Assembly (NCBI GenBank): GCA_026400835.1
Contig: JAPLOA010000042.1
Coordinates: 1 to 64,000 of the forward strand
Direction of reading: 5' to 3'
Source: Planctomycetales bacterium
GTDB lineage: Bacteria; Planctomycetota; Planctomycetia; Planctomycetales; Planctomycetaceae
Length of the DNA: 64,000 bases
Shown: positions 1-64,000 of the stretch, in pieces
Numbering within the stretch: the stretch's first letter is position 1
Layout of the letters: each line of letters begins with the position of its first letter
Notes under the pieces: model-generated
What the model saw: the letters and a program-made list of their open reading frames with translations, nothing else
Database searches by the model: none
What the model was told of the DNA's origin: nothing
Translations under genes and position numbers: made by a program

Positions 1-299
1 GAGTGATCTGCGTGCAGGCCGTGCGATTGCTGCAGCTTCGTGATGTGGCTCGTCAGGCTCCGGAGACATCCGCCAGGAAGCTGGTGCCGACGGAATGGGT
101 CGAAGTCCCTGGGAAGATCACACGTCGTCCGCGAGCAATCAATACGGTGGGAGAATTTATGAGAGCTCTGGCTGGACTCGGTGGCTTTCCTGGCCGCAGG
201 TCCGACGGCCAACCCGGCTGGCAAACCAACTGGCGTGGGGTGGAAACTTTGATCCTCGCCCTCCACAGCTATCACGCCGCCCTGAAGAAATGTGGGTAA
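1..299 (+). CDS. IS4-type transposase, C-terminal part (cut by window edge)
   Basis: The frame is open from the window edge to the TAA at 297-299, so only the C-terminus is visible. It carries the ending I associate with IS4-group DDE transposases: an AVRLLQLRD helix, a TVGEF..ALAGLGGF segment, then GRRSDGQPGWQTNWRG and a short basic tail ending KKCG. The GR..DG.PGW..WRG pattern is similar to the fragment at the right edge of the window (DSHPGWLVLWKGW). The catalytic DDE residues lie outside the window, so activity cannot be judged. It could be an intact element entering from the left or a relic. Confidence 0.65.
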   Translation, partial: VICVQAVRLLQLRDVARQAPETSARKLVPTEWVEVPGKITRRPRAINTVGEFMRALAGLGGFPGRRSDGQPGWQTNWRGVETLILALHSYHAALKKCG

Positions 300-606
300 T
301 GATGAGCTTGCCGAGCAGGACCATCGCCGTTAGGCGACCCCCGCGCAATGCTGTCACCAAGCCCCGACTTTGACAAACCCCATGCACCCAAAGTCACCGC
401 AAGCTGCGAAGGCCAGCTCGGTCAGCGGGACCTGCGGAAATCCTCGACTACGCGCAATGTTTGAAAATCTGAGCAGGACGCTTGCAGAAATGACTGGCGA
501 CTCTGTTAGAAACATATGCAATACAGACTCCTGATCAGTCTCCCCTGCTCACAGAACTTCCCACCGCGTGATTTTTTCCGACAGATCTCTTGTAGGAGGA
601 ATTTTG
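300..606. other. Gene-free stretch after the transposase end
   Basis: About 300 bases without a credible gene. Open frames here are short, overlapping and unlike known proteins. The only functional signal I see is the ribosome-binding site taggagga at 593-600, placed six bases before the ATG at 607. No clear inverted terminal repeat of the upstream insertion sequence could be assigned. Confidence 0.4.
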
Positions 607-1680
607 ATGATGAATAGACGCGGGCATTTTACTTATCGGCTGATCGCAGTTGTTCTGCTGGCTTTCGCCTTCAACTCGACCTCCGAAACCACTCAAGCGG
701 CTGAAGACGCCGAGTACGAATGGAAACTGGTCACAATGAAAGCTCCGTGGATGGGGCGCGATGGAGCGGGGATTCTGAGCTTTAAAGGTGAGCTCTTCCT
801 GCTGGGAGGATGGAACCCCGGCAATCGTGCTGTCTTCCCGATGATCTGCAACAACGATGTCTGGTCATCCAAAGACGGCGCCCAGTGGACTCTGATTAAA
901 CCGAACACGTTCAAAGACGCATCTTTCGACCGTGCCTCTGACTGGGAAGGTCGACATACTGCAGGTTACGTTGTGTACAGGGATAAGATGTGGATTATCG
1001 GCGGCGATGCCAATCAACGGCACTACCAGAATGACGTCTGGAACTCCGAGGACGGCAAGACCTGGAACTATGTCAACAAGGGAAAAGATGTCCCGTGGGC
1101 TCCAAGAGTTTTGCATTACACCGTCGTGCACGATGACAAGATGTGGGTGATTGGAGGTCAGAATCTGCCGCAGTTCGGGGGTGGCGACGAAGACTTCTTT
1201 TATCAGGATGCGTGGACGTCGACCGATGGCGTGGAATGGACTTTGGTGAAACCTGAAGAACCGTGCTGGTCACCGCGAGGAATGATCGGCGGCACGGCGG
1301 TGATGAACGGTCGAATCTGGATGCTGGGCGGCGGTCGTTATGATACTCCTCGAGTCGGCCGGTTGTTCCATAACGATGTCTGGAGTTCCGCTGACGGAGT
1401 TCACTGGACTGAGCATACCAAAGCGGCTCCCTGGCATACTCGTCAGTACCATGACGTGGCGGCCTGGGACAATAAGCTGTGGGTGATGGAGGGATATCAC
1501 GTTGACGGAGGCAATCGCAACGATGTCTGGTATTCAGCGGACGGTGTCGAATGGAAGGAACTGCCCAACACGCCATGGAAACCGCGCCACGCCGCCAGCC
1601 TCGTGGTTCACAACGGCGTGCTCTGGATGATTGCGGGCAACAATATGGAGCCGGACGTCTGGCGACTGGAACGCAAGTAA
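607..1680 (+). CDS. Secreted Kelch-like beta-propeller protein
   Basis: Start chosen at the ATG preceded by AGGAGGA (594-600), although the frame is open from a GTG at 568. The N-terminus is a signal peptide (basic RRGH, hydrophobic core, cleavage near TQAA), so export is expected. The mature part is built of about six Kelch/galactose-oxidase-type blades, each with an aromatic-plus-GG strand (LWVM, MWIIGG, MWVIGG, IWMLGG) followed by NDVW.S.DG..W. No metal or catalytic residues of galactose oxidase were recognised, so a binding role is more likely than enzymatic activity. A paralogue with the same blade pattern lies at 38073-39212 on the other strand. Function unknown. Confidence 0.8.
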   Translation: MMNRRGHFTYRLIAVVLLAFAFNSTSETTQAAEDAEYEWKLVTMKAPWMGRDGAGILSFKGELFLLGGWNPGNRAVFPMICNNDVWSSKDGAQWTLIKPNTFKDASFDRASDWEGRHTAGYVVYRDKMWIIGGDANQRHYQNDVWNSEDGKTWNYVNKGKDVPWAPRVLHYTVVHDDKMWVIGGQNLPQFGGGDEDFFYQDAWTSTDGVEWTLVKPEEPCWSPRGMIGGTAVMNGRIWMLGGGRYDTPRVGRLFHNDVWSSADGVHWTEHTKAAPWHTRQYHDVAAWDNKLWVMEGYHVDGGNRNDVWYSADGVEWKELPNTPWKPRHAASLVVHNGVLWMIAGNNMEPDVWRLERK

Positions 1681-1914
1681 GATGCGAGACGCAGTGGCTG
1701 GTTGTTGGCTGGTTGTTGGCTGTTGGTGCCAAAGGTGGCGATGATTGCAAGTGCCGTCAGTCTGATGCCACGAGCGTACTGTTGATTCAATCGTTTAACG
1801 GCAAGCTGCTGGGCCATATCAACTGATTTCGCCTTCACCTGCGGCGCGCCGTTAAACAAGAACTATCGCGACGCAAACAACAGCAGGAACGCTGGTTCGG
1901 CCCATCTGTGCTGG

Positions 1915-4203
1915 TCACACTTTCGATTGATCAACAATCGTGTGGCTGTACGGTGAATCGGCCGGTCCCGGGTTTGTAGAGATGACCGGTATGGTCCCGG
2001 AATCATGGCTATTCCACCACGCTTCCGCTGTGGCTTCCGGCCAGTCGCCTCGCGCGGGTACGTCCAGCAACAGGTGGGCAAGTTCGCGAGCAGTATTCGG
2101 CCGGCGAGTTCTGACTTTGTCCAGACAGCGGAGCAGTGCTGATTCAAGCTCCGGTGAAATCGATTGCTTCGTTCGTTGCGATGGTGGAACCGGAACCGCA
2201 TCAATGTGCATCTGGCAGAGTTGAATCAACGTTTCGGCTTCAAAGACTGGTTGTCCGGTCAGCAGAAAATACCCCAACGCGCCGACGGCGTAGAGATCGC
2301 TGCGAGCATCCACGGAACCCGGCGACTGAATGGCTTCCGGAGCCATATACAGCGGAGTACCGGTCAGAGAATTGGCCATCGTCATTGCGGCTTGTTTCGA
2401 ATCATCCACCGCCTTGACCAAACCAAAGTCAAGCACCTTGACCACGTCTGACTCCGCACCACGACGATTAAGCATTACGTTGGCTGGCTTGATGTCGCGG
2501 TGGACCAATCCCTGTGAGTGAGCTTCGTACAGCGATCCGCAGATCTGTCTCAGAATGTTGACGACTCGACCTTCCGGTTGCGGACCATACTTCTCGACGA
2601 GCACCTGAAGGTCGATTCCATCCAGATACTCCATCGCGTAGTAAAAGACTCCTTCCGGTGTGCGTCCGTAATCGTAGATCGCAATCGTATTCGGATGATT
2701 CAGTTTGCACGTAATCTGCACTTCGCGTTCGAATCGATGGATTGAAGCGTCGTTCACTTTGTCCACATTCAAAAGCTTGATCGCTGCTGGGCGTCTGAGC
2801 ATGGCGTGGCGTCCTTTGAACACAACCCCCATTCCGCCGGAGCCAAGTTTCTCTTCCAGTTCGTACTGCCCCAGCTGCTTGAGTTCAATGGCTGCCTTCT
2901 GAGCTTCTCGCTGCAGACGTGCAACTCGCACGGTGAACAGGAAAATGGCTACGGAGCTTGTTGCAAGCAGGACCAGCAAACTTCGAAAGGTCCACTGCAG
3001 AATTGTGAGAGGGCGATAGGCCTCAGTGCGATCAAGCTCGGTGACAACTCCCATTTCAAATTCCGGGAACCACTTCCAGGCACCCAGCGTCCAGACACCT
3101 CGGTAGTCGCGATAGCCCTCAATGTCGACTCCATCCACTCCGCTGATCGCTGAGGCCACGCATTTGGTCAGTGGCTGCTGCGATCGACGCACTGTCGGCC
3201 GATATCCCTCGGTTACGTTTCCGCCAGGATCCCGGAGCTGGACATTCAGAATTGAACGAGCTCCTTCGCGATCCGGCAAAATGCCACACAGAAACAAATC
3301 CTCATCGAAGCGGCTGTTGGAGACCATTAACCCCGTTTTGTCGAAGGCATAGGTCTCCCCCGAAGCGCCAAACTGGCCGAGCTGCAGGATTCTTGTGAAC
3401 TCCAGCTCCGGACGAATTCTCAGCGCGAGCACCCCAACAACTTCAAAGTCGGTATCACGGACTGGCGCGCAGACGAGCATGGTGGGAACGCCGGAACGCA
3501 GACGTCCGGTTTCGTCTTTCAGCATCACCACGCTGCCAAACGGAGGCGTGATTGAAGCTTCGCCTTTCAGGGCTTTCTGAAACAGCGTTTCGAACTCAGG
3601 GATGATTGCGCGTCCAATAAGTTCTTCTGTCGCGGCGGCTATGACCTTGCGAGACTTATCTGCAACGATGTAACCCGCGTAGTCATGCGATGACAATGTT
3701 GGTCCCAGTTGCTTTGACAGCAGCCGTCGCAGTTCGGTCACATCCGTTGCCGGAACATTACCAACAGTCGCTTCCTCGTGCTCAATCAGCTTGTGAATGC
3801 TGTCGCGGATCGCCTGATTGTTGGCCGTAGAGGTCGCATTGGCGATGTTTGTGCGAATCCAGTTGTGCACCATTTCGGACTCAACCGACAGCAGCGACTC
3901 CAACTGCGACTGCATGTTGGCGCGCATCGTGTTTGAAATGGCACGACTGACGAAGTACCCAATCGTGCCGAGCAGCAGTGTGGCCACAATCGGCCAGATC
4001 CAGATTTGTTTGCGCAGGAACAGACCCGTGCGCGACACCGCAGTGCCTATGGACTTCGACGCCCATGTCATTTGCGGATGCAGGGAGTTGCGAACGGCCG
4101 CGTCGCGTCGGAATAGTGAGAGGAGTTTCATTCTTTGCCACAGGTGTTCAGGGAGATCGGATGAGTCGTCGCCCGGCGGTCTGCTTCGGAAAACGGCGCG
4201 CAC
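1915..4203 (-). CDS. Membrane Ser/Thr protein kinase with N-terminal extracytoplasmic sensor
   Basis: 762 residues from a GTG. A transmembrane helix at about 68-90 is followed by an extracytoplasmic region (about 91-400) resembling a Cache-type sensor, a second helix at about 406-426, then a Hanks-type kinase (447-715). Kinase motifs are intact: glycine loop GSGGMGVV 454-461, Lys476, HRD 568-570 and DFG 592-594, so it should be active. The usual bacterial layout is kinase first and sensor last; here the order is reversed, resembling a chemoreceptor-like sensor feeding a cytoplasmic kinase. The start is uncertain: an ATG at residue 25 (4131) is also possible. No phosphatase or regulator gene adjoins it, and the ligand is unknown. 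Confidence 0.88.
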   Translation of the reverse strand: MRAVFRSRPPGDDSSDLPEHLWQRMKLLSLFRRDAAVRNSLHPQMTWASKSIGTAVSRTGLFLRKQIWIWPIVATLLLGTIGYFVSRAISNTMRANMQSQLESLLSVESEMVHNWIRTNIANATSTANNQAIRDSIHKLIEHEEATVGNVPATDVTELRRLLSKQLGPTLSSHDYAGYIVADKSRKVIAAATEELIGRAIIPEFETLFQKALKGEASITPPFGSVVMLKDETGRLRSGVPTMLVCAPVRDTDFEVVGVLALRIRPELEFTRILQLGQFGASGETYAFDKTGLMVSNSRFDEDLFLCGILPDREGARSILNVQLRDPGGNVTEGYRPTVRRSQQPLTKCVASAISGVDGVDIEGYRDYRGVWTLGAWKWFPEFEMGVVTELDRTEAYRPLTILQWTFRSLLVLLATSSVAIFLFTVRVARLQREAQKAAIELKQLGQYELEEKLGSGGMGVVFKGRHAMLRRPAAIKLLNVDKVNDASIHRFEREVQITCKLNHPNTIAIYDYGRTPEGVFYYAMEYLDGIDLQVLVEKYGPQPEGRVVNILRQICGSLYEAHSQGLVHRDIKPANVMLNRRGAESDVVKVLDFGLVKAVDDSKQAAMTMANSLTGTPLYMAPEAIQSPGSVDARSDLYAVGALGYFLLTGQPVFEAETLIQLCQMHIDAVPVPPSQRTKQSISPELESALLRCLDKVRTRRPNTARELAHLLLDVPARGDWPEATAEAWWNSHDSGTIPVISTNPGPADSPYSHTIVDQSKV

Positions 4204-4414
4204 TCGCAGCCTTTCGCGCCGCGTTTTGCGTTAAGTATGCCCCGTGAATACGCTGGCGGGCCAGAAAAAAGGACCCGATGCAGGACAGGATTCGCAACCG
4301 AAACTCGGCAGCGGCAGAATCATCGATACAGGATCGTGTTGCATTCTGGCAACAACACGGATTCATCAGGCGCATCGGTGCCCGAGGACTTCATTGAATT
4401 GTCGCACGGACTTT

Positions 4415-5440
4415 TTACGGCGCCACGCAGTAGATCGTTTTCCAGTCGTCTTGCATGCTGACAACAGTCCAGCCTTTTGCTGCTGCTGCGTTAAGACCTT
4501 TGTCCAGCTTGCCGACGTGCGAAGAACGGTCGTAGGCCCATTCCCGATCCGCGTCGGTGTGATGAACGATCAAGCCAAATCGGAGACCGCTGCCGGAAGT
4601 TGTCCAGTCCAGCATTTCGAAGTCGCCGTCGGAGTTTCCAAAAGCCGCAATTGGCCGTCGACCAATATGCTGCTGGATGCCGACCGGTTTGCCTGCTTTG
4701 TCGTCGATGAAGTTAATCTCCGGCAGTCGCACAAGAACAGGTCGACCGTCACGCAGTTCAAATTTAGTGCGGATGCTGCTTCCGATCACCTGCTCCGGCG
4801 GGATGCCATAAACTCGTTCCGTCCATGGCCGCATGAACTCGATTCCGCCTCCGGAGACAATGTAAATCTTAAAGCCATTGGCGCGCAGGTAGGTCAGCAG
4901 TTCCAGCATCGGCTGATAGACCATCTGTGTGAAGAGTCGCCCCGAGACGGGATGCTTTGCGGTGGTGATCCAATCTTTCACGATTTGGTCGAACTCTTCG
5001 GTCGTCATGCCTGCATGTGTGGCCATCACCATTTCCAGCAACGCATGCTCTCCGCCAGCCAGAGCTGATTTCACGTCGCCTCTGAGCACAGAAGCAAAAG
5101 GCTCCTTGTCTTTCCACTCGGGATGCTGTGGTGCGAGTGTCTTGATACGGTCGAAGATGAAGAATGCCTGAAAGTACATCGGCTGCTCGCCCCACAGCGT
5201 CCCATCGTTATCAAACGTGGCGATGCGTTCAGCAACCGGCACGAAGCCCGGAGCTCCTTCCGCGGTCACTCGAGCCACAAAGGAAATGATCGACTGCTTT
5301 GCTGCGCCATCGTTCCACGACGGAAGCGGATCTTCGCCGCGGACAGGATTCGCGCAGCAGGAAACCGCCAGAAGAAATCCGCAGACGAGAAGCGAACTGC
5401 TGCGGTGAACGAACAAAGGCTTCTTCGAGATGCGTGACAA
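4415..5440 (-). CDS. Secreted HAD-family phosphatase
   Basis: HAD superfamily hydrolase with DNDGT (nucleophile and acid/base Asp77 and Asp79 counted from the chosen start), a SGGG motif II segment and GNSDGD motif IV. The frame runs to an ATG at 5530, but that ATG sits inside a terminator hairpin (5496-5537). A TTG at 5440 preceded by GGAGAAA with seven bases of spacing gives a clean signal peptide (basic SRISKK, hydrophobic LLVCGFLLAV), so I place the start there. The protein is then about 341 residues and exported to the periplasm or surface. It resembles the phosphoserine-phosphatase-like HAD group; the substrate is unknown. It lies downstream of the sulfatase gene but is separated from it by the terminator. 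Confidence 0.8.
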   Translation of the reverse strand: MSRISKKPLFVHRSSSLLVCGFLLAVSCCANPVRGEDPLPSWNDGAAKQSIISFVARVTAEGAPGFVPVAERIATFDNDGTLWGEQPMYFQAFFIFDRIKTLAPQHPEWKDKEPFASVLRGDVKSALAGGEHALLEMVMATHAGMTTEEFDQIVKDWITTAKHPVSGRLFTQMVYQPMLELLTYLRANGFKIYIVSGGGIEFMRPWTERVYGIPPEQVIGSSIRTKFELRDGRPVLVRLPEINFIDDKAGKPVGIQQHIGRRPIAAFGNSDGDFEMLDWTTSGSGLRFGLIVHHTDADREWAYDRSSHVGKLDKGLNAAAAKGWTVVSMQDDWKTIYCVAP

Positions 5441-5495
5441 GTGATTTCTCCGATTGTTCCAGTTGCCATGCGCGATGCATGCTCGTTGTTGGCGG

Positions 5496-5537
5496 AAAAA
5501 AAAGCGGGATGCCGTACACCATGACGACATCCCGCTT
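5496..5537 (-). terminator. Intrinsic terminator after the sulfatase gene
   Basis: On the minus strand an eight-base GC-rich stem (GCGGGATG at 5535-5528 pairing with CATCCCGC at 5511-5504) is followed directly by eight T residues (5503-5496). This is a textbook Rho-independent terminator for the sulfatase gene transcribed towards it. It also argues against starting the next gene at 5530. Confidence 0.8.
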
Positions 5538-5557
5538 CTGAATTCATCCGGTGACAG

Positions 5558-7153
5558 TTACTGCCCGCCAGCCGTCATGTCTTTAATCTGCTTTTCGAGT
5601 GACTCCAGACTCCAGTCGCCCGGTTTCTGGCTTGGCGGATATTCCTTCATTGTCATCAGGAATCGAGCAGCCACGGTCTGCATCGGGCCGAGCACATAAG
5701 CGCGGTCGATCATCCAGTCATGGTAGGTGTTGGAGTTTTCGTAAGCTTTCTCAAACGGATCGCGGCGCAAATTGAACAGCAACGGCAGACGCAGTTTAAT
5801 GAACGGCTCACGCCAGACCTGAAGCTGATGCGCGCGGTTTTCAAGATACGTGGCTTTCCAGTCACCGACGCGGATCGACATCACGTTGCCGTCGTCGCCG
5901 ACATAGATGAATTCATTGCGCGGTGAGGTTTCCGTTTTGCCGCTCAGGTAATCCATCTGGTTGTAACCATCAATGTAGTTCTTGTACTTGCGTCCGTTCA
6001 GTTCGACGCCCTTCAGCAGCTTTTCCTTAATGTCGGGCTCGCCAGCGGCTGCGGCGAAAGTAGGCAGCCAGTCTTCGTGAGACACAATGCCATTCAGAGT
6101 CACGCCCGCAGGGAAGTGACCGGGCCAGCGGATGAACGCGGGAACTCGGAACGCACCTTCCCAGTTGGAGTTTTTCTCACCGTGGAACGGAGTCGTACCG
6201 GCATCGGGCCATGTGTTGTAGTGCGGACCGTTGTCGGTCGAGTACATGACGATGGTGTCTTCACCAAGTTTCAGCTCGTCAACAAGCTTCAGAAGTTCAC
6301 CGACCATCGCGTCATGTTCAATCATGCCATCGGTGTATTCGTCATTCCCTTTGTGACGGTTTTCAGCCTTCACGTGGGTGCGGAAATGCATGCGAGTTGC
6401 ATTCCACCAGCAGAAGAACGGTTGTCCGGCTGCGTGTTGTTTTTTGATGAAGTCCTTTGCCACGGCCAGAGATTCTTCGTCGATTGTCTCCATCCGTTTC
6501 TTTGTAAGCGGGCCTGTATTCTCAATCGTCTGTCCGCCTTTGCCATCGGCTTTGGAGTGAATCACGCCGCGTGGTCCGAAGACTTCGCGGAACGTCTTGC
6601 CGTTCGCGAGGACCATGTCGCCAGGATAGTCTTCCTGCTCCGGTTCTTCTTCCGCATTGAGGTGATAGAGGTTGCCGAAGAACTCATCAAAACCATGCAC
6701 GGTCGGCAGATGCTCATCTCGGTCACCCTGATGATTCTTGCCGAATTGCCCTGTGGCATAGCCCAGACTTTTCAGAACGGTCGCCATCGTCACATCCGTC
6801 TTCTGCCAGCCTTCTTTGGCTCCCGGCATACCGACTTTCGTCATGCCGCTCCGCACTGGAACGCTGCCGCTGATGAATGCCGCGCGACCTGCGGTGCAGC
6901 TCTGTTGAGCATAATAGTCGGTGAAGCCAACGCCTTCGCGAGCAATTCGATCGATGTTCGGCGTCTTGTAGCCCATCATGCCACGGTTATTGTGGCTGAT
7001 GTTCCATGTGCCGATATCGTCGCCCCAAATAACGAGAATATTAGGCTGCTTCTGCTGAGCTTCAGCGGTGAATGAACTGCCCGCGACCACCACGCATGCG
7101 GCGACAAGGCGGACAGCCCGAAACAAACACTTCATCATGGAGAGGACTTTCAT
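5558..7153 (-). CDS. Secreted sulfatase (Cys-type arylsulfatase family)
   Basis: Sulfatase of about 531 residues. After a signal peptide the protein begins with QPNILVIWGDDIG, the metal-binding Asp pair of the alkaline-phosphatase-fold sulfatases. The maturation motif is CTAGR (Cys86), a Cys that must be converted to formylglycine. Downstream are KTPNIDRIAREG and YSTDNGPHYN. Start chosen at ATG 7153 because it opens a signal peptide; a TTG at 7216 would add 21 residues of no signal character. The protein is expected to desulfate esters outside the cytoplasm, but the substrate is not deducible. An FGE-fold gene lies at 39.3 kb but lacks the catalytic cysteines, so maturation must rely on another protein. 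Confidence 0.9.
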   Translation of the reverse strand: MKVLSMMKCLFRAVRLVAACVVVAGSSFTAEAQQKQPNILVIWGDDIGTWNISHNNRGMMGYKTPNIDRIAREGVGFTDYYAQQSCTAGRAAFISGSVPVRSGMTKVGMPGAKEGWQKTDVTMATVLKSLGYATGQFGKNHQGDRDEHLPTVHGFDEFFGNLYHLNAEEEPEQEDYPGDMVLANGKTFREVFGPRGVIHSKADGKGGQTIENTGPLTKKRMETIDEESLAVAKDFIKKQHAAGQPFFCWWNATRMHFRTHVKAENRHKGNDEYTDGMIEHDAMVGELLKLVDELKLGEDTIVMYSTDNGPHYNTWPDAGTTPFHGEKNSNWEGAFRVPAFIRWPGHFPAGVTLNGIVSHEDWLPTFAAAAGEPDIKEKLLKGVELNGRKYKNYIDGYNQMDYLSGKTETSPRNEFIYVGDDGNVMSIRVGDWKATYLENRAHQLQVWREPFIKLRLPLLFNLRRDPFEKAYENSNTYHDWMIDRAYVLGPMQTVAARFLMTMKEYPPSQKPGDWSLESLEKQIKDMTAGGQ

Positions 7154-7340
7154 TGAAACATAAGGGAGACCCAGGAAACAATCTGCGAAGTTTATAAACA
7201 AAACCTTCGAATGCAATTAAACGTCTTTGGTTTTGAGGCATCTTTGTATGGTGTTCGAAGCAGATCGCGGGTGGATCACCGGCAGATCATGAACAAAATT
7301 CGGCTCAACATCTGGTCCCGTGTGATACACAAAACACAGA

Positions 7341-7528
7341 GGGTGTAGTCGCCTTTGCTTATCAAAGCAGGTCCTTTCTGCCGGAAAGGATTTTCGCCGC
7401 AAGGCGAACCATGTGTGCAACTGGCTGAGGATCGCTACTGGCTTTATCAATCCCGTTGCACAGAGGTCGCGGCAAGCCGCGAAGTCCTCCTCGGCAAGGA
7501 GGACCCACCGAAATCGCCAACTGCACCC
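7341..7528. repeat. REPIN-like element, copy A (subtype 1)
   Basis: Fills most of the 7154-7650 gap, which has no gene. Its ends are inverted copies of GGGTGTAGTCGC. Inside are two hairpin pairs facing outwards: on the left GTCCTTTC..GAAAGGA (7371-7390) plus TTCGCC-GCAA-GGCGAA (7393-7408), on the right TCGCGG-CAAG-CCGCGA (7467-7482) plus GTCCTCCT..AGGAGGAC (7484-7504). The head is GCAG on the left (7367) and CCAC on the right; other copies show GTAG/CTAC. The roughly 55-base interior is conserved with copies B and D. Confidence 0.8.
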
Positions 7529-7650
7529 AAACACCGACGAAACAAGGAGTAAGCCTTTAATTTGTCCTCAAACCTGCGATCATCTGAAGTCGGTTCTCAA
7601 CCTGGGCCGAGCGTTTCTGCGTTTGATTTCTTCCTGCCGAGCTTCCTGCC

Positions 7651-10600
7651 ATGAACCGGATCTGCATATCTCGCTGGCCTGTCACCTGTTTGATGGCAGT
7701 TCTGTACTTATCAGTGCTGCCATTCAGCCATGGGGATGATGTTCACTTCAATCGCGATGTGAAGCCGATCCTTTCTCAGAATTGTTTTCAATGTCACGGG
7801 CCCGATGATGCTCATCGAGCCGCAGGGCTGCGTCTCGACCAAAGAGACGCTGCAATGAAGCCCGCCGAATCCGGCGCGGCTGCGATTGTGCCCAATGATC
7901 CTGATAACAGCGAACTGTTGAAGCGAGTGACATCGTCCGATACAGACCTCCACATGCCGCCCGCTGAATCAGGAAAACTGCTCACGGCAGAGCAGATCGA
8001 AACGCTCCGCCGCTGGATCAAACAAGGAGCGAAGTACGAGGGACATTGGGCGTTTGAGAAAGTGCTATCACCTGCAGTGCCTCAGGTCTCCGCCGAATCT
8101 GCTTCCTTAGTTGCCAATCCGATTGATTCGTTCATCATCGCGAAACTGCAGTCACAGGGCATGAAGCCGTCTTCGGAAGCCGATCGCGTTACTTTGCTGC
8201 GACGCGCGACTTTGGATATCACCGGATTGCCGCCGACATTGGAAGAGATTGACGCGTTCCTGAAAGATGAGTCGCCAAAGGCCTGGGAGAATGTTGTCGA
8301 TCGCCTTCTCGCCTCACCGCACTACGGCGAGCGCATGGCGATCAGTTGGCTGGATAATGCTCGCTACGCCGACAGCAATGGATTTCAGGTCGACAGCAGT
8401 CGCGAAATGTGGGCCTGGCGCGACTGGGTGATCAACGCTTACAATTCCAACATGCCGTTTAATCAATTTACCATTGAGCAATTGGCCGGTGACATGTTGG
8501 CCAATGCGACTCAGGATCAGATTATCGCGACGGGGTTCAATCGCAATCATCGCCTGAACGGAGAAGGCGGTCGGATTGAACAGGAATGGTTTGTGGAAAC
8601 GGTTATTGATCGAGTCGAAACGACAGGACTGACATGGCTTGGACTGACTCTGAATTGCTGTCGCTGTCACGATCACAAATACGATCCGGTTTCGCAGCGC
8701 GAGTTCTATCAGCTCTTTGCATACTTTAACTCAGTCGAAGAATCCGGTGTGCTGGCACCGACGACAAGACGGGCCGAGAATACTCCTCCGTTGATGACGC
8801 TGTTGACGCCTGAGTTGGAACAGCAGCGAACAGAACTGCAGCAAACGGTGGCCACGGCGACAACTCAACGCGATAACGTGGCCAGGACATTGCCCGAGCT
8901 GATGGCTGCGTGGGAAGTTCATGTCAAAGCACGAGAGACCCGGCCGGTCTGGCAAATGTTGGAGCCTCGCAGCGTGACTTCGGTCGGTGGTGCGACGATG
9001 ACTCGGCAGGACGATGGCTCATGGCTGGCCTCAGGGCCCAATCCGGCGAACGACGAATACCGAATTGAGATTCCTCTGGAGTCCAATCGCCTGTCGGGCA
9101 TTCTGCTGGAAACATTGCCCGATCCATCTCTCCCCGCACAGAGTCTGGGGCGAGGATTCAATGGGAACTTTGTGCTGACGGGGGTCTCTGCGGAGTTGCA
9201 AGTCGGCGATGCGGCTCCTGTCGCCGTGTCATTGAAGAAAGTCCAGGCGGACTACGAGCAGCCAAACTACACAGCGGCAAAAATTCGTCTGGATGTTCGG
9301 CCGACAGAGGGGCGAGGTACCGAAGCGTTTGGCTGGGCCATCGACGGCAATGACCCCGCAAAGAAGATTGCCCGCCGCGTTTTCTTTGCTCCGCAAAGTC
9401 CGGTCGAAGCCGCTGCGGGTTCGGTGTTGATCATTCGCATCACTCACGATTCGCAGTTTGGGGATCACAATGCCGGGCGCATTCGACTTTCTGTTTCCGA
9501 TGCGGACAGCGATCAGGTCGGTCTGGGCGATGGTGGGTTCCCCGCCGATGTTCGGGCCATTCTCAATCTTGCTCAGGAGTCCCGCAGTGCGGACCAGACT
9601 GCTCAACTGCAGAAGTACTTTCGCGAGCAAACAGACAACCCGATTCGAAAAGCACAAAGTGCTCTGACGGATGCGGAGGCAAAAGTGGTGGAGTTCAATG
9701 CTAACCTTCCGACGACCATGGTCATGAAAGAAACGAAGCCGCGAGAAGCCTTCATTCTGACTCGCGGTGAATACGATCGCCCGACGGATAAAGTTCAGCG
9801 ATCCACACCGGCGTTTCTGCCTCCTCTGCCTGAAGGCGCCAGCAACGATCGACTCGGATTCGCGCAGTGGGTTGTCAGTGATACGAATCCGTTGACCGCG
9901 CGGGTTTGGGTGAATCGGGAATGGGAGCGATTTTTTGGTACAGGACTCGTGAAGACCAGTGAGAATTTTGGATCGCAGGCCGAATATCCGAGTCACCCGG
10001 AACTGCTTGACTGGCTGGCCGATCAGTTTTTGCATCCGACGACACTGCCTGCGGTCGTTGGCAAGTCCGCTCAGGCCTGGGATATGAAAGCGTTACAGAA
10101 ACTGATTCTGATGAGCGCGACGTATCGGCAGACATCTCACACCGACAAGGATCGACTCGCCCTTGATCCCGACAATCGACTGCTTTCGCGTGGTCCTCGT
10201 TTTCGTCTGTCGGCCGAATTGATTCGCGATCAGGCTCTAGCTGTCAGCGGTCTGCTGGTCAACAGGATTGGCGGTCCCAGCGTTCGCCCGTATATGCCGG
10301 AAGGTGTCTGGGACGAAACCAGCAAGTACGGTGACTTGCGTGGTTACAAGCATGACAAAGGCGAAGGACTGTATCGTCGCACGATGTATACGATCTGGAA
10401 ACGCACGGCCGCTCCGCCAAGTTTGCTGCTGTTCGATGCGACCAATCGCGAAGTCTGCACGATCAAGCGATCTCGAACAAATACGCCTTTGCAGGCTCTG
10501 GCTCTGCTGAATGAAGTCACCTTCGTGGAAGCTGCACGTGGCCTGGCACTGCGCATGGTCGAGGAGGGCGGCTCAACAGATTCGGATCGACTGATCTACG

Positions 10601-10830
10601 GATTTCGACTTGTCATCGGACGTTCACCTTCGGCCCATGAACAACAGGTGCTTGCGGTAGGGCTGCAGTCTGATCGAGCGACCTTTACACAATCACCGGA
10701 CGCTGCCGCTCAGCTGCTGAAGGTCGGCGACTTGTCGGTCAAGGGTACACTGGATCCCGTCGAGCTTGCGACATGGACCACCACTGCGAACGTCCTGTTG
10801 AACCTTGATGAATTCGTGACGCGAGAATAG
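7651..10830 (+). CDS. Planctomycete cytochrome c / DUF1549 / DUF1553 secreted protein
   Basis: 1059 residues. A signal peptide is followed by a PSCyt1 cytochrome c domain with the heme motif CFQCH (Cys45, Cys48, His49), a DUF1549 domain (from about residue 153, NPIDSFIIAKL then ATLDITGLPPT), a middle region with jelly-roll-like segments, and a DUF1553 domain (about 700-1000, with NFG..AEYPSHPELLDWLA and TNTPLQALALLNE). The family is almost confined to planctomycetes and relatives, and its members are often next to DUF1501 genes and sulfatases. The biochemical role is unproven; electron transfer linked to polysaccharide breakdown has been suggested. Here the DUF1501 gene is convergent and vsr lies between them. 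Confidence 0.88.
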   Translation: MNRICISRWPVTCLMAVLYLSVLPFSHGDDVHFNRDVKPILSQNCFQCHGPDDAHRAAGLRLDQRDAAMKPAESGAAAIVPNDPDNSELLKRVTSSDTDLHMPPAESGKLLTAEQIETLRRWIKQGAKYEGHWAFEKVLSPAVPQVSAESASLVANPIDSFIIAKLQSQGMKPSSEADRVTLLRRATLDITGLPPTLEEIDAFLKDESPKAWENVVDRLLASPHYGERMAISWLDNARYADSNGFQVDSSREMWAWRDWVINAYNSNMPFNQFTIEQLAGDMLANATQDQIIATGFNRNHRLNGEGGRIEQEWFVETVIDRVETTGLTWLGLTLNCCRCHDHKYDPVSQREFYQLFAYFNSVEESGVLAPTTRRAENTPPLMTLLTPELEQQRTELQQTVATATTQRDNVARTLPELMAAWEVHVKARETRPVWQMLEPRSVTSVGGATMTRQDDGSWLASGPNPANDEYRIEIPLESNRLSGILLETLPDPSLPAQSLGRGFNGNFVLTGVSAELQVGDAAPVAVSLKKVQADYEQPNYTAAKIRLDVRPTEGRGTEAFGWAIDGNDPAKKIARRVFFAPQSPVEAAAGSVLIIRITHDSQFGDHNAGRIRLSVSDADSDQVGLGDGGFPADVRAILNLAQESRSADQTAQLQKYFREQTDNPIRKAQSALTDAEAKVVEFNANLPTTMVMKETKPREAFILTRGEYDRPTDKVQRSTPAFLPPLPEGASNDRLGFAQWVVSDTNPLTARVWVNREWERFFGTGLVKTSENFGSQAEYPSHPELLDWLADQFLHPTTLPAVVGKSAQAWDMKALQKLILMSATYRQTSHTDKDRLALDPDNRLLSRGPRFRLSAELIRDQALAVSGLLVNRIGGPSVRPYMPEGVWDETSKYGDLRGYKHDKGEGLYRRTMYTIWKRTAAPPSLLLFDATNREVCTIKRSRTNTPLQALALLNEVTFVEAARGLALRMVEEGGSTDSDRLIYGFRLVIGRSPSAHEQQVLAVGLQSDRATFTQSPDAAAQLLKVGDLSVKGTLDPVELATWTTTANVLLNLDEFVTRE

Positions 10831-10835
10831 CACTT

Positions 10836-11252
10836 GTGTCTGACGTGCATTCACCGGAACAGCGTTCGTTCAACATGTCACGGATTCGTTCCCGCGATAC
10901 GAAGCCGGAGATGGTTGTGCGATCGTTGGTTCATCAAATGGGCTATCGTTTCCGACTTCACAAGAAGGGGCTGCCCGGAACTCCCGATCTGGTCCTGGCG
11001 GCTCATCGAAAAGTTATTTTTGTGCACGGCTGTTTTTGGCACATGCATCGCTGTCGTTACGGAAAAGTAACGCCCGCGACGAACACTGAGTTCTGGCAAA
11101 ACAAACGCGGCGGCAACGTGACTCGCGATGAGCGCAATCGTCGCCAATTAAAAGCGGCCGGCTGGTCAGTGCTCGTGATCTGGGAATGCTGGACTCGAGA
11201 CATTGAAGGGCAGCTCCTGCCGAGGCTGCAGCGGTTTTTAGAGCCAAATTAG
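10836..11252 (+). CDS. vsr: Very short patch repair endonuclease
   Basis: 138 residues from a GTG five bases after the preceding stop, so the two genes are probably co-transcribed. The sequence matches Vsr closely: MSRIRSRDTKPE near the N-terminus, PGTPD with Asp51, then FVHGCFWHMHRC with His64 and His69. These are numbered exactly as the catalytic Asp51, His64 and His69 of the Escherichia coli enzyme. Cys66, His71, Cys73 and Cys118 can form its structural zinc site. Vsr nicks 5' of T in T:G mismatches made by deamination of 5-methylcytosine and is usually beside a cytosine-5 methyltransferase gene. No such gene is in the window. Confidence 0.93.
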   Translation: MSDVHSPEQRSFNMSRIRSRDTKPEMVVRSLVHQMGYRFRLHKKGLPGTPDLVLAAHRKVIFVHGCFWHMHRCRYGKVTPATNTEFWQNKRGGNVTRDERNRRQLKAAGWSVLVIWECWTRDIEGQLLPRLQRFLEPN

Positions 11253-11305
11253 CGTTTGGGACGGCAGCAAGTTTGAGATTTGTAACAATCCACGGGTTGG
11301 CGCTC

Positions 11306-11371
11306 GTAGTGTGGGCTTCAGCCCGCATGCGATTGAAATTCACGCTGACTGTCGACTGAAGTCGATGCTAC
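11306..11371. repeat. GTAG-headed inverted repeat pair (REPIN-like, second family)
   Basis: Left unit is GTAG (11306) followed by TGTGGGCT-TC-AGCCCGCA. The right unit, read on the minus strand, is GTAG (11371-11368) followed by a CATCGACTTCAGTCGA palindrome. The two heads face outwards as in a REPIN. It lies between the convergent ends of vsr and the DUF1501 gene and could also act as a bidirectional terminator. Confidence 0.6.
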
Positions 11372-11385
11372 GAATCAGGCCCCAT

Positions 11386-12876
11386 CTACAAAATCGCGTG
11401 GATCGGTTGGCCATAATCGAGGTCCAGCCGCTTTCGTCCAGGAACCTCCAGGCGGCGAGCATTCAGGCCCAGTTGATGCATCACGGTGGCATGCAGGTCT
11501 GTCACGTAATGTCGATCTTCAACGGCATGGAAGCCGATCTCATCGGTTGCTCCGTGAGCAATGCCGCCTTTAACTCCGCCTCCAGCCAGTGCGACTGAGA
11601 AACCATACGGATGATGATCGCGTCCATCGGAATTCTGGAAGCCCGGTGTGCGACCGAACTCTGTGCCGATCACGACCAACGTTTCGTCCAGCAATCCGCG
11701 CTCTTTAAGATCTCGCAACAGGCCGGCAATCGGTTGATCGACCTGCTTGCAGAGCGTCGAGTGATTGCTCTTCAGGCCACTATGAGCATCCCACGACCCC
11801 GCGCCGCCGTTGCTTCCGTGAAACAACTGCACGAACCGAACTCCGGATTCAACAAGACGTCGCGCCACAAGGCACTGCTGGCCGAATGTCTTTGTTGGAT
11901 CCTGATTCAGGCCGTACATCTCCTGAGTACTTGCGGTCTCCGCCGAGAAATTAATCACATTTGGCAGAGCTGACTGCATGCGAAACGCCAGCTCGTAAGA
12001 TTTGATTCGAGCCTTCAACGCCGGGTCATCGGGGTACTCGATGGCGGACAAACGATTGAGCCGTCCCAGCAGTTCAAATTCGCTTTGCTGCTCCTCGCGA
12101 TAAACTTCGGAACCCGGAGTTGCGAACGGCAGCGGATTCGCGGGATCGACATTCAGGTGAATACCGGCATGTTCCGGGCCGAGATAATTGGCACCATGAG
12201 CACCCAATCCACCGCAGCAATCAGCGATCGGAGTCCCAATCACACAGAAGCTTGGCAGATTCTCATTCAACGTTCCCAGGCCATAGTTAACCCATGAGCC
12301 GATCGTCGGAAACTGTCCCTCCAACGCATGCCGGCCCGTATGAAACTGCAACTGGGCTCCGTGATTATTATCCGTTGTCCACATTGAACGCACGATCGCA
12401 ACGTCATCAATCATGTCACCCAAATGAGGCCACCAGTCGCTGACATCCAGCCCGCTTTGCCCTCGTCGCGAATGACCAATCTGCATCGGGTAAAGCTTGG
12501 GGTGCGCATGATGCAGGCCCGGAATGAACTCGCGCAGATTCTTTTTCAGATAGGGCGAATCGAGCACACTCTTGAACGGAGTTTCATCGACCGACATCCC
12601 GGAGTATTTATTCAGCGCCGGTTTCGGGTCGAAGGATTCCATCTGCGACATCCCGCCCACCAGAAAGATCCAGATGACACTCTTCGCTTTGGGCGTCATG
12701 TGAGCCAGTCCGGACGGCAATCCCGCGGCGGTCGATTCCGAGGCTCGCACGATGCCGTCTCGCTGCAACATGGCTCCGAGTGCGAGCCCCGTGAAGCCCA
12801 TGCCGATATCAGACAGAAACGTTCGACGCGATGCCGGGCCGGGAGAAGCGGGAGTCGTTGCAGGATTCGATTTCAT
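11386..12876 (-). CDS. DUF1501 family protein with Tat signal
   Basis: 496 residues. The N-terminus has SRRTFLSDIG followed by a hydrophobic stretch, a twin-arginine export signal. The body is DUF1501: IWIFLVGGMSQMESFDPKP, later GFRFVQLF-type HGSNGGAGSWDAH, VVIGTEFGRTPG and DGRDHHPYGF, with the conserved His/Asp residues of an alkaline-phosphatase-like fold. Members are commonly the partner of DUF1549/DUF1553 genes. Here it is convergent with that partner rather than downstream on the same strand. Substrate unknown. Confidence 0.88.
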   Translation of the reverse strand: MKSNPATTPASPGPASRRTFLSDIGMGFTGLALGAMLQRDGIVRASESTAAGLPSGLAHMTPKAKSVIWIFLVGGMSQMESFDPKPALNKYSGMSVDETPFKSVLDSPYLKKNLREFIPGLHHAHPKLYPMQIGHSRRGQSGLDVSDWWPHLGDMIDDVAIVRSMWTTDNNHGAQLQFHTGRHALEGQFPTIGSWVNYGLGTLNENLPSFCVIGTPIADCCGGLGAHGANYLGPEHAGIHLNVDPANPLPFATPGSEVYREEQQSEFELLGRLNRLSAIEYPDDPALKARIKSYELAFRMQSALPNVINFSAETASTQEMYGLNQDPTKTFGQQCLVARRLVESGVRFVQLFHGSNGGAGSWDAHSGLKSNHSTLCKQVDQPIAGLLRDLKERGLLDETLVVIGTEFGRTPGFQNSDGRDHHPYGFSVALAGGGVKGGIAHGATDEIGFHAVEDRHYVTDLHATVMHQLGLNARRLEVPGRKRLDLDYGQPIHAIL

Positions 12877-12982
12877 GGCAAAGCTTTTCCGGGAGGAAAA
12901 TAGTGGACAGGACGTCCGGGAGGGCTGCTGGATACTTTCAGCATTGGCAAAAGCATACGATGGAGATTATGCCGTTGTCTAT

Positions 12983-13059
12983 GTACGTTGGACATTCTTG
13001 TCCGACTCGATGTCGATCTGGGGATGTTCATTCTACCTGGGCGGACATTTCCACCCTAC
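12983..13059. repeat. Dispersed hairpin repeat (GGAC-ATTCTT-GTCC family)
   Basis: Begins with GTTGGACATTCTTGTCC, a four-base stem hairpin, and ends in a CCACCCTAC arm, which read on the other strand is GTAG followed by GGTGG. A second copy with the same left arm lies at 36617-36672. It sits just upstream of the cinA-like gene between divergent transcription units. Confidence 0.5.
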
Positions 13060-13091
13060 GATTAAGCTGATCGAAAACACTAGAATCCCTT

Positions 13092-13649
13092 ATGACCAAA
13101 CCTGAAACACTCGATCCCATCGCATTCCGGGCCTTTGAACTGCTGAGGAAGACCAATCAAGTGCTCGTCACCGCAGAGAGTTGCACGGCCGGACTGATTG
13201 CCGCCACGCTGGCTCGAGTTCCTGGGATGTCGACCGTTCTGGCCGGTGGATTTGTCGTTTATCAGATTGAAAGCAAAGTCGCGTGGATGAACATTTCTCC
13301 AGCCGTGATCGAGCAACATGGCGTCGTTAGTTCTGAGGTCGCTCAGTTAATGGTCGATGCCGCATTGCGGAACACGGCCCACGCCACGATCTCGGTCAGC
13401 ATTACCGGACATCTCGGTCCAGATGCCCCTGTTGATCTGGACGGCATCGCGTGGCTGGGATTTGCACAGCGAAATTATCCTTGCTGCTCGCACAAGCTTC
13501 ATCTGCAGACCACAATACCAGAACCCACCAGCACAACTTTTACAGACTCAGAACAACGACTGTTTATTCGCCACGAGCGACAGCAGGATGCGGTACGTCA
13601 GTCGTTGAGTTTTCTCTGCAAGAAACTGGAATCTTTCCATGAACATTAA
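13092..13649 (+). CDS. CinA C-terminal domain protein (nicotinamide-nucleotide amidohydrolase type)
   Basis: 185 residues, the length expected of a stand-alone CinA C-terminal (PncC) domain. The signature VTAESCTAGLIAA with the active-site serine is at about 31-43, followed by GGFVVYQIESK and the HGVVSSEVAQLMV segment and SITGHLGPDAP. PncC deamidates nicotinamide mononucleotide to nicotinate mononucleotide in NAD recycling. The C-terminal third is less typical, so the activity is inferred. Its end overlaps the start of the next gene by 11 bases. Confidence 0.82.
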   Translation: MTKPETLDPIAFRAFELLRKTNQVLVTAESCTAGLIAATLARVPGMSTVLAGGFVVYQIESKVAWMNISPAVIEQHGVVSSEVAQLMVDAALRNTAHATISVSITGHLGPDAPVDLDGIAWLGFAQRNYPCCSHKLHLQTTIPEPTSTTFTDSEQRLFIRHERQQDAVRQSLSFLCKKLESFHEH

Positions 13650-14655
13650 ATGGTGCCTTTGCCTGATCGCTCTCATTCTCTTCGCAGGTTGTGAAGAGTC
13701 CAAACGGGACACCGTGACGAAAGCCACCAGCACCGCCGGAGAAAAAGTCGTCACCCAGATGGCGTTGAACTGGTATCCTGAAGTCGAACACGGAGGATAT
13801 CTTGCGGCGGACACTCTGGGACTTTTTGACAAGAATGACCTCGACGTCGAGATTATCCCAGGCGGTCCCGGTGCGCCACAGGGGATCATTCAGGAGCTGG
13901 CTGCGGAGCGAATTCAATTCGCAGTGTCCGATGCTGATAATGTCGTTAAGGCGCGAGCGGCGGGAGTTCCGATTGTTGCTCTGATGGCTCCTCTGCAAAG
14001 CAATCCGCGTTGCATTATGGTGCATGAAGCATCCGGAATTACAAAGCTGGAAGAACTGGTCAACGTGGAGTTGGCGATCAGTGATTCTCGCCCGTTTGCA
14101 TTGTGGATGAAGAAGAAACTTCCTCTCACCAATGTTCGCATGGTGCCCTTCAACGGATTGGTCGGCGAGTTTCTCGTAAAGCCCGATTTCGCTCAGCAGG
14201 GTTACGTGTTTAGTGAGCCGTTCGTCGCGAAAGAAAAAGGTGGAGATCCGAAAGTGCTGATGGTTTCTGACATTGGTTTCAATCCTTATGCCAGTGTACT
14301 TGTCACGACAGAAACCGTAATCAATCAACGCCCCGATCTGGTGAAGGCGGTGGTTTCGGCCAGTGTTAAAGGTTGGCAGCAGTACCTCGCTGACGCAACA
14401 AAGACGAATGAAGCGATTCACGGGATGAATAAGGACATGAGTCTCGAAGCGCTGAAATATGGAGTCGAAGCGATGGCTCCACTTTGCAAGACCGATCAGG
14501 GCGTGGCGGCTTGCGGGATGACTCTCGAACGCTGGCAGACGCTGGTTCAGCAGATCGAGGAACTGGAAGACATTCCCAAAGGTTACGTGAAGCCCGAAGA
14601 GTGCTTCAATGTGACGTTTCTGCCCGCAGCCGCCGAAGCAGCCGCAGCAAAGTAA
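13639..14655 (+). CDS. NMT1/SsuA-like substrate-binding lipoprotein
   Basis: 338 residues. A lipoprotein signal with lipobox LFAGC places the mature protein on the outer face of a membrane. The body is a periplasmic-binding fold of the NMT1/THI5 group: MALNWYPEVEHGGYLAADTLGLFDKNDLDV near the start, then GGPGAPQG and a SDADNVVKARAAGVPIV ligand-loop segment. Relatives bind thiamine precursors, sulfonates or nitrate for ABC import. No permease or ATPase is adjacent; the only near neighbour is the overlapping CinA-like gene, so the substrate cannot be inferred. A vitamin-precursor or nucleotide-related ligand is possible. Confidence 0.82.
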   Translation: MNIKWCLCLIALILFAGCEESKRDTVTKATSTAGEKVVTQMALNWYPEVEHGGYLAADTLGLFDKNDLDVEIIPGGPGAPQGIIQELAAERIQFAVSDADNVVKARAAGVPIVALMAPLQSNPRCIMVHEASGITKLEELVNVELAISDSRPFALWMKKKLPLTNVRMVPFNGLVGEFLVKPDFAQQGYVFSEPFVAKEKGGDPKVLMVSDIGFNPYASVLVTTETVINQRPDLVKAVVSASVKGWQQYLADATKTNEAIHGMNKDMSLEALKYGVEAMAPLCKTDQGVAACGMTLERWQTLVQQIEELEDIPKGYVKPEECFNVTFLPAAAEAAAAK

Positions 14656-15433
14656 TGATTTGGTTCGAAACGATAGCCATGAATGGTGAGCCTGCGTTCG
14701 CTGGGGCGAACTTGTCACACCCTACAAATTGCAATGTTTTCCCGTAGCGTGTGACAACTGAGCCTTAGCGAAAGCGGGCACATCGGTTGAGCTTACCCAC
14801 CGGCATCCAGCGAGAGTATCAGGATGGTGTCGCCATCGCTGATCGGGGTTGTTGCGTCGGTTGTGAATCTATCTCCGCTCAGGTTCGCGGTATATTCCGC
14901 CCAAAGATGTGGCCCGTCGAAACAGCACTCGCCAGGCCCCGGAAATCATTGCGAAAGGGACGCGGCAAGATCGCCCCGGGTCCTGACTGTGGCTGTGGCC
15001 TGAGCAACCCCGGCTCTTGCACGAGGAATGACGTAAAACTCAACATGAATCTGTGCCACCAGGTAATTCCCTGAGCAAGAGGCAGAGATTGTTGCGCTTG
15101 CAGCGCGGCGTTTTCGACTTATTATTGAACATCGAACCGGCGCTGAATCATACCGTTAATCCCCCGGAGATCGAATCCCAGAGCGGTCCGCAGTACTGAT
15201 GATCTGCGGTCTGGCACAGGCTGCTCTGGCGGGTAAATCACGGATCAACAAGGCTCCACAGCTCAGATCGGCGACGTAACAACGGCGGACCGCAAGTGCG
15301 TAACGCTCGGGAAAACTGCTCTTCGCGCAGAAGGGATTGCAACATAGATTTCAAACCTCTCCTTCGGCTGGTTTTGCGCCAGAGATTTCTCAATGGCGTA
15401 AATTGGCTCCTTTCTGTTAACTCTCATTCCCCA
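14656..15433. repeat. Long gap with a GTAG-headed palindromic repeat at 14684-14784
   Basis: The repeat has a left arm GGTGAGCCTGCGTTCGC..TTGTCACACCCTAC and a right arm (from 14744) GTAGCGTGTGACAA..GCGAAAGCGGGCACATC that is its inverted complement. The GTAG head in the right arm opens a long imperfect hairpin. Related copies are at 18211-18308 and 57158-57257, with single arms at 29281-29325 and 45620-45660. From 14785 to 15433 I see no gene or RNA; it is probably the promoter region of the rsmH cluster, but no convincing promoter hexamers stand out. Confidence 0.6.
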
Positions 15434-16348
15434 ATGACAACTGCGGATCAGCGTTCCGTTCACGTTCCGGTTATGCCCCGGGAAGTGATGCAATGGTTGC
15501 AGTTATCTGCCGGCCTCACGGTTCTTGATGGAACTCTTGGTGCTGGTGGTCATAGTCGACTTATCCTGAAATCACTGGGAGAAACCGGACGTCTCATTGG
15601 TCTCGATCGTGACCCAATGATGCTCGCTCTGGCAACTCAAAATCTGGCCTCAATTCAACACCCGGGAACTTCGTTCGTTCGTTCCAGTTATGCAGACGCC
15701 GAAACGGTGCTGCAGACGCTGGGGATTGAACGGGTGGATCGAGTGTTGTTGGATCTGGGTTTATCTTCGGACCAGCTTTCGGATCGAGAACGTGGTTTTG
15801 GTTTTGATGCCGGCGGACCTTTGGATATGCGGTTTCATCCGCACGAGAACAAGCCGGTGTCAGAGCTGTTGAGAACTCTGGAAGGATCAGAGCTGGAGAA
15901 GATTTTTCGCGAGTTTGGCGAGGAACCGGCGGCCGCAAAGGTGGCTTCGGAAATCGTCAGGCGACGACAACAGGGAAATCCGGTTGTCACCACGGAGGAT
16001 CTGGAGGCCTGTGTTTCGGCTGCAGTCGGAGCTGCGAAGAACGCTGGCGGTCGAAATTCCGCGACGCGAGTCTTTCAGGCTTTGCGGATCGCGGCCAACA
16101 ATGAACTGCAGCATGTGGAACGCATGTTGACGAACGTCCTTCCGAACATCATGAAGACGGACGGAATTGTGGTGATTCTGACATTCCATTCGTTGGAAGA
16201 TCGAATCGTCAAGAACGCATTCAAAGGACACCAGGGATGGCAGGTTCTGACAAAAACACCCGTGGAAGCAACCCCGGCCGAAGTGCGGCTGAATCCTCGC
16301 AGCCGATCAGCGAAACTGAGAGCCACGAAGTGGCTGGGAAATTGCTGA
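15434..16348 (+). CDS. rsmH: 16S rRNA m4C1402 methyltransferase
   Basis: About 304 residues when started at the ATG at 15434; the frame extends upstream to 15296 but that part has no family similarity. The product begins VHVPVMPREVMQWL, followed by the SAM-binding VLDGTLGAGGHS, GLDRDPMMLALA, DLGLSSDQLSDRERGF and the GPLDMRF motif, then FQALRIAANNEL and LTFHSLEDRIVK. These are all hallmarks of RsmH (MraW). It methylates N4 of C1402 in 16S rRNA and usually opens the division and cell-wall cluster, as it does here. The next gene overlaps its end. Confidence 0.95.
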   Translation: MTTADQRSVHVPVMPREVMQWLQLSAGLTVLDGTLGAGGHSRLILKSLGETGRLIGLDRDPMMLALATQNLASIQHPGTSFVRSSYADAETVLQTLGIERVDRVLLDLGLSSDQLSDRERGFGFDAGGPLDMRFHPHENKPVSELLRTLEGSELEKIFREFGEEPAAAKVASEIVRRRQQGNPVVTTEDLEACVSAAVGAAKNAGGRNSATRVFQALRIAANNELQHVERMLTNVLPNIMKTDGIVVILTFHSLEDRIVKNAFKGHQGWQVLTKTPVEATPAEVRLNPRSRSAKLRATKWLGNC

Positions 16349-18096
16349 CATCTTTGAAGTCTGCCTCAACGGCTGCAAATGCCATTAGTCATGAAGCTAA
16401 GCTGGGAATGGCGGTCATCACCATTCTCTTCTTCGCGTTCTGCTTCCTTGTCTATCATAAGATGGATCTCCATCAGCGACAGTTGACGCAGGCCTCGATC
16501 GCCGCAAAAACCGCGACTCCCGACGCGAACGCAACACCCGAAGAAGCGTCGGCGTTGATGTCCGGCAATGTGACCGGAGCCACCACAGATCCTCTGCTGG
16601 AAAGAAGCCTTGCAGCATCCGACAACGCGATCACAACTCGCGAGGATGATGTACCAACGTTTGCACAGGCCGAAGCGGAGACATCAACACCGAACTTCGG
16701 TGCTTCCGCTGCCATGGAGTTTTCTGAACCCTCAGAGTCTGACGCCAACGCCTCCACAAACGTGCCTGGCGATCTTGTCGCAGAGAACTCTTTTCCCGCC
16801 GCCGTGATCGAAAACCGAGAACCTCAGGGATCGCTCGCCGAACTGGCCGAACCCGCGGTGACAGAACCTGTCGCGACCGGTAACGCGTTTTCTACTATTG
16901 ATGAAGATCGTTCAGCGGCGGAGGCCAGCCCGGCCATGGCGGACATCAATGCGGGGGATGCGAATCGCTCAGAGAGTGCAACTCCGGAGTTCGGTCCACT
17001 GGAATCCACAGAATCAGTGCCTCAGCCGCAGGATAACGAGTTCCCTCTGTCTGCATTGGCAGGCACTGAAGACCTGCCGGCATCCGGGCGACAACAGTCG
17101 GCTGATAACGCAGACGCTTCCAGCGGGATCACTCTTCCAGAAACCAACGAGGCCGCTGAAATGTCGTTCGATGCAGTGGATGCGTCGGCCGTAACCGACT
17201 CTGCAACAGCAGAGACCGAGTTGGCAGAACCCCCGATGTTGGGAGAATCTCCAGCCGAGTCAGAGAAAGAACCAGTGCTCATCGCGATGCTGGATCCTCA
17301 GGATAGATCTGCCGGACAGAGTGCGGGCGACGCTTATTCCGATCGAGTCTCTGACTTCGCTCCGTTAGATGATGCGTCAGGAAACGTCGCGTCGGGAAAC
17401 AATACCCCGTACGAAAGCGATCAAACTCCGGCGTTTGGATCGGCTGCTGAACAGGAAATCTCAGATCGCACGGTCGCGCAGCAGTCGAGCGGCTTTGGCT
17501 CTCGAGGCTTTGACGCCGTGACTCAGCCTGGCGGGCGAACCAATCGTAACTCCGTGCGAACAGCGGGTGGTTCCGGTGCCGATGGAAAGTTTAGTCTGGC
17601 TGCATTTAACAGCCAGAATGCAGAAGCTGAACCGGCTCCAGACGATGGAACGACTTACGAGTATACCGTGGTGAAGAACGGTGAGAACTATTCAAAGATT
17701 TCGAAACGCGTGTACGGCACAACTCGCTACTTCTCCGCTCTGGCCGTGTTCAATCAGCATCGTATCGCTGAACCGAAGCATATGCGTCCCGGCATGGTCG
17801 TGCTGACGCCATCCAAAGAGATTCTTGAGGAGCGTTATCCGCAATTGTTTGTGGATTCAAAACCAAAGGTGGTTGAACCGGCGGCGTTTCTGTTGCTGGA
17901 AGATGGTTCGCCCGCGTATCGAGTTGGCGAACGTGAAACTCTGTCGGAGATTTCCAGGCGGTTCCTCGGCCGATCCAGCCGTTGGGTTGAGATTCTTCGT
18001 TTGAATCAGTCCAACGTGAAAGATCCGAATAAGCTGAAGCCCGGCACAATTCTGGCGCTTCCTGCCGATGCCACCGAAGTCAATGTGGTGCCTTAG
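16237..18096 (+). CDS. Membrane-anchored protein with two C-terminal LysM domains
   Basis: 619 residues from an ATG that overlaps rsmH by 112 bases; non-ATG starts near 16342-16354 would remove the overlap. One transmembrane helix (about 55-74) is followed by a roughly 390-residue acidic, Ala/Ser/Glu-rich low-complexity linker. Two LysM modules follow at about 474-527 (TVVKNGENYSKISKRVYGT) and 560-612 (RVGERETLSEISRRFLG). LysM binds N-acetylglucosamine chains, so the protein probably tethers the inner membrane to peptidoglycan. Its place between rsmH and an FtsL-like gene suggests a role in division or wall synthesis. Family name unknown. Confidence 0.82.
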   Translation: MAGSDKNTRGSNPGRSAAESSQPISETESHEVAGKLLTSLKSASTAANAISHEAKLGMAVITILFFAFCFLVYHKMDLHQRQLTQASIAAKTATPDANATPEEASALMSGNVTGATTDPLLERSLAASDNAITTREDDVPTFAQAEAETSTPNFGASAAMEFSEPSESDANASTNVPGDLVAENSFPAAVIENREPQGSLAELAEPAVTEPVATGNAFSTIDEDRSAAEASPAMADINAGDANRSESATPEFGPLESTESVPQPQDNEFPLSALAGTEDLPASGRQQSADNADASSGITLPETNEAAEMSFDAVDASAVTDSATAETELAEPPMLGESPAESEKEPVLIAMLDPQDRSAGQSAGDAYSDRVSDFAPLDDASGNVASGNNTPYESDQTPAFGSAAEQEISDRTVAQQSSGFGSRGFDAVTQPGGRTNRNSVRTAGGSGADGKFSLAAFNSQNAEAEPAPDDGTTYEYTVVKNGENYSKISKRVYGTTRYFSALAVFNQHRIAEPKHMRPGMVVLTPSKEILEERYPQLFVDSKPKVVEPAAFLLLEDGSPAYRVGERETLSEISRRFLGRSSRWVEILRLNQSNVKDPNKLKPGTILALPADATEVNVVP

Positions 18097-18419
18097 GCAC
18101 GCAGGATCCGATGACGCCCAAGTGATGGACCTCAAACAGGTCAAATGGCAGGAATTATTCTCGGGCGGTGTTTCGGACTTTGGATTTGGGGCGGAATAAC
18201 TTCCGCTGGTGGTGAGCCTGCGTTCGCTTGGGCGAACTTGTCACACCCTACAAATCGCTGCGTTTTCTGTAGGGTGTGACAACTGAGCGTAAGCGAAGGC
18301 GGGCACACCAAATGAGACTCCATGTTAGTTCGTAGTGCAAAGGCCCCCTTTCCACCGGGATAAACGTGGTTGCGAAGTATTCCTGCCTGATGCCTGTTTG
18401 AGTCTGACGCTCGCGGAGT
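18097..18419. repeat. Gap with GTAG-headed palindromic repeat at 18211-18308
   Basis: The repeat has left arm GGTGAGCCTGCGTTCGC..TTGTCACACCCTAC and right arm GTAGGGTGTGACAA..GCGAAGGCGGGCACACC (from 18269), the best preserved copy of this family. The arms are near-perfect inverted complements. A second short hairpin, CGCGGAG-TTTG-CTCCGCG, straddles the start of the next gene near 18413-18430. No gene was found here. Confidence 0.65.
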
Positions 18420-18842
18420 TTGCTCCGCGAAACAATTCTCTTGTCTCAAGCGAATGCCGGGCGTCCTGTGTTTTTTCGCTTTGCCGCTGGATTGCTGCTC
18501 GTCGTGCTGGTTTCTATGGCCGGAGTCCGGCTGGAGAAACAAACGCTGCAAATGCGCCGTGACGTCAGCGTGCAGTACTATCAAACCGACCTTCTGCTCG
18601 AACTGCTTGTGCGATTGCGACTGGAGACTCAGCGGTTAACAGCGCCCGCTCAACTCGCCGCGACGATGGAAGAAGCCGCCAGCCCGAGCACTCAAAGGAC
18701 TCCCAATCCTGCCGCGAGACCTCGCGTGGAAACGACGATTCGTCCCGATTCAAACGACGACAAAGCCAAACTCCCGGCGCGTGATGAGCGACTTCCTCTG
18801 CTGCGTTTTCAGCATCCTTTCAACCCGGAAGGAATTGACTGA
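18420..18842 (+). CDS. FtsL-like small membrane protein
   Basis: 140 residues from a TTG; later TTG (18441) or GTG starts are possible, so the N-terminus is unsure. A single transmembrane helix at about 20-40 (FAAGLLLVVLVSMAGV) is followed by a heptad-like segment rich in Leu and Gln (YYQTDLLLELLVRLRLETQRL), then a Pro-rich tail. Small size, one helix, a coiled coil and position directly before ftsI are the features of FtsL, a division protein recognised by context more than by sequence. The stop overlaps the ATG of ftsI by one base (TGATG), indicating translational coupling. Confidence 0.6.
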   Translation: MLRETILLSQANAGRPVFFRFAAGLLLVVLVSMAGVRLEKQTLQMRRDVSVQYYQTDLLLELLVRLRLETQRLTAPAQLAATMEEAASPSTQRTPNPAARPRVETTIRPDSNDDKAKLPARDERLPLLRFQHPFNPEGID

Positions 18843-20785
18843 TGAGCGGAACCGACTTGCCCACTCACAAGAATGAGTCCACCGTCAACGCGAGTGTTGC
18901 AGAGACCGCTCTGGAGATTCCTGAGACGGAGATGAACGACGCAACATCGTCGGATTCGTTGGAGACCCATGCGACAGTTGCATCTCCGGGCGATCTCAAA
19001 TCCTGGCGATTCAGCCTGATCTCCGGCTTCGTATTTCTTGGCTGGGTCATTCTGCTGGCACGACTGGTGCAACTCCAGGGGGCTCAGCGGCAGTTGATGA
19101 ATGATCGCGTTGCGCGGCAGAGCATTTTCAGAGAAGTCATACCCGCGCGGCCCGGTGAGATTCTTGATCGCAATGGCCATGTGCTGGCGATGACAATTAC
19201 CTGCGATAGCTTGTATGTGGTCCCGGATGAAATCACCGAGCCGTGGGACTTTGCCTGGAAAGCCGGATCGATTCTGAATGTCAACACCGATGAACTTTAT
19301 CAACGACTGCTTGACAACAAGGACAAGCAGTTTCTCTGGATCAAGCGGCGAACCGATGATGCTACGGTGCAGGAGTTTCGCAAGCTTGGTCTGGCCAAAT
19401 CCACCTGGGGACTGCGACGCGAGTATCAGCGGAAGTATCCGCAGGGCGGTTTTGCATCTCATGTCCTGGGCATTCGCAACATCGACAACGAAGGCAAAGG
19501 CGGCCTTGAACAAAGCCTGAATACTCTCATCCGTGGCGTCGATGGAAACCGCGTGATGACACGGGACGCTCGCGGTATTGTCGTGGAGGTTGCTGCTGAA
19601 CAGTCTTCTTCACCCGATCACGGTCAGACTGTCGTGTCAACGATTGATCTGCTGATGCAGATCGAAACCGAACGCAATCTCGATGAGCTGATGGCAGACT
19701 GGAAACCGGTCGGTGCCTGTGCGATTGTGATGGAGCCCCATAGTGGCGATGTGCTGGCGATGGCCTCTCGCCCTGGCTTTGATCCAAACTCGCTGGTTCA
19801 GGTTCCCGAAGCGGCATGGAAGAACCTGGCGGTGTCGGCCGCATTTGAACCGGGCTCAACGTTCAAGCCGTTTATCGTTGGCTGGGCTCTGCAGGAGCAA
19901 CTGCTGCAGAGTGATGAGATGATCGATTGCAGCTTCGGAGCTTATCGGATGGGCCCGCGCATTCTGCATGATCACCATTCTTACGGTGAGCTGAGCGTTG
20001 AAGATGTGCTGGTCAAATCCAGTAACATCGGCATGGCAAAAATCGGCGAACGACTGGGACTGAAAGCCCTCTACGAGGCGACTCGCAGCTTCGGATTCGG
20101 CCGGCGGACAGGCATCGAATTGCCCGGCGAGATTCCCGGACTCCTGCATTCCTTTGATCGCTGGAATGTTTATTCGCTGGGTTCTATTCCGATGGGACAG
20201 GAGCTGGCCGTGACTCCGCTGCAACTCATCACCGCTCATGCCGCCCTGGCGAATGGTGGTCGACTTGTCAGGCCACGCCTGATTCGAGGAGCCTCGGAGG
20301 ATGACAGCATTGCTTCTCCCGCGAGTGCCGTGAATGCGGTGCGTCCGGCGGCTGATGTCGGGGCCGAACTGCTGGATGCTCAGGTCGCCCGCTGGCTTGT
20401 GCAGCAGCCGATGGTGCAGGTCATCGAACGAGGCACCGGGAAAACGGCCAGGATTCCTGGTCTGTCAATTTTTGGCAAGACCGGCACCGCGCAGAAGCTT
20501 GATCCGGAAACTGGAACCTATTCTGACAAGGCGTGGGTCTTGTCGTTTATCTGCGGGGCACCGGCGGAAGATCCTTCAGTGATTGTGCTGCTGATGGTTG
20601 ACGAGCCCACTGTTCCGGGAGTTCACTATGGTGGAACAGTCGCTGCTCCCACGGCCGCAAAGATCCTGCAGTTCGCTGAAGCCCGTGCGAAAACTCTGGA
20701 TCTGCAGAGACCTGCCGAGGAACAAACGTCGAAGGAGAGATCTCGGATGAGTCAGAAAGAATCGTCTGACAGCGGGCTTCGGTAG
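18842..20785 (+). CDS. ftsI: Class B penicillin-binding protein (FtsI/PBP2 type transpeptidase)
   Basis: 647 residues. A cytoplasmic N-terminus of about 55 residues precedes one transmembrane helix (FSLISGFVFLGWVILLARL), a dimerisation domain with RPGEILDRNGHVLA and the transpeptidase domain. All three catalytic boxes are present: STFK (Ser339, Lys342), SSN (393-395) and KTG (546-548). It crosslinks peptidoglycan during septation, which fits reports that planctomycetes have a thin peptidoglycan wall. The typical followers murE, mraY, murD, ftsW and murG are absent, so the division cluster stops here. Whether FtsI or an elongation PBP2 cannot be settled from sequence alone, but the gene order favours FtsI. 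Confidence 0.88.
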   Translation: MSGTDLPTHKNESTVNASVAETALEIPETEMNDATSSDSLETHATVASPGDLKSWRFSLISGFVFLGWVILLARLVQLQGAQRQLMNDRVARQSIFREVIPARPGEILDRNGHVLAMTITCDSLYVVPDEITEPWDFAWKAGSILNVNTDELYQRLLDNKDKQFLWIKRRTDDATVQEFRKLGLAKSTWGLRREYQRKYPQGGFASHVLGIRNIDNEGKGGLEQSLNTLIRGVDGNRVMTRDARGIVVEVAAEQSSSPDHGQTVVSTIDLLMQIETERNLDELMADWKPVGACAIVMEPHSGDVLAMASRPGFDPNSLVQVPEAAWKNLAVSAAFEPGSTFKPFIVGWALQEQLLQSDEMIDCSFGAYRMGPRILHDHHSYGELSVEDVLVKSSNIGMAKIGERLGLKALYEATRSFGFGRRTGIELPGEIPGLLHSFDRWNVYSLGSIPMGQELAVTPLQLITAHAALANGGRLVRPRLIRGASEDDSIASPASAVNAVRPAADVGAELLDAQVARWLVQQPMVQVIERGTGKTARIPGLSIFGKTGTAQKLDPETGTYSDKAWVLSFICGAPAEDPSVIVLLMVDEPTVPGVHYGGTVAAPTAAKILQFAEARAKTLDLQRPAEEQTSKERSRMSQKESSDSGLR

Positions 20786-21250
20786 GTCGACGCTGCTATC
20801 ATCAAGCTGTTGGTTTCGGAGTGCTGCCTTTCGCTCGAGGGTTGAGAAGTTGTTCCAATCGTAGGGTGGGACAAGTGAGCGTTAGCGAACGCCGGCCCAC
20901 TAATTTGAAGCCTTCTCAGGACCAGTCTCGAAATAAGTTCCCTAAATCACAACCCGAAGCGTGAGCGAGGGATTTTTGGGGGAAGAACTGTTCGAACGCG
21001 AAATCGCTACCCCTCACTGACGTGTCGGGGTGTGATTTCTCGCCGCAGTAAAAACGGCATGTTGTTTCGGGACTGCTTCTAAATGGCAGGCCGGCGCTTC
21101 GCTTGTTCCACGCGACCATGGAATTACAACCTTAAGAGTGAGTACCTGCAAACCTCCAGGAGAGCCTGAAATCGCATTACTCGTTCCGGCCTGTGAAACG
21201 CTTCCCAGCATTTCATTCCCCGAGCATCCAACCTCAAACTGGTCTCGTTC
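20786..21250. repeat. Gap with two repeat families (20861-20900 and 20946-21035)
   Basis: At 20861 GTAG is followed by GGTGGGACAAGTGAGC-GTTA-GCGAACGCCGGCCCAC, a nested hairpin unit. At 20946-21035 lies a copy of the other family: an AACCCGAAGCGTGAGCGAGGGA arm is followed about 45 bases later by its degenerate inverted counterpart CCCTCACTGACGTGTCGGGGT. The remaining sequence up to the permease start at 21251 shows no gene. Confidence 0.6.
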
Positions 21251-22588
21251 ATGTCACAACATCCAGCCCGAACTTACCGAGTCTCTCTTCGCGCTGCGAT
21301 GAAGAACTATGGCATGGTATTTGTTTTGTTGTTTCTGATGCTGGTGTTCAGCCTGCTGACAGTGAAGGAACAGCGAGCCACCGGACCTGACGCGGGCCGT
21401 CAATTGGCCGATCAGATCATGACGCAATATGGCTCGGGAGTATACGTCTTTATCGCAGTGCCGGCATCAGCAGATGACAACGCCTTTGCTGCAGCGATGG
21501 AAGAGTCGATAACAGCCGCCGGCGGAACAGTACTGGGCAGTGTCGTGGGGACTCCCGCCGATGCAAGGCAAAAGCTGGAACAGTTATTTGGCGAGGGAAC
21601 AAAAATTGACGTCGTCGCAGTCACCGGAGCCTCCGCCGAGTGGAAAATCTGGGCCCGTTTTTCTCAGTTGACTCCACAACAGTTTGCGGTTCCTCAGCCC
21701 GGACGCTGGCCCAGTTTTCTGACACGATCAAATTTAATTGGAGTCGCCAATCAGACTGCGATCTATGCGATCATCGCGATCGGCATGACCATGGTCATCA
21801 TTGGTGGTGGAATTGATCTGAGTGCAGGTTCGCTTGTTGCGCTGTCCTCCGTAACGGCCACAATTCTTCTTCGCGACTATGCTGGTGGAGTTTCTGCGAC
21901 GCCAGTCTCGGTGATTTTCGCCTGTCTTGCGGGAATACTGCTGACGGCGGCCGCAGGGTTCTTTAATGGACTGATGGTAACTCAGGCTTCTCTGCCTCCG
22001 TTTCTTGTGACACTGGCGATGATGCTGATGGCCAAAGGTCTGGCCATGCGACTGTCCAATTTCACTTCGATCAACGCGGTTCCGCCATCGTTTCGTTGGC
22101 TTGGAGGAGAGTCGACTGCCGGGCTGCCGAATCCCGTTCTGATCATGATCGTTCTGTACGGACTCGCGCATGTCATTATGCAGCGTTCTGTCTTCGGGCG
22201 AGTTCTCTACGCCATCGGAGGCAATGCGGAAGCCGCTCGACTGGCGGGAATACACGTGCGCAAGAACTTACTGCTCGTTTACACGATCAGTGGAGCACTG
22301 GCGGGGCTGGGTGGCATCATTCTGAGTTCTCGACTGAATGCCGGAGATCCCAAGTATGGCGACATGTTTGAGCTGAACGTGATCGCTGCGGTTGTCGTCG
22401 GCGGTACATCACTCATGGGAGGCGAAGGTCGGATGCTCGGCACTTTGATCGGCGCATTTATCATCGCCATCATTCGCAACGGCATGAACCTGATGAGCGT
22501 TGCACCATCGAATCAGCAAATTGTCCTCGGCGCCGTCCTGCTGCTGGCCGTCCTTGCCGATCGCCTCAAACGCCGCTCCGTTCGTTGA
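21251..22588 (+). CDS. Ribose-type ABC transporter permease with an extra extracytoplasmic domain
   Basis: 445 residues against roughly 320 for a normal RbsC-type permease. The first transmembrane helix (MVFVLLFLMLVFSLLTV) is separated from the rest by about 130 residues containing YVFIAVPASADDNAFAAAMEE, AAGGTVLGSVVG and DVVAVTGAS. These alternating strand/helix segments look like part of a sugar-binding protein lobe. The remainder is a normal BPD_transp_2 permease: AIGMTMVIIGGGIDLSAGS, FNGLMVTQASLPPFLVTLAMM, AIGGNAEAARLAGI and VVVGGTSLMGGEG. It forms the membrane channel for sugar or related import. No RbsA ATPase or RbsB binding protein is adjacent. Confidence 0.85.
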   Translation: MSQHPARTYRVSLRAAMKNYGMVFVLLFLMLVFSLLTVKEQRATGPDAGRQLADQIMTQYGSGVYVFIAVPASADDNAFAAAMEESITAAGGTVLGSVVGTPADARQKLEQLFGEGTKIDVVAVTGASAEWKIWARFSQLTPQQFAVPQPGRWPSFLTRSNLIGVANQTAIYAIIAIGMTMVIIGGGIDLSAGSLVALSSVTATILLRDYAGGVSATPVSVIFACLAGILLTAAAGFFNGLMVTQASLPPFLVTLAMMLMAKGLAMRLSNFTSINAVPPSFRWLGGESTAGLPNPVLIMIVLYGLAHVIMQRSVFGRVLYAIGGNAEAARLAGIHVRKNLLLVYTISGALAGLGGIILSSRLNAGDPKYGDMFELNVIAAVVVGGTSLMGGEGRMLGTLIGAFIIAIIRNGMNLMSVAPSNQQIVLGAVLLLAVLADRLKRRSVR

Positions 22589-22647
22589 ATGTCGCACTGA
22601 TTCGCGGCGAGCAGCGGCGGACAGTAACTTGGCGGCGACACCGTTAG

Positions 22648-22767
22648 CAGCCTGTTGATTTAATCTTAACCCGCTGCGTCAGCGAGGGATTGTTGTTGAA
22701 AACGCGGCAACAATTATCCCTCACTGACGTGTCGGGTTGTGACAACTCAGTAAATCAACAGCCTGTT
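22648..22767. repeat. Nested palindromic repeat (aacccg..cagcgaggga family)
   Basis: An outer inverted pair GTTGATTTA / TAAATCAAC (about 22655 and 22752) encloses an AACCCGCTGCGTCAGCGAGG arm (from 22669) and its inverted partner CCCTCACTGACGTGTCGGGTT (ending near 22739). It lies between the convergent permease and amidohydrolase genes and touches the stop of the latter, so it may serve both as a terminator. Confidence 0.6.
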
Positions 22768-23662
22768 AGACGTACTCCGGAAGAAACTTCTTCCAGTTTT
22801 CGTAGATGATGTTGTGGATGATCTCATCTGAGACGCGAGGAAAATTGGTGCCACGAACAACATCGTTCACTTTGTGTTGTCCGGCAATGACTTGAGCAGG
22901 CGTTGCTGAGGGAAAATCGGAGCCGAAAATCAGCTTGTGCTCGACCCCGTATTCGATAGCGGTCATAAACGCCTGATAGTGCCGCAGCGGTCGATAGTGC
23001 AGTGCAGAAATGTTCGTGTAGAGATTCGGATGCTTGCGAATCAGCACGACGCATTCCGTCTCCCACGGATGTCCCATATGAGCGATCACGATGCGAAGAT
23101 TCGGACACGCGATCGCGATGTCTTCCAGCAGAATTGGATTGGCATATTTCAGCGGACCGGGACGAACAAATGAGGTCCCCTGATGAATGTTGACCGGAAT
23201 GCCCAGTGACTCGGCCTTACGAAACAGAGGCAGATGCTTTGGATCCTGAGGATCCCAGTTCTGATAGATCGGCGAACACTTCAGGCCTCGCAGGCCCAAA
23301 GTATTCACGTAGTATTCAAGCTGCTCGATGCAGTCCGCGTCATTTGGGTTGACGGAGCACCAGCCGATGAAGCGATCGGAATGTTCTTTCACGAATTTCG
23401 CGATCAGTTCCTGGTCCGCATTGATTCCGCAGAACGGCGCTTTGATGCCGAAGACGATGACCTTGTCAGCTTCGGCTGTCGCCTGCAAAAGCTGCTCGGG
23501 CTTTGAATCGAACGCGTTCGCCTGTTGACTGTCGGTGCCGGCGAAATACACGTCCGAAGTGAGCTTCATTTTCGCTCGCTTGGCTTCCCAGGCGAACTCC
23601 ACGAATTCATCCGAAAGATGATCCGGGTACCACATCAGATTTGTGTGAGTATCAAACAACAT
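22766..23662 (-). CDS. Amidohydrolase family metal-dependent hydrolase
   Basis: 298 residues. It begins LFDTHTNLMWYP with a DxH metal motif (Asp4, His6), followed by LRGLKCSPIYQNW, PVNIHQG, IVIAHMGHPWETE and LIFGSDFPSATP, the ordered His/Asp metal ligands of the amidohydrolase-2 TIM barrel. Members decarboxylate or hydrolyse aromatic acids, lactones or sugars, and the substrate is not identifiable here. It is a single gene flanked by a repeat on one side and the autotransporter gene on the other. Confidence 0.83.
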   Translation of the reverse strand: MLFDTHTNLMWYPDHLSDEFVEFAWEAKRAKMKLTSDVYFAGTDSQQANAFDSKPEQLLQATAEADKVIVFGIKAPFCGINADQELIAKFVKEHSDRFIGWCSVNPNDADCIEQLEYYVNTLGLRGLKCSPIYQNWDPQDPKHLPLFRKAESLGIPVNIHQGTSFVRPGPLKYANPILLEDIAIACPNLRIVIAHMGHPWETECVVLIRKHPNLYTNISALHYRPLRHYQAFMTAIEYGVEHKLIFGSDFPSATPAQVIAGQHKVNDVVRGTNFPRVSDEIIHNIIYENWKKFLPEYV

Positions 23663-23764
23663 GCATCAGCTCCCAGAGAATGATTTCGCGTGGGAGGGGC
23701 ATGCTAACCGATGTCACAGATTCCTGAACAGCGATCGATGTGCTGAATGATTCCTGCGACAGCA

Positions 23765-26545
23765 TTAAAACTGATAAGTCAATCCGCCGCTGCCTGTATG
23801 GGCTGTCAGTCCACCGCCAGCCTGCAGATCGTAGTTCGAGAATAGCGACCAGTGATCCGTCAGTTCCACATTCACGCCAGTGCCGATGACAGCGAAATGG
23901 TGCCCGAGCCCATTTCCCGCGGCCACGAAGCTTCCACCGGCTGGAGCACCGATGATTGACGCATTCACGAGTCGATCGCTGTCCAGCAGTTCTGCAACCC
24001 AGCGGGCATGAACATACGGAGTCCACAGTCGTCCGCTGGAATCCTGCAGTTCGCTGAAGCTTAGACGAGCACCCAGATGTGTCCGCAGTGAATTGGCCTG
24101 CTGGCCGGCGACATTCAGTGCTCCCGGGCCACCGGTTTCGGAAAAGCTCTGCTGCGAGAATAACTGATACTGCAAAGCAACCAGGGGCTGGAGACGAACC
24201 ATGCTGCCATCCAGCGACAGCCCCGTCTCGGCATACGCGCCGATCTGATGAGCAACTGGCGATCCCTGCACGGTTCCGCCGGGCACCGTGCGAGTCATAT
24301 CGATGTCGCTGTAGCCGTAACTGGTTGATCCCAGCACATACAAGGGATCCATTTGACGCACACCATAGAGGCCGAAGTGGTGTGAATTCATGTTGCCGAA
24401 AGAACCATTGTCCTGACCAAAGCTGAGGAAAGAGTTACCGTTGGAAATACCAATAACCCCAGTCTCATCACTGCCCAGATCCAGCCCTGCAGCTACGCCA
24501 CCCTGGCGATAGTCGGAGCCAGCCGCGTTGCCATCTCCGCTGATCTGAGCACTTGTTCCGAATCCCTGCAGCCAGCCGCGGCGCTGAGAAGCCTGGTCGC
24601 GATCGCTGACCAGCCAGACGTCCTCGTCCGCGAGCTCAGCCGACGCGAATGATCCGCCAGTGGATGTCAGGAAGTTTCCGTTGTTTGTCAGACGATCCGT
24701 CACAGAATTCTGAAACTGAATTCCTGACTGAATGCCGATCGTTTGAGTTGTTCCGTATCCCTCACCGCTCAACTGCGAGAGACCTCGCTGCTGATCGGCG
24801 GTTGAAGCAGCGCCCAGATTGTTGATCATGGTCTGCAGATCTCCGGTGGCCGTGAGCGCGATTGTGTCGAGCGCTCCGCCAACGGCTTGCTGATTCCCGG
24901 TTACTCCGACATCGCGAAGGGCAAGAATTCGCTGAAGTTCAATCGTAATATCATTAATGTTGTAGATGGCATTAACGTCGAACAAAGACATGTTGTCAGT
25001 GACCGTGGTGAATGCTCCTGTTACTCCTCCGCCAGCCGAAAGAATCACATACTGCGTTCCGGTTGTGTAGGTGCCGGGAGCGGCAGTAACGTTCAATGTG
25101 CCAATCACTGCGGCAGGACCGACAACATTCAGATGGTCATTGTTTTTGCCCGGTACGACACCTCCGTCATTGATATCGATATCCAGCGTTCCAGTGGCGT
25201 TCTGAGCATAACCGTCGACAGTCAGTTCTCCGATGCCGTCAACACCGGGCTGGAGTAATCCGTCGTTCGTAATGCTGCCTGTGGTGCCGGTCCCGGACAG
25301 CAAGCCGGCTGCGCCAATTGTCACATCGCTGACAAGGCTTCCCTCAACTCGAATTTCGCCAACGTTAAGATTGGTCGGTCCGGTGTACGTGTTTGCTCCG
25401 GACATCACCAGCAGATTCGCGCCGGTTTTGGTCACAATGCCGGTGCCGCTGATGACTCCCGCGTACGCTCCGACTCCTTCCTGATCAAAAATCAGGGTGC
25501 CGTTGTTGACGATGTCGCCTTGAAGATTGTCCGTGTTACCCTGCAGAGTTCCCCCGGACACAGTTGTGCCGCCTGTGTGTGAGGTGGTGCCGCTCAGAAT
25601 CAGCAGACCATTTCCGGTCTTGTCGAATCCACCACCTTGCTCCACGGAACCGCTCATGGTGGCGGTGCCGGAGGCCACGTTGAAGATGACGCTATTCTGC
25701 AGGAGGACCTGATTGCCGATCGTGACGTCTTCCCCGAGATCCAAAGTCACCGCGCCCGGAAGTGTCAGTGTCCCCGTTCCCAGTGCGTTGTCACTTTCGA
25801 CTCGTACTGTTCCGTCGATCACATACACACCACCGCTAAACGTGTTGTTGCCCTTCAGGATCAAAGTGCTGACGTTGTCTTTCGTCAATCCCCATGGACC
25901 GCCGGTTTCGGAAATATCTCCGGCCAGCGTGGCCGTTGTGCCACTATCCGGGACGACAATCGTGGATGTGGCCAGATTGATGTCGTTACCAATGGTGATG
26001 CCGTCGGTGAACGTCAGGAAGGTCGAACCAAGGTTGTTGACGGTCAGTGTGCCGGAGCCGATTGCGTTATTGTGAGTCATTCGCAACTCCCCATTCTCCA
26101 GCAGCGTGCCGCCAGAGTATGAGTTATTGCCGCTCAGGATTATTGTGCCATCACCAGTCTTCGTGATCCCGCTGGTTCCGCTGAGTTGACCGCTGAATGT
26201 CTGAAACTCACCCGCCGTCGAAGAGTTAAACGTCATTCGCTGCTGCAGATCGATGTCATGCGTCATGACAAGGCCATTCACGTTCGCAGCATTGAGTTGC
26301 AGGGACTTCGTGAAGTTGATCGGGCCACCATTTGTGAGCGACAAGCCAGCCAGTCCGGCGGCGAACGTCCCTGTGTCGCCTGCTGGTGCGGCATCCAGAA
26401 TCGCCTGCCGAAAGGATCCAGCGCCGGCATCGTTGGTCGAATTAATGATGAAATCAGCGCCGCGGACTTGTGAGGACGCTCCGGTCATCAGTGTGCTTAA
26501 GGCCAACCAGCGAGCAAGTCGAACTCGAGTCCATTTGAGTACCAT
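23765..26545 (-). CDS. Autotransporter with beta-strand repeat passenger and C-terminal barrel
   Basis: 926 residues. A signal peptide is followed by a passenger built of repeats typed GxGxLxLxGxNxYxGGTxxxxGxLxV (for example ILSGNNSYSGGTLLENGELR, LVMSGANTYTGPTNLNVGEIR), the autotransporter-associated beta-strand repeats that form a right-handed beta-helix. The last 290 residues or so are an autotransporter barrel (GWLQGFGTSAQI, SHHFGLYGVRQ, SLRTHLGARLSF) ending in LTYQF with the terminal Phe used in outer-membrane insertion. The ribosome-binding site GAGGA lies nine bases upstream. This is a type V secreted surface protein, consistent with a true outer membrane. Passenger function unknown; no protease motif seen. 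Confidence 0.88.
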   Translation of the reverse strand: MVLKWTRVRLARWLALSTLMTGASSQVRGADFIINSTNDAGAGSFRQAILDAAPAGDTGTFAAGLAGLSLTNGGPINFTKSLQLNAANVNGLVMTHDIDLQQRMTFNSSTAGEFQTFSGQLSGTSGITKTGDGTIILSGNNSYSGGTLLENGELRMTHNNAIGSGTLTVNNLGSTFLTFTDGITIGNDINLATSTIVVPDSGTTATLAGDISETGGPWGLTKDNVSTLILKGNNTFSGGVYVIDGTVRVESDNALGTGTLTLPGAVTLDLGEDVTIGNQVLLQNSVIFNVASGTATMSGSVEQGGGFDKTGNGLLILSGTTSHTGGTTVSGGTLQGNTDNLQGDIVNNGTLIFDQEGVGAYAGVISGTGIVTKTGANLLVMSGANTYTGPTNLNVGEIRVEGSLVSDVTIGAAGLLSGTGTTGSITNDGLLQPGVDGIGELTVDGYAQNATGTLDIDINDGGVVPGKNNDHLNVVGPAAVIGTLNVTAAPGTYTTGTQYVILSAGGGVTGAFTTVTDNMSLFDVNAIYNINDITIELQRILALRDVGVTGNQQAVGGALDTIALTATGDLQTMINNLGAASTADQQRGLSQLSGEGYGTTQTIGIQSGIQFQNSVTDRLTNNGNFLTSTGGSFASAELADEDVWLVSDRDQASQRRGWLQGFGTSAQISGDGNAAGSDYRQGGVAAGLDLGSDETGVIGISNGNSFLSFGQDNGSFGNMNSHHFGLYGVRQMDPLYVLGSTSYGYSDIDMTRTVPGGTVQGSPVAHQIGAYAETGLSLDGSMVRLQPLVALQYQLFSQQSFSETGGPGALNVAGQQANSLRTHLGARLSFSELQDSSGRLWTPYVHARWVAELLDSDRLVNASIIGAPAGGSFVAAGNGLGHHFAVIGTGVNVELTDHWSLFSNYDLQAGGGLTAHTGSGGLTYQF

Positions 26546-26828
26546 GGTTCAGATCCTCAGCTTGGTCGCCATCCGGGCGCAATTACATTGCAGAAAACAT
26601 TAAAACGGTCATCGGCGGCCGCAACCCGCTGACTTCGGTCCAGTTTTGCGAGGGCCTGATGCCGCTGGGGTAGATCCCCCGTAAGAATTCACTTTGTACT
26701 CTTCCATAAGTCCATCCAGGTCTTTGTTGGATGTGGATTGGCAGTTTCTGCCGGATACCTCCGCGGGGCTATGATTCGAAAATGAGCGGAGAGTTATCGC
26801 AGTTGGATGATCAGTCCGCCGTGAGGGC

Positions 26829-27016
26829 GGGTGTAGTCGCGGATGCTTGTTAAAGTAGGTCTTTTCTGCCGGAAACGACTTTCGCCGCAAGGTGAACTAA
26901 GTCTGCAATTCGGTTAGGATTGCGACAGCATTTATCAGTCCCGTTGCACAAAGATCGCGGCACGCCGCGAAGTCCTCCTCGGCAAGGAGGACCTACCGAG
27001 ATCCGCGACTGTACCC
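26829..27016. repeat. REPIN-like element, copy B (subtype 1)
   Basis: Ends are GGGTGTAGTCGCGG on the left and its complement CGCGACTGTACCC on the right. Both heads are canonical: GTAG at 26854 and CTAC at 26992-26995. Left hairpins are a GTCTTTTC..GGAAACGAC stem and TTCGCC-GCAA-GGTGAA; right hairpins are TCGCGG-CACG-CCGCGA and GTCCTCCT..AGGAGGAC. The interior (GTCTGCAATT..TATCAGTCCCGTTGCACAAAG) matches copies A and D. The rest of the 26546-27127 gap holds no firm gene. Confidence 0.82.
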
Positions 27017-27043
27017 GCGAGGGCGCCCCGGCGCGTTCCTCGA

Positions 27044-27073
27044 TTGACCTTTGTTTGGGGCGACTTCTATACT
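27044..27073 (+). promoter_or_regulatory. Sigma-70-type promoter
   Basis: TTGACC at 27044-27049 and TATACT at 27068-27073 are separated by 18 bases; each hexamer matches the consensus at five of six positions. Transcription would start near 27080, about 50 bases before the ATG at 27128, giving a promoter for the YfgM-like and rluD-like gene pair. Confidence 0.55.
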
Positions 27074-27127
27074 TCGCGTCTTGTATGGATGAAGATTTGA
27101 GGGTTTCAGCAGGAAAGTATCCCGACG

Positions 27128-28120
27128 ATGTCGGATCGACACTACGTTCACCAGGAAGACGAAGTCGCATTGGCCAAGATTCTGAAGGAATCCAGGCCAT
27201 GGCTCGAACAATACGGAACGACGATCATTTACGGTGTTGCCGCAGTCCTTGCGGTGTCCGCGGTCGGTGTGTATGTCGCTCGCCGTCCGCCTGCGACCGC
27301 TGCCGAGTCATCCGGCCTGCTGATGGCATCTTCAGTAGAAGAATATCAAACAGTGGCCGATTCAGCCCCGGATTCGCCGATCGGCATCGTGGCTCGTCTT
27401 CGACAGGCTGAACTGTCTCTCGACGAGGCGGCCGGACAGCTCTTCACCGACCGTGAAAAAAGCGTCAAAACTCTCGATAACGCGGCTCGTACGTTTGGAA
27501 ATCTTGCCGATCGCAAAGATCTGAACAGCGACTTGCGAGAACGAGTTCTGGCGGGTGTCGCACGAGTTCTCGAATGCCGCTGCGATGGGACAGACGCGAC
27601 CGTCAAGCCTGCGATTGAGGCATGGGAGAAGCTGTTGAAAGAGTACCCTGACTCTAAGATGTTCAAAGACATCGCTGAGAGCCGCGTGAAGACACTAAAG
27701 TCAGATAATTCGAAGGCGTTCTACGCCTGGTTCCAGACTCAGAACCCGAAGGCCAGCGATGATTTGCTGTTGCCTCAGGATGGACCGGGAAAAGTTCCTG
27801 ACGTTCCGCGGATCGACATCCCTGACTTCACGACGCCATCCGCTCCGATGGAAGGCGCCAAGACGGAAACCCCAGCGGCTCCTGCTGAGGGTACTCCTGC
27901 TGCCGAAGATAAGCCAGCCCCGGCCGAAGAGAAGCCAGCGCCAGCCGAAGGCACGCCTGCTCCTACGGAAGGAACTCCGGCTCCAGAAGCCAAGCCTGCT
28001 CCTGCAGAAGGAACTCCGGCTCCAGAAGGCACGCCTGCTCCTGCCGAAGGCACACCGGCTCCAGAAGCCAAGCCAGCCCCTGCCGAAGGTTCTCCAGCGC
28101 CTGAGAAATCAGGGGAATGA
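27128..28120 (+). CDS. YfgM-like membrane protein with Pro/Ala/Glu repeat tail
   Basis: 330 residues. A short cytoplasmic N-terminus precedes a transmembrane helix (IIYGVAAVLAVSAVGVYVA, about 34-53) and a TPR-like helical periplasmic region (about 60-205). This is the layout of YfgM/Tol-Pal-associated TPR proteins. The last 80 residues or so are a low-complexity tail of PAPAEGT-type repeats (DNA repeats at about 27880-28105), probably an extended wall-spanning linker. YfgM helps envelope protein folding in other bacteria; here the role is inferred. The gene overlaps the next by four bases (ATGA). Confidence 0.7.
   Translation: MSDRHYVHQEDEVALAKILKESRPWLEQYGTTIIYGVAAVLAVSAVGVYVARRPPATAAESSGLLMASSVEEYQTVADSAPDSPIGIVARLRQAELSLDEAAGQLFTDREKSVKTLDNAARTFGNLADRKDLNSDLRERVLAGVARVLECRCDGTDATVKPAIEAWEKLLKEYPDSKMFKDIAESRVKTLKSDNSKAFYAWFQTQNPKASDDLLLPQDGPGKVPDVPRIDIPDFTTPSAPMEGAKTETPAAPAEGTPAAEDKPAPAEEKPAPAEGTPAPTEGTPAPEAKPAPAEGTPAPEGTPAPAEGTPAPEAKPAPAEGSPAPEKSGE
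27880..28105 (+). repeat. In-frame tandem repeats encoding PAPAEGT units
   Basis: Imperfect 12-21 base units related to gctcctgccgaaggcacg and gctccagaagccaag are repeated around ten times, all in the frame of the host gene. Units are not identical at third positions, so the array is old or under selection at protein level. Copy number may vary between strains. Confidence 0.75.
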
Positions 28121-29217
28121 CATCCAGCTCCGGCGAGCATCCTGAATCGGAGGACGACGGTATTCAGCCGTTATCCCCCGAGGAGCTTGCAAATCTCGAA
28201 GAGCCCATCGACATCACGGTGGAAGCTCGCGCGCATGGCTGGCGGCTCGATCATTACCTGAACCGTTTGTTCCCGAACCACAGCCGTGCTCAGTTACAGA
28301 AGGCTGTGGAAGCGGGAGGTGTGACGCTGAATGGGCTCGTCCCGAAGGTGTCGCGACGCTTAAGAGTCAACGACCGTATCTGGGTTCAATTGCCGGATGC
28401 GGAAGAATCAAACATCCACGCCGAGAACATTCCGCTGGATATCCTGCATGAGGACGATGCGATTATCGTCGTCAATAAGCAGGCCAACATGGTTGTCCAT
28501 CCGGGGCGAGGCAACTCTCATGGCACGCTCGCAGCCGCATTGCAGTACCACTTCAATTGCCTGAGTGATGTCGCGGGCCGACACCGACCAGGGATCGTGC
28601 ATCGACTGGACCGTGATACGACTGGAGTGATTCTGATCGCCAAGGATAATCAGGTTCACCAGAAGATCAGCAGCCAGTTTGAACGCCGTGAAGTTCGTAA
28701 GGAGTATCGAGCGATCGTCCGCGGCGTGCCGGAGCTGGCATCCGATTATATTCGCACCTTCGTGTGTGCTCATCCAAGAGTTCGCGAGAAGATGATGGTC
28801 TGCCCTGAAGGCGGGAACGCTCGCGAAGCTGTCACGTTCTACAAGACGGCCGAGTCTTACGGCGGGTACGCATTTGTCGATCTGCATCCGCACACGGGGA
28901 GAACTCATCAACTGCGAGTTCACATGCAGCACATCGCCTGCCCCATCGTTGCCGACCGCATGTATATTGGGCAGTCGGATTTTCGGAAGTCAGAAGTTCT
29001 GAGTTCTCTCAGTCGCCACAACAAGACCTCTGCAGCAACCTCTGCGGAGATTGATTCAACGGGACCTGCTGATGATGTGCTCATCGCGCGGCAAGCGCTG
29101 CATGCGTTTCGCCTGATGATTCGTCATCCAATTACGGGCAAAGAGATTCAGTTTGAAGCACCGTTGCCGGATGACTTTCAGCGAACACTCAGTTTTCTGC
29201 GACAGTCCGCGAGTTGA
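28117..29217 (+). CDS. RluA/RluD-family 23S rRNA pseudouridine synthase
   Basis: 366 residues. An N-terminal S4 RNA-binding domain (GWRLDHYLNRLFPNHSRAQLQKAVEAGGVTLNG, about 42-75) is followed by the catalytic domain with ILHEDDAIIVVNKQANMVVHPG and the signature HRLDRDTTGVILIAKD containing the catalytic Asp. PHTGRTHQLRVHMQHI follows. This is the RluD layout; RluD modifies helix 69 of 23S rRNA. An acidic N-terminal extension of about 40 residues and a loop of roughly 35 residues after the GRTHQLR motif are additions relative to the E. coli enzyme. The start overlaps the preceding gene (ATGA), so it is co-translated. Confidence 0.9.
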   Translation: MTSSSGEHPESEDDGIQPLSPEELANLEEPIDITVEARAHGWRLDHYLNRLFPNHSRAQLQKAVEAGGVTLNGLVPKVSRRLRVNDRIWVQLPDAEESNIHAENIPLDILHEDDAIIVVNKQANMVVHPGRGNSHGTLAAALQYHFNCLSDVAGRHRPGIVHRLDRDTTGVILIAKDNQVHQKISSQFERREVRKEYRAIVRGVPELASDYIRTFVCAHPRVREKMMVCPEGGNAREAVTFYKTAESYGGYAFVDLHPHTGRTHQLRVHMQHIACPIVADRMYIGQSDFRKSEVLSSLSRHNKTSAATSAEIDSTGPADDVLIARQALHAFRLMIRHPITGKEIQFEAPLPDDFQRTLSFLRQSAS

Positions 29218-29280
29218 CTGGGAATGACCGATGGAGACCGTGCTGGCCGCCCAGGACCGGGTTCGGAATGAAATCCGTAA

Positions 29281-29402
29281 ATGGTGTGCCTGCGTTCGCC
29301 AGGGCGAACTTGTCACACCGGTTGAGTCTCCAGTCAATTCAAGCAGGAAGTGATTAAGGGACTGTTCGCTAAAGATTCCATTTCTGTTCCACCCTACGAT
29401 TC
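29281..29402. repeat. Single-arm copies of two dispersed repeats
   Basis: 29281-29325 is one arm of the GGTGTGCCTGCGTTCGC..TTGTCACACC family without its partner and without the CTAC head. 29384-29398 ends in CCACCCTAC, which read on the other strand is a GTAG head plus GGTGG. No gene in the gap 29218-29498. Confidence 0.5.
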
Positions 29403-29498
29403 CAATAAGTTAAAAGCCTCGAAGCGAACGGCGACACGGGGCTCCAAAGATGTCCCGGTGTCGACTCAATCAACAACCCATTAGCGTCCGGTTATTTC

Positions 29499-30782
29499 AT
29501 GCCTCGTTTGTTGCTCCCCAATCTGATGTTCGAAGATGAACTGGACGGGATTGCTCACCGCGTGCCCGCGATGGCTCAAAAGTCAGCAGGACAGTTGGCA
29601 GCCGTGATGGGATTGCTCGCATCGTCAACGGAATCGAAAGCCGCATCAGATCAACGTGACATCGTGATCGTCGACGAAGACGCGGTTCCGTCGGAGATCC
29701 CGGAAGCGTTGCAACATGTTCGATTTGAAACGCTGGCGTCTCTTCCCCGGTATGATCTCGCGGAGTATGAGTATCAGCCGTGGGGGTGGAGCAAAACGGC
29801 GATCAATCTGGGCAGAAAACCTGGGCTCAGGTTTTCAGCGCCGGATCCAGACTTCGTCAAGTTTGTCAATAGCCGTGAGTTTCTTGCGCCGCTGGATGGA
29901 TGTTGGCCGCTTTCAGGAGGGGCCGAAGCAGGAGAACTGCCGGGCGGACGACTTTGCTGGTCTGCGGCTCAGGTCAGCGAGGCATTGCGGGAGTTCGCTC
30001 AATTGGGTTTCAGGAAATGGGTGATCAAATCCAACTTCAGTCAGGCGTCGCGAAACCGCGTGCGCGGTGATGGTATCGCGATTTCAGCAACGACACAAAA
30101 CTGGCTGCAGAAACGATTCGTCGACACGCAGCCGGTTTATGTGGAGCCATGGTTCGAGCGAGTCGCCGAGTGCGGACTACAGTTCGAGGTCCCGCCCTTA
30201 ACGTCAGATCAGTCGATCGAATTCATCGGCGGTTGTGAGATGCTGACTGATGAGTCGGGGCGATATCGAGGCAGTATCGTGTCGCAAGCGATTGAGGGAT
30301 GGTGGCAGTCAGCAATTGACCCCTGCACAACGGTCGCCGCCGCCGCAAGGGAGTTGGGGTTCTTTGGCCCGATCGGAATGGACTGCATGCTTATCCGGCA
30401 CCCGATCGACGGGAAGATTTGGCTTCGTCCGTGCCACGATGTAAATGGTCGGTTCACGATGGGGCGAGTGGCCTTGTCGCTTCGTCATTGGTTGCGGCCG
30501 GGTGAAATCGGGTTCTGGTGCCATGGCGTGGAGAAATCGTATACCGCCAGCCAGAATCTTTTCGTGGAACAGCCTGGAGAGAACGTACGGATTATTCCAA
30601 CGAGTCCGGCTATGTACGGCTCGGAACGCGCGACTTTTCAGACGGCCTTGCTGATTTCAGCGGATTGTTGCCGTCTTGAAACAGTCGCCAGCGAAATCCT
30701 GAGCCAGAATATCCGTGGTCCCTTCGACCCATTGAACATTCCAGATCTCAGCACGGCTGCCAACGAGAAACTTTCGCCATGA
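29499..30782 (+). CDS. ATP-grasp-like protein of unknown function
   Basis: 427 residues, not matched to a named family. The central part has features of an ATP-grasp ligase: [22 protein letters not shown] as the lysine-plus-loop segment, [19 protein letters not shown] as the acidic strand pair, and [27 protein letters not shown] as the C-terminal metal-binding Asn/Asp/Glu region. Its stop overlaps the start of the GT2 gene by four bases (ATGA), so the two products probably work in one pathway, perhaps amino-acylation or ligation onto a glycan or peptide. Cytoplasmic; no signal or helix seen. Confidence 0.6.
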
Positions 30783-31618
30783 CTGCCCCCGAACAGCCTC
30801 TCCTTCAAAATCTTCGTCCATGGTCCGCCGAATGGTATGATCAGCAGACACGAACCATCGGGGAATCGGCCTGTCGCCAACTGGGATTTTATGTGATCCC
30901 GGCTGAGATGCGTCTTTCCGTCGTGATCCCCGTTTATAACGAAGAGAAAACTCTGCGAGTTCTCGTGGATAAAGTTCGGCAGGTGCCGATCCGCAAAGAG
31001 CTGATTCTGATCGATGACTGCAGCAAGGATCGGACACGCGACGTCCTGAAAGCTCTGGAAGCAGAAGGAGGTCAGGACGACTTCAACAGGATTCGGATCT
31101 TCTTTCACGACGTCAATCAGGGAAAAGGCGCGGCTCTGAAGACCGGGTTTTCGCATGTCGAGGGAGACATTGTAATCATTCAGGATGCCGACCTGGAATA
31201 CGATCCGGCCGAGTATCCACGTTTGCTGCAGCCGATTGTTGAGAACAAAGCCGACGTCGTTTTCGGCAGCCGATTTTTAGGTGACCAGGCGCATCGAGTG
31301 CTCTACTTCTGGCACTATCTGGGCAATCGTTTTCTCACGACGCTGTCCAACTGCTTCACGAATCTGAATCTCAGCGACATGGAGACATGTTACAAGGTCT
31401 TCCGACGTTCAGTGATTGATGAGATTACTCCTAAGCTGGTCCAGAAACGTTTTGGCTTCGAGCCGGAGATTACCGCCCGAGTCGCTCGCCGACGTCTTCG
31501 AGTCTTCGAGACATCGGTTAGCTATGCAGGTCGAACCTATGCCGAAGGCAAAAAGATCGGCTGGCGCGACGGCTTCAAGGCGCTGTACTGCATCGTCCGC
31601 TTCGGAATAGCAGACTGA
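30779..31618 (+). CDS. Family 2 glycosyltransferase (dolichyl-phosphate sugar synthase-like)
   Basis: 279 residues. After a 45-residue extension comes a GT2 (GT-A) fold: [39 protein letters not shown], then the DxD metal motif in [11 protein letters not shown] and [19 protein letters not shown] and [15 protein letters not shown] place it with DPM1/polyprenyl-phosphate glucosyl- or mannosyltransferases. No C-terminal membrane helices are present. It would load a sugar onto a lipid phosphate using a nucleotide sugar, possibly one made by the nearby manA and nucleotidyltransferase genes (inference). Confidence 0.85.
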
Positions 31619-31798
31619 TTTTCAGATTAAAACAGGCAATGTGGCGAGCCTCGGTGGAACGCGGGAACTCGGGGAGTCACTGAGTGCGCGCGATTGCTCA
31701 TGAGTTGCAAATTGCTCTGTTCCGAACGCTGGACATCCTGATACGCTGATTAGAGGCTGCGATCCTCAATTCCTACTCCTGATGCAAGCGTATTCAGA

Positions 31799-32770
31799 AT
31801 GCTTCCCCCACTGTTGTTTCAGCCCATTTTGAAAAGAATTCGCTGGGGTGGACGTCGGCTGGGTTCTTTGCTGCACAAGCCCATTGGCAGCGAGAACGAT
31901 TATGCGGAAAGCTGGGAAGTCGCAGATCACGCGGATGGTCAGAGCATTGTCGCGACGGGACCCTTGGCCGGGCAGTCGCTCAGCGACGTGATGCGGGAGC
32001 ACCGAAGTGAGTTGCTGGGGTGTCAGGATCAGCTGACACAGTTTCCGTTGCTCATCAAGTTTCTGGATGCCAATGATTGGTTGTCATTGCAGGTGCATCC
32101 GGACGATCGGCTGGCCAAACAATTTCAGGCCAATGAGAATGGAAAAACAGAGGCATGGGTCATCCTGGAAGCTCGTCCCGATAGCCAGATCTGTTCCGGA
32201 CTGAAGTCTGGTGTCACCCCGGAACAGCTCCGACAGTCGCTGATTGCCGGGACTGTCGAAGAATGCCTGAATATGATCTCGGTCAAGCGCGGCGACTGTG
32301 TATTCGTGCCGGCAGGAACCGTTCACGCGCTCGGCCCCGGGATTGTTCTTGCGGAGGTTCAGCAGCAAAGTAATCTGACGTTTCGACTCTTTGACTGGGG
32401 GCGTCTGGATGCGTCCGGGAAGGCTCGTCCAATTCACGTGGAAGAGTCGATTACCTGCACCGATTTTAATCTTGGCCCGGTGTTCCCGGTGAAGCCTGTT
32501 CAACTGTGCGACCAGTCTCATGTCTTTGAAGAGCTCGTTCGATGCGACCATTTTGTGATTCGACGGCATCGAATCATAGATCCGGCACGAATGGTCATTG
32601 AGGATCGATTTCGGATTCTGATTGTCCTCGAAGGCGCCATTCAGGTTCGCACGAGATTTGGTGCCGTTGTTATGCCGACCGGCACTTCCGCGATACTGCC
32701 AGCTTGCTCGGGAGAAACAGCATTGATCCCGTCAAGCTCAGCGATCGTTCTGGAAGTGCTCTGCCCCTGA
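31799..32770 (+). CDS. manA: Class I mannose-6-phosphate isomerase
   Basis: 323 residues, the short bacterial class I type. Zinc ligands are visible: Gln98 and His100 in WLSLQVHPDD, Glu118 in KTEAWVI and His176 in VFVPAGTVHALG. It interconverts fructose-6-phosphate and mannose-6-phosphate in the cytoplasm, opening the route to GDP-mannose and related sugars. It is separated from the GT2 gene by about 180 bases without obvious coupling but lies in the sugar island 29.5-37.6 kb. Confidence 0.9.
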   Translation: MLPPLLFQPILKRIRWGGRRLGSLLHKPIGSENDYAESWEVADHADGQSIVATGPLAGQSLSDVMREHRSELLGCQDQLTQFPLLIKFLDANDWLSLQVHPDDRLAKQFQANENGKTEAWVILEARPDSQICSGLKSGVTPEQLRQSLIAGTVEECLNMISVKRGDCVFVPAGTVHALGPGIVLAEVQQQSNLTFRLFDWGRLDASGKARPIHVEESITCTDFNLGPVFPVKPVQLCDQSHVFEELVRCDHFVIRRHRIIDPARMVIEDRFRILIVLEGAIQVRTRFGAVVMPTGTSAILPACSGETALIPSSSAIVLEVLCP

Positions 32771-33170
32771 GATGACGCAGGCGTTGTTACTTGCTTGATC
32801 GCTCAGGAATAGTCGCAAGTTAACTTCCCGATGTTTCCACGCTTTGAAATCCCGACCCGAACGTCAATGAGGGATTTTGGACAAAACTCGATCCCTCGCT
32901 GACTCTTTTCGAAGTTGCGATGTTCGAGACTGCCTGGGATCAAAGGGCCAAAAACACAGGGACTTATCATAACCCGACGCGTCAGCGAGGGATCTACGGC
33001 AACCCTGCGTAAACCGCAAAAACGCAATCCCTCGCTGACGCTTCGGGTTGGGATCGGCACAAAGGCGCAACTTCAAAACTGCCGCGTCGGGTTGTGATAG
33101 ACGGAACCTGTTTCGGCACTGTTCCTGAGTTGGCATGCTTCGCACTCGCCGATCTGCACCGGAGGCTGAT
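32771..33170. repeat. Gap filled by palindromic repeats (32850-33105)
   Basis: Several arms of the aacccg..cagcgaggga family alternate in both orientations: near 32853 (CCCGACCCGAACGTCAATGAGG), 32891 (ATCCCTCGCTGAC), 32971 (AACCCGACGCGTCAGCGAGG), 33029 (ATCCCTCGCTGACGCTTCGGG) and 33085 (GCGTCGGGTTGTGAT). It is a cluster rather than a single element. A closely similar cluster is at 50100-50360. No gene seen. Confidence 0.7.
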
Positions 33171-36100
33171 CTACCAGAGGCAAAGGCTGTCGACAAACGC
33201 CGCGGAACCATCTCGCAGCCAGCCATCAAGCTGAGCCGGATCCTTGAGCTGTTGACCTCGCAATGTTGGCACGACCAGAAACGAACAGTTTATGTCTGAC
33301 AGAGCTGTCATGTCGCCCCAGAGTTTTTCAAACTGCGAGACCGGGAAGACATCTTCCTGACCATGACCCCAGCGTTTCTTGACGTCTTTCAGAGTAATAT
33401 ACGTTGGCATGCGGCGCCCGAGTTCTCGAATGGCGGCATCGACGTTTTTCTGATTTGCCAGGCCTGCTCGATCAAGTCCAAAGATCTTCAGCAGGCGATC
33501 GACATCGATCCATGTCGTCAGTGAGTTATACCACGACAGATGGAACTCATCTTCTTCGCGTGGCATGGCGAGTCCTTCGACGAGGCGAACTCGGCCATCA
33601 ACTTTTGCCAGCCCGCCGCCGCGATCTTCCAGACGGCGACTAATCACTTCAAATGAGAGATCTGCGTTCGACTGAATGTGCAGACCCAGACAACCGGCAT
33701 CAAGATTTGCTCCCAGCGTATCGATGTTGTGCAGCATCAGATACTTGAGCTGTGGACGATCCTCCAGCATCTGCTTCAAAGTTCCGTTGCGGAGGATGTT
33801 GGGCACTTCATACCAGTGACCCACGGGATGCATACATTGCGAAGGGAGATTGTCGGTGTAGTCAGACGTTTCGCCGGCCGTACGCGCCCAGTTCATGAGA
33901 GCCGCTCGCAGACTGCTGCGAACCTTCTCCTTCTGCACGTCCAGCACTTGTTGTGATGTTTCTTCCCACGCAAACTGGAGGTCACGCAGCGTTGGCACCA
34001 TGCGCAGGCCGACCGAGGCCCCGCGGGAAACGCGGAAGATAGTCTCTTGTCCCGCTGTATCCGCCGCTGACGAATTCAATTTCTCGACAGCATCACGCAG
34101 CGGTTTATCCGTCAGATAGCCTGACGTCACCACATGCAGCGGCGAAATGCCACTTTGAGCCGCGACAGCACGCGTCTTCGCGAAGTGGATATCGAGAAAC
34201 GATCGCCATTGCCCTTTCATTTTGCAGAATGGATTCAGAGCCTTCACGACGCCGGCTCCCTGAGTCCAACGGCTGCCAACTCCGGCTGCAAGTGTGATGA
34301 CGCCGACTTCGCCATTCGCCAGGGCTGCTCGCCCGAGTTCAATGGCCGACTTCGGTATCTCGCGGCGGGCTTCAATAACCTCTTCCGCAGAAACATCTTC
34401 AATCTTCACGGACGCATGCAGACGATTCTGTGCCATCCCGAGACGTCCCGAGCGCAGGTCTTCTCGCAATTGGTCATGGGCGATCGGATCAAACCCGTTA
34501 CCACGCAGCAGATCTTCCAGACATGCCGACTGTTGCGCTTCCTTCGAGGTCGTGGGAAGAATCCGCTGAATCAGTCGTGCGGCCAGATGATCGCTCCCGT
34601 CGGAATCTCGACACGCGTTACCGACTCGTTCGAGTTCGTGGCGAACCATCGGCGTCAGTTGCTGCAACCCCTTGCGGAGCCAGTCAGGAACCATCAGGGC
34701 GTAGTAGCCTTTCGGCAGATCGCCATCTGTGCGAAGTTCAGCAAATGTTCCATTATCGTTGATCGCAAAGTCGTAGACGACCGGGTCCATCGCAAAGGGA
34801 ACAGTCGCTTCCATACTGCGTTTGACCGTCACCATCATGGTCTGGAGCCAGTCCTGAGCTGCTTCGCGCACCGAAGGATCGAAGATAAACCCCATGCCGC
34901 CGCCGGCCATACCGCCGAGCATCCAGAACCCCTGGAACTTATCGCCATACTTTGCTCGGCATTCCTGAATCAGGCGTTCCGTGTACGCATTGCTGCACCA
35001 CGGAATAATGGCCTGCAGAGGCTCGTGAAAGTTGCGATGGGTGGCTGCTCCGACTCCGGGAATATCGCCAGCTTTCAGTGACGCTGTGATCTGATCCAGC
35101 AGCCCGATGGCATCTTTTCGCGCAACCCATTCCTGTTCGCAACGGAGCAGGTATTTCTCCGTGACCATTTCCAGAATCGGCCCTACATTCTGCGCCATGC
35201 CGCCATGGACCAGCACGAGACTGTCCTGCAGCTTTTGACGAGTCTGCTTTGTGACTTCTTCGGCCGTGAAGACGTGATGCTGTGGCATCAAACGACCACG
35301 ACTAATTCCGAACTCCGGATCATCCGCACCGGCTACGCACCCTTGAATCAGCTTGATGCCTGGCCAGACGCCGCCAGAATCCTGCCAGCCGCCGCCGGAG
35401 CCGCCAATCCATTCCCCCAGAATCGCTCGCGCCGCCACGATGCGACGATCAGATTCTTCCAGTTGTCCTGTTAAAGCAGACACTTGTCCCGTGGCACGCA
35501 TGCACATCGAGATCAGAGAACCGAGCAGATTCGTTGAAACGGCCAGTCGCGAGCCTTTCGGAATATCGTTGACGCGACTTGTGATTTCCAACCCCAGCCC
35601 CGGGCCAATCATCCGCGTAAACACATCGGCGATTTTTCCACCACATCCTTCCATGCCCGGTGGGATCAATCCTGCGGCGATCACAGCGCCTTTGATCAGG
35701 CCGAGATAGTCGCGAGCAAAGTCGAACACTTCATTGATCTCGCGAATCTCAACCTTCGCATCGAGGTCGATACTGATGAGTCGCAGCACGGGCTCATCAA
35801 TGACTCGCAGGCTGCAATCAATCGGCGGAGTCGGTTTTTCATGGCGACCTCGCACGGCCAGATCAATCGACGCATTGATGACCTTCGCGCCTTCGGGGAA
35901 ATCCATGCCGAGGAAAAAGATGTCGCTCCAGCCGCTGTGAGAAAAGTCCATGCGGACGGCCGTGCGTTCGCGAAGAATCGGATAGCTGCCGGTGGCCGAC
36001 GTGATCTTCAGAAGCTCCGGGCGAATTCGCAAAGGAACGTCGGCCGGATGGCCCGTGCGAAACATCCACTGGTTGCCGCGCACGGTGCGAACACTGCGAC

Positions 36101-36494
36101 GCACCTGATCGGCCAGAGTCTGAAACGCAAGCCGATGATAGGCTTCTCCCAACGCGCTGGAAAGCGAAACCGAGGGGCCTTCCTGTTGCAGCTTCGCCAG
36201 AAATACGTCGAGAGCTTCCGGGTAGCGGCGGTTGAGCATGTGCTCATAGCCCACGTACGGAATTCGCCCGCTTTCCCGACCAACAAGCTGAGTCGGCAGG
36301 TGAAAACGATGAATCGCATACAGAAAGAAGAGGCTGCGAACTCGATCGTAAAGATTCTCACAACTGCGGCGATATTCGTCGAGTTCTGAACACTCGCGGA
36401 GCAGATCATCGAGTGTCAGTGTACGGCATTCCGCATCGAGCGAACGATTGCGGATGGCGGCATCGGACGATGTGATAATAGAGAGCAGGTTCAT
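33171..36494 (-). CDS. Fused GHMP-type sugar kinase and UTP-type nucleotidyltransferase
   Basis: About 1107 residues from ATG 36494 (the frame is open to a TTG at 36569). Using the longer numbering, about 1-200 is helical and unassigned. About 200-640 carries GHMP kinase features: IPKGSRLAVSTNLLGS (336-351), GSGGGWQDSGG (390-400) and the C-terminal LGGMAGGGMGF (551-561). About 750-1132 is a UDP-sugar pyrophosphorylase-like domain with VITLAAGVGSRWTQGAGVVKALNP (757-780) and the metal-site HNIDTLGANLD (947-957). Together these would phosphorylate a free sugar at C1 and then couple it to a nucleotide. The plant fucokinase/GDP-fucose pyrophosphorylase FKGP has the reverse order. Sugar and nucleotide are not known; L-fucose is one possibility. 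Confidence 0.75.
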   Translation of the reverse strand: MNLLSIITSSDAAIRNRSLDAECRTLTLDDLLRECSELDEYRRSCENLYDRVRSLFFLYAIHRFHLPTQLVGRESGRIPYVGYEHMLNRRYPEALDVFLAKLQQEGPSVSLSSALGEAYHRLAFQTLADQVRRSVRTVRGNQWMFRTGHPADVPLRIRPELLKITSATGSYPILRERTAVRMDFSHSGWSDIFFLGMDFPEGAKVINASIDLAVRGRHEKPTPPIDCSLRVIDEPVLRLISIDLDAKVEIREINEVFDFARDYLGLIKGAVIAAGLIPPGMEGCGGKIADVFTRMIGPGLGLEITSRVNDIPKGSRLAVSTNLLGSLISMCMRATGQVSALTGQLEESDRRIVAARAILGEWIGGSGGGWQDSGGVWPGIKLIQGCVAGADDPEFGISRGRLMPQHHVFTAEEVTKQTRQKLQDSLVLVHGGMAQNVGPILEMVTEKYLLRCEQEWVARKDAIGLLDQITASLKAGDIPGVGAATHRNFHEPLQAIIPWCSNAYTERLIQECRAKYGDKFQGFWMLGGMAGGGMGFIFDPSVREAAQDWLQTMMVTVKRSMEATVPFAMDPVVYDFAINDNGTFAELRTDGDLPKGYYALMVPDWLRKGLQQLTPMVRHELERVGNACRDSDGSDHLAARLIQRILPTTSKEAQQSACLEDLLRGNGFDPIAHDQLREDLRSGRLGMAQNRLHASVKIEDVSAEEVIEARREIPKSAIELGRAALANGEVGVITLAAGVGSRWTQGAGVVKALNPFCKMKGQWRSFLDIHFAKTRAVAAQSGISPLHVVTSGYLTDKPLRDAVEKLNSSAADTAGQETIFRVSRGASVGLRMVPTLRDLQFAWEETSQQVLDVQKEKVRSSLRAALMNWARTAGETSDYTDNLPSQCMHPVGHWYEVPNILRNGTLKQMLEDRPQLKYLMLHNIDTLGANLDAGCLGLHIQSNADLSFEVISRRLEDRGGGLAKVDGRVRLVEGLAMPREEDEFHLSWYNSLTTWIDVDRLLKIFGLDRAGLANQKNVDAAIRELGRRMPTYITLKDVKKRWGHGQEDVFPVSQFEKLWGDMTALSDINCSFLVVPTLRGQQLKDPAQLDGWLRDGSAAFVDSLCLW

Positions 36495-36616
36495 AGAAGA
36501 TCTGTCTGCATTACAGGCGAGCGGCTGGGCGTCAGCCCACCGAGTTCTGTTTTTGTATTCGTCTGTCAAATTTCAGTTCCAGGCGATGAATCCAGTGCTT
36601 TGTCAGACCCGGAAAA

Positions 36617-36672
36617 ATAGGTTGGACATTCTTGTCCGACAATCCACCGAAGGGCAGGAATGCCCATCCTAC
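36617..36672. repeat. Dispersed hairpin repeat pair
   Basis: The left unit has ATAG (36617) then GTTGGAC-ATTCTT-GTCC. The right unit, read on the minus strand, is GTAG (36672-36669) then GATGGGCATTCCTGCCC. Same left arm as at 12983-13059. It separates two genes of the sugar island on the same strand. Confidence 0.55.
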
Positions 36673-36780
36673 AAATTAGTCGCGTCATGAGAGAACACTG
36701 GATACGACTTGCATCACCGGCAGGCAACCTGTGGCACATGCACTGAACAATCCCGCCGCTGGAGCGGTGGGTGTACGGTA

Positions 36781-37620
36781 CTATTTCTGAGCCAGCAGAT
36801 TCACGAGTTCTGTCAGAATCAAATCACGGTCCACACCATTCAGTGAGAACGCCAACTGAGCCAGTAACAGGCCATACTTGTAGCTGATGTTGTACCGCGA
36901 GCCGTCGACTTCGAGAGCCAGATAGCGTTCGACCCTGGCAAGTTGGTTGAGTGAACTGCTGAGATCAATACTCCTGCCTTCGGGGGCAGCCGCGAGTGTT
37001 TTCTGCAGAAGGGTCATGACCGCCGGTGTCAGCACATGCATGCCGAACATGCAGAGGTAATAGCCAGCTCGCTGCCCAGCCACGATCAGGCGTTGCTCCG
37101 CAACTGTTGGCGTGGGCTTTTCGATAACTGTGCTGACTTCATACAGATTGTCAGACTGAGCCAATGGCGTGCCGCCCACCGTGCCGAAGAAGATCACTTC
37201 GTTTTCACGAGTGGCCTGAATCGCCGAAACGGAGCACTCGTGTTTTGTCGCTGCGTCGATCAGCTGTTGAGCACACAGGCGATCTGATTTGCTCAAATAA
37301 AGGTGATCCGACACAAGGTGCAGAAAGGATTCCTGTCCCACGAAATCCTGTGACCGCAGAATGGCATCACCATAGCCGCGCGGATCCGTCTGTTCAAAGA
37401 ACACCAACCGTGACTTATGCGGACCGGCTGCTGTCAGATAAGGTTCCTGCTGCCCGGGGCGAATGACAATCCCGATTTCATCCACGCCGGAGTCGACGAC
37501 TTCATCCAGCATCAGCCGCAGAGCAGTACGGATCTCCCCGCTGCGATCAACCAGTGTCTGCAAAGGCAGGCGAGAATGATGATCTCCCGCCGCCGTAATG
37601 ACTGCCTTCCGAATCTTCAT
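36781..37620 (-). CDS. Divergent GalU-like nucleotidyltransferase
   Basis: 279 residues with the length and fold markers of GalU (UTP-glucose-1-phosphate uridylyltransferase): KAVITAAG at the start, LRLMLDEVVDSGVDEIGIVIRPGQ, TDPRGYGDAILRS and FLHLVSDHLY, then EKPTPT. Two catalytic features are altered. The usual G-x-G-T-R nucleotide loop reads GDHHSR, and the PK lysine that follows is missing (LVDRSG). It may use another substrate, be regulatory, or be inactive. It lies upstream of the kinase/nucleotidyltransferase fusion on the same strand with a 286-base gap containing a repeat. Confidence 0.75.
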   Translation of the reverse strand: MKIRKAVITAAGDHHSRLPLQTLVDRSGEIRTALRLMLDEVVDSGVDEIGIVIRPGQQEPYLTAAGPHKSRLVFFEQTDPRGYGDAILRSQDFVGQESFLHLVSDHLYLSKSDRLCAQQLIDAATKHECSVSAIQATRENEVIFFGTVGGTPLAQSDNLYEVSTVIEKPTPTVAEQRLIVAGQRAGYYLCMFGMHVLTPAVMTLLQKTLAAAPEGRSIDLSSSLNQLARVERYLALEVDGSRYNISYKYGLLLAQLAFSLNGVDRDLILTELVNLLAQK

Positions 37621-37879
37621 AGAATAACGATACCTTTGCTTATTCGCCTTCGTTTACCGGTTGGCTGCTACCGTCAACAGAGCCCGAAAACGCGACCGGC
37701 GAAGTCGTTCAACTGTACCATTTTTCTTCTGCTCAGCATACGTTGCTCGTGGATCCTCAACGCGATGTGAGATGCATTTCGGCAACATCCGGTCAAAGTT
37801 GCGCCAGACGGTGGCCGAGAGTGCAGTGTGCGGACAAAGCCGAAGCCGGTGCGACACCAGAGCGAACCATCCGCAGTTC

Positions 37880-38066
37880 CGTCGTGGATGGATATTTGAG
37901 TAGGTCCTTTCTGCCGGAAAGGATTTCGCGGCTTGCCGCGACATTGTGTGCAGGTATTTCGATATTGTCGGTGCCGGGTTTGGTGAAACAGCGTCGCGAC
38001 GGGTTCGCCTGGCGGCGAAAGTCCTGCCCGGCAGGCAGCACCTACCGAAAGCCGCGACTACACTGC
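37880..38066. repeat. REPIN-like element, copy C (subtype 2)
   Basis: Heads are GTAG at 37900 and CTAC at 38042-38045; the right end is CGCGACTACACT. Left hairpins are GTCCTTTC..GGAAAGGA and TCGCGG-CTTG-CCGCGA; right hairpins are TTCGCC-TGGC-GGCGAA and GTCCTGCC..GGCAGCAC. The interior (TGTGCAGGTATTTCG..GGTGCCGGGTTTG) differs from copies A, B and D but resembles copy E. It occupies the centre of the 37621-38072 gap, which has no gene. Confidence 0.8.
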
Positions 38067-38072
38067 TCTAGA

Positions 38073-39212
38073 TCACTTCCCGAAATCTTTCGGAAGTTCG
38101 AGCGTCCAGACTTCGCTGTTGAGTGGTTTTGCGTGGCCGCCGGCGACCCAGATTTTGTCCTGAAATACGTAGGTGGAATGTTCGTGTCGTTCTTTCCATG
38201 TGACGTTGGACTTCAGTTGAGTCCATTCCTTACCGTCTTTCGAGTACCACACGTCGCCCCAGTTTTGAGACGGATCATTCGACCAGCCGCCAATGACCCA
38301 CAGATGCTCTCGATATTCCACGGCCGAGAACCACAAACGTGGCGACCATGGAGCATGCTCTGTCACTTGTTCCCAGTGAACGCCGTCTTCAGAACACCAG
38401 ACGTCATTCTTCGCCTGGTACTCGGGCACATAATTGCCACCGGCCATCACCCAGATTTTTCCATTCAGAACAACCGCCTGATGATAGGCGCGTGGTGACC
38501 ACGGAGCGTTGGCGGTTTCCAGTTTCCACGACTTGCCGTCGGCCGAGGACCAGACATCGTTTTTCAGGCTTGACTGATCACCGAAGTAGTAGTTCTCTGT
38601 GCCTCCCAGAATCCACAAGCGATCCTTGAATTCGACAATTGCAGACGCGATGCGAGGCGACCAATCGGCAGCTGGAGTCGCAGGATCCCATTGCACGCCA
38701 TCGACAGAAGACCAGACCTCATTGGTGGCTCCGTGTCCTTCAAGTCGACCGTTGTACCATCCGCCCATGATCCACATGCGATCTTTGAACGTCGCGGTCA
38801 TCGGCAGATCGCTGTACTTCCATGGGGCTTCTGAGGCCACCTTTTTCCAGTCCTTGCCGTCAGCGCTGCTCCAGACATCTCGAGGTGGCGCGGCAAAGGA
38901 ATCAAACCAGCCGCCAAGAAGCCAGAGCTGATCCCTGAAGACCATTTCCCCGCTGGAATCCCGAGCCTGCCACTCCGCTTTTTCAGTCACTTTGACCCAG
39001 TCGAACGTCTGCGGATCAGCCTTCTTTTCCTCTGATGAAGCCTTTTCGTCGGCTTGTGCAGTCGCTGTCACAAACAGGACCAGTGCTGCAAAAATGTTAG
39101 GCAGTGCTGACCAGCGAGATTTGACCGCAAGTAGGAGGGTCTTCAGGAGATGAACCGTACCAGCACCTTCAGAAATGTTGGCGACAGATTGAGGAGCATG
39201 CGGAATTGACAT
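38073..39212 (-). CDS. Secreted Kelch-like beta-propeller protein (paralogue)
   Basis: About 379 residues from the ATG at 39212, which has GGGAG eight bases upstream; an ATG at 39251 lacks one. A hydrophobic segment (LPNIFAALVLFVTATAQA) acts as signal. Six blades carry LWLLGG, MWIMGG, LWILGG, IWVMAGG, LWVIGG and IWVAGG, each followed by ..VW.S.DG..W. It shares blade pattern and size with 607-1680. Exported; role unknown. The FGE-like gene upstream is on the same strand, 118 bases away. Confidence 0.8.
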   Translation of the reverse strand: MSIPHAPQSVANISEGAGTVHLLKTLLLAVKSRWSALPNIFAALVLFVTATAQADEKASSEEKKADPQTFDWVKVTEKAEWQARDSSGEMVFRDQLWLLGGWFDSFAAPPRDVWSSADGKDWKKVASEAPWKYSDLPMTATFKDRMWIMGGWYNGRLEGHGATNEVWSSVDGVQWDPATPAADWSPRIASAIVEFKDRLWILGGTENYYFGDQSSLKNDVWSSADGKSWKLETANAPWSPRAYHQAVVLNGKIWVMAGGNYVPEYQAKNDVWCSEDGVHWEQVTEHAPWSPRLWFSAVEYREHLWVIGGWSNDPSQNWGDVWYSKDGKEWTQLKSNVTWKERHEHSTYVFQDKIWVAGGHAKPLNSEVWTLELPKDFGK

Positions 39213-39329
39213 AGGGATTCTCCCGGCAGGCAAAGGGTGTGAATGAGTCACGAATACATCATCGAGTCTCTGGTTGTTCCTGAGTCCACGCAGCGTGCAA
39301 CTCTCATTCGCATCGAAATCATTTCCCGG

Positions 39330-40220
39330 TCATGGCAGCGTTTCGATCACGCAGCGGAAACCAATGGCATCACTGCCCGCATAGGCAGGAATCAACATTC
39401 GTGAATGGCTGGTCAGCAGGGAATGATGATCGCGCCACGATCCACCACGGATGATGCGAGCGGCATTGGCTGTCGGAGAAGTGTTTTTCAAATTCGTAGT
39501 CGGCTCATCGGAGGCAGACGCAGGGGCTGTGTACGGATCGGAAACATACTCCCAAAGATATCCATGCACATCGTAAAGTCCCCAGGAAGTCGGCTTCAGA
39601 GCACCCACGACAGGATCGTTTCCGGCCGCGTTGCCTGTATGCCAGCCATACTCATTCAGAAGGCTGGCGATGTTTTCCTGATCACCTTCGGCGGTTGCTG
39701 AATCACCAAAGCTGAACTGAGTACTCGTGCCAGCACGAGAGCAGTATTCCCATTCGGCTTCTGTTGGAAGACGCACAAGCTCTTTGTCTGTCAGCAGCTT
39801 TTCGTTCCGCAGCAGGAGCGTGAGTCCTGCGCAGAACTGTTGAGCATCGAGGAAGGAGACCATTTCCACGGAGTTTCGCTCGCCCTTCCAGCGACTGGGA
39901 TTGATTCCGGTGACGGCACGATAAAGTTCCTGAGTCACCTCGTAGCGCGAGATCCGGAAGCTGGTCTTCATTTCTACTTCCCGGGCAGGCGCTGCAAGCG
40001 GGCCGTCGATTGGTCCGCCCATTTGGAAGCTCTTCGGAAACGGCTCAGTTCCCGGAGTGATCAGCACGCATTCTTCGACAAACAACTTCAGAAGTGCGGC
40101 GGCGGATGGCTTTTTTGTGGCGGCTTCCTGTGGACTTCCGAAGATCCAGGGAACTGCGGTGCTTCCCGCAATCAGGGCGACGAGAAGGGCCAGAGTACGT
40201 CTGAAAACCAACATTTTCAC
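39330..40220 (-). CDS. FGE-sulfatase-fold secreted protein lacking catalytic cysteines
   Basis: 296 residues from a GTG with GGAG eight bases upstream. A signal peptide (RRTLALLVALIAGSTAV) is followed by the formylglycine-generating-enzyme fold: FQMGGP, ISRYEVTQELYRAVTG.NPS, VRLPTEAEWEYCSRAG, SWGLYDVHGYLWEYVSD and RGGSWRDHHSLLTSHSRM..GFRC. In genuine FGE the segment after RGGS contains the two copper-binding cysteines; here that segment has none. It is therefore unlikely to make formylglycine and is better called an SUMF1-domain protein, possibly a binding module. Confidence 0.85.
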   Translation of the reverse strand: MKMLVFRRTLALLVALIAGSTAVPWIFGSPQEAATKKPSAAALLKLFVEECVLITPGTEPFPKSFQMGGPIDGPLAAPAREVEMKTSFRISRYEVTQELYRAVTGINPSRWKGERNSVEMVSFLDAQQFCAGLTLLLRNEKLLTDKELVRLPTEAEWEYCSRAGTSTQFSFGDSATAEGDQENIASLLNEYGWHTGNAAGNDPVVGALKPTSWGLYDVHGYLWEYVSDPYTAPASASDEPTTNLKNTSPTANAARIIRGGSWRDHHSLLTSHSRMLIPAYAGSDAIGFRCVIETLP

Positions 40221-40293
40221 GGTGTTTACTCCTTCGGGAGGCTTTGGGGAAAAGCGAATTTCCGCATTTGGCCGGATTCGTTATCGTGCGGAT

Positions 40294-42036
40294 ATGTCCC
40301 GCCGAATTTCCCATGACGATCCATTTGACCAGCGCTGGTTGCGAAGTGCAATTGATCTCGCCATTTGCTTTGTGATGGCCGTTATCGTGTTGCGCGAGTT
40401 CGTGCTGGAGGGTTATCTGATCTCGACCGGTTCCATGGCCCCGGGCTTGTTGGGATTTCATCGCCGTGTGCTATGTCCGGAGTGTCAGTACGAGTTCGCG
40501 TTCGGCGTTTCTTTTGATGATTCGGCGGGTGCCACCGCAGGCTCAATTCAGGAGCCAGACGGCGTGCGGCGCTATGCGACTTGTCCGAACTGCGGACAGA
40601 TTAACATTGATGTGTCGGGAGTTCCCAACAGCCACGGCGATCAATTGCTGGTGCAGAAGCATGTCTATGATCTGCATCCTCCGAAACGCTGGGAAACGAT
40701 TGTGTTTCGCAATCCCGCCTCGCCCGGCGAAGCGTATGTGAAACGAGTTGTCGGGTTACCAGGTGACCGCATTCGTATCATCAACGGCGATGTTTACATC
40801 AACGGCAGGATTGCGCGCAAGGACTATCGTCAGCAGCAATGGATGAGAATTCCCGTGAGTACGCTCAGCCACCTGGCTCATTCGGAAGACTGGCAGATGC
40901 CATGGGAACTGGATGATGGCTGGAAGGCTGGTGGAGAAAAACTGCAACTGGATTCATCCGCGGAAATGCAGTGGCTGCGATTTCGCAACTGGCGGTGGTT
41001 CGGAGGACATCATGTCGCCGAGACGCCTCTGGCCGCTGCCACAGGCGGCAAAGACTGGGACAGCTATGTGGCTCGGTTTGATTCGCTGTCAGTGGCCTGG
41101 AGCAGTCGCCTCGACTACGACAGAACTCGCGAAGTTTTACGTTGCGAAGGAGTCATGCCGGAAGATCTTCAGAAGGACATGATGGCTCATGCGACGACCG
41201 ACGAGTTTCGCGACGCGGTTTATCGCCTGGCGGCACTTTCTCATCTGGCCCCTGTGACAGACCGTTACGGATACAATGCGATGGTGTCATCTCCGGAATA
41301 TGTGGTCGGTGACCTGATGCTGAAGGCGGAGTTGTCATTGAAACAAGTGCCGGAAGAAATTTCCGTCCATGTTGCTGTCGAGGCATTTACGTTCGAGCTT
41401 CGACTGGAGCCGGAGGGCGAGGGCTGGTTGACAGCCAAGCTGATCTCGCTGGATGATCAATCGAAGATTCGAGAGGGTCGAGTTCTGTTGCCCGCAGTTC
41501 AGAGCGGTTCACAGTCGCTGGTTCTGGAAGTCTCGAATTTCGATCGGCAGGTCATCGTAGGGATTAACGGCCAGCAATGTTTCGAGCCGCTTGGAGTGGG
41601 CACGGAGATGACAACAGAGCAGGCTCTGGAAGCCAGTGTTTCGACCATTGCCGGGCAAAAGATGGATGCGAAGAAAGCGGCCGAAATTTCTCTCCGCTGG
41701 GAGCAGCAGAAACGCTGGGCTCTCGGAGTCAAAGGGGGCTCAGTACAGATTGAGTCTTTGGAAATGTTCCGTGATGTGTTCTACACACCGGCTCGCCGCA
41801 AGAATGCCATCGATTCTGACTACATTGTTCCGGATCAGTCTTATTTTGTGCAGGGAGATAATAGTCCGGTTTCCTCCGACAGTCGAAACTGGCTGAATCC
41901 GTGTGTGCCGCACAGAATGCTGGTTGGTAAGCCATTCCTGGTTCATCTGCCCTCCCGTCCCGCCGTCCTGCAATTTGGTGGACGCCAGTGGCCGATTCGA
42001 GTACCGGAAATGTCACGAATCCGTTACATTCGTTGA
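40294..42036 (+). CDS. Large type I signal peptidase with Cys4 insert (first of a tandem pair)
   Basis: 580 residues from ATG 40294. One transmembrane helix (about 18-34) precedes the catalytic serine in STGSMAP (Ser47). The general-base lysine lies in EAYVKRVVGLPGDRI (Lys150). The GDNSPVSSDSR box appears only at about 521. The family is usually 250-320 residues; the excess is about 320 residues between the lysine box and GDN box, with a beta-rich look, plus a CPEC...CPNC pair (61/64, 97/100) that could bind zinc. It cleaves signal peptides at the outer face of the cytoplasmic membrane. A second, related gene follows. Confidence 0.88.
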   Translation: MSRRISHDDPFDQRWLRSAIDLAICFVMAVIVLREFVLEGYLISTGSMAPGLLGFHRRVLCPECQYEFAFGVSFDDSAGATAGSIQEPDGVRRYATCPNCGQINIDVSGVPNSHGDQLLVQKHVYDLHPPKRWETIVFRNPASPGEAYVKRVVGLPGDRIRIINGDVYINGRIARKDYRQQQWMRIPVSTLSHLAHSEDWQMPWELDDGWKAGGEKLQLDSSAEMQWLRFRNWRWFGGHHVAETPLAAATGGKDWDSYVARFDSLSVAWSSRLDYDRTREVLRCEGVMPEDLQKDMMAHATTDEFRDAVYRLAALSHLAPVTDRYGYNAMVSSPEYVVGDLMLKAELSLKQVPEEISVHVAVEAFTFELRLEPEGEGWLTAKLISLDDQSKIREGRVLLPAVQSGSQSLVLEVSNFDRQVIVGINGQQCFEPLGVGTEMTTEQALEASVSTIAGQKMDAKKAAEISLRWEQQKRWALGVKGGSVQIESLEMFRDVFYTPARRKNAIDSDYIVPDQSYFVQGDNSPVSSDSRNWLNPCVPHRMLVGKPFLVHLPSRPAVLQFGGRQWPIRVPEMSRIRYIR

Positions 42037-42139
42037 GGAAATTGCCTGGAAACGGCTGGTCTCCACGAATCACCATTTTCTGGTTCGGCGGATTTCGTCG
42101 TTGAGTTTGACAACGCACTACTTCTCAGAAGATTTCGAT

Positions 42140-43990
42140 ATGAACTTGTTCGGCAAGAAACAGGACGGCTCTGCAGCCGGTCAGGGAGCAAAAGGCCCTG
42201 CGGCGAAACGGCAGTCTCAGGAGGGAACTCGAGAGACTGTGGAAGCAGTAGCGATCGCGTTTATCCTGGCCTTTGTGTTCAAGACCTTCGAAGCTGAAGC
42301 CTTCGTGATTCCGACTGGCTCCATGGCGCCGACATTGTATGGTCGCCACAAGGAAGTCAAATGTGAAGGCTGCGGACTGGGGTACACAGTCGGCGCGAGT
42401 CAGGAGATTGATCAGGAGTCCGGAGTACTGAATCCTGATCAGCGTGTTGATCAATCACGTTGTCCAAACTGTCGACATCGCAATGAGATTCTGAGTTCGC
42501 CGGTGTTTAATGGCGATCGCATTGTCGTCAACAAGCAGGTGTTGAATTATCGTCGCTTCGATGTGGTCGTCTTCAAGAACCCGGAAGAGCCGCATGTGAA
42601 CTACATCAAACGATTGGTCGGGTTGCCGGGCGAAACGGTACGAATTCGTCAGGGCGACATCCAGACTCGCAAAATGGAATCCGACCCGTGGGATGTTCAG
42701 TTCAAAGAGGATGCCGAGAAGCAGCGTGATATTCAATTACTGGTTTACGATGACAACTATCCGGCACGTGAACTGTTGGCGGCCGGTATTCCCGAACGCT
42801 GGGCTCCGGCGCAACCGTTGGAAAGTGACAAGGCGGTCGGCGGATGGCCTCGCGCAGAGAATGCGTGGGTTCCGGACGCAGAGAATCGAACCTACACCGT
42901 TGATTCCAGTGGAAAAACACAGCATTGGTTGCGATATCGACATCTCGTGCCCAGCGCTCAGACATGGTACGAAGTCCGTTCCGGCACTGAGGAAAAGACC
43001 CCGGTTAGTGCGCAGTTGATCGCGGACTTTTGTGCGTTCAATGATGATGACGATGAGATCTACTGGGTTAACGATCTGACCCTTGAGTTCACTGTAACGA
43101 TCGATACCGTCACTGCTGATGGACAGTTCACCGTGGAATTGGTTGAAGGACTTCGGACGGCTCGCTGTATGATCAATCCTCAGTCGGGGACCGCCGAAGT
43201 GATGATCGTGCGGCGTGATAAGGATGAGTCTGTTGCTTCTGTCGAAGAATCGATCGCCAGTGTGGAAACGGGCATTCAGGGGCCCGGCAGCTACGAGATT
43301 GCGTTTGCCAATGTGGACGATCGATTGTGCCTGTGGATCGATGGCGATCTGATTCCTCTTGGCGAAAAAGCACATCTCTCGCACTACGATCTGAACTTTC
43401 CTTCATATCGCGATGTGGCGCCAGTCGGAATTGCGTCCAGTGGATTGAAAGCGACTGTTTCTGATCTGAAGATTCGTCGCGATATCTATTACCGGAATGA
43501 GATTCTGCGAGTGGTTGGTCCCGGTTCGCCGAGTGGTTATATGGAGAAGGAAGTCAGCGACGAAGGAGATCTGGTTCGCAATCTGGGTGCACCAGAAGCC
43601 TACGGGCAGAACTATGAGTCCATGTTGCTGGAGCAGGAACAGCGATCCGGCGAGCATATGCTTTACGTGTTGGACGATGACGAGTATCTGATGTTTGGGG
43701 ATAACTCACCCAAGAGCAAGGATAGTCGGCTTTTCGACCATTACAGTCGGCCGACGCGAGGCGTGAACAGTCATCGCTATGCGGTGCGTGAGAAAGATCT
43801 GATCGGCGAAGCTCTGTGCATCTTCTGGCCTCATGGGATCCCGTTCATGAACGACGGGAAAGGGTATACGATACTGAAGCACAAGATGGTTCAGGGGGTT
43901 AACGGCAAGAATCAGCTTGTTGAAGTCGACTATCCGCTCTACTCCGCCCCCTTTTATCCCAATCTTTCCAGAATGAAACGGATTCGTTAG
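42140..43990 (+). CDS. Large type I signal peptidase with Cys4 insert (second of a tandem pair)
   Basis: 616 residues from ATG 42140, 103 bases after the first peptidase. One transmembrane helix (about 33-49) is followed by PTGSMAPTLYG (Ser61), CEGC/CPNC pairs at 75/78 and 108/111, NYIKRLVGLPGETV (Lys157) and GDNSPKSKDSR (520-530). The insert between the Lys and GDN boxes is again over 350 residues. The same catalytic and Cys spacing as the previous gene points to duplication followed by strong divergence. Start chosen at the ATG just before the basic, Gly-rich N-terminus. Confidence 0.88.
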   Translation: MNLFGKKQDGSAAGQGAKGPAAKRQSQEGTRETVEAVAIAFILAFVFKTFEAEAFVIPTGSMAPTLYGRHKEVKCEGCGLGYTVGASQEIDQESGVLNPDQRVDQSRCPNCRHRNEILSSPVFNGDRIVVNKQVLNYRRFDVVVFKNPEEPHVNYIKRLVGLPGETVRIRQGDIQTRKMESDPWDVQFKEDAEKQRDIQLLVYDDNYPARELLAAGIPERWAPAQPLESDKAVGGWPRAENAWVPDAENRTYTVDSSGKTQHWLRYRHLVPSAQTWYEVRSGTEEKTPVSAQLIADFCAFNDDDDEIYWVNDLTLEFTVTIDTVTADGQFTVELVEGLRTARCMINPQSGTAEVMIVRRDKDESVASVEESIASVETGIQGPGSYEIAFANVDDRLCLWIDGDLIPLGEKAHLSHYDLNFPSYRDVAPVGIASSGLKATVSDLKIRRDIYYRNEILRVVGPGSPSGYMEKEVSDEGDLVRNLGAPEAYGQNYESMLLEQEQRSGEHMLYVLDDDEYLMFGDNSPKSKDSRLFDHYSRPTRGVNSHRYAVREKDLIGEALCIFWPHGIPFMNDGKGYTILKHKMVQGVNGKNQLVEVDYPLYSAPFYPNLSRMKRIR

Positions 43991-44064
43991 ACTTCGCGAA
44001 CTGAAGTCAGAGCGAACTGGCCGTTGCTCTGTCGGCTCGAATAGCCCGTGAGAAGGATTCTCCG

Positions 44065-44832
44065 ATGGCGTTGCTGCAATGCGAAGGACTCGTAAAGGAC
44101 TATCCCGGCAAGCGTGCTGTGGATGGCGTGAGCTTCTACGTCGACGAAGGAGAAATCGTCGGGCTTCTGGGACCGAACGGTGCCGGCAAGAGTACCAGCT
44201 TTCGTATGGCGTGCGGCCTGATTGCTCCAACAGAAGGCCGCGTCATCCTGCGGGGTGAAGATGTCACCTCGTGGCCCATGTTTGAACGGGCTCGGTTTGG
44301 TCTCGGCTACTTGCCGCAGGATACGAGTATCTTTTCCAAGCTCTCGGTTGCTCAGAACATCCTTGCGATTCTGGAGTATCGAGGACTCGACAAAAAGCAG
44401 TGCGAAGCTCGCATCGAGCAGTTGTTGGGCGAATTTGGCCTTTGGGAAAAACGGGCGCAGCGTTCGGGTTCTCTTTCGGGTGGAGAACGTCGCCGTCTGG
44501 AGATCGCCCGTGCTCTGGCCAGTGATCCTCAAATCATTCTGCTGGACGAACCCTTTACCGGGATCGATCCCGTTACGATTCACAGCATTCAGGACATCAT
44601 CAAAGGGTTGAAGGAGCGAGGCATCTCGATCCTGCTGACTGACCATCGCGAACGTGAAACTCTGACCATCACGGACCGCAGTTACATTATCTGTGACGGC
44701 CAGGTTTTAGTGTCCGGCAGTGCAGAAACGGTGCTCAGTGATCCCAATGCGATCGCTCGGTACTTTGGCAAGCGATTCGACGCCAGTTCGATTATTGACG
44801 GACGAGAATCGTTTCTTAAAAAGAGTGCCTGA
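44065..44832 (+). CDS. LptB-like ABC transporter ATP-binding protein
   Basis: 255 residues. Walker A GPNGAGKST (36-44), signature LSGGERRRLEIARAL, Walker B ILLDEP, followed by FTGIDP and the H-loop LTDHRERETL. The GIDP after Walker B, the ..VRETL-type segment and the YLPQDTSIFSKLSV Q-loop stretch are those of LptB, the cytoplasmic ATPase that powers lipopolysaccharide transport. LptF, LptG and LptC are not adjacent. An AAGGA site precedes the ATG. Confidence 0.88.
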   Translation: MALLQCEGLVKDYPGKRAVDGVSFYVDEGEIVGLLGPNGAGKSTSFRMACGLIAPTEGRVILRGEDVTSWPMFERARFGLGYLPQDTSIFSKLSVAQNILAILEYRGLDKKQCEARIEQLLGEFGLWEKRAQRSGSLSGGERRRLEIARALASDPQIILLDEPFTGIDPVTIHSIQDIIKGLKERGISILLTDHRERETLTITDRSYIICDGQVLVSGSAETVLSDPNAIARYFGKRFDASSIIDGRESFLKKSA

Positions 44833-44900
44833 GGAACTAATATCGCGGCACACCACTGTGCCTGAACGACATCTGACTTTGGATGTGGGAGAATAGGTTC

Positions 44901-45407
44901 ATGAGTTCAGGATTCGGAGACGATTCGCTTCTCCCGCCAGTCACCACGCGCGGGAGAGATTGGCCGTGTCTGCGGCAGTTTATCGTGTTCCTGGAGAATC
45001 GTGTCGGTTCACTGCACGATCTGCTTCGACGTGTCGAACGCGACGACCTGAAGATTGTCTCCCTGAGTATCCTCGATTCTGCGGACTGCGCGGTGGCTCG
45101 CATTATTGTCAACAACTACGAGCGGGCTCATGAGCTGCTGACGTTTGCCGGTGTCACGATGTTCGAGACGGACGTGATTGGCGTGCTGTTGCCGGATACC
45201 GACCAGCCTCACACGTCTGTGCTTGGTAGTTTGATGTCGGCCGAGTTGAACGTGCAGTATGTTTATCCGCTGATGTATCGCAAGAAGGGCCGCGGTGCCG
45301 TGGCGATTTACGCGTCAGAAAAGGAAGAAGCTCTGCGAGTACTCAAGGAACGTCAGTATGAACTGGTCACTGAAGACGACCTGATGCATTACGACGAGTT
45401 CTTCTGA
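44901..45407 (+). CDS. ACT-domain protein
   Basis: 168 residues from ATG 44901. Two ACT-like beta-alpha-beta units are visible: LRQFIVFLENRVGSLHDLLRRVERDDLKIVSLSILDS and, from about residue 90, a segment with LNVQYVYPLMYRKKGRGAVAIYASEKEEALRVL. ACT modules bind amino acids. No catalytic domain is attached, so this is likely a regulatory or sensing protein. It follows the lptB-like gene by about 70 bases and could be co-transcribed. Effector unknown. Confidence 0.78.
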   Translation: MSSGFGDDSLLPPVTTRGRDWPCLRQFIVFLENRVGSLHDLLRRVERDDLKIVSLSILDSADCAVARIIVNNYERAHELLTFAGVTMFETDVIGVLLPDTDQPHTSVLGSLMSAELNVQYVYPLMYRKKGRGAVAIYASEKEEALRVLKERQYELVTEDDLMHYDEFF

Positions 45408-45775
45408 CCTCAATGGCAGAAACACGGCAACGTATTGGTTCAGAGGGGGACAGGCCGTAGACATCTAACGCGCATTCACACCGTGGATCTAATCCTAACC
45501 CGTTGCGTCAGCGAGGGATTGTTGTTGAAAATGCGGCGACTTTTATCCCTCACTGACGTGTCGGGTGGTTAAAACGCATTCAATCAATAACGCTCATGCC
45601 CACTGGGTCGCTTCAAAACGGTGTGCCGGCTTTCGCTCGGGCAAACTTGTCACGCCCTACAAAACATTCAGAATCAACAAATGCATTGTGACGCCAGCAG
45701 CGAGGCAAGGATTTGACGGACTGACCTGTATTCCGGAACATGTGTCACCTGCTTTTGTGACCTCCAGTTTCCGCC
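45408..45775. repeat. Gap with two repeat families (45497-45572 and 45620-45660)
   Basis: 45497-45572 is an AACCCGTTGCGTCAGCGAGG arm and its inverted partner CCCTCACTGACGTGTCGGGT. The core is almost the same as at 22669-22739, including TTGTTGTTGAAAA between the arms. 45620-45660 is a single arm GGTGTGCCGG..CTTGTCACGCCCTAC ending in a CTAC head. No gene. Confidence 0.6.
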
Positions 45776-48700
45776 ATGGAGTCCGTGTCGATGTTGTTCC
45801 GCGCATTTACTGCTGCGTGTCTCTTTTATGCTGTTCTGTTTTCGTCCTGCTGTTTCGCTCAAAGTTCATCGCCGGTGGCGGCTTGGGTGGACTCGTCTTT
45901 GTCCGTTCATGACGGGTTGCGAGTCTGGCTGGATGCTTCACGGATCAACGTCAGCCGCGTCACGAACTCACTTGCGGAACTGAAATCCGGGGAACTTGTC
46001 GATACGTGGAGCAGCGGTGCAACGTTGATGGCTGGAAAGAATTCGCATGCCGCGTTTCTGCAGCCGGTGGAAAAACTGCGGCCGAAGCTGATGCAGCTCG
46101 GAGACTCCTGGTTCCTGCGATTCGACGGCGAAGACGATCATTTGCGAATGGTCGATGTAAGACTTTCGGAATCCGGCAATCTGCTGAAGGCCGCGACGAT
46201 TTTTCTGGTCGCATCGCCCCATTCGAATGCGGGCAACTTTCGAGGACTCTTTGCGGCTAACGCTCCGGAACGACGCGACTACGAATCCGGGCTGTGCATC
46301 GATCTCGGGCCTGGGCCTTCGTTTAAATCGGACCAATTGAATATCGAAGGTTCTGGATTCGGAGGGGCCAGAGATCTGGTGAACTCTGCCGCCGATCTCG
46401 GGACGCTGCAGATCCTTGAAGTGGCGATCGATCCGGCCGCACGCAAAGTCAGCGTGATCAATAATGGCAAGCCGGCAGGCTCCCGCGATTTCAATTCATC
46501 CGAGTTGTCGTTTGAACAACTCACGATCGGCGCGAGGTTTTATACGAACGGTCCGGGGGCTCAGGAAGTTCGCGGCCCATTTCACGGTGATATTGCAGAA
46601 GTGCTGGTGTACGATCGAGTGCTCACGGACACTGAAGCGAAATCCGTTCGAGACTATCTGACGCAGAAGTATGAAAAGCTGGCCGAAGAATTGCCTCGAG
46701 AATTAAAGCTGACTGTTACCGGATCGGTTCCGCTGATGAAGGTTGAGAATCCTCCGGCCGTGCAAATGTTGCAGCCGGGATTCTCTGTGCGAGAGCTGCC
46801 TCTCGAATTAACGAACATCAATAACGTGCGGTACCGAGCAGACGGGAAGCTCATGACGCTGGGCTACAACGGCGACCTGCATTTGCTGAGCGACACTGAC
46901 GGCGATGGGCTCGAAGACAAAGCCGAGTTGTTCTGGAAGAACGAGAATAGTCTGCGCGGACCGCTCGGGATGTTGCTCACTCCCCCTGGCTATGCAAAAG
47001 GGAGTGGAGTTCTTGTACCGAGTAAGGGCAAGGTGTCGTTGATCGTCGACACAAACGGCGATGACAAAGCGGACGAAGAGATTATCGTCGCCACTGGCTG
47101 GAAAGAGATTGCTCAGAATGTCGACGCGGTTGGCATCGCTATGGACAAAGACGGCAATATTTATTTTGGACTTGGCACGGTGAACTATGCCAACGCTTAT
47201 CTGGTCAACGAAAAGGGCGACGCTGAATACGACATTGACTCCGATCGCGGCACGGTTCAGAAAGTGTCGGCGGATTTCAGCAAGCGTGAAACCGTCTGCA
47301 CCGGGATTCGATTCCCGATTGCATTCGCCTTCAATGAGCAGGGCGATCTTTTCTGCTCAGAACAGGAAGGAGCCACGTGGTTGCCGAATGGAAATCCACT
47401 GGATGAACTGCTGCATATTCGGCTGGACGGCACGGGCCCCAACGGAAAGCCCGGCGTCAAGCGGCATTATGGATTTCCGCCGCGTCATCCGAAACATAAC
47501 CCGAACGTGATTGATGAGCCGTCCCTGTTTGACTACGCCCCGCAGCATCAGTCGACATGCGGGATGGTCTTTAATACTTCGGTCAATGGCGGCCCGGCCT
47601 TTGGTCCGGCAACCTGGGCCGGCGATGCCATTGTGTGTGGTGAATCACGCGGAAAACTTTGGCGTACCAAGCTGATGAAAACGGAGGCCGGCTACGTGGC
47701 CGGCTCCCAATTGTTCGCTTGTCTGCAGATGTTGACTGTTGACGCGTGCGTGGCACCAGATGGAGACTTGATCGTCGCCTGTCACAGTGGTCCTCCGGAT
47801 TGGGGGACTGGTCCAACAGGAATCGGAAAGCTCTTCCGCATTCAGAACGAAGACCCCGAGATCGCAAGGCCGGTGGCGACATGGGCCGAGAACGCTCAGG
47901 AGATACGCATCGCCTTTGACAAGCCTCTGAATACAACTCAGTACCGTCAATTGTCCGAACGTATTCGGATATCCTACGGCGAACATGTTCGCGCAGGAGA
48001 TCAGTTCGAGAATCTGATGCCGCCCTATGCGGTCGTGAGAACTCAACTGATGAAGCCTCGCTTCGATTTGCCGGTGGGTGGCACTGCCATCACCAGTGAC
48101 CTGCGCACCCTGATTATCAACACCGCGCCGATGAAGGCGAATGTTCATTACGCTGTCAGCGTGCCGCTTTCCCATGACTCAAGCTCTGCTGCACCAACGG
48201 AACACGGCGCACCTTTATCACAGATGCCGCTGCTTGATGTTGACCTGGCTTTGCATGGCGTGGAAGCCACCTGGACGGCTGCGGAAGGTAAAGCCGAAGG
48301 CAACGAGAAGACTCCAAAATGGTCCGGCTGGTTGCCTCATGCTGACCTGAACGTTTCCCGCGATCTTCTGCGAGGAAGTGCCGGGCATGAAGCGCTTTGG
48401 GCCGCGTTGGAACAGCCGGGTATGTTGGTTCTGAAAGGACGATTGAGTTTGCATAATATTCTGCGACCCGCTGTGCAGCCGGGTGCGAAGATCGATTACG
48501 AATGGCCAGCGGAGGAACCCATCGTGACGTTCACGGGCAATCGGGATGTTGTTGTGCAGGCCAGTCGACGAGGTGCCGCAGCTCAGCCACCGACGGAGCT
48601 GTCCGTGCTTTGTGATCAGAAGAATGTCGAACGACAGCTCGCGACATTTCGTACTTCAGCCGATGAAAAAGAGCCGATCGATTTTGTCGTCTTGCTTCGC

Positions 48701-50071
48701 ACTGGAAAGAGTTCTGTTCCGCAGTTGACGGTTTCGGTGCAGACCAATGAAGACTCCAGCCCCAGAGCTCTGCAGCTTCATCGGTTTCTTTTGCCGTGGG
48801 TTTCTTCGGGCGCCGCTGGTAATTCTGCCGAGGCGAACGATGAACCACAGAAGATCGCGGAACTTGAAGGTGGCAGTTGGGCTCGCGGTCGCAAAGTGTT
48901 CCGCAGTGAAGCGGCCGGATGCTTTAAATGTCATTCGATCGGAGGAGGCGGGGCGAGGATTGGGCCGGACCTCATCAATCTGGTTCATCGCGATTACGCC
49001 TCTGTGGTTCGCGATGTGACCAATCCAGGCTTTGCCATCAACCCGGACTACATCGGGCATGTAGTTGCTTTGAATGACGGCCGAATTCTCACGGGCATTT
49101 TGCAGTCAGACGGTGATCAACTGTTGCTGGGAGATGAGAAAGGAGTCATCACGAAACTTTCAAAGTCAGACATTGACACGATGACAGTTTCAAAAACGTC
49201 CGTCATGCCAGCAGGGATTGCTCAAAAGCTGACTCCGGAGCAATGGAAAGATCTCATGACTTTCCTGCTGACTCGCCCGCCGCAGATGCCGCTGGATTCG
49301 CCGTTGACAGCTCCTCCACTGAGAACTCAGGCGGAAGTCGCCGCGGCACTGGCCGGAGCACCGGAACCTCCAGCGGTGACTCGACCGTTGAATATTGTAC
49401 TCGTGGATGGCCCCAAAGATCATGGACCGGGGGAGCATGATTATCCCGCATGGAAACAGGCGTGGCAGGAACTGTTGGCGGCAGCGGAGAACGTCACGAT
49501 TTCCACGGCCACTGAGTTTCCTTCCGACGAACAAATGTCGCAGGCTGACGTTATGCTGTTCTTCCAGAAGGGCAGTTTTGCGGAAACTCGTCGAGGCAAT
49601 CTGGATGCCTTTCTGGCTCGCGGTGGCGGAGCGGTCTACATTCACTGGGCCGTCAATGGCGATGACGACGTGCAGGAGTTTGCCAAACGCATTGGCTATG
49701 CCTCATGGGGTGGTCGCATTGGATTTCGCCACGGGCCGCTGACGCTGGATATTCATAATACCAATCATCCGATCGTGCGGAACTTTGAGCAGATCAAGCT
49801 CTACGATGAGAGCTATTGGAAGCTGACAGGAGATCCGGGTGACGTGACGTTACTGGCGACGAGTATCGAAGAAGGAAATGCGACACCTCAGATGTGGACG
49901 CGGGAGGTCGGGAGAGGTCGCGTTTTCGTCAGCATTCCCGGGCATTATAGCTGGACCTTTGATGATCCTCTGTTTCGAATTCTGTTGCTGCGAGGTGTTG
50001 CGTGGACAGCCAATGAGCCCGTGGACCGATTTAACGAACTTGTGCCGATCGGTGCCAGAATGGCGCGCTAA
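45776..50071 (+). CDS. Secreted LamG / propeller / cytochrome c / ThuA multidomain protein
   Basis: 1431 residues. A signal peptide is followed by a LamG-like concanavalin domain (about 35-290, FLRFDGEDDHLRM..FRGLFAAN), a PVC-type membrane-bound dehydrogenase beta-propeller (about 330-650, NNVRYRADGKL then VGIAMDKDGNIYFGLG), a middle Ig-like or beta region, a heme domain (CFKCH near residue 1052, KVFRSEAAGCFKCHSIGGGGARIGPDL), and a ThuA-like domain from about 1202 (VLVDGPKDHGPGEHDYP..HGPLTLDI). Separate PVC proteins usually have only part of this set. Likely a secreted polysaccharide-related oxidoreductase; the substrate is unknown. Confidence 0.85.
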   Translation: MESVSMLFRAFTAACLFYAVLFSSCCFAQSSSPVAAWVDSSLSVHDGLRVWLDASRINVSRVTNSLAELKSGELVDTWSSGATLMAGKNSHAAFLQPVEKLRPKLMQLGDSWFLRFDGEDDHLRMVDVRLSESGNLLKAATIFLVASPHSNAGNFRGLFAANAPERRDYESGLCIDLGPGPSFKSDQLNIEGSGFGGARDLVNSAADLGTLQILEVAIDPAARKVSVINNGKPAGSRDFNSSELSFEQLTIGARFYTNGPGAQEVRGPFHGDIAEVLVYDRVLTDTEAKSVRDYLTQKYEKLAEELPRELKLTVTGSVPLMKVENPPAVQMLQPGFSVRELPLELTNINNVRYRADGKLMTLGYNGDLHLLSDTDGDGLEDKAELFWKNENSLRGPLGMLLTPPGYAKGSGVLVPSKGKVSLIVDTNGDDKADEEIIVATGWKEIAQNVDAVGIAMDKDGNIYFGLGTVNYANAYLVNEKGDAEYDIDSDRGTVQKVSADFSKRETVCTGIRFPIAFAFNEQGDLFCSEQEGATWLPNGNPLDELLHIRLDGTGPNGKPGVKRHYGFPPRHPKHNPNVIDEPSLFDYAPQHQSTCGMVFNTSVNGGPAFGPATWAGDAIVCGESRGKLWRTKLMKTEAGYVAGSQLFACLQMLTVDACVAPDGDLIVACHSGPPDWGTGPTGIGKLFRIQNEDPEIARPVATWAENAQEIRIAFDKPLNTTQYRQLSERIRISYGEHVRAGDQFENLMPPYAVVRTQLMKPRFDLPVGGTAITSDLRTLIINTAPMKANVHYAVSVPLSHDSSSAAPTEHGAPLSQMPLLDVDLALHGVEATWTAAEGKAEGNEKTPKWSGWLPHADLNVSRDLLRGSAGHEALWAALEQPGMLVLKGRLSLHNILRPAVQPGAKIDYEWPAEEPIVTFTGNRDVVVQASRRGAAAQPPTELSVLCDQKNVERQLATFRTSADEKEPIDFVVLLRTGKSSVPQLTVSVQTNEDSSPRALQLHRFLLPWVSSGAAGNSAEANDEPQKIAELEGGSWARGRKVFRSEAAGCFKCHSIGGGGARIGPDLINLVHRDYASVVRDVTNPGFAINPDYIGHVVALNDGRILTGILQSDGDQLLLGDEKGVITKLSKSDIDTMTVSKTSVMPAGIAQKLTPEQWKDLMTFLLTRPPQMPLDSPLTAPPLRTQAEVAAALAGAPEPPAVTRPLNIVLVDGPKDHGPGEHDYPAWKQAWQELLAAAENVTISTATEFPSDEQMSQADVMLFFQKGSFAETRRGNLDAFLARGGGAVYIHWAVNGDDDVQEFAKRIGYASWGGRIGFRHGPLTLDIHNTNHPIVRNFEQIKLYDESYWKLTGDPGDVTLLATSIEEGNATPQMWTREVGRGRVFVSIPGHYSWTFDDPLFRILLLRGVAWTANEPVDRFNELVPIGARMAR

Positions 50072-50459
50072 GGAACAGGCATGATATAGGTCCCGCTTGC
50101 CTGACTCCGAAGCGTCAGTTTTGAAGTTGCGCTGTTCAGGACTGCCGGAGATCAACGGGGCGAAAACAAAGGGGATTATCATAACCCGACGCGTGAGCGA
50201 GGGATTTGCGGAGACATGAGTAAAACGCGACAGCTCAATCCCTCACTCACGTTTCGGGTTGTGATGGCCGCAAATGCTCAACTTCAAAAAGCGTCGGCGA
50301 GGGATCGAGTTGTGGTACCAAGTCCCTCGCTGACGCGTCGGGTTGTGAATTCAAGGTATGGAAACATCCGGAGATTAACCTTTGACTGTTCCCCACCGAC
50401 TATCCTGAGTTGCTAACCGGCAGACATTGAATTCTTAACAAAGTATCGTTGTTTGCGGG
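50072..50459. repeat. Gap filled by palindromic repeats (50100-50360)
   Basis: A cluster of aacccg..cagcgaggga family arms in alternating orientation: near 50183 (AACCCGACGCGTGAGCGAGG), 50238 (ATCCCTCACTCACGTTTCGGG), 50297 (GGCGAGGGATCGAG) and 50321 (GTCCCTCGCTGACGCGTCGGG). Order and spacing resemble the cluster at 32850-33105. No gene. Confidence 0.7.
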
Positions 50460-50630
50460 TTAGTTGCCTGATTCTCGCAGCATCGTGCCAATACTGAAGA
50501 CACAGATCCCGGCCAGCAAAGAAATCGGCATGACAATCAGGCGAAATCCGTAGAACAGTTGGAAGATGACGATCGCCGGGAGCATTGACAGTGCCGCGAG
50601 CTGCATCAAGAGTCCGACAGTCTGTTTCAT
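50460..50630 (-). CDS. Small hydrophobic membrane protein, 56 residues
   Basis: A short frame, ATG 50630 to TAA 50462-50460, encoding MKQTVGLLMQLAALSMLPAI followed by VIFQLFYGF, RLIVMPISLLAGICVF and SIGTMLRESGN. It has two hydrophobic helices separated by a short loop (FYGFR) and a charged start and end, so a two-pass membrane protein with both ends on the same side is expected. No good ribosome-binding site is visible. I do not recognise the family; the composition and clean boundaries argue that it is a real gene. Confidence 0.5.
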   Translation of the reverse strand: MKQTVGLLMQLAALSMLPAIVIFQLFYGFRLIVMPISLLAGICVFSIGTMLRESGN

Positions 50631-50739
50631 CGCAGGGATCCGGGAGTCTCTTTGGGGTGTAATTCCGAACTATCAGTCTGCGGACTCATGGGTCTAAATT
50701 CAATGGGGCGACGGCCGATCATCGCGATCGGGAATTGCG

Positions 50740-50920
50740 GCGTAGCTAAGGATGATTGGCAAAAATAGGTCCTTTCTGCCGGAAAAGGACTTTCGCCGAA
50801 AGGCGAACTTTGTCTGCAATTTGGTCAGGTTTCGAGGCTGTGTGGTACTATCCCATGCACAGAAGTCGCGGCAAGCCGCGAAGTCCTGCCCGGCAGGCAG
50901 GACCTACCCCAATACTCATC
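50740..50920. repeat. REPIN-like element, copy D (subtype 1)
   Basis: Left unit: ATAG at 50765 followed by GTCCTTTC..GGAAAAGGAC and TTCGCC-GAAA-GGCGAA, where the loop GAAA replaces the GCAA of copy A and both are GNRA tetraloops. Right unit: TCGCGG-CAAG-CCGCGA then GTCCTGCC..GGCAGGAC and CTAC near 50904-50907. The stem change CCT/AGG (copies A, B) to GCC/GGC (copies C, D) keeps pairing, a compensatory change. The rest of 50631-51070 shows no gene. Confidence 0.8.
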
Positions 50921-51070
50921 GACACTCTGGAAATGTGTTCGCTCTCGCATGACTTGCCTTTGAGGCTGACGGGGTAACAATACAGCCAACACGGGTTCAG
51001 GCTTCGTTCGGGTCGAAGTATGAATTGAACCGGTAGAAAGTCCGTTCGTTTTAAGCTTTGGAGTACACGT

Positions 51071-51661
51071 ATGAAATTCTGGAGTTCCGTTGCAGTTGCA
51101 ATGACTGTTGCTTGTTTTTCCGCAGGAGTAGCCATGGCTGCAGATTCCGTTCATGAATTTAAAGCTAAGTCCATTCAGGGCAAAGAGGTGGATCTATCCG
51201 AGTACAAGGGGAAGGTGCTGCTGATTGTCAACGTCGCCAGTGAATGCGGCCTGACACCTCAGTATGAACAACTGCAGGCCTTGCACGAAAAATACGGCGA
51301 TAAGGGTTTGGTTGTGATTGGCTTTCCCTGCAATCAGTTCGGTGGCCAGGAACCGGGAACAGAAAAGGAAATCGTGAAGTTCTGTTCTGACAACTACAAA
51401 GTCACGTTTCCAATGATGAGCAAGATCGAAGTCAACGGTGAAGGCCAGACCGCTCTTTACAAGTATCTCAAAAGCCAGGATCCTGGTTTTGATTATCTGA
51501 AAGAAGACAAAGACCGAGCTACTCGGAAAGAAAAGATCAGCTGGAACTTTGAAAAGTTCATCGTCGGCAAGGACGGCAAAGTTGCGGGTCGCGTTAGCCC
51601 TCGCACCAGCCCTGACGATAAGGAAGTGCTTGCTGTCATTGATGCGGAACTGAAGAAGTAA
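51071..51661 (+). CDS. Glutathione peroxidase-family protein, secreted
   Basis: 196 residues. A signal peptide (MTVACFSAGVAMAA) precedes a thiol peroxidase fold: LLIVNVASECGLTPQYEQLQALHEKYG with the peroxidatic Cys replacing selenocysteine, GFPCNQFGGQEPG and ISWNFEKFIVGKDGKV with the Trp-Asn pair. It reduces hydroperoxides, usually with thioredoxin-type donors in Cys forms. Export points to a role at or outside the cytoplasmic membrane. The frame has a loop of about 15 charged residues before ISWNF. Single gene followed by a terminator. Confidence 0.9.
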   Translation: MKFWSSVAVAMTVACFSAGVAMAADSVHEFKAKSIQGKEVDLSEYKGKVLLIVNVASECGLTPQYEQLQALHEKYGDKGLVVIGFPCNQFGGQEPGTEKEIVKFCSDNYKVTFPMMSKIEVNGEGQTALYKYLKSQDPGFDYLKEDKDRATRKEKISWNFEKFIVGKDGKVAGRVSPRTSPDDKEVLAVIDAELKK

Positions 51662-51685
51662 TTGTATTGCATGATGAACGCAGAC

Positions 51686-51746
51686 ATTGGCTCGGCTTGC
51701 GGTCATGATTTCATGACCGTATCGCCGGGCCAATTTCTTTTCTCTT
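51686..51746 (+). terminator. Nested intrinsic terminator after the glutathione peroxidase gene
   Basis: An outer stem ATTGGCTCGGC (51686-51696) pairs with GCCGGGCCAAT (51724-51734). Inside it is the palindrome CGGTCATGA-TT-TCATGACCG (51700-51719). A T-rich run follows (51735 onward). The arms lie 25 bases after the stop codon. Confidence 0.7.
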
Positions 51747-52009
51747 GGGTCGATCTGTCTCAGATCGACATCAGCGGCCAGTAGAATAATTGCCGCTGTT
51801 TCGATGTTCTGGATCATTGAACTTCGCGCCCGCTTGAGCTGCTTCGCTGGTTCCTGCCCGGATTGGCTCGGGGAGTGCAGGCTTACCGATCTAAGGACAG
51901 ATCGGTCTACATGGCGACCAGAGGCTTTCACCTCGATTATCAGGAGAAGCAACTCGCGGCGGACGTTATAAGTTTTTTTGAATTTGCGGCGGCGAAAGGT
52001 TCTCGTCAA

Positions 52010-52495
52010 ATGACATCCTCCGCTGCCTCACATGCACGGCCTCGAAAATTCGCGACGACTCGCTGGAGCCTCGTTCAACAGGCGACTCAGGGGAACGAAG
52101 CTCCCTCACATGCCGCTGGAGGAACTTTTTCGAGCTTACCAGCTGCCGGTGTATGCCTTTATGCGGCGGCAGCCGCGAGTTTGTTTGAGCGTCAATGGGC
52201 TCACGCGGTTCTTGATCGAGTACTGCAGCAGCCTCGCGAAGAACACTACACCACGGAACGACATGCACTCTTCGATGCTCTCGTGGGACACCTCGGCGGC
52301 GTTGCTAATGAGGGGTCGCTGACGCTATCGGCGGAGAGATTGCAAATGAGTGCCGAGGCGATCCAAGTTTCGTTACATCGCCTGCGAAAGAGATATCGTT
52401 CGCTGCTACGAAATGAAATTGCTCAGACTACAAACTCACCAGCGGAAGTTGACGACGAGATTCGCCATTTGTTTCTGGCACTCTCGAGGAACTGA
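52010..52495 (+). pseudogene. Degenerate ECF-like sigma factor of the planctomycete type
   Basis: The start MTSSAASHARPRKFATTRWSLVQQATQGNE matches the opening of planctomycete ECF-like sigma factors (FATTRWSLV). The expected continuation LEELFRAYQLPVYAFMRRQP occurs in the next frame (about 52108-52165), so there is a frameshift. The following roughly 80 residues that carry region 2 (normally DAEDLTQGFFARLL) are absent. The original frame resumes with SLFERQWAHAVLDRVLQQ, and the sigma-4-like part (LSAERLQMSAEAIQVSLHRLRKRYRSLLRNEIAQT) is intact. The result cannot be a working sigma factor. An AAAGG site precedes the ATG, so a region-4-only protein could still be made. No anti-sigma or kinase gene adjoins. 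Confidence 0.7.
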
Positions 52496-52530
52496 GTTCT
52501 GCTATCAAGATATGTCGTCTGACACACAGT

Positions 52531-52578
52531 CCCTTCTCCCCCTCGGGGGAGAAGGTGGCCGATAGGCCGGATGAGGGG
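52531..52578. repeat. Hairpin repeat between the sigma remnant and the aldolase gene
   Basis: CCCTTCTCCCCC-TC-GGGGGAGAAGG is a long perfect stem, followed by TGGCCGATAGGCCGGATGAGGGGG. This motif is widespread as a dispersed repeat in several bacterial genomes. It may terminate the converging transcripts. Confidence 0.65.
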
Positions 52579-52596
52579 GCAACTGGCATCGGCCGG

Positions 52597-53391
52597 TTAG
52601 TATCGCACCAGGTCATCGGCGGTGGTGAGGCCGAGTTCCTGCACGAGTTCCTGCGCCTTTGTGACCATCATCTTGAGTTCGCTCTGCAAGGCCAGGAACT
52701 GCCAACCTTCGCTGATGCGGTGTTGAATCTCAGTCACGCTTTGGCAGTGAATCCCGACCGGAGTTCCGGTCTTCTTGCCAGCCGCCAGGACTCGCTGGAG
52801 CATGGCTTCGAATTCTTCCGGAGTCGGTTCGGTGCCGTCCGGCTTCTTCATTTGCCAGAACAAATCATTCGGCCCCACGAATATCGCATCGACGCCCGGC
52901 AGGCTGTAAATTGCTTCCGCGTTATCAACGCCCTCGGGAGACTCCGTCTGCAGGATCACCAGAATTTCGTCATTCGCACGACGATAGTATTCGCCGGTCG
53001 GAGTCTGAAAATTCTGAGCCGGAATACTGCCCCCAATGGATCGATTTCCCTGGGGAGGATACTTGGCTGCAGCGATCGCGATCTTCGCCTGCTCGACGGT
53101 GTTCACCATCGGAATAACAACTCCAAAGGCACCGCCGTCCAGAACTCGCTTGATCAAGTCGTGGTCACCTCGAGGAACACGGGCCAGCGGCACGCATCCC
53201 GCATCGGCGATGACAGCAAACATCATTGAAGCCATCTGCCAGTCAATTGGAGAATGTTCCAGATCAACCGTCAGCCAGGGAAATCCGGTCTTCGCCATCA
53301 AGCGGGCCGTGAAGACGTCGCCGAATGACAACCAGGTTCCAACCTGAGGTTGTCCGGCAGCCAGAGCCGCTTTGACAGGATTAGTTTTCAT
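52597..53391 (-). CDS. HpcH/HpaI-family aldolase
   Basis: 264 residues. [34 protein letters not shown] opens a TIM barrel of the HpaI family, with [38 protein letters not shown] containing the metal-binding Glu and [12 protein letters not shown] containing the Asp. The family performs retro-aldol cleavage of 2-keto-3-deoxy acids to pyruvate plus an aldehyde. It stands alone on this strand. The pyruvate carboxylase gene downstream in coordinates is transcribed in the same direction but separated by about 290 bases. Exact substrate unknown. Confidence 0.88.
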
Positions 53392-53562
53392 TGGAGTTTC
53401 TTACTTTCGTCGGTGGAGTATGCGTGGTGTAAAAGCCTGTAAACCAGCGGGGTAAACCCTGGTGATATGGACTTAGGCTCGACTTATCAGAATGGGCTTT
53501 TCCAGCGGGTTGAAAAACATCCTATTGCAACAAGATTCAGTGGGACAATGGTCGTTCTGATT

Positions 53563-53633
53563 TCGCCTCGAAGAGGCGTCAGCATTTAGCCACAGGCTTT
53601 AGCCTGGGGCTAAATGCTGCCGCGGCTACACCG
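53563..53633. repeat. Nested hairpin repeat with CTAC end
   Basis: GCCTC-GAA-GAGGC is followed by AGCATTTAGCC .. GGCTAAATGCT (53581-53619), an 11-base perfect stem enclosing CAGGCT-TT-AGCCTG. It ends GCCGCGGCTAC (CTAC at 53626-53629), a GTAG head on the minus strand. It sits after the pyruvate carboxylase stop and may act as its terminator. Confidence 0.6.
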
Positions 53634-53679
53634 CGAAACACAACCCGAAACAACGGACCCAAACTTGCGCAATCCCGGG

Positions 53680-56600
53680 CTATTCCGGTTCAATCACAAT
53701 CAACAGGTCACCGGTTTCGACTCGCCGACCCGGTTGCACGAGGACATCTCCGATCTTGCCATCAAGCTCTGCATTAATCATCGTTTCCATCTTCATGGCT
53801 TCGAGAGCCAGCAGTTTCTGGCCCTTCTTGACTCGATCACCGGCCTTCACAGCCACTGTCACGACCATGCCGGGCATCGTTGCTCCGACCTGACCGGAAA
53901 TCGCGGGATCGGCCTTGATGCTGGTTTCCCCGGTCGCTTCGGCAGAATGGTCCGCCACGGTGATTTCGCGAGGCTGACCGTTCAGCTCGAAGAAGACCGT
54001 GCGAGTTCCATCCGCATGAGCATCGCTGACAGTCAATAGCTTGATGATCAGAGTCTTACCGGGCTCAATGTCGATCGTGACTTCTTCGCCGGTCTCCAGC
54101 CCAAAGAAGAATGTCGGCGTCGGGAAGATACTGACATCTGAGAATTGCTGCTGATGCCTCACGAACTCCTCATAGACGCGTTCGTACAACAACCACGAGA
54201 TCACTTCCTGCCCCGTGGGTTCTCGCTCCATCAGCTCGGCCACCTTCTTCTTTGCGGCGTCCATGTCGGCCGGCGGCAGAGTTTCCCCGGGGCGTCCGAC
54301 GAACTCTTTCTTGCCCAGCAGAACTCGCTTCTTGACGGCGTCCGGAAAACCACCCGGAGGCTGGCCCATGCCGCCGCTGATCAGATCAATCACGCTGCCT
54401 GGAAACGCAATATCGCGATCCGGATTGAGCACATCTTCACAGGTAAGATTGTTGGCCAGCATGAACAGCGCCATGTCGCCGACGGATTTGCTGGTTGGAG
54501 TCACCTTCACGATATCGCCGAACAACTGATTCACTTCGGCATAAATGCGGCAAGCTTCCGGCCAGCGATCGGCGAGACCCAATGCACGTGCCTGTTCAAA
54601 GAGGTTCGTGTACTGACCGCCCGGCATTTCATGACGATAAAGGTCGGCCGTAGCGGCCAGGGCAACGCTCTCGAATGGCGTGTAGAAGTCTCGAGTCGCG
54701 CGCCAATATTCGGCGATCGAATCCAGACGATCCGAATCCAGTTGAGTATCTCGTGCATCGAACCGCATCATTTCCACGAGCGTGTTCAGATTGACCTGAG
54801 ACGTGCCGCCAGACATCGGAGCCATCGCTGCGTCAGCGATGTCGAGCCCAACCTTGCTGCCTTCCAGAATCGAAGCCGCCTGAATTCCGGCGGTGTCATG
54901 AGTATGGAAGTGGATCGGAATCCCAATCTCCTGTTTCAGCGTTTTGATCAACTGAGACGCTGCGGCTGGCTTACACAGGCCCGCCATATCCTTGATCGCC
55001 AGGATATGAGCACCCATCTTCTCCAGTTGCTTGGCCAGATCGACATAGTACTTCAAGTTGTACTTGTTACGTTTCGGGTTGGTGATGTCCCCGGTGTAGC
55101 AAATCGCGGCTTCGCAGATGGCTCCGGTGTCAACAATCGCATCCATCGCGACGCCCATGTTAGGCAGCCAGTTGAGGCAATCGAAGACTCGGAACACATC
55201 AATCCCCGCATCGGCCGCTTCTTTCACGAAGACCTGCACGATGTTATCAGGATAGTTTGTGTAGCCGACCGCATTGGAAGAACGCAGCAGCATCTGGAAC
55301 AAAATATTGGGAACTCGTTCACGCATCTGAACAAGTCGCTGCCACGGGCATTCCTTCAGAAAACGCATTGTGGTGTCGAAGGTCGCGCCGCCCCACATTT
55401 CCAGGCTGAACATGTTGGAACAATGGTGGGCATAGGCGTCGGAAACCTCCAGCAAATCGAAGGTTCTCATGCGAGTCGCCAGCAGAGACTGATGAGCATC
55501 GCGGAACGTCGTGTCTGTAATCAGCAGTTGCTTCTGCTCAGTCACCCACTTTGCGAAGCCAGTTGCTCCCAGCTCCTTGAGCTTATCGCGGGTTCCCTTG
55601 GGAGGCGCCACTCCACGCGGTACGGCAGGGACTGGTGCAGACTCGGTTCGCAGCGATTTTGGTCGCCCTTTCACGAGACTGTTGCCGTTCACGATAGTCT
55701 CGGCGAGGAACGACAGCAGTCGCGTCGCACGGTTCTTGCGAACATCAAACTGAAACAGTTCTGGTGTTTCATCAATGAAGCGCGTCGTGCAATCACCATT
55801 CACAAAGGTTGGGTGATTCATCACCTTGGCAAGGAACGGGATGTTGGTCTTTACGCCGCGAATACGGAATTCCTTCAGCGTACGGTCCATGCGATGAATC
55901 GCGTCGATAAAGCGACGTCCGCGAGTTGTCACTTTGGTCAGCAGCGAATCATAAAACGGATTCACCACCGCCCCGGAGAACGCGCTGCCTGCGTCGAGTC
56001 GAATGCCCATGCCACCGGATGAGCGATAGTGGGTCACTCGGCCATAATCCGGCATAAAATTGTTCGCTGGATCCTCGGTCGTCACACGACACTGCACAGC
56101 AAATCCGTTGGTTTTGATTTCCTTCTGATTGCCGAGGCCGATTTCTTCGTCGGCTAGTTTCATCCCCTGAGCCACCAGGATCTGGCACTTGACGATGTCG
56201 ATATTCGTGATCTCTTCGGTCACCGTGTGCTCGACCTGGATACGAGGATTCACTTCGATGAAGTAAAACTTCTCGGCATCCACGTCCACCAGGAACTCGA
56301 CCGTTCCCGCGCACGAATAATTGACCGCATTGCCGATCTTCACTGCGGCATCCAGAATGCCGTCTCTCAGAGCCACCGACAGATTCGGAGCGGGCGCCAG
56401 TTCAATCACCTTCTGATGGCGACGCTGCACGGAGCAGTCACGTTCAAACAGATGCACCAGATTGCCGTGTTCGTCACCCAGCAGTTGCACTTCAATGTGC
56501 TTGGCACGAGCGATGAATTTTTCGATAAAGACATCCGCGCAACCGAAGGCGGTTCGGGCTTCGTTGCGAGCGGACTCAAACGCCTGATCAAAATCGGCGA

Positions 56601-57129
56601 CGGTCTTGACGGCACGCATGCCACGCCCGCCGCCACCTTTGGCCGCCTTGATCATGACCGGGAAGCCGATTTCGGTAGCCTTAGCTCGGGCTTCGGAAAC
56701 GGATTCGATGGAATCCTTGGTTCCCCCCAGCACGGGAACATTGGCCTGGATCGCAATACTTCGTGCAGCGGTCTTGTCCCCGAGTGATTCGAGGCAGTCC
56801 ACGGACGGCCCCACGAACTTGATGCCGGCTTCTTCGCAGGCCCGAGCGAACTCGGGACGTTCCGACAAAAATCCGTAGCCCGGATGGATCGCATCGACGC
56901 CAATTTCTTTGGCCAGTGCAACGATGGCCGGGATATCCAGGTACGATCGAATTGGTTCGCCCGGTTTGCCGATGCGATAGGCTTCGTCTGCTTTGAAGCG
57001 ATGCAACGCGTAACGGTCCTCGTGAGAATAGATCGCGACCGTGCGAATACCGAGTTCCGTAGCACTGCGGAAAACTCGAATGGCGATTTCAGAACGATTT
57101 GCAACCAGCAGCTTTTTGATCGTAGGCAT
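53680..57129 (-). CDS. pyc: Pyruvate carboxylase
   Basis: 1149 residues in one chain, the usual alpha4-type length. Biotin carboxylase comes first (VANRSEIAIRVFRSATELG; KAAKGGGGRGMR; the FIEVNPRIQVEHTVTEE region, to about 450). The carboxyltransferase TIM barrel is next (TFRDAHQSLLATRMRT; GGATFDTTMRFLKECPW; FHTHDTAGIQ), then the allosteric linker and the C-terminal biotinyl domain with ALEAMKMETMI (biotin-Lys1113). It makes oxaloacetate from pyruvate and bicarbonate with ATP, refilling the TCA cycle. The upstream end is the 57.1 kb repeat region. Confidence 0.97.
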   Translation of the reverse strand: MPTIKKLLVANRSEIAIRVFRSATELGIRTVAIYSHEDRYALHRFKADEAYRIGKPGEPIRSYLDIPAIVALAKEIGVDAIHPGYGFLSERPEFARACEEAGIKFVGPSVDCLESLGDKTAARSIAIQANVPVLGGTKDSIESVSEARAKATEIGFPVMIKAAKGGGGRGMRAVKTVADFDQAFESARNEARTAFGCADVFIEKFIARAKHIEVQLLGDEHGNLVHLFERDCSVQRRHQKVIELAPAPNLSVALRDGILDAAVKIGNAVNYSCAGTVEFLVDVDAEKFYFIEVNPRIQVEHTVTEEITNIDIVKCQILVAQGMKLADEEIGLGNQKEIKTNGFAVQCRVTTEDPANNFMPDYGRVTHYRSSGGMGIRLDAGSAFSGAVVNPFYDSLLTKVTTRGRRFIDAIHRMDRTLKEFRIRGVKTNIPFLAKVMNHPTFVNGDCTTRFIDETPELFQFDVRKNRATRLLSFLAETIVNGNSLVKGRPKSLRTESAPVPAVPRGVAPPKGTRDKLKELGATGFAKWVTEQKQLLITDTTFRDAHQSLLATRMRTFDLLEVSDAYAHHCSNMFSLEMWGGATFDTTMRFLKECPWQRLVQMRERVPNILFQMLLRSSNAVGYTNYPDNIVQVFVKEAADAGIDVFRVFDCLNWLPNMGVAMDAIVDTGAICEAAICYTGDITNPKRNKYNLKYYVDLAKQLEKMGAHILAIKDMAGLCKPAAASQLIKTLKQEIGIPIHFHTHDTAGIQAASILEGSKVGLDIADAAMAPMSGGTSQVNLNTLVEMMRFDARDTQLDSDRLDSIAEYWRATRDFYTPFESVALAATADLYRHEMPGGQYTNLFEQARALGLADRWPEACRIYAEVNQLFGDIVKVTPTSKSVGDMALFMLANNLTCEDVLNPDRDIAFPGSVIDLISGGMGQPPGGFPDAVKKRVLLGKKEFVGRPGETLPPADMDAAKKKVAELMEREPTGQEVISWLLYERVYEEFVRHQQQFSDVSIFPTPTFFFGLETGEEVTIDIEPGKTLIIKLLTVSDAHADGTRTVFFELNGQPREITVADHSAEATGETSIKADPAISGQVGATMPGMVVTVAVKAGDRVKKGQKLLALEAMKMETMINAELDGKIGDVLVQPGRRVETGDLLIVIEPE

Positions 57130-57547
57130 GAATTCTCAAACCACTAAAGACTCAACCGGTGAACCTGCGTTCGCAAAGGCTCACTTGTCACACCCTACAG
57201 GAAAACATTGCAATTTGTAGGGTGTGACAAGGTCGCGCTGGCGACCGCAGGCACACCATTTACGGATATTATTTCGAACCAGTTCCTCAGAGGATACCCA
57301 CAAGAATTGGAGACCCTCATTCCTGGCCCGGCACAGAATAGCCCAAGTGCGAACGACAATCCACCAGCGGCGTAAAGAGTTGCAGCGACTCAAATGAGAA
57401 GTGAGAAATGGTCGGTCGGCGTGGCGCGATTTGCCTCAAAAAAAGACTTTCCCGAGCCTTCACGCTTGCGAACCAAGGATTCGGTATACTCTCCGGTGAC
57501 CAGATTGCTGGTGGTCCGATATCCTCAGAGAACGACCGAGATCTTTA
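57130..57547. repeat. Gap with GTAG-headed palindromic repeat at 57158-57257
   Basis: Left arm GGTGAACCTGCGTTCGC..CTTGTCACACCCTAC (ends 57199), then a short spacer, then the right arm GTAGGGTGTGACAAGG..GCGACCGCAGGCACACC (from 57217). Same family as 14684 and 18211. From 57260 to 57547 no gene is seen; a TATACT at about 57486 could be a -10 box but has no convincing -35. Confidence 0.6.
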
Positions 57548-57763
57548 GTGATGACTGTACCGAAATGCTGCCTCATTTGCGGCCAGCCGAAGCGCCATCT
57601 GGTTTCGGGGAAACTGGTGAGAAGCACGATTGCGCAACTGATTCAGTCGAATCATCCGGAGTGGAACGAACAGAGTTTCATTTGTCTCGATGATGTGAAT
57701 GATGTGAACCAGTTTGGACGTCAGTACAGCGCACGGATGGCGGATGTGAGGAAAGGTGAATGA
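57548..57763 (+). CDS. Small CxxC protein
   Basis: 71 residues (GTG or ATG at 57548/57551). It starts VPKCCLICGQPKRHLVSGKLVRSTIAQLIQSNHPEWNEQSFICLDDVN. The CxxC pair plus the later ..FICLDD.N resembles the N-terminal metal-binding module that in other bacteria precedes DUF1003 membrane proteins; here the membrane part is absent. It may be a stand-alone module or a truncated gene. It ends 15 bases before the lhgO start and is probably co-transcribed with it. Confidence 0.55.
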   Translation: MMTVPKCCLICGQPKRHLVSGKLVRSTIAQLIQSNHPEWNEQSFICLDDVNDVNQFGRQYSARMADVRKGE

Positions 57764-57778
57764 TGTCGGGGAAAACAA

Positions 57779-58969
57779 ATGTACGTTTTTGATGCAGCGA
57801 TCATCGGCGGAGGCATCGTAGGACTTGCGACCGCGTGGCAGTTATCGCGACTGAAACCCGAATGGAAACTGGTGGTGATCGAGAAAGAATCGACTCTCGC
57901 GTTTCATCAGACCGGACGAAACTCGGGCGTCATTCATTCGGGCATCTATTATCGTCCGGGATCGCTGCGAGCACGCAATTGCCGTGAGGGGAAATTACTG
58001 CTCGAACAGTTCTGCACGGAGCATCAGATTGCGTGGAATCGAACGGGCAAGGTCATCGTCGCCACGCAGGAAAGCCAACTAGCCCAATTGCAGAAGATCT
58101 ACGAACGTGGCCAGCAGAACGGTGTCGATTGCCGGATTATTGATCGCAGTCGGCTTCTTGAGCTGGAACCGCACTGTGCCGGGATTAGAGCGATTCATGT
58201 GCCGGAGTCCGGGATCGTGGATTATCCCGGAGTCTGCCAGAAGCTGGCCGAGTTACTAAGAGCGTCCGGAGCAGAGATTTATCTGAACGCCTGCGTCGAG
58301 TCGATGGAACAGAGAGCCGACTCCGTGAGAGTGACGACGTCCACTGGCATTGTAGAAGCGAAGCAGGTCATCAACTGCGCCGGTCTGCATAGTGACCGAG
58401 TTGCTCGTCAAAGCGGGCTCCCCATGAAGGAGATGATTGTTCCGTTTCGCGGAGAATACTTTGAACTCAAGCCTGCCGCTCAGCATCTCTGCCGAACCTT
58501 GATCTATCCGGTCCCTGATCCTCGTTTCCCGTTTCTCGGCGTCCATTTCACGCGGATGGTTCATGGTGGCGTGGAGTGCGGTCCCAACGCCGTCTTCGCG
58601 CTGGCTCGCGAAGGGTATAATTGGGGAACGATGAACGCTCGAGATCTTTGGGAGTCCTTAACTTATCCCGGCTTCTGGCGGTTGGTCTCAAAGAATTGGA
58701 GAACCGGCCTCGGAGAAGTCTGGCGGTCACTCTCGAAAGCCGCCTTCGTCAAAGCGTTGCAGCAGTTGGTTCCGGAGATCCGATCAGAACATTTGGAGGC
58801 CGCACCCGCCGGAGTTCGTGCGCAGGCGCTTGGACTTGATGGCAAACTGGTTGACGATTTCGTCATCCTGCGGCATGAGCGAGTCGTCAATGTGTGTAAC
58901 GCGCCGTCCCCTGCAGCAACGGCTTCGTTAAATATCGGGAAGCATGTGGCCGAGCTGGTGATCCGATAA
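57779..58969 (+). CDS. lhgO: L-2-hydroxyglutarate oxidase
   Basis: 396 residues. N-terminal FAD-binding [19 protein letters not shown] (GGGIVG at 10-15), then [34 protein letters not shown], characteristic of Lhg[30 protein letters not shown] and the C-terminal [27 protein letters not shown] close the flavin site. It oxidises L-2-hydroxyglutarate to 2-oxoglutarate and passes electrons to the quinone pool or oxygen. Context gives no sign of the CsiD system. Confidence 0.92.
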
Positions 58970-59079
58970 ATTCTGCTACGGACTTCCTAACTTCCCGCAG
59001 AGAACTAAGATCCGCAGGTCAGACGCTGTAAACCTGAAAACGTGAGGACGACATAACGCGTCCAGGTTTCGCTACACAC

Positions 59080-59112
59080 TTTGAATCGGTGTCTTTGAAT
59101 CGGTGTCTTTGT
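59080..59112. repeat. Short tandem repeat, unit of 14 bases
   Basis: TTTGAATCGGTGTC is present twice in direct succession, followed by a partial third unit (CTTTG). It lies 25 bases before the start of the next gene, just upstream of its AAGGA ribosome-binding site, so copy number could affect expression. Confidence 0.7.
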
Positions 59113-59136
59113 CAATGACCGCAGAAGGAACGATGG

Positions 59137-59958
59137 ATGTCAGAGGATGAAGGATTCGTTTGCGTAATCTCGGCCATTACGACATTAATCAGCTGGCTAT
59201 GGTGGTACGGACTTCTCGTTAAAACAAAACCTCCACTGATCGTGGGCAGAACGGCATCGACCAAAACCCTGGCCGTGATACCGGTCATCGCGTTCGGCTT
59301 TCTGTTTGTCGTGCTTGCAATGTGGTCAGCCAGCGATGTGAGGAATGACGGTCGGTATGTGACGATGTACCTTCTGATGGGGATCGCCTGGTGCGGAGCC
59401 GCCAGTTTTATTCCGACGTCTATGGGGCTTAGTTTCCATAACGATGTTTTGAACCTGGCGAATCAGTCGGCCACCTGGCTGTGGCGTGGCTGGATTCTGG
59501 GGGCCATGATGACGTTCGCTAGTGCCAACATCGGCAATGGGCCCGGCTGGTGGGTTGTGGCCTTCAGTGGGATTCTGTCAACGGGTTCGCTGACGCTTGT
59601 GTACTGGCTTCTTGAGAAGCTCGGGAACACTCATGACGCGGTCACAATCGATCGTGATCTCGCGACGGGCCTCAGGATGGCCGGAGTCTTTATCGGATGC
59701 GGTGCTGTGTTTGGAGTGGCAGTCGCCGGAGACTGGAAATCGGCGGACGAAACCGTTCGAGATTTTCTGACGAGGGCGTGGCCCGCAGTAGCGATTCTTC
59801 TCGCCGCAGTTTTCTTCAATGCGACGATGAAGCCAACCCCGCAGAATCCTCGCCCGGCTGTGATGAGCTGTGGGCTGATTCCCATGCTTGTTCTGGCTCT
59901 GATCGGACTCATCTGGGCTGTTATCGAAGGGGCTTCAGTCGTTGGAGCGGCCGCATGA
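59137..59958 (+). CDS. Multi-pass membrane protein, first gene of a three-gene operon
   Basis: 273 residues with about seven to eight hydrophobic helices (TTLISWLWWYGLLV, VIPVIAFGFLFVVLAMW, MYLLMGIAWCGAASFI, WILGAMMTFASA, WVVAFSGILSTGSLTLVYWLL, AGVFIGCGAVFGVAVA, AWPAVAILLAAVFF and the final LIPMLVLALIGLIWAVIEG). No transporter family recognised. AAGGA seven bases upstream supports the ATG at 59137. The stop overlaps the next ATG (ATGA at 59955-59958), so the two products are made together. Confidence 0.65.
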   Translation: MSEDEGFVCVISAITTLISWLWWYGLLVKTKPPLIVGRTASTKTLAVIPVIAFGFLFVVLAMWSASDVRNDGRYVTMYLLMGIAWCGAASFIPTSMGLSFHNDVLNLANQSATWLWRGWILGAMMTFASANIGNGPGWWVVAFSGILSTGSLTLVYWLLEKLGNTHDAVTIDRDLATGLRMAGVFIGCGAVFGVAVAGDWKSADETVRDFLTRAWPAVAILLAAVFFNATMKPTPQNPRPAVMSCGLIPMLVLALIGLIWAVIEGASVVGAAA

Positions 59959-61232
59959 CTCCATTGAGTTGCGGATCTCTGATTCCGCGTTCAACCTTCG
60001 CGACGATCCGTCGTCAGATGGTGCTCGAATTCTGCAAGTGGGATCCTCAGGTCGAAGACGTTTCTACCTTGTGTCCCTATTCTTTGTTGTTGCAACAGGA
60101 TGCGTGGAACCAGTTGATTCAATGGTCGGAACAACTGGCGGACGAGACTTTGAATGTGGAAGCAGAACTGTTGCAGCGACCGGATCTGCTCTGTCAACTG
60201 GGGCTGCCGCGACCGATCAGAAGGCTGTTGACGCGGGCGAAGTCTCCAGCGTCCGCTTCTTTTGCCAGGATTATGCGGTTCGACTTTCACTGGACAACGG
60301 ACGGCTGGAGAATCTCCGAGGTCAATTCAGATGTCCCCGGAGGCTTCATCGAATCATCGGCTTTCACACATCTGATGGAGCAGGTGACTCCGGCCACGAT
60401 GAGCCCCGGAGATCCCGCAGGCCTGTATGCCGAAGCGATCGCTCAGTGCGGAATGCAAAGAATCGGCCTGGTTCATGCCACAGCTTACAGTGACGATCGT
60501 CAGGTGATGACTTACCTTGCTCAGCGACTCCGACAGCAGAATGTCGAAGCATTTTTGGGCAGTCCAGCCGATGTCGCGTGGTCAGAGGGGCACGCGTCAC
60601 TTCGCAGCGGATCGCAGTTGCAGGATGTTGACGGCCTTGTACGATTCTTTCCCGGGGAGTGGCTTCCGAATCTGAAACAGCGACCAGTTTGGGAACCGTT
60701 CTTTGTTGGTGCGCGGACGCCGATCAGTAATCCGGCGACGGCTTTGGTCAGTCAGAGTAAACGTCTGCCTTTAGTCTGGGATCGATTGAAAACACCCGTG
60801 CAGACGTGGAAGGAACTTCTTCCGGAGACCGCTGATCCTCGACGAGTTCTCTGGAAACGTGATGACCGCTGGGTTCTGAAACCGGCGTTGGGACGAGTTG
60901 GTGAGATGATTGGGCTGCACGGGGTGACTTCCGGCAAAGACTGGCGCGCGATTCGTCGGAGTGCGACCTGGTGGCCCGGACACTGGGTTGCTCAGAAGCG
61001 TTTTCAGATGCAGCCATTGGCAGGGCCGCAGGGAGTCGTCTATCCCGTGATTGGCGTTTATACGGTCGATCGCAGAGTCACAGGGATCTATGCTCGCCTT
61101 GCTCAGCAGCCATTGATTAACCATCTGGCGCAGGATGTGGCTGTGCTGATTCCTCAGCCATCATTTGTTGACGAAGCCTCCGATGTCGCTGGATCCAGCA
61201 TGAGTTCTCAGGAAGGGGGAGTATTGAGATGA
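59955..61232 (+). CDS. Glutathionylspermidine-synthase-like ATP-grasp protein
   Basis: 425 residues. The N-terminus has no signal. FARIMRFDFHWTTDGWRISEVNSDVPGGFIESS (about 105-135) is the EVN.D.PGG motif of the glutathionylspermidine synthase pre-ATP-grasp domain. PRRVLWKRDDRWVLKPALGRVGEMIG (from about 295) supplies the ATP-grasp lysine, and VYPVIGVYTVDRRVTGIYAR closes the fold. The family joins glutathione to spermidine in a few bacteria and trypanosomatids; in most genomes its members have other, undefined ligase roles. The gene overlaps both neighbours by four bases. Confidence 0.75.
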   Translation: MTPLSCGSLIPRSTFATIRRQMVLEFCKWDPQVEDVSTLCPYSLLLQQDAWNQLIQWSEQLADETLNVEAELLQRPDLLCQLGLPRPIRRLLTRAKSPASASFARIMRFDFHWTTDGWRISEVNSDVPGGFIESSAFTHLMEQVTPATMSPGDPAGLYAEAIAQCGMQRIGLVHATAYSDDRQVMTYLAQRLRQQNVEAFLGSPADVAWSEGHASLRSGSQLQDVDGLVRFFPGEWLPNLKQRPVWEPFFVGARTPISNPATALVSQSKRLPLVWDRLKTPVQTWKELLPETADPRRVLWKRDDRWVLKPALGRVGEMIGLHGVTSGKDWRAIRRSATWWPGHWVAQKRFQMQPLAGPQGVVYPVIGVYTVDRRVTGIYARLAQQPLINHLAQDVAVLIPQPSFVDEASDVAGSSMSSQEGGVLR

Positions 61233-61993
61233 ATCGAACGGATGCTTTTGCAGCATGGGGGCCCGATCTGCCGGATGATGAGTTTGGTCCCGCATGGACT
61301 CAGTGGGCCAAGCCGGTGTTGTTTGCGTCGATCAGCGAAGCAGCTCCTCCCATCGCACTGCAGGAAGAACATTTGTCAGGGCTGGAATCAGAAATCCGGT
61401 CGCGAGACAAATCGGTTGCCATCGTGGTCGACCTGCCCGGACCTCAGGCGGCCCGGATCGGACTCGCCTGCGCGAGGATGGGACTGCGGCCGGTGCCATT
61501 GTTCAACGGAAGTTCGGGCCCGGAAGAATTGATCGTGACCGGCGAGCTGATTGAGACATTGCGTGCGGGTGGCATCCAACTTCAGTCTCAGCCGCTTTCG
61601 AACAATGCCGCACCAGCGTTCCTGCTGGATTCGCGACGAATGTCTCAGGACGTCAAGCCCAGCCCCGGGAAGTTCGACAATCGCTGGCTGACGTTTCCTC
61701 AGGACTTCCCTTCGGCCAATCTTTTGATTGCACGAGGTATCTCTACGGTAATTGTGATTCAGCCGAAGACTGGTCAGCCAGCCGAGGATCTTGCTCATGT
61801 GCTGCGTCGCTGGCAGGACGCGGGGATGTCAATCCAGACTGCAGTGTCGGAGTCGACCGCAGCCGAACCGATCGAAGTGAAACGTCCGGCTCGTTTTCGT
61901 CGGCTCTGGTATGGAGTACTTGCCTTGATGGGACTGATGTCCAACAGCGCCGGAGGATTCGGTGGGGTGATTCCGCATCATTCGTCTGGTTAG
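61229..61993 (+). CDS. Unknown protein, third gene of the ATP-grasp operon
   Basis: 254 residues with no recognised family. A Rossmann-like segment AIVVDLPGPQAARIGLACARMGLRPVPLFNG (about 65-95) has a GxG-free nucleotide-fold look. The C-terminus holds a hydrophobic stretch (RLWYGVLALMGLMSNSAGGFGGVIPHH) that could be a membrane anchor or be buried. It overlaps the preceding gene (ATGA at 61229-61232). It presumably works with the ATP-grasp and membrane proteins as a unit. Confidence 0.55.
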   Translation: MNRTDAFAAWGPDLPDDEFGPAWTQWAKPVLFASISEAAPPIALQEEHLSGLESEIRSRDKSVAIVVDLPGPQAARIGLACARMGLRPVPLFNGSSGPEELIVTGELIETLRAGGIQLQSQPLSNNAAPAFLLDSRRMSQDVKPSPGKFDNRWLTFPQDFPSANLLIARGISTVIVIQPKTGQPAEDLAHVLRRWQDAGMSIQTAVSESTAAEPIEVKRPARFRRLWYGVLALMGLMSNSAGGFGGVIPHHSSG

Positions 61994-62043
61994 TGCTGTG
62001 AACTCAGACAGGTCTTATGGCTACTTTGGGAAACGTTTGCATT

Positions 62044-63411
62044 ATGAAATCTGCGCTCCGGGTTTTGTCGAATCTGTTTGTCTGTGTTGTTGCTGTGTCG
62101 GTTCCTGCGTTGGATCGGGACTGCGTCGTTTGGGGCGCTGATCCGGTCGCGCTGGAGAAAGATCCAGGCCTTGTCGCAAACTGGCATCAGTGGCGAGGAC
62201 CCGCGGGAAATGGTTCGGCACCGGAAACCGCGAATCCTCCTGTGAGCTGGGATGCAACGAAGAATGTAAAGTGGACGGCTGAGATTCCCGGCACTGGATC
62301 TGCAACCCCGATCGTCTGGGGGCGGCAGATTTTTATCCTGTCGGCAGAAGAGACTGATCGAAAAGCAGAAACGGTGCCTGAAAAGCGAGCGGACTCGAAG
62401 ACGGAGCCGCCCGGAGTCTACTATCGTTTTCTGGTCACGAGTTTTGATCGCAACACTGGAGAAGTCCTCTGGCAAAAGGTCGCGACGGAGCAGGTGCCTC
62501 ACGAAGGTCGACATCCAACTCATACCTATGCGGCTGGATCTCCCACAACCGATGGCGAACTGCTGTATGCGTCGTTTGGATCTCGAGGACTGTTTGCCTA
62601 CACGCTGGACGGCGAACTTGTCTGGCAGAAGGACCTTGGCGACATGAATACTCGCTTCGGCTGGGGCGAGGCTGTTACGCCTGTGTTGGCTGGCTCGTTG
62701 CTGATTGTGAACTGGGATCAGGAGCAGGATTCGTTCATCGTGGCGTTGGACAAGAAGTCCGGTGAAGAACGCTGGCGGAAAGCACGTGATGGAGAAGCCA
62801 CTTCCTGGAACACCCCGTTGATCACAACAGTCGGAGAGAAAACGGTTGCGGTCGTCAACGGTTCCGGGAAAGCTCGAGCCTACAATGTTGCTGACGGTGA
62901 CATGCTTTGGGAGTGCGGTGGTCAGACGGTTAACGCGATTCCGTCGCCGGTGCAGTTCGGCGATTTTGTGGTCTGTATGAGTGGATACAAAGGAGCGGCC
63001 TCTTATGCGATCCCGTTAAACTCCAGCGGGGATCTTACGGGCTTAGATCGCTTTGTCTGGACCTTCCACACCGGCACACCGTATGTTCCTTCGCCGACCG
63101 TGAGTGGCAATCGTTTGTATTTCACTGGCGGCAACAACGACATTCTCACAGCCCTCGATCTGGCATCGGGCAAAGCGGTCATTGAAAAGCAAAGACTGGG
63201 AATCGGCAACACCTATGCGTCTCCGCTGGCTGCCGGAGGCAAGGTGTATTTTGTTGGCCGAGAAGGTGCAACAACCGTGATCAGTGATGATGCGGAAGCA
63301 AAGATTCTTTCCAAGAACATCATCAACGACACCTTTGATGCCTCACCGGTCGTGATTGGCAAACAACTGCTGCTGCGGAGCTGGTCAAAGTTGTATTCGA
63401 TCGAAGAATAG
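62044..63411 (+). CDS. Secreted PQQ-type beta-propeller protein
   Basis: 455 residues from ATG 62044; an ATG at 62017 with an AGG site adds nine residues. A signal peptide (VLSNLFVCVVAVSV) is followed by WHQWRGPAGNGSAPE and repeated PQQ/BamB-like blades (VKWTAEIPGTGSATPIVWG, TGEVLWQKV, LDGELVWQKDLG, SGEERWRKA, GDMLWECGG). No heme or PQQ ligand set is complete, so a structural or substrate-binding propeller is likely. Single gene on its strand; the downstream gap holds REPIN-like copy E. Confidence 0.8.
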   Translation: MKSALRVLSNLFVCVVAVSVPALDRDCVVWGADPVALEKDPGLVANWHQWRGPAGNGSAPETANPPVSWDATKNVKWTAEIPGTGSATPIVWGRQIFILSAEETDRKAETVPEKRADSKTEPPGVYYRFLVTSFDRNTGEVLWQKVATEQVPHEGRHPTHTYAAGSPTTDGELLYASFGSRGLFAYTLDGELVWQKDLGDMNTRFGWGEAVTPVLAGSLLIVNWDQEQDSFIVALDKKSGEERWRKARDGEATSWNTPLITTVGEKTVAVVNGSGKARAYNVADGDMLWECGGQTVNAIPSPVQFGDFVVCMSGYKGAASYAIPLNSSGDLTGLDRFVWTFHTGTPYVPSPTVSGNRLYFTGGNNDILTALDLASGKAVIEKQRLGIGNTYASPLAAGGKVYFVGREGATTVISDDAEAKILSKNIINDTFDASPVVIGKQLLLRSWSKLYSIEE

Positions 63412-63500
63412 TCCAGCGCGGCGTTCCGAAGTCAAAACGTTTTTTCGCGTCTTGAAGCAGGCGCACGGCACCGCGTTATTCGAAACCAGGGCAGGTTGCA

Positions 63501-63605
63501 GGGTGTAGTCGCGATTGTTTGTCAAAGCAGGTCCTTTCTGCCGGAAAGGACTTTCGCGGCTTGCAGCGACGTTGAGTGCACGCGGTTTGATCATGTTGGG
63601 GCCGG
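63501..63605. repeat. REPIN-like element, half copy E (subtype 2), in a gene-free gap
   Basis: GGGTGTAGTCGCG at 63501 and GCAG at 63527 lead into GTCCTTTC..GGAAAGGAC, followed by TCGCGG-CTTG-CAGCGA. The start of the interior (GAGTGCACGCGGTTTGATCATG..GGGGCCGGATTTG) resembles copy C, but the right-hand unit is missing. The rest of 63412-63896 shows no gene. A further GTAG-headed unit, CCATGGGC-GTGA-GCCTTAGG, begins at 63872. Confidence 0.65.
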
Positions 63606-63896
63606 ATTTGAAGGACGAAGAAAACAATGGTTTTGACCGCTGCAGCATGCAGAAGCTTTTGACCAGGGCCACTCGGTGGTAGCATGTAGGGCCCGGAAAA
63701 CAGCGGGCTCGAATCTCAAATACCGACCGACGAGCTGACACCAAATCCGCATGGCCAAAAAAGCCCACCACAGTATGCCGTCCGGTTGGGACTGAATCGC
63801 AGCGGGTATCTCAGCCGTTCGTTGCGGACTGGCCACACGATTGCGATTCAGCCACGAAGTGGCGGCCTGATGTAGCCATGGGCGTGAGCCTTAGGT

Positions 63897-64000
63897 TTAG
63901 GCACATTTCCGGGTGGCTTCTTGGGTTCTTGCTCCGTCGATCATGGCCTGAAGTTTAGTCCATCCTTTCCAGAGGACCAGCCACCCGGGGTGGCTGTCAT
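63897..64000 (-). CDS. Transposase C-terminus (cut by the right edge)
   Basis: Minus-strand frame of 33 codons ending at TAA (63899-63897): DSHPGWLVLWKGWTKLQAM followed by IDGARTQEATRKCA. The PGW..LWKGW..L pattern matches the end of IS4-group transposases and parallels the fragment at 1-299 (GQPGWQTNWRG). Only the C-terminal end is visible and catalytic residues lie outside. The adjacent GTAG-headed hairpin (63872-63895) is a separate repeat. Confidence 0.5.
   Translation of the reverse strand, partial: DSHPGWLVLWKGWTKLQAMIDGARTQEATRKCA

Follow-up and report, generated by a model that had tools for sequence, protein, structure and literature searches.

A REPIN is usually described as depending on its own RAYT. 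REPIN/RAYT systems (BIME, REPtron) are characterized by a GTAG head, a covarying hairpin, inverted pairs, an arm-flanked RAYT gene and bare copies without target duplication, all of which recur at the locus described here, with a RAYT-like gene in the last-but-one role. The locus differs in that its arms have two hairpins each and in that many copies lie inside the ends of an unrelated transposon. In the part of PMC3733652 available to us, REPINs are modelled as dependent on their RAYT, and GTAG REP families are already published for planctomycetes (Rhodopirellula baltica) and other PVC bacteria, as are many tyrosine transposase genes in a planctomycete; that part does not mention MITE nesting. 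For Pseudomonas the same part describes stem-loops of unrelated sequence attached to degenerated GTAG-1 units near two RAYT genes. As seen here, REP-like units thus adjoin inverted repeats of another kind, but neither a target duplication nor DDE transposon ends are described. The second system of relevance is the ISKra4 family (p-MULT 4, Mutator-like DDE), the elements of which generate 8- or 9-bp direct repeats according to the available part of PMC3942029. The present locus shares with it the terminal repeats beside transposase fragments and the 8-9 bp duplications, whereas the present copies are short non-coding derivatives containing a REPIN. No earlier report of a REPIN nested in a MITE was found in the literature searches made.

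The original prediction placed four copies and a half copy of a GTAG-headed repeat in the window, i.e. the whole 64-kb stretch of DNA analysed. The repeat is real, as reading and aligning its layout confirmed (Table 1). Its hairpin core GGTCCTTTCTGCCGGAAAGGA has five matches in the window (up to 3 mismatches), exactly at these five places, compared to a mean of 0.00 in 100 shuffles. Both outer ends are present in copies 1 (7341-7528) and 2, and the flanks of copy 2, GTGAGGGC and GCGAGGGC, match at 7 of 8 positions. The half copy consists of the left half.

Table 1 Features of the repeat copies in the window and related loci
Feature	Position	Strand	Details
Left 9-bp target duplication of copy 1	7332-7340	.	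AAACACAGA
ISKra4-type left end (LE), composite copy 1	7341-7366	+	
Left REP arm, copy 1	7367-7419	+	GCAG head, hairpin 1, hairpin 2, ATGTGTGCA
Spacer of copy 1	7420-7456	.	37 bp; central hairpin fold with flanking TGTGCA/TGCACA
Right REP arm, copy 1	7457-7508	-	GTGG head
ISKra4-type right end (RE), copy 1	7509-7528	-	
Right target duplication of copy 1	7529-7537	.	AAACACCGA, 8/9 matching
Composite copy 2	26829-27016	+	LE 26829-26854, arms 26855-26907 and 26945-26996, RE 26997-27016
Composite copy 3	37880-38066	+	Left end decayed, arms 37900-37952 and 37993-38045, RE
Copy 4	50740-50920	+	Decayed LE, arms 50765-50818 and 50856-50907, right end unrecognisable
Half copy	63501-63580	+	LE and one arm (63527-63580)
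Interspersed repeat, unoccupied copy	50130-50289	-	G017 copy of the same repeat holds REPIN-bearing composite L096
Candidate cognate RAYT (Y1 HUH transposase-like protein)	G000:C78:47037-47645		Arms on both sides

The inner unit, which runs from GTAG to CTAC over about 142 bp, is a REPIN, and it is found bare as well, without target duplication. The reading of the repeat as GTAG-headed REPs in inverted pairs was borne out, with the addition that the two arms of a pair are of unlike types, each composed of a head and two hairpins. Of the 97 arms in the window's genome, 21 are single and the other 76 make up 38 pairs facing inward, so pairs are commoner than single arms; the DNA search of this genome listed 49 matches at E ≤10 (40 of the 67 candidates scored). 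The head, expected to be GTAG or a one-base variant directly before the hairpin, is exact in 5 and a one-base variant in 4 of the 9 window arms. In the 38 pairs exact GTAG occurs in 27 and 31 arms of the two types, respectively (58 of the 76 paired arms), and most of the remaining heads are one-base variants. The interior of roughly 55 bases holds if measured from second hairpin to second hairpin, while the spacer between the modelled arms is 36-38 bp in 22 of the 38 pairs.

Compensatory stem changes had also been noted, and in the 36 arms tested the stem is maintained by such changes. Pairing was seen in 96.2 % of 288 stem cells, and 48 cells were changed on both sides compared to 14.4 in shuffles; one stem pair is U-A, C-G or G-C in 13, 12 and 10 arms, respectively. 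The picture is less clear by two weaker measures: five of the eight stem pairs were changed on both sides, a result reached in 38 of 500 shuffles, and there was no excess of further pair types in the stem of these 36 arms (9 compared to 10.5 shuffled). A GNRA loop, originally described for the second left hairpin, is present in many second hairpins of one arm type, not in every one: among 38 hairpins examined with a simple script, 17 were GCAA, three GTAA and one GAAA, the rest having another loop or none.

The inverted outer ends GGGTGTAGTCGC were originally taken as parts of the REPIN, and this was not borne out. Their sequence corresponds to the terminal repeats of an insertion sequence of the ISKra4 family (DDE, Mutator-like), and target duplications of 8-9 bp accompany them. 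In 14 of the 38 pairs both outer ends abut the GTAG heads (13 with at least 70 % identity at each end, and C109:37900, assigned by hand after misorientation by the script), in nine pairs one end does so, and in 15 neither. It could be argued from this abutment, and from the existence of a RAYT-like gene and REP doublets, that the REPIN has unusually long ends and that RAYT moves the whole 188 bp with GGGTGTAGTCGC as part of its substrate. We consider this very improbable, as the same ends bound 143-bp elements without REP arms, are accompanied by the 8-9 bp duplications, are missing from the REP doublets beside the RAYT-like gene, and adjoin ISKra4 transposase fragments in three sister genomes. 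In the latter some 30 bp separate the transposase stop codon from the right tip downstream of it (L400, L405, L409, L424), the left end lies upstream of the transposase N-terminus (L419, L422, L421), and further right ends were seen in L440, L446, L451 and L454. The autonomous ISKra4 element was seen only in fragments, its two ends being located on separate contigs or within decayed elements, and a complete copy bearing both on a single contig was not found. A transposase source would be expected in the window's own genome, although it does not define a MITE; no intact ISKra4 element bounded by such ends was detected there, only a decayed relic at C58:7082-7476, in an assembly of 112 contigs in which repeats may be collapsed.

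In 48 end-bounded elements the flank identity peaks at k=9 (0.576 compared to 0.269 shuffled, z 13.3), and a second, lower peak is seen at k=8 (0.398, z 6.1). These elements remained from 71 after a one-per-left-flank rule was applied and any element in which an end had more than 3 mismatches was excluded; one nested site (L219) is counted twice among them, and a dropped element, L092, has flanks matching 9/9. The k=9 signal is found both in the 17 REPIN-bearing elements (z 5.8) and in the 26 arm-free ones (z 8.8). Per element, 22 of the 48 match at 7/9 or better and another nine at 6/8 or better, the REPIN-bearing elements contributing six and five, respectively, and the 8-bp matches are carried by separate copies from the 9-bp ones. 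A duplication at 9 or 8 bp is absent in 17 of the 48 elements, including 6 of the 17 REPIN-bearing ones.

An unoccupied site was found for a REPIN-bearing composite. The repeat hosting L096 in the sister genome G017 matches the unoccupied copy in the window at 86.9 % over 160 bp; the target duplication of L096 itself is imperfect (3/9 at k=9, 6/8 at k=8). For the arm-free element L219, the comparison to L110 gave 93.75 % over 160 bp without gaps. As the ends match those of ISKra4 and the duplications are 8-9 bp, the window copies are probably REPINs that lie within a DDE-type MITE or what is left of one, and they were most likely placed by an ISKra4-type transposase and not by RAYT. The end match, the target duplications, the unoccupied site and the transposase fragments beside the same ends together lead us to regard the REPIN as cargo of an ISKra4-type MITE.

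In the 15 bare pairs the homology ends at GTAG. No flank-identity peak at k=2-14 was seen in 14 bare pairs (13 of these 15 and C73:115675, which retains a partial left end; two tandem copies beside RAYT were excluded). Searches with the joined flanks of REPIN pairs gave tandem copies beside RAYT, self-matches and one short match, but no clear vacant site for a bare REPIN. It is conceivable, though rather unlikely, that the bare pairs are old composites with decayed outer ends and not independently moved REPINs. Outer ends do decay, since nine pairs retain just one recognisable abutting end, and bare pairs are interspersed among composite ones in a tree of the 38 cores (142 columns), the signal of which is weak. 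The same tree hints against one composite clade, a single clade of composites and half copies being weakly rejected (p-AU 0.036), with bootstrap not settled. Against decay, arm conservation is very high in some bare pairs (75.8 and 75.6 bits), the flanks of which are 15-60 % identical to the ends, and the REPINs beside RAYT are without ends. Furthermore, G001 and G005 possess 102 and 138 arms compared to three LE sites each (up to 2 mismatches), so in these genomes REPINs occur mostly without the MITE.

As anticipated originally, the window's genome has a RAYT-like gene with these arms on its flanks, one of 19 Y1_Tnp matches there. The translation contains PNHIHLF and DAYIVGNPRKAGL, which we take to be RAYT motifs. 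Its Pfam Y1_Tnp match exceeds the cut-off, and against NF047646 (NCBIfam) the scores obtained, 73.7 bits for this RAYT (E 1.3e-20) and a second one of 70.2 bits (E 1.6e-19), were below the cut-off of 80. Arms flank the RAYT on both sides in this genome and in G012 and on one side in G014, and these are the three closest of 26 genus matches; no arms were seen in the flanks examined of the other 23. That the copies are an ordinary ISKra4 MITE with hairpins merely resembling REPs, RAYT being uninvolved, appears improbable with RAYT-like genes adjoining these arms in three genomes and with the bare pairs ending at GTAG and lacking duplications. Several observations would nevertheless agree with it: the window copies are end-bounded or remains of end-bounded elements, the right-arm GTAG coincides with a GGTAG that the right ends of arm-free elements contain as well (e.g. 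L073), and no close arm-flanked RAYT was seen in five arm-rich genomes (G001, G004, G005, G015 and G017, with 22-138 arms).

With the REPIN read as cargo of the MITE, two vehicles are conceivable for its movement. RAYT would cut single-stranded DNA at the GTAG of the two inverted, unlike arms around the short spacer and move the REPIN without target duplication, giving the bare copies. The REPIN of many copies sits exactly between the ISKra4 left and right ends, and an ISKra4 transposase acting in trans may have amplified such a REPIN-bearing MITE. More tentatively, the two could form a two-vehicle unit, copied by RAYT without duplication and by the ISKra4 transposase with 8-9 bp duplications, in which REPINs enter and leave the MITE and an insertion sequence might thereby spread them within and between genomes, including those that have lost RAYT. 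Judging by the junctions, the target duplications and the unoccupied sites, the REPIN is amplified by a second, unrelated transposase, which is a possible route for REPINs to persist or travel without RAYT. The absence or presence of the 8-9 bp duplication would also provide a natural system for separating HUH (single-strand) from DDE (double-strand) transposition of the same sequence.

The gene context of 46 elements, based on crude ORF calls, included three convergent placements and ten 'inside ORF', possibly spurious, and was not used as evidence. A 16-mer scan of genome contigs gave at least 112 stretches, chiefly from unrelated phyla, which look like chance matches; only some planctomycete loci were used. 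An IS in PLA4 (G040) that shares the 16-bp end and is present in several copies was set aside: it gave 12 matches, and its body was unreadable because 11 of these, 96-98 bases long, lie at contig ends. L077 (C52:320694) was set aside as autonomous parent, no transposase-like ORF being seen by eye. A weak match to the ISKra4 model in the window's genome, L407 (C108), was rejected as it is without such ends; it is presumably an IS256-like transposase.

The hairpin core matched the window five times, at each of the places named by the original prediction (see the table), compared to a mean of 0.00 in 100 shuffles. When the copies were read and aligned, the order was found to be left end, GTAG-type head, hairpin 1 (an 8-bp stem with a TGCCG loop), hairpin 2, TGTGTGCA and spacer, after which the order is mirrored, with a right arm unlike the left one and with the right end. 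Folded as single-stranded DNA, a segment of the first copy formed five hairpins (z -4.2 vs 200 shuffles).

Coordinates of the repeat copies and of other features discussed in the text
Feature	Sequence	Position
Repeat copy	window	7341-7528
Segment folded as single-stranded DNA	window	7367-7508
Repeat copy	window	26829-27016
Repeat copy	window	37880-38066
Unoccupied interspersed repeat	window	50130-50289
Repeat copy	window	50740-50920
Half copy	window	63501-63580
Candidate cognate RAYT gene	C78	47037-47645
ISKra4 relic	C58	7082-7476
Locus L112	C52	320694
Short single REPs in tandem	C68	84881
Short single REPs in tandem	C52	368295

The outer inverted ends had been taken as parts of the REPIN, which was not supported: they are something else, and they also bound 143-bp units without REP arms. 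Allowing up to 3 mismatches, the window's own genome contains 165 sites of the 16-mer GGGTGTAGTCGCGGAT compared to 32 for the reversed control, and many of these sites form inverted pairs bounding 143 bp with a different palindrome inside. From 71 candidate end-pairs in this genome and its relatives, 48 were kept (each end with at most 3 mismatches, one per left flank, the nested locus L219 being counted twice). Flank identity, left against right, is highest at 9 bp (0.576, shuffled pairings 0.269, z 13.3) and has a lesser peak at 8 bp (0.398, z 6.1); in 18 of the 48 the flanks agree at 8 or 9 of 9 positions. At 9 bp the elements bearing REP arms (n = 17) reach 0.510 vs 0.279 (z 5.8), four of them with 8 or 9 identical positions, and the arm-free elements (n = 26) reach 0.573 vs 0.280 (z 8.8). 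Counted singly, 22 of the 48 elements (6 of the 17 REPIN-bearing) agree at no fewer than 7 of 9 positions, another 9 (5 REPIN-bearing) reach at least 6 of 8, and the remaining 17 (6 REPIN-bearing) fall short of both. Bare pairs (n = 14), 13 with neither outer end and one with a partial left end, had no peak of flank identity across lengths of 2-14. Both units, their junctions and target duplications are thereby shown.

End-bounded elements also have unoccupied sites, in the sense of further copies of the host repeat and not of orthologous loci. When the flanks of the REPIN-bearing locus L096 (genome G017) are joined, they match an interspersed repeat of the window's genome in copies that hold no insertion, the best at 86.9% over 160 bp (see the table). 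The occupied site carries an additional 7-8 bases, as predicted by target duplication; the two copies of this duplication agree imperfectly, at 3 of 9 positions for 9 bp and 6 of 8 for 8 bp. For the arm-free L219 the unoccupied counterpart is L110 (93.75% over 160 bp, ungapped). A search for a clean empty site of a bare REPIN found none. The repeat in the window that is the target of the G017 composite is multi-copy and occurs also in L018, L071, L074 and L114.

The ends of the MITE match insertion sequence ends that lie beside ISKra4 transposase fragments. Such fragments were found in G014, G012 and G011 as partial matches to model NF033572, below its whole-protein cut-off of 205 bits. The right-end tip GGGTGCAGTCGCGGATTTCGGTGAAGTGTC or a close variant lies ~30 bp past the transposase stop codon in L400, L405, L409 and L424, and a left end lies upstream of the transposase N-terminus in L422 (GGGTGCAGTCGCGGACGATTGCGC) and also in L419 and L421; these match the MITE right end (..GATTTCGGTAG) and left end (..GATGATTGT), respectively. 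Additional right ends occur in L440, L446, L451 and L454. The only match above 205 bits was in G008, where no such ends were found, and only an ISKra4 relic with a stop codon was seen in the window's own genome. PMC3942029 places the ISKra4 group among elements for which direct repeats of 8 or 9 bp are reported. We infer that the composites are moved by an ISKra4 transposase.

A covariance model built from 36 arms found at least 97 arms in the own genome at E up to 0.01, the best 150 of 4742 first-look candidates being scored, and the 97 form 38 inward pairs and 21 single arms, in agreement with the inverted pairing originally described. In the hairpin-1 stem 96.2% of 288 cells are paired, dropping to 43-59% when the stem is slid by 1-3 columns, a comparison that favours the modelled register as the structure was derived from the same arms. 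The compensatory change claimed for the stem was supported: 48 cells are double-changed compared to 14.4 in shuffles. Against this, double changes fall in 5 of 8 base pairs, a count also reached in 38 of 500 shuffles, and further pair types were in no excess over shuffles.

Both ends abut the heads in 14 of the 38 REPIN pairs (one assigned by eye), one end only in 9 and no ends in 15, where homology stops at GTAG. Nine of 18 genus genomes contain arms (E up to 1e-4), numbering at least 94, 102, 51, 138, 17, 27, 22, 31 and 2 (at most 150 candidates scored in each). Of the 40 genomes searched, 8 have the left end with up to 2 mismatches; all 8 are in the genus and among the nine with arms. Most REPINs in G001 and G005 are probably bare, because these genomes have at least 102 and 138 arms, respectively, but 3 left ends each at up to 2 mismatches. 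The tree mixes bare and composite classes (p-AU 0.036 against a single clade), giving a hint and no more that REPINs may move into and out of the MITE.

A RAYT-like Y1_Tnp gene flanked by the same arms, as anticipated, is present on contig C78; three REPINs in tandem adjoin it on one side, and an arm on the other. Its 203-aa protein, one of 19 Y1_Tnp matches in the own genome, exceeds the Pfam Y1_Tnp cut-off (26.5, cut-off 23) and just misses that of the NCBIfam 'REP-associated tyrosine transposase' (73.7 bits, cut-off 80). Its two closest relatives in the genus are in G012 (69% identity, arm-model matches on both sides) and G014 (63%, a partial protein with a match on one side). In flanks of up to ~1.5 kb, some truncated where a contig stops, the arm model had no match beside the 18 further own Y1_Tnp genes (L031-L047, L049) or the other 23 genus matches. 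A RAYT-like match of some kind occurs in all 8 end-bearing genomes and in 11 of 18 genus genomes; a close, arm-flanked RAYT was seen in just three: the own genome, G012 and G014. The arms are associated with the RAYT, which would move the bare REPIN unit.

GTAG REPs were already reported in the PVC superphylum by PMC3733652, which names R. baltica. Among the matches listed from the open-licence literature on REPIN/RAYT, MITE, ISKra4 and planctomycetes, no title or abstract opening described a REPIN inside a MITE.

In L107, L110, L111, L121, L125, L102 and L254 the REP arm stops at the hairpin-1 loop or close to it, and CTCATCTTTACCCACAT-like sequence follows, in L107 at both arms, forming an inverted repeat; a further cargo type and a loop-targeting insertion are candidate readings. 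Short single REPs (GTAGGTCCTGCCTGCCGGGCAGCGG..., GTAGGTCCTTTCTGCCGGAAAGGACTGTGTTTG) stand in tandem beside or inside pairs in L029, L084, L360, L367 and at two positions in the table. In L112, L086 and L094 a left-end-like site precedes a stretch that is conserved in both the own genome and G015, with a possible ORF. Eleven contig ends in G040 (Planctomycetota PLA4; L252, L384-L394) carry an insertion sequence end with the same 16-bp terminus, the contigs breaking ~98 bases inside the element.
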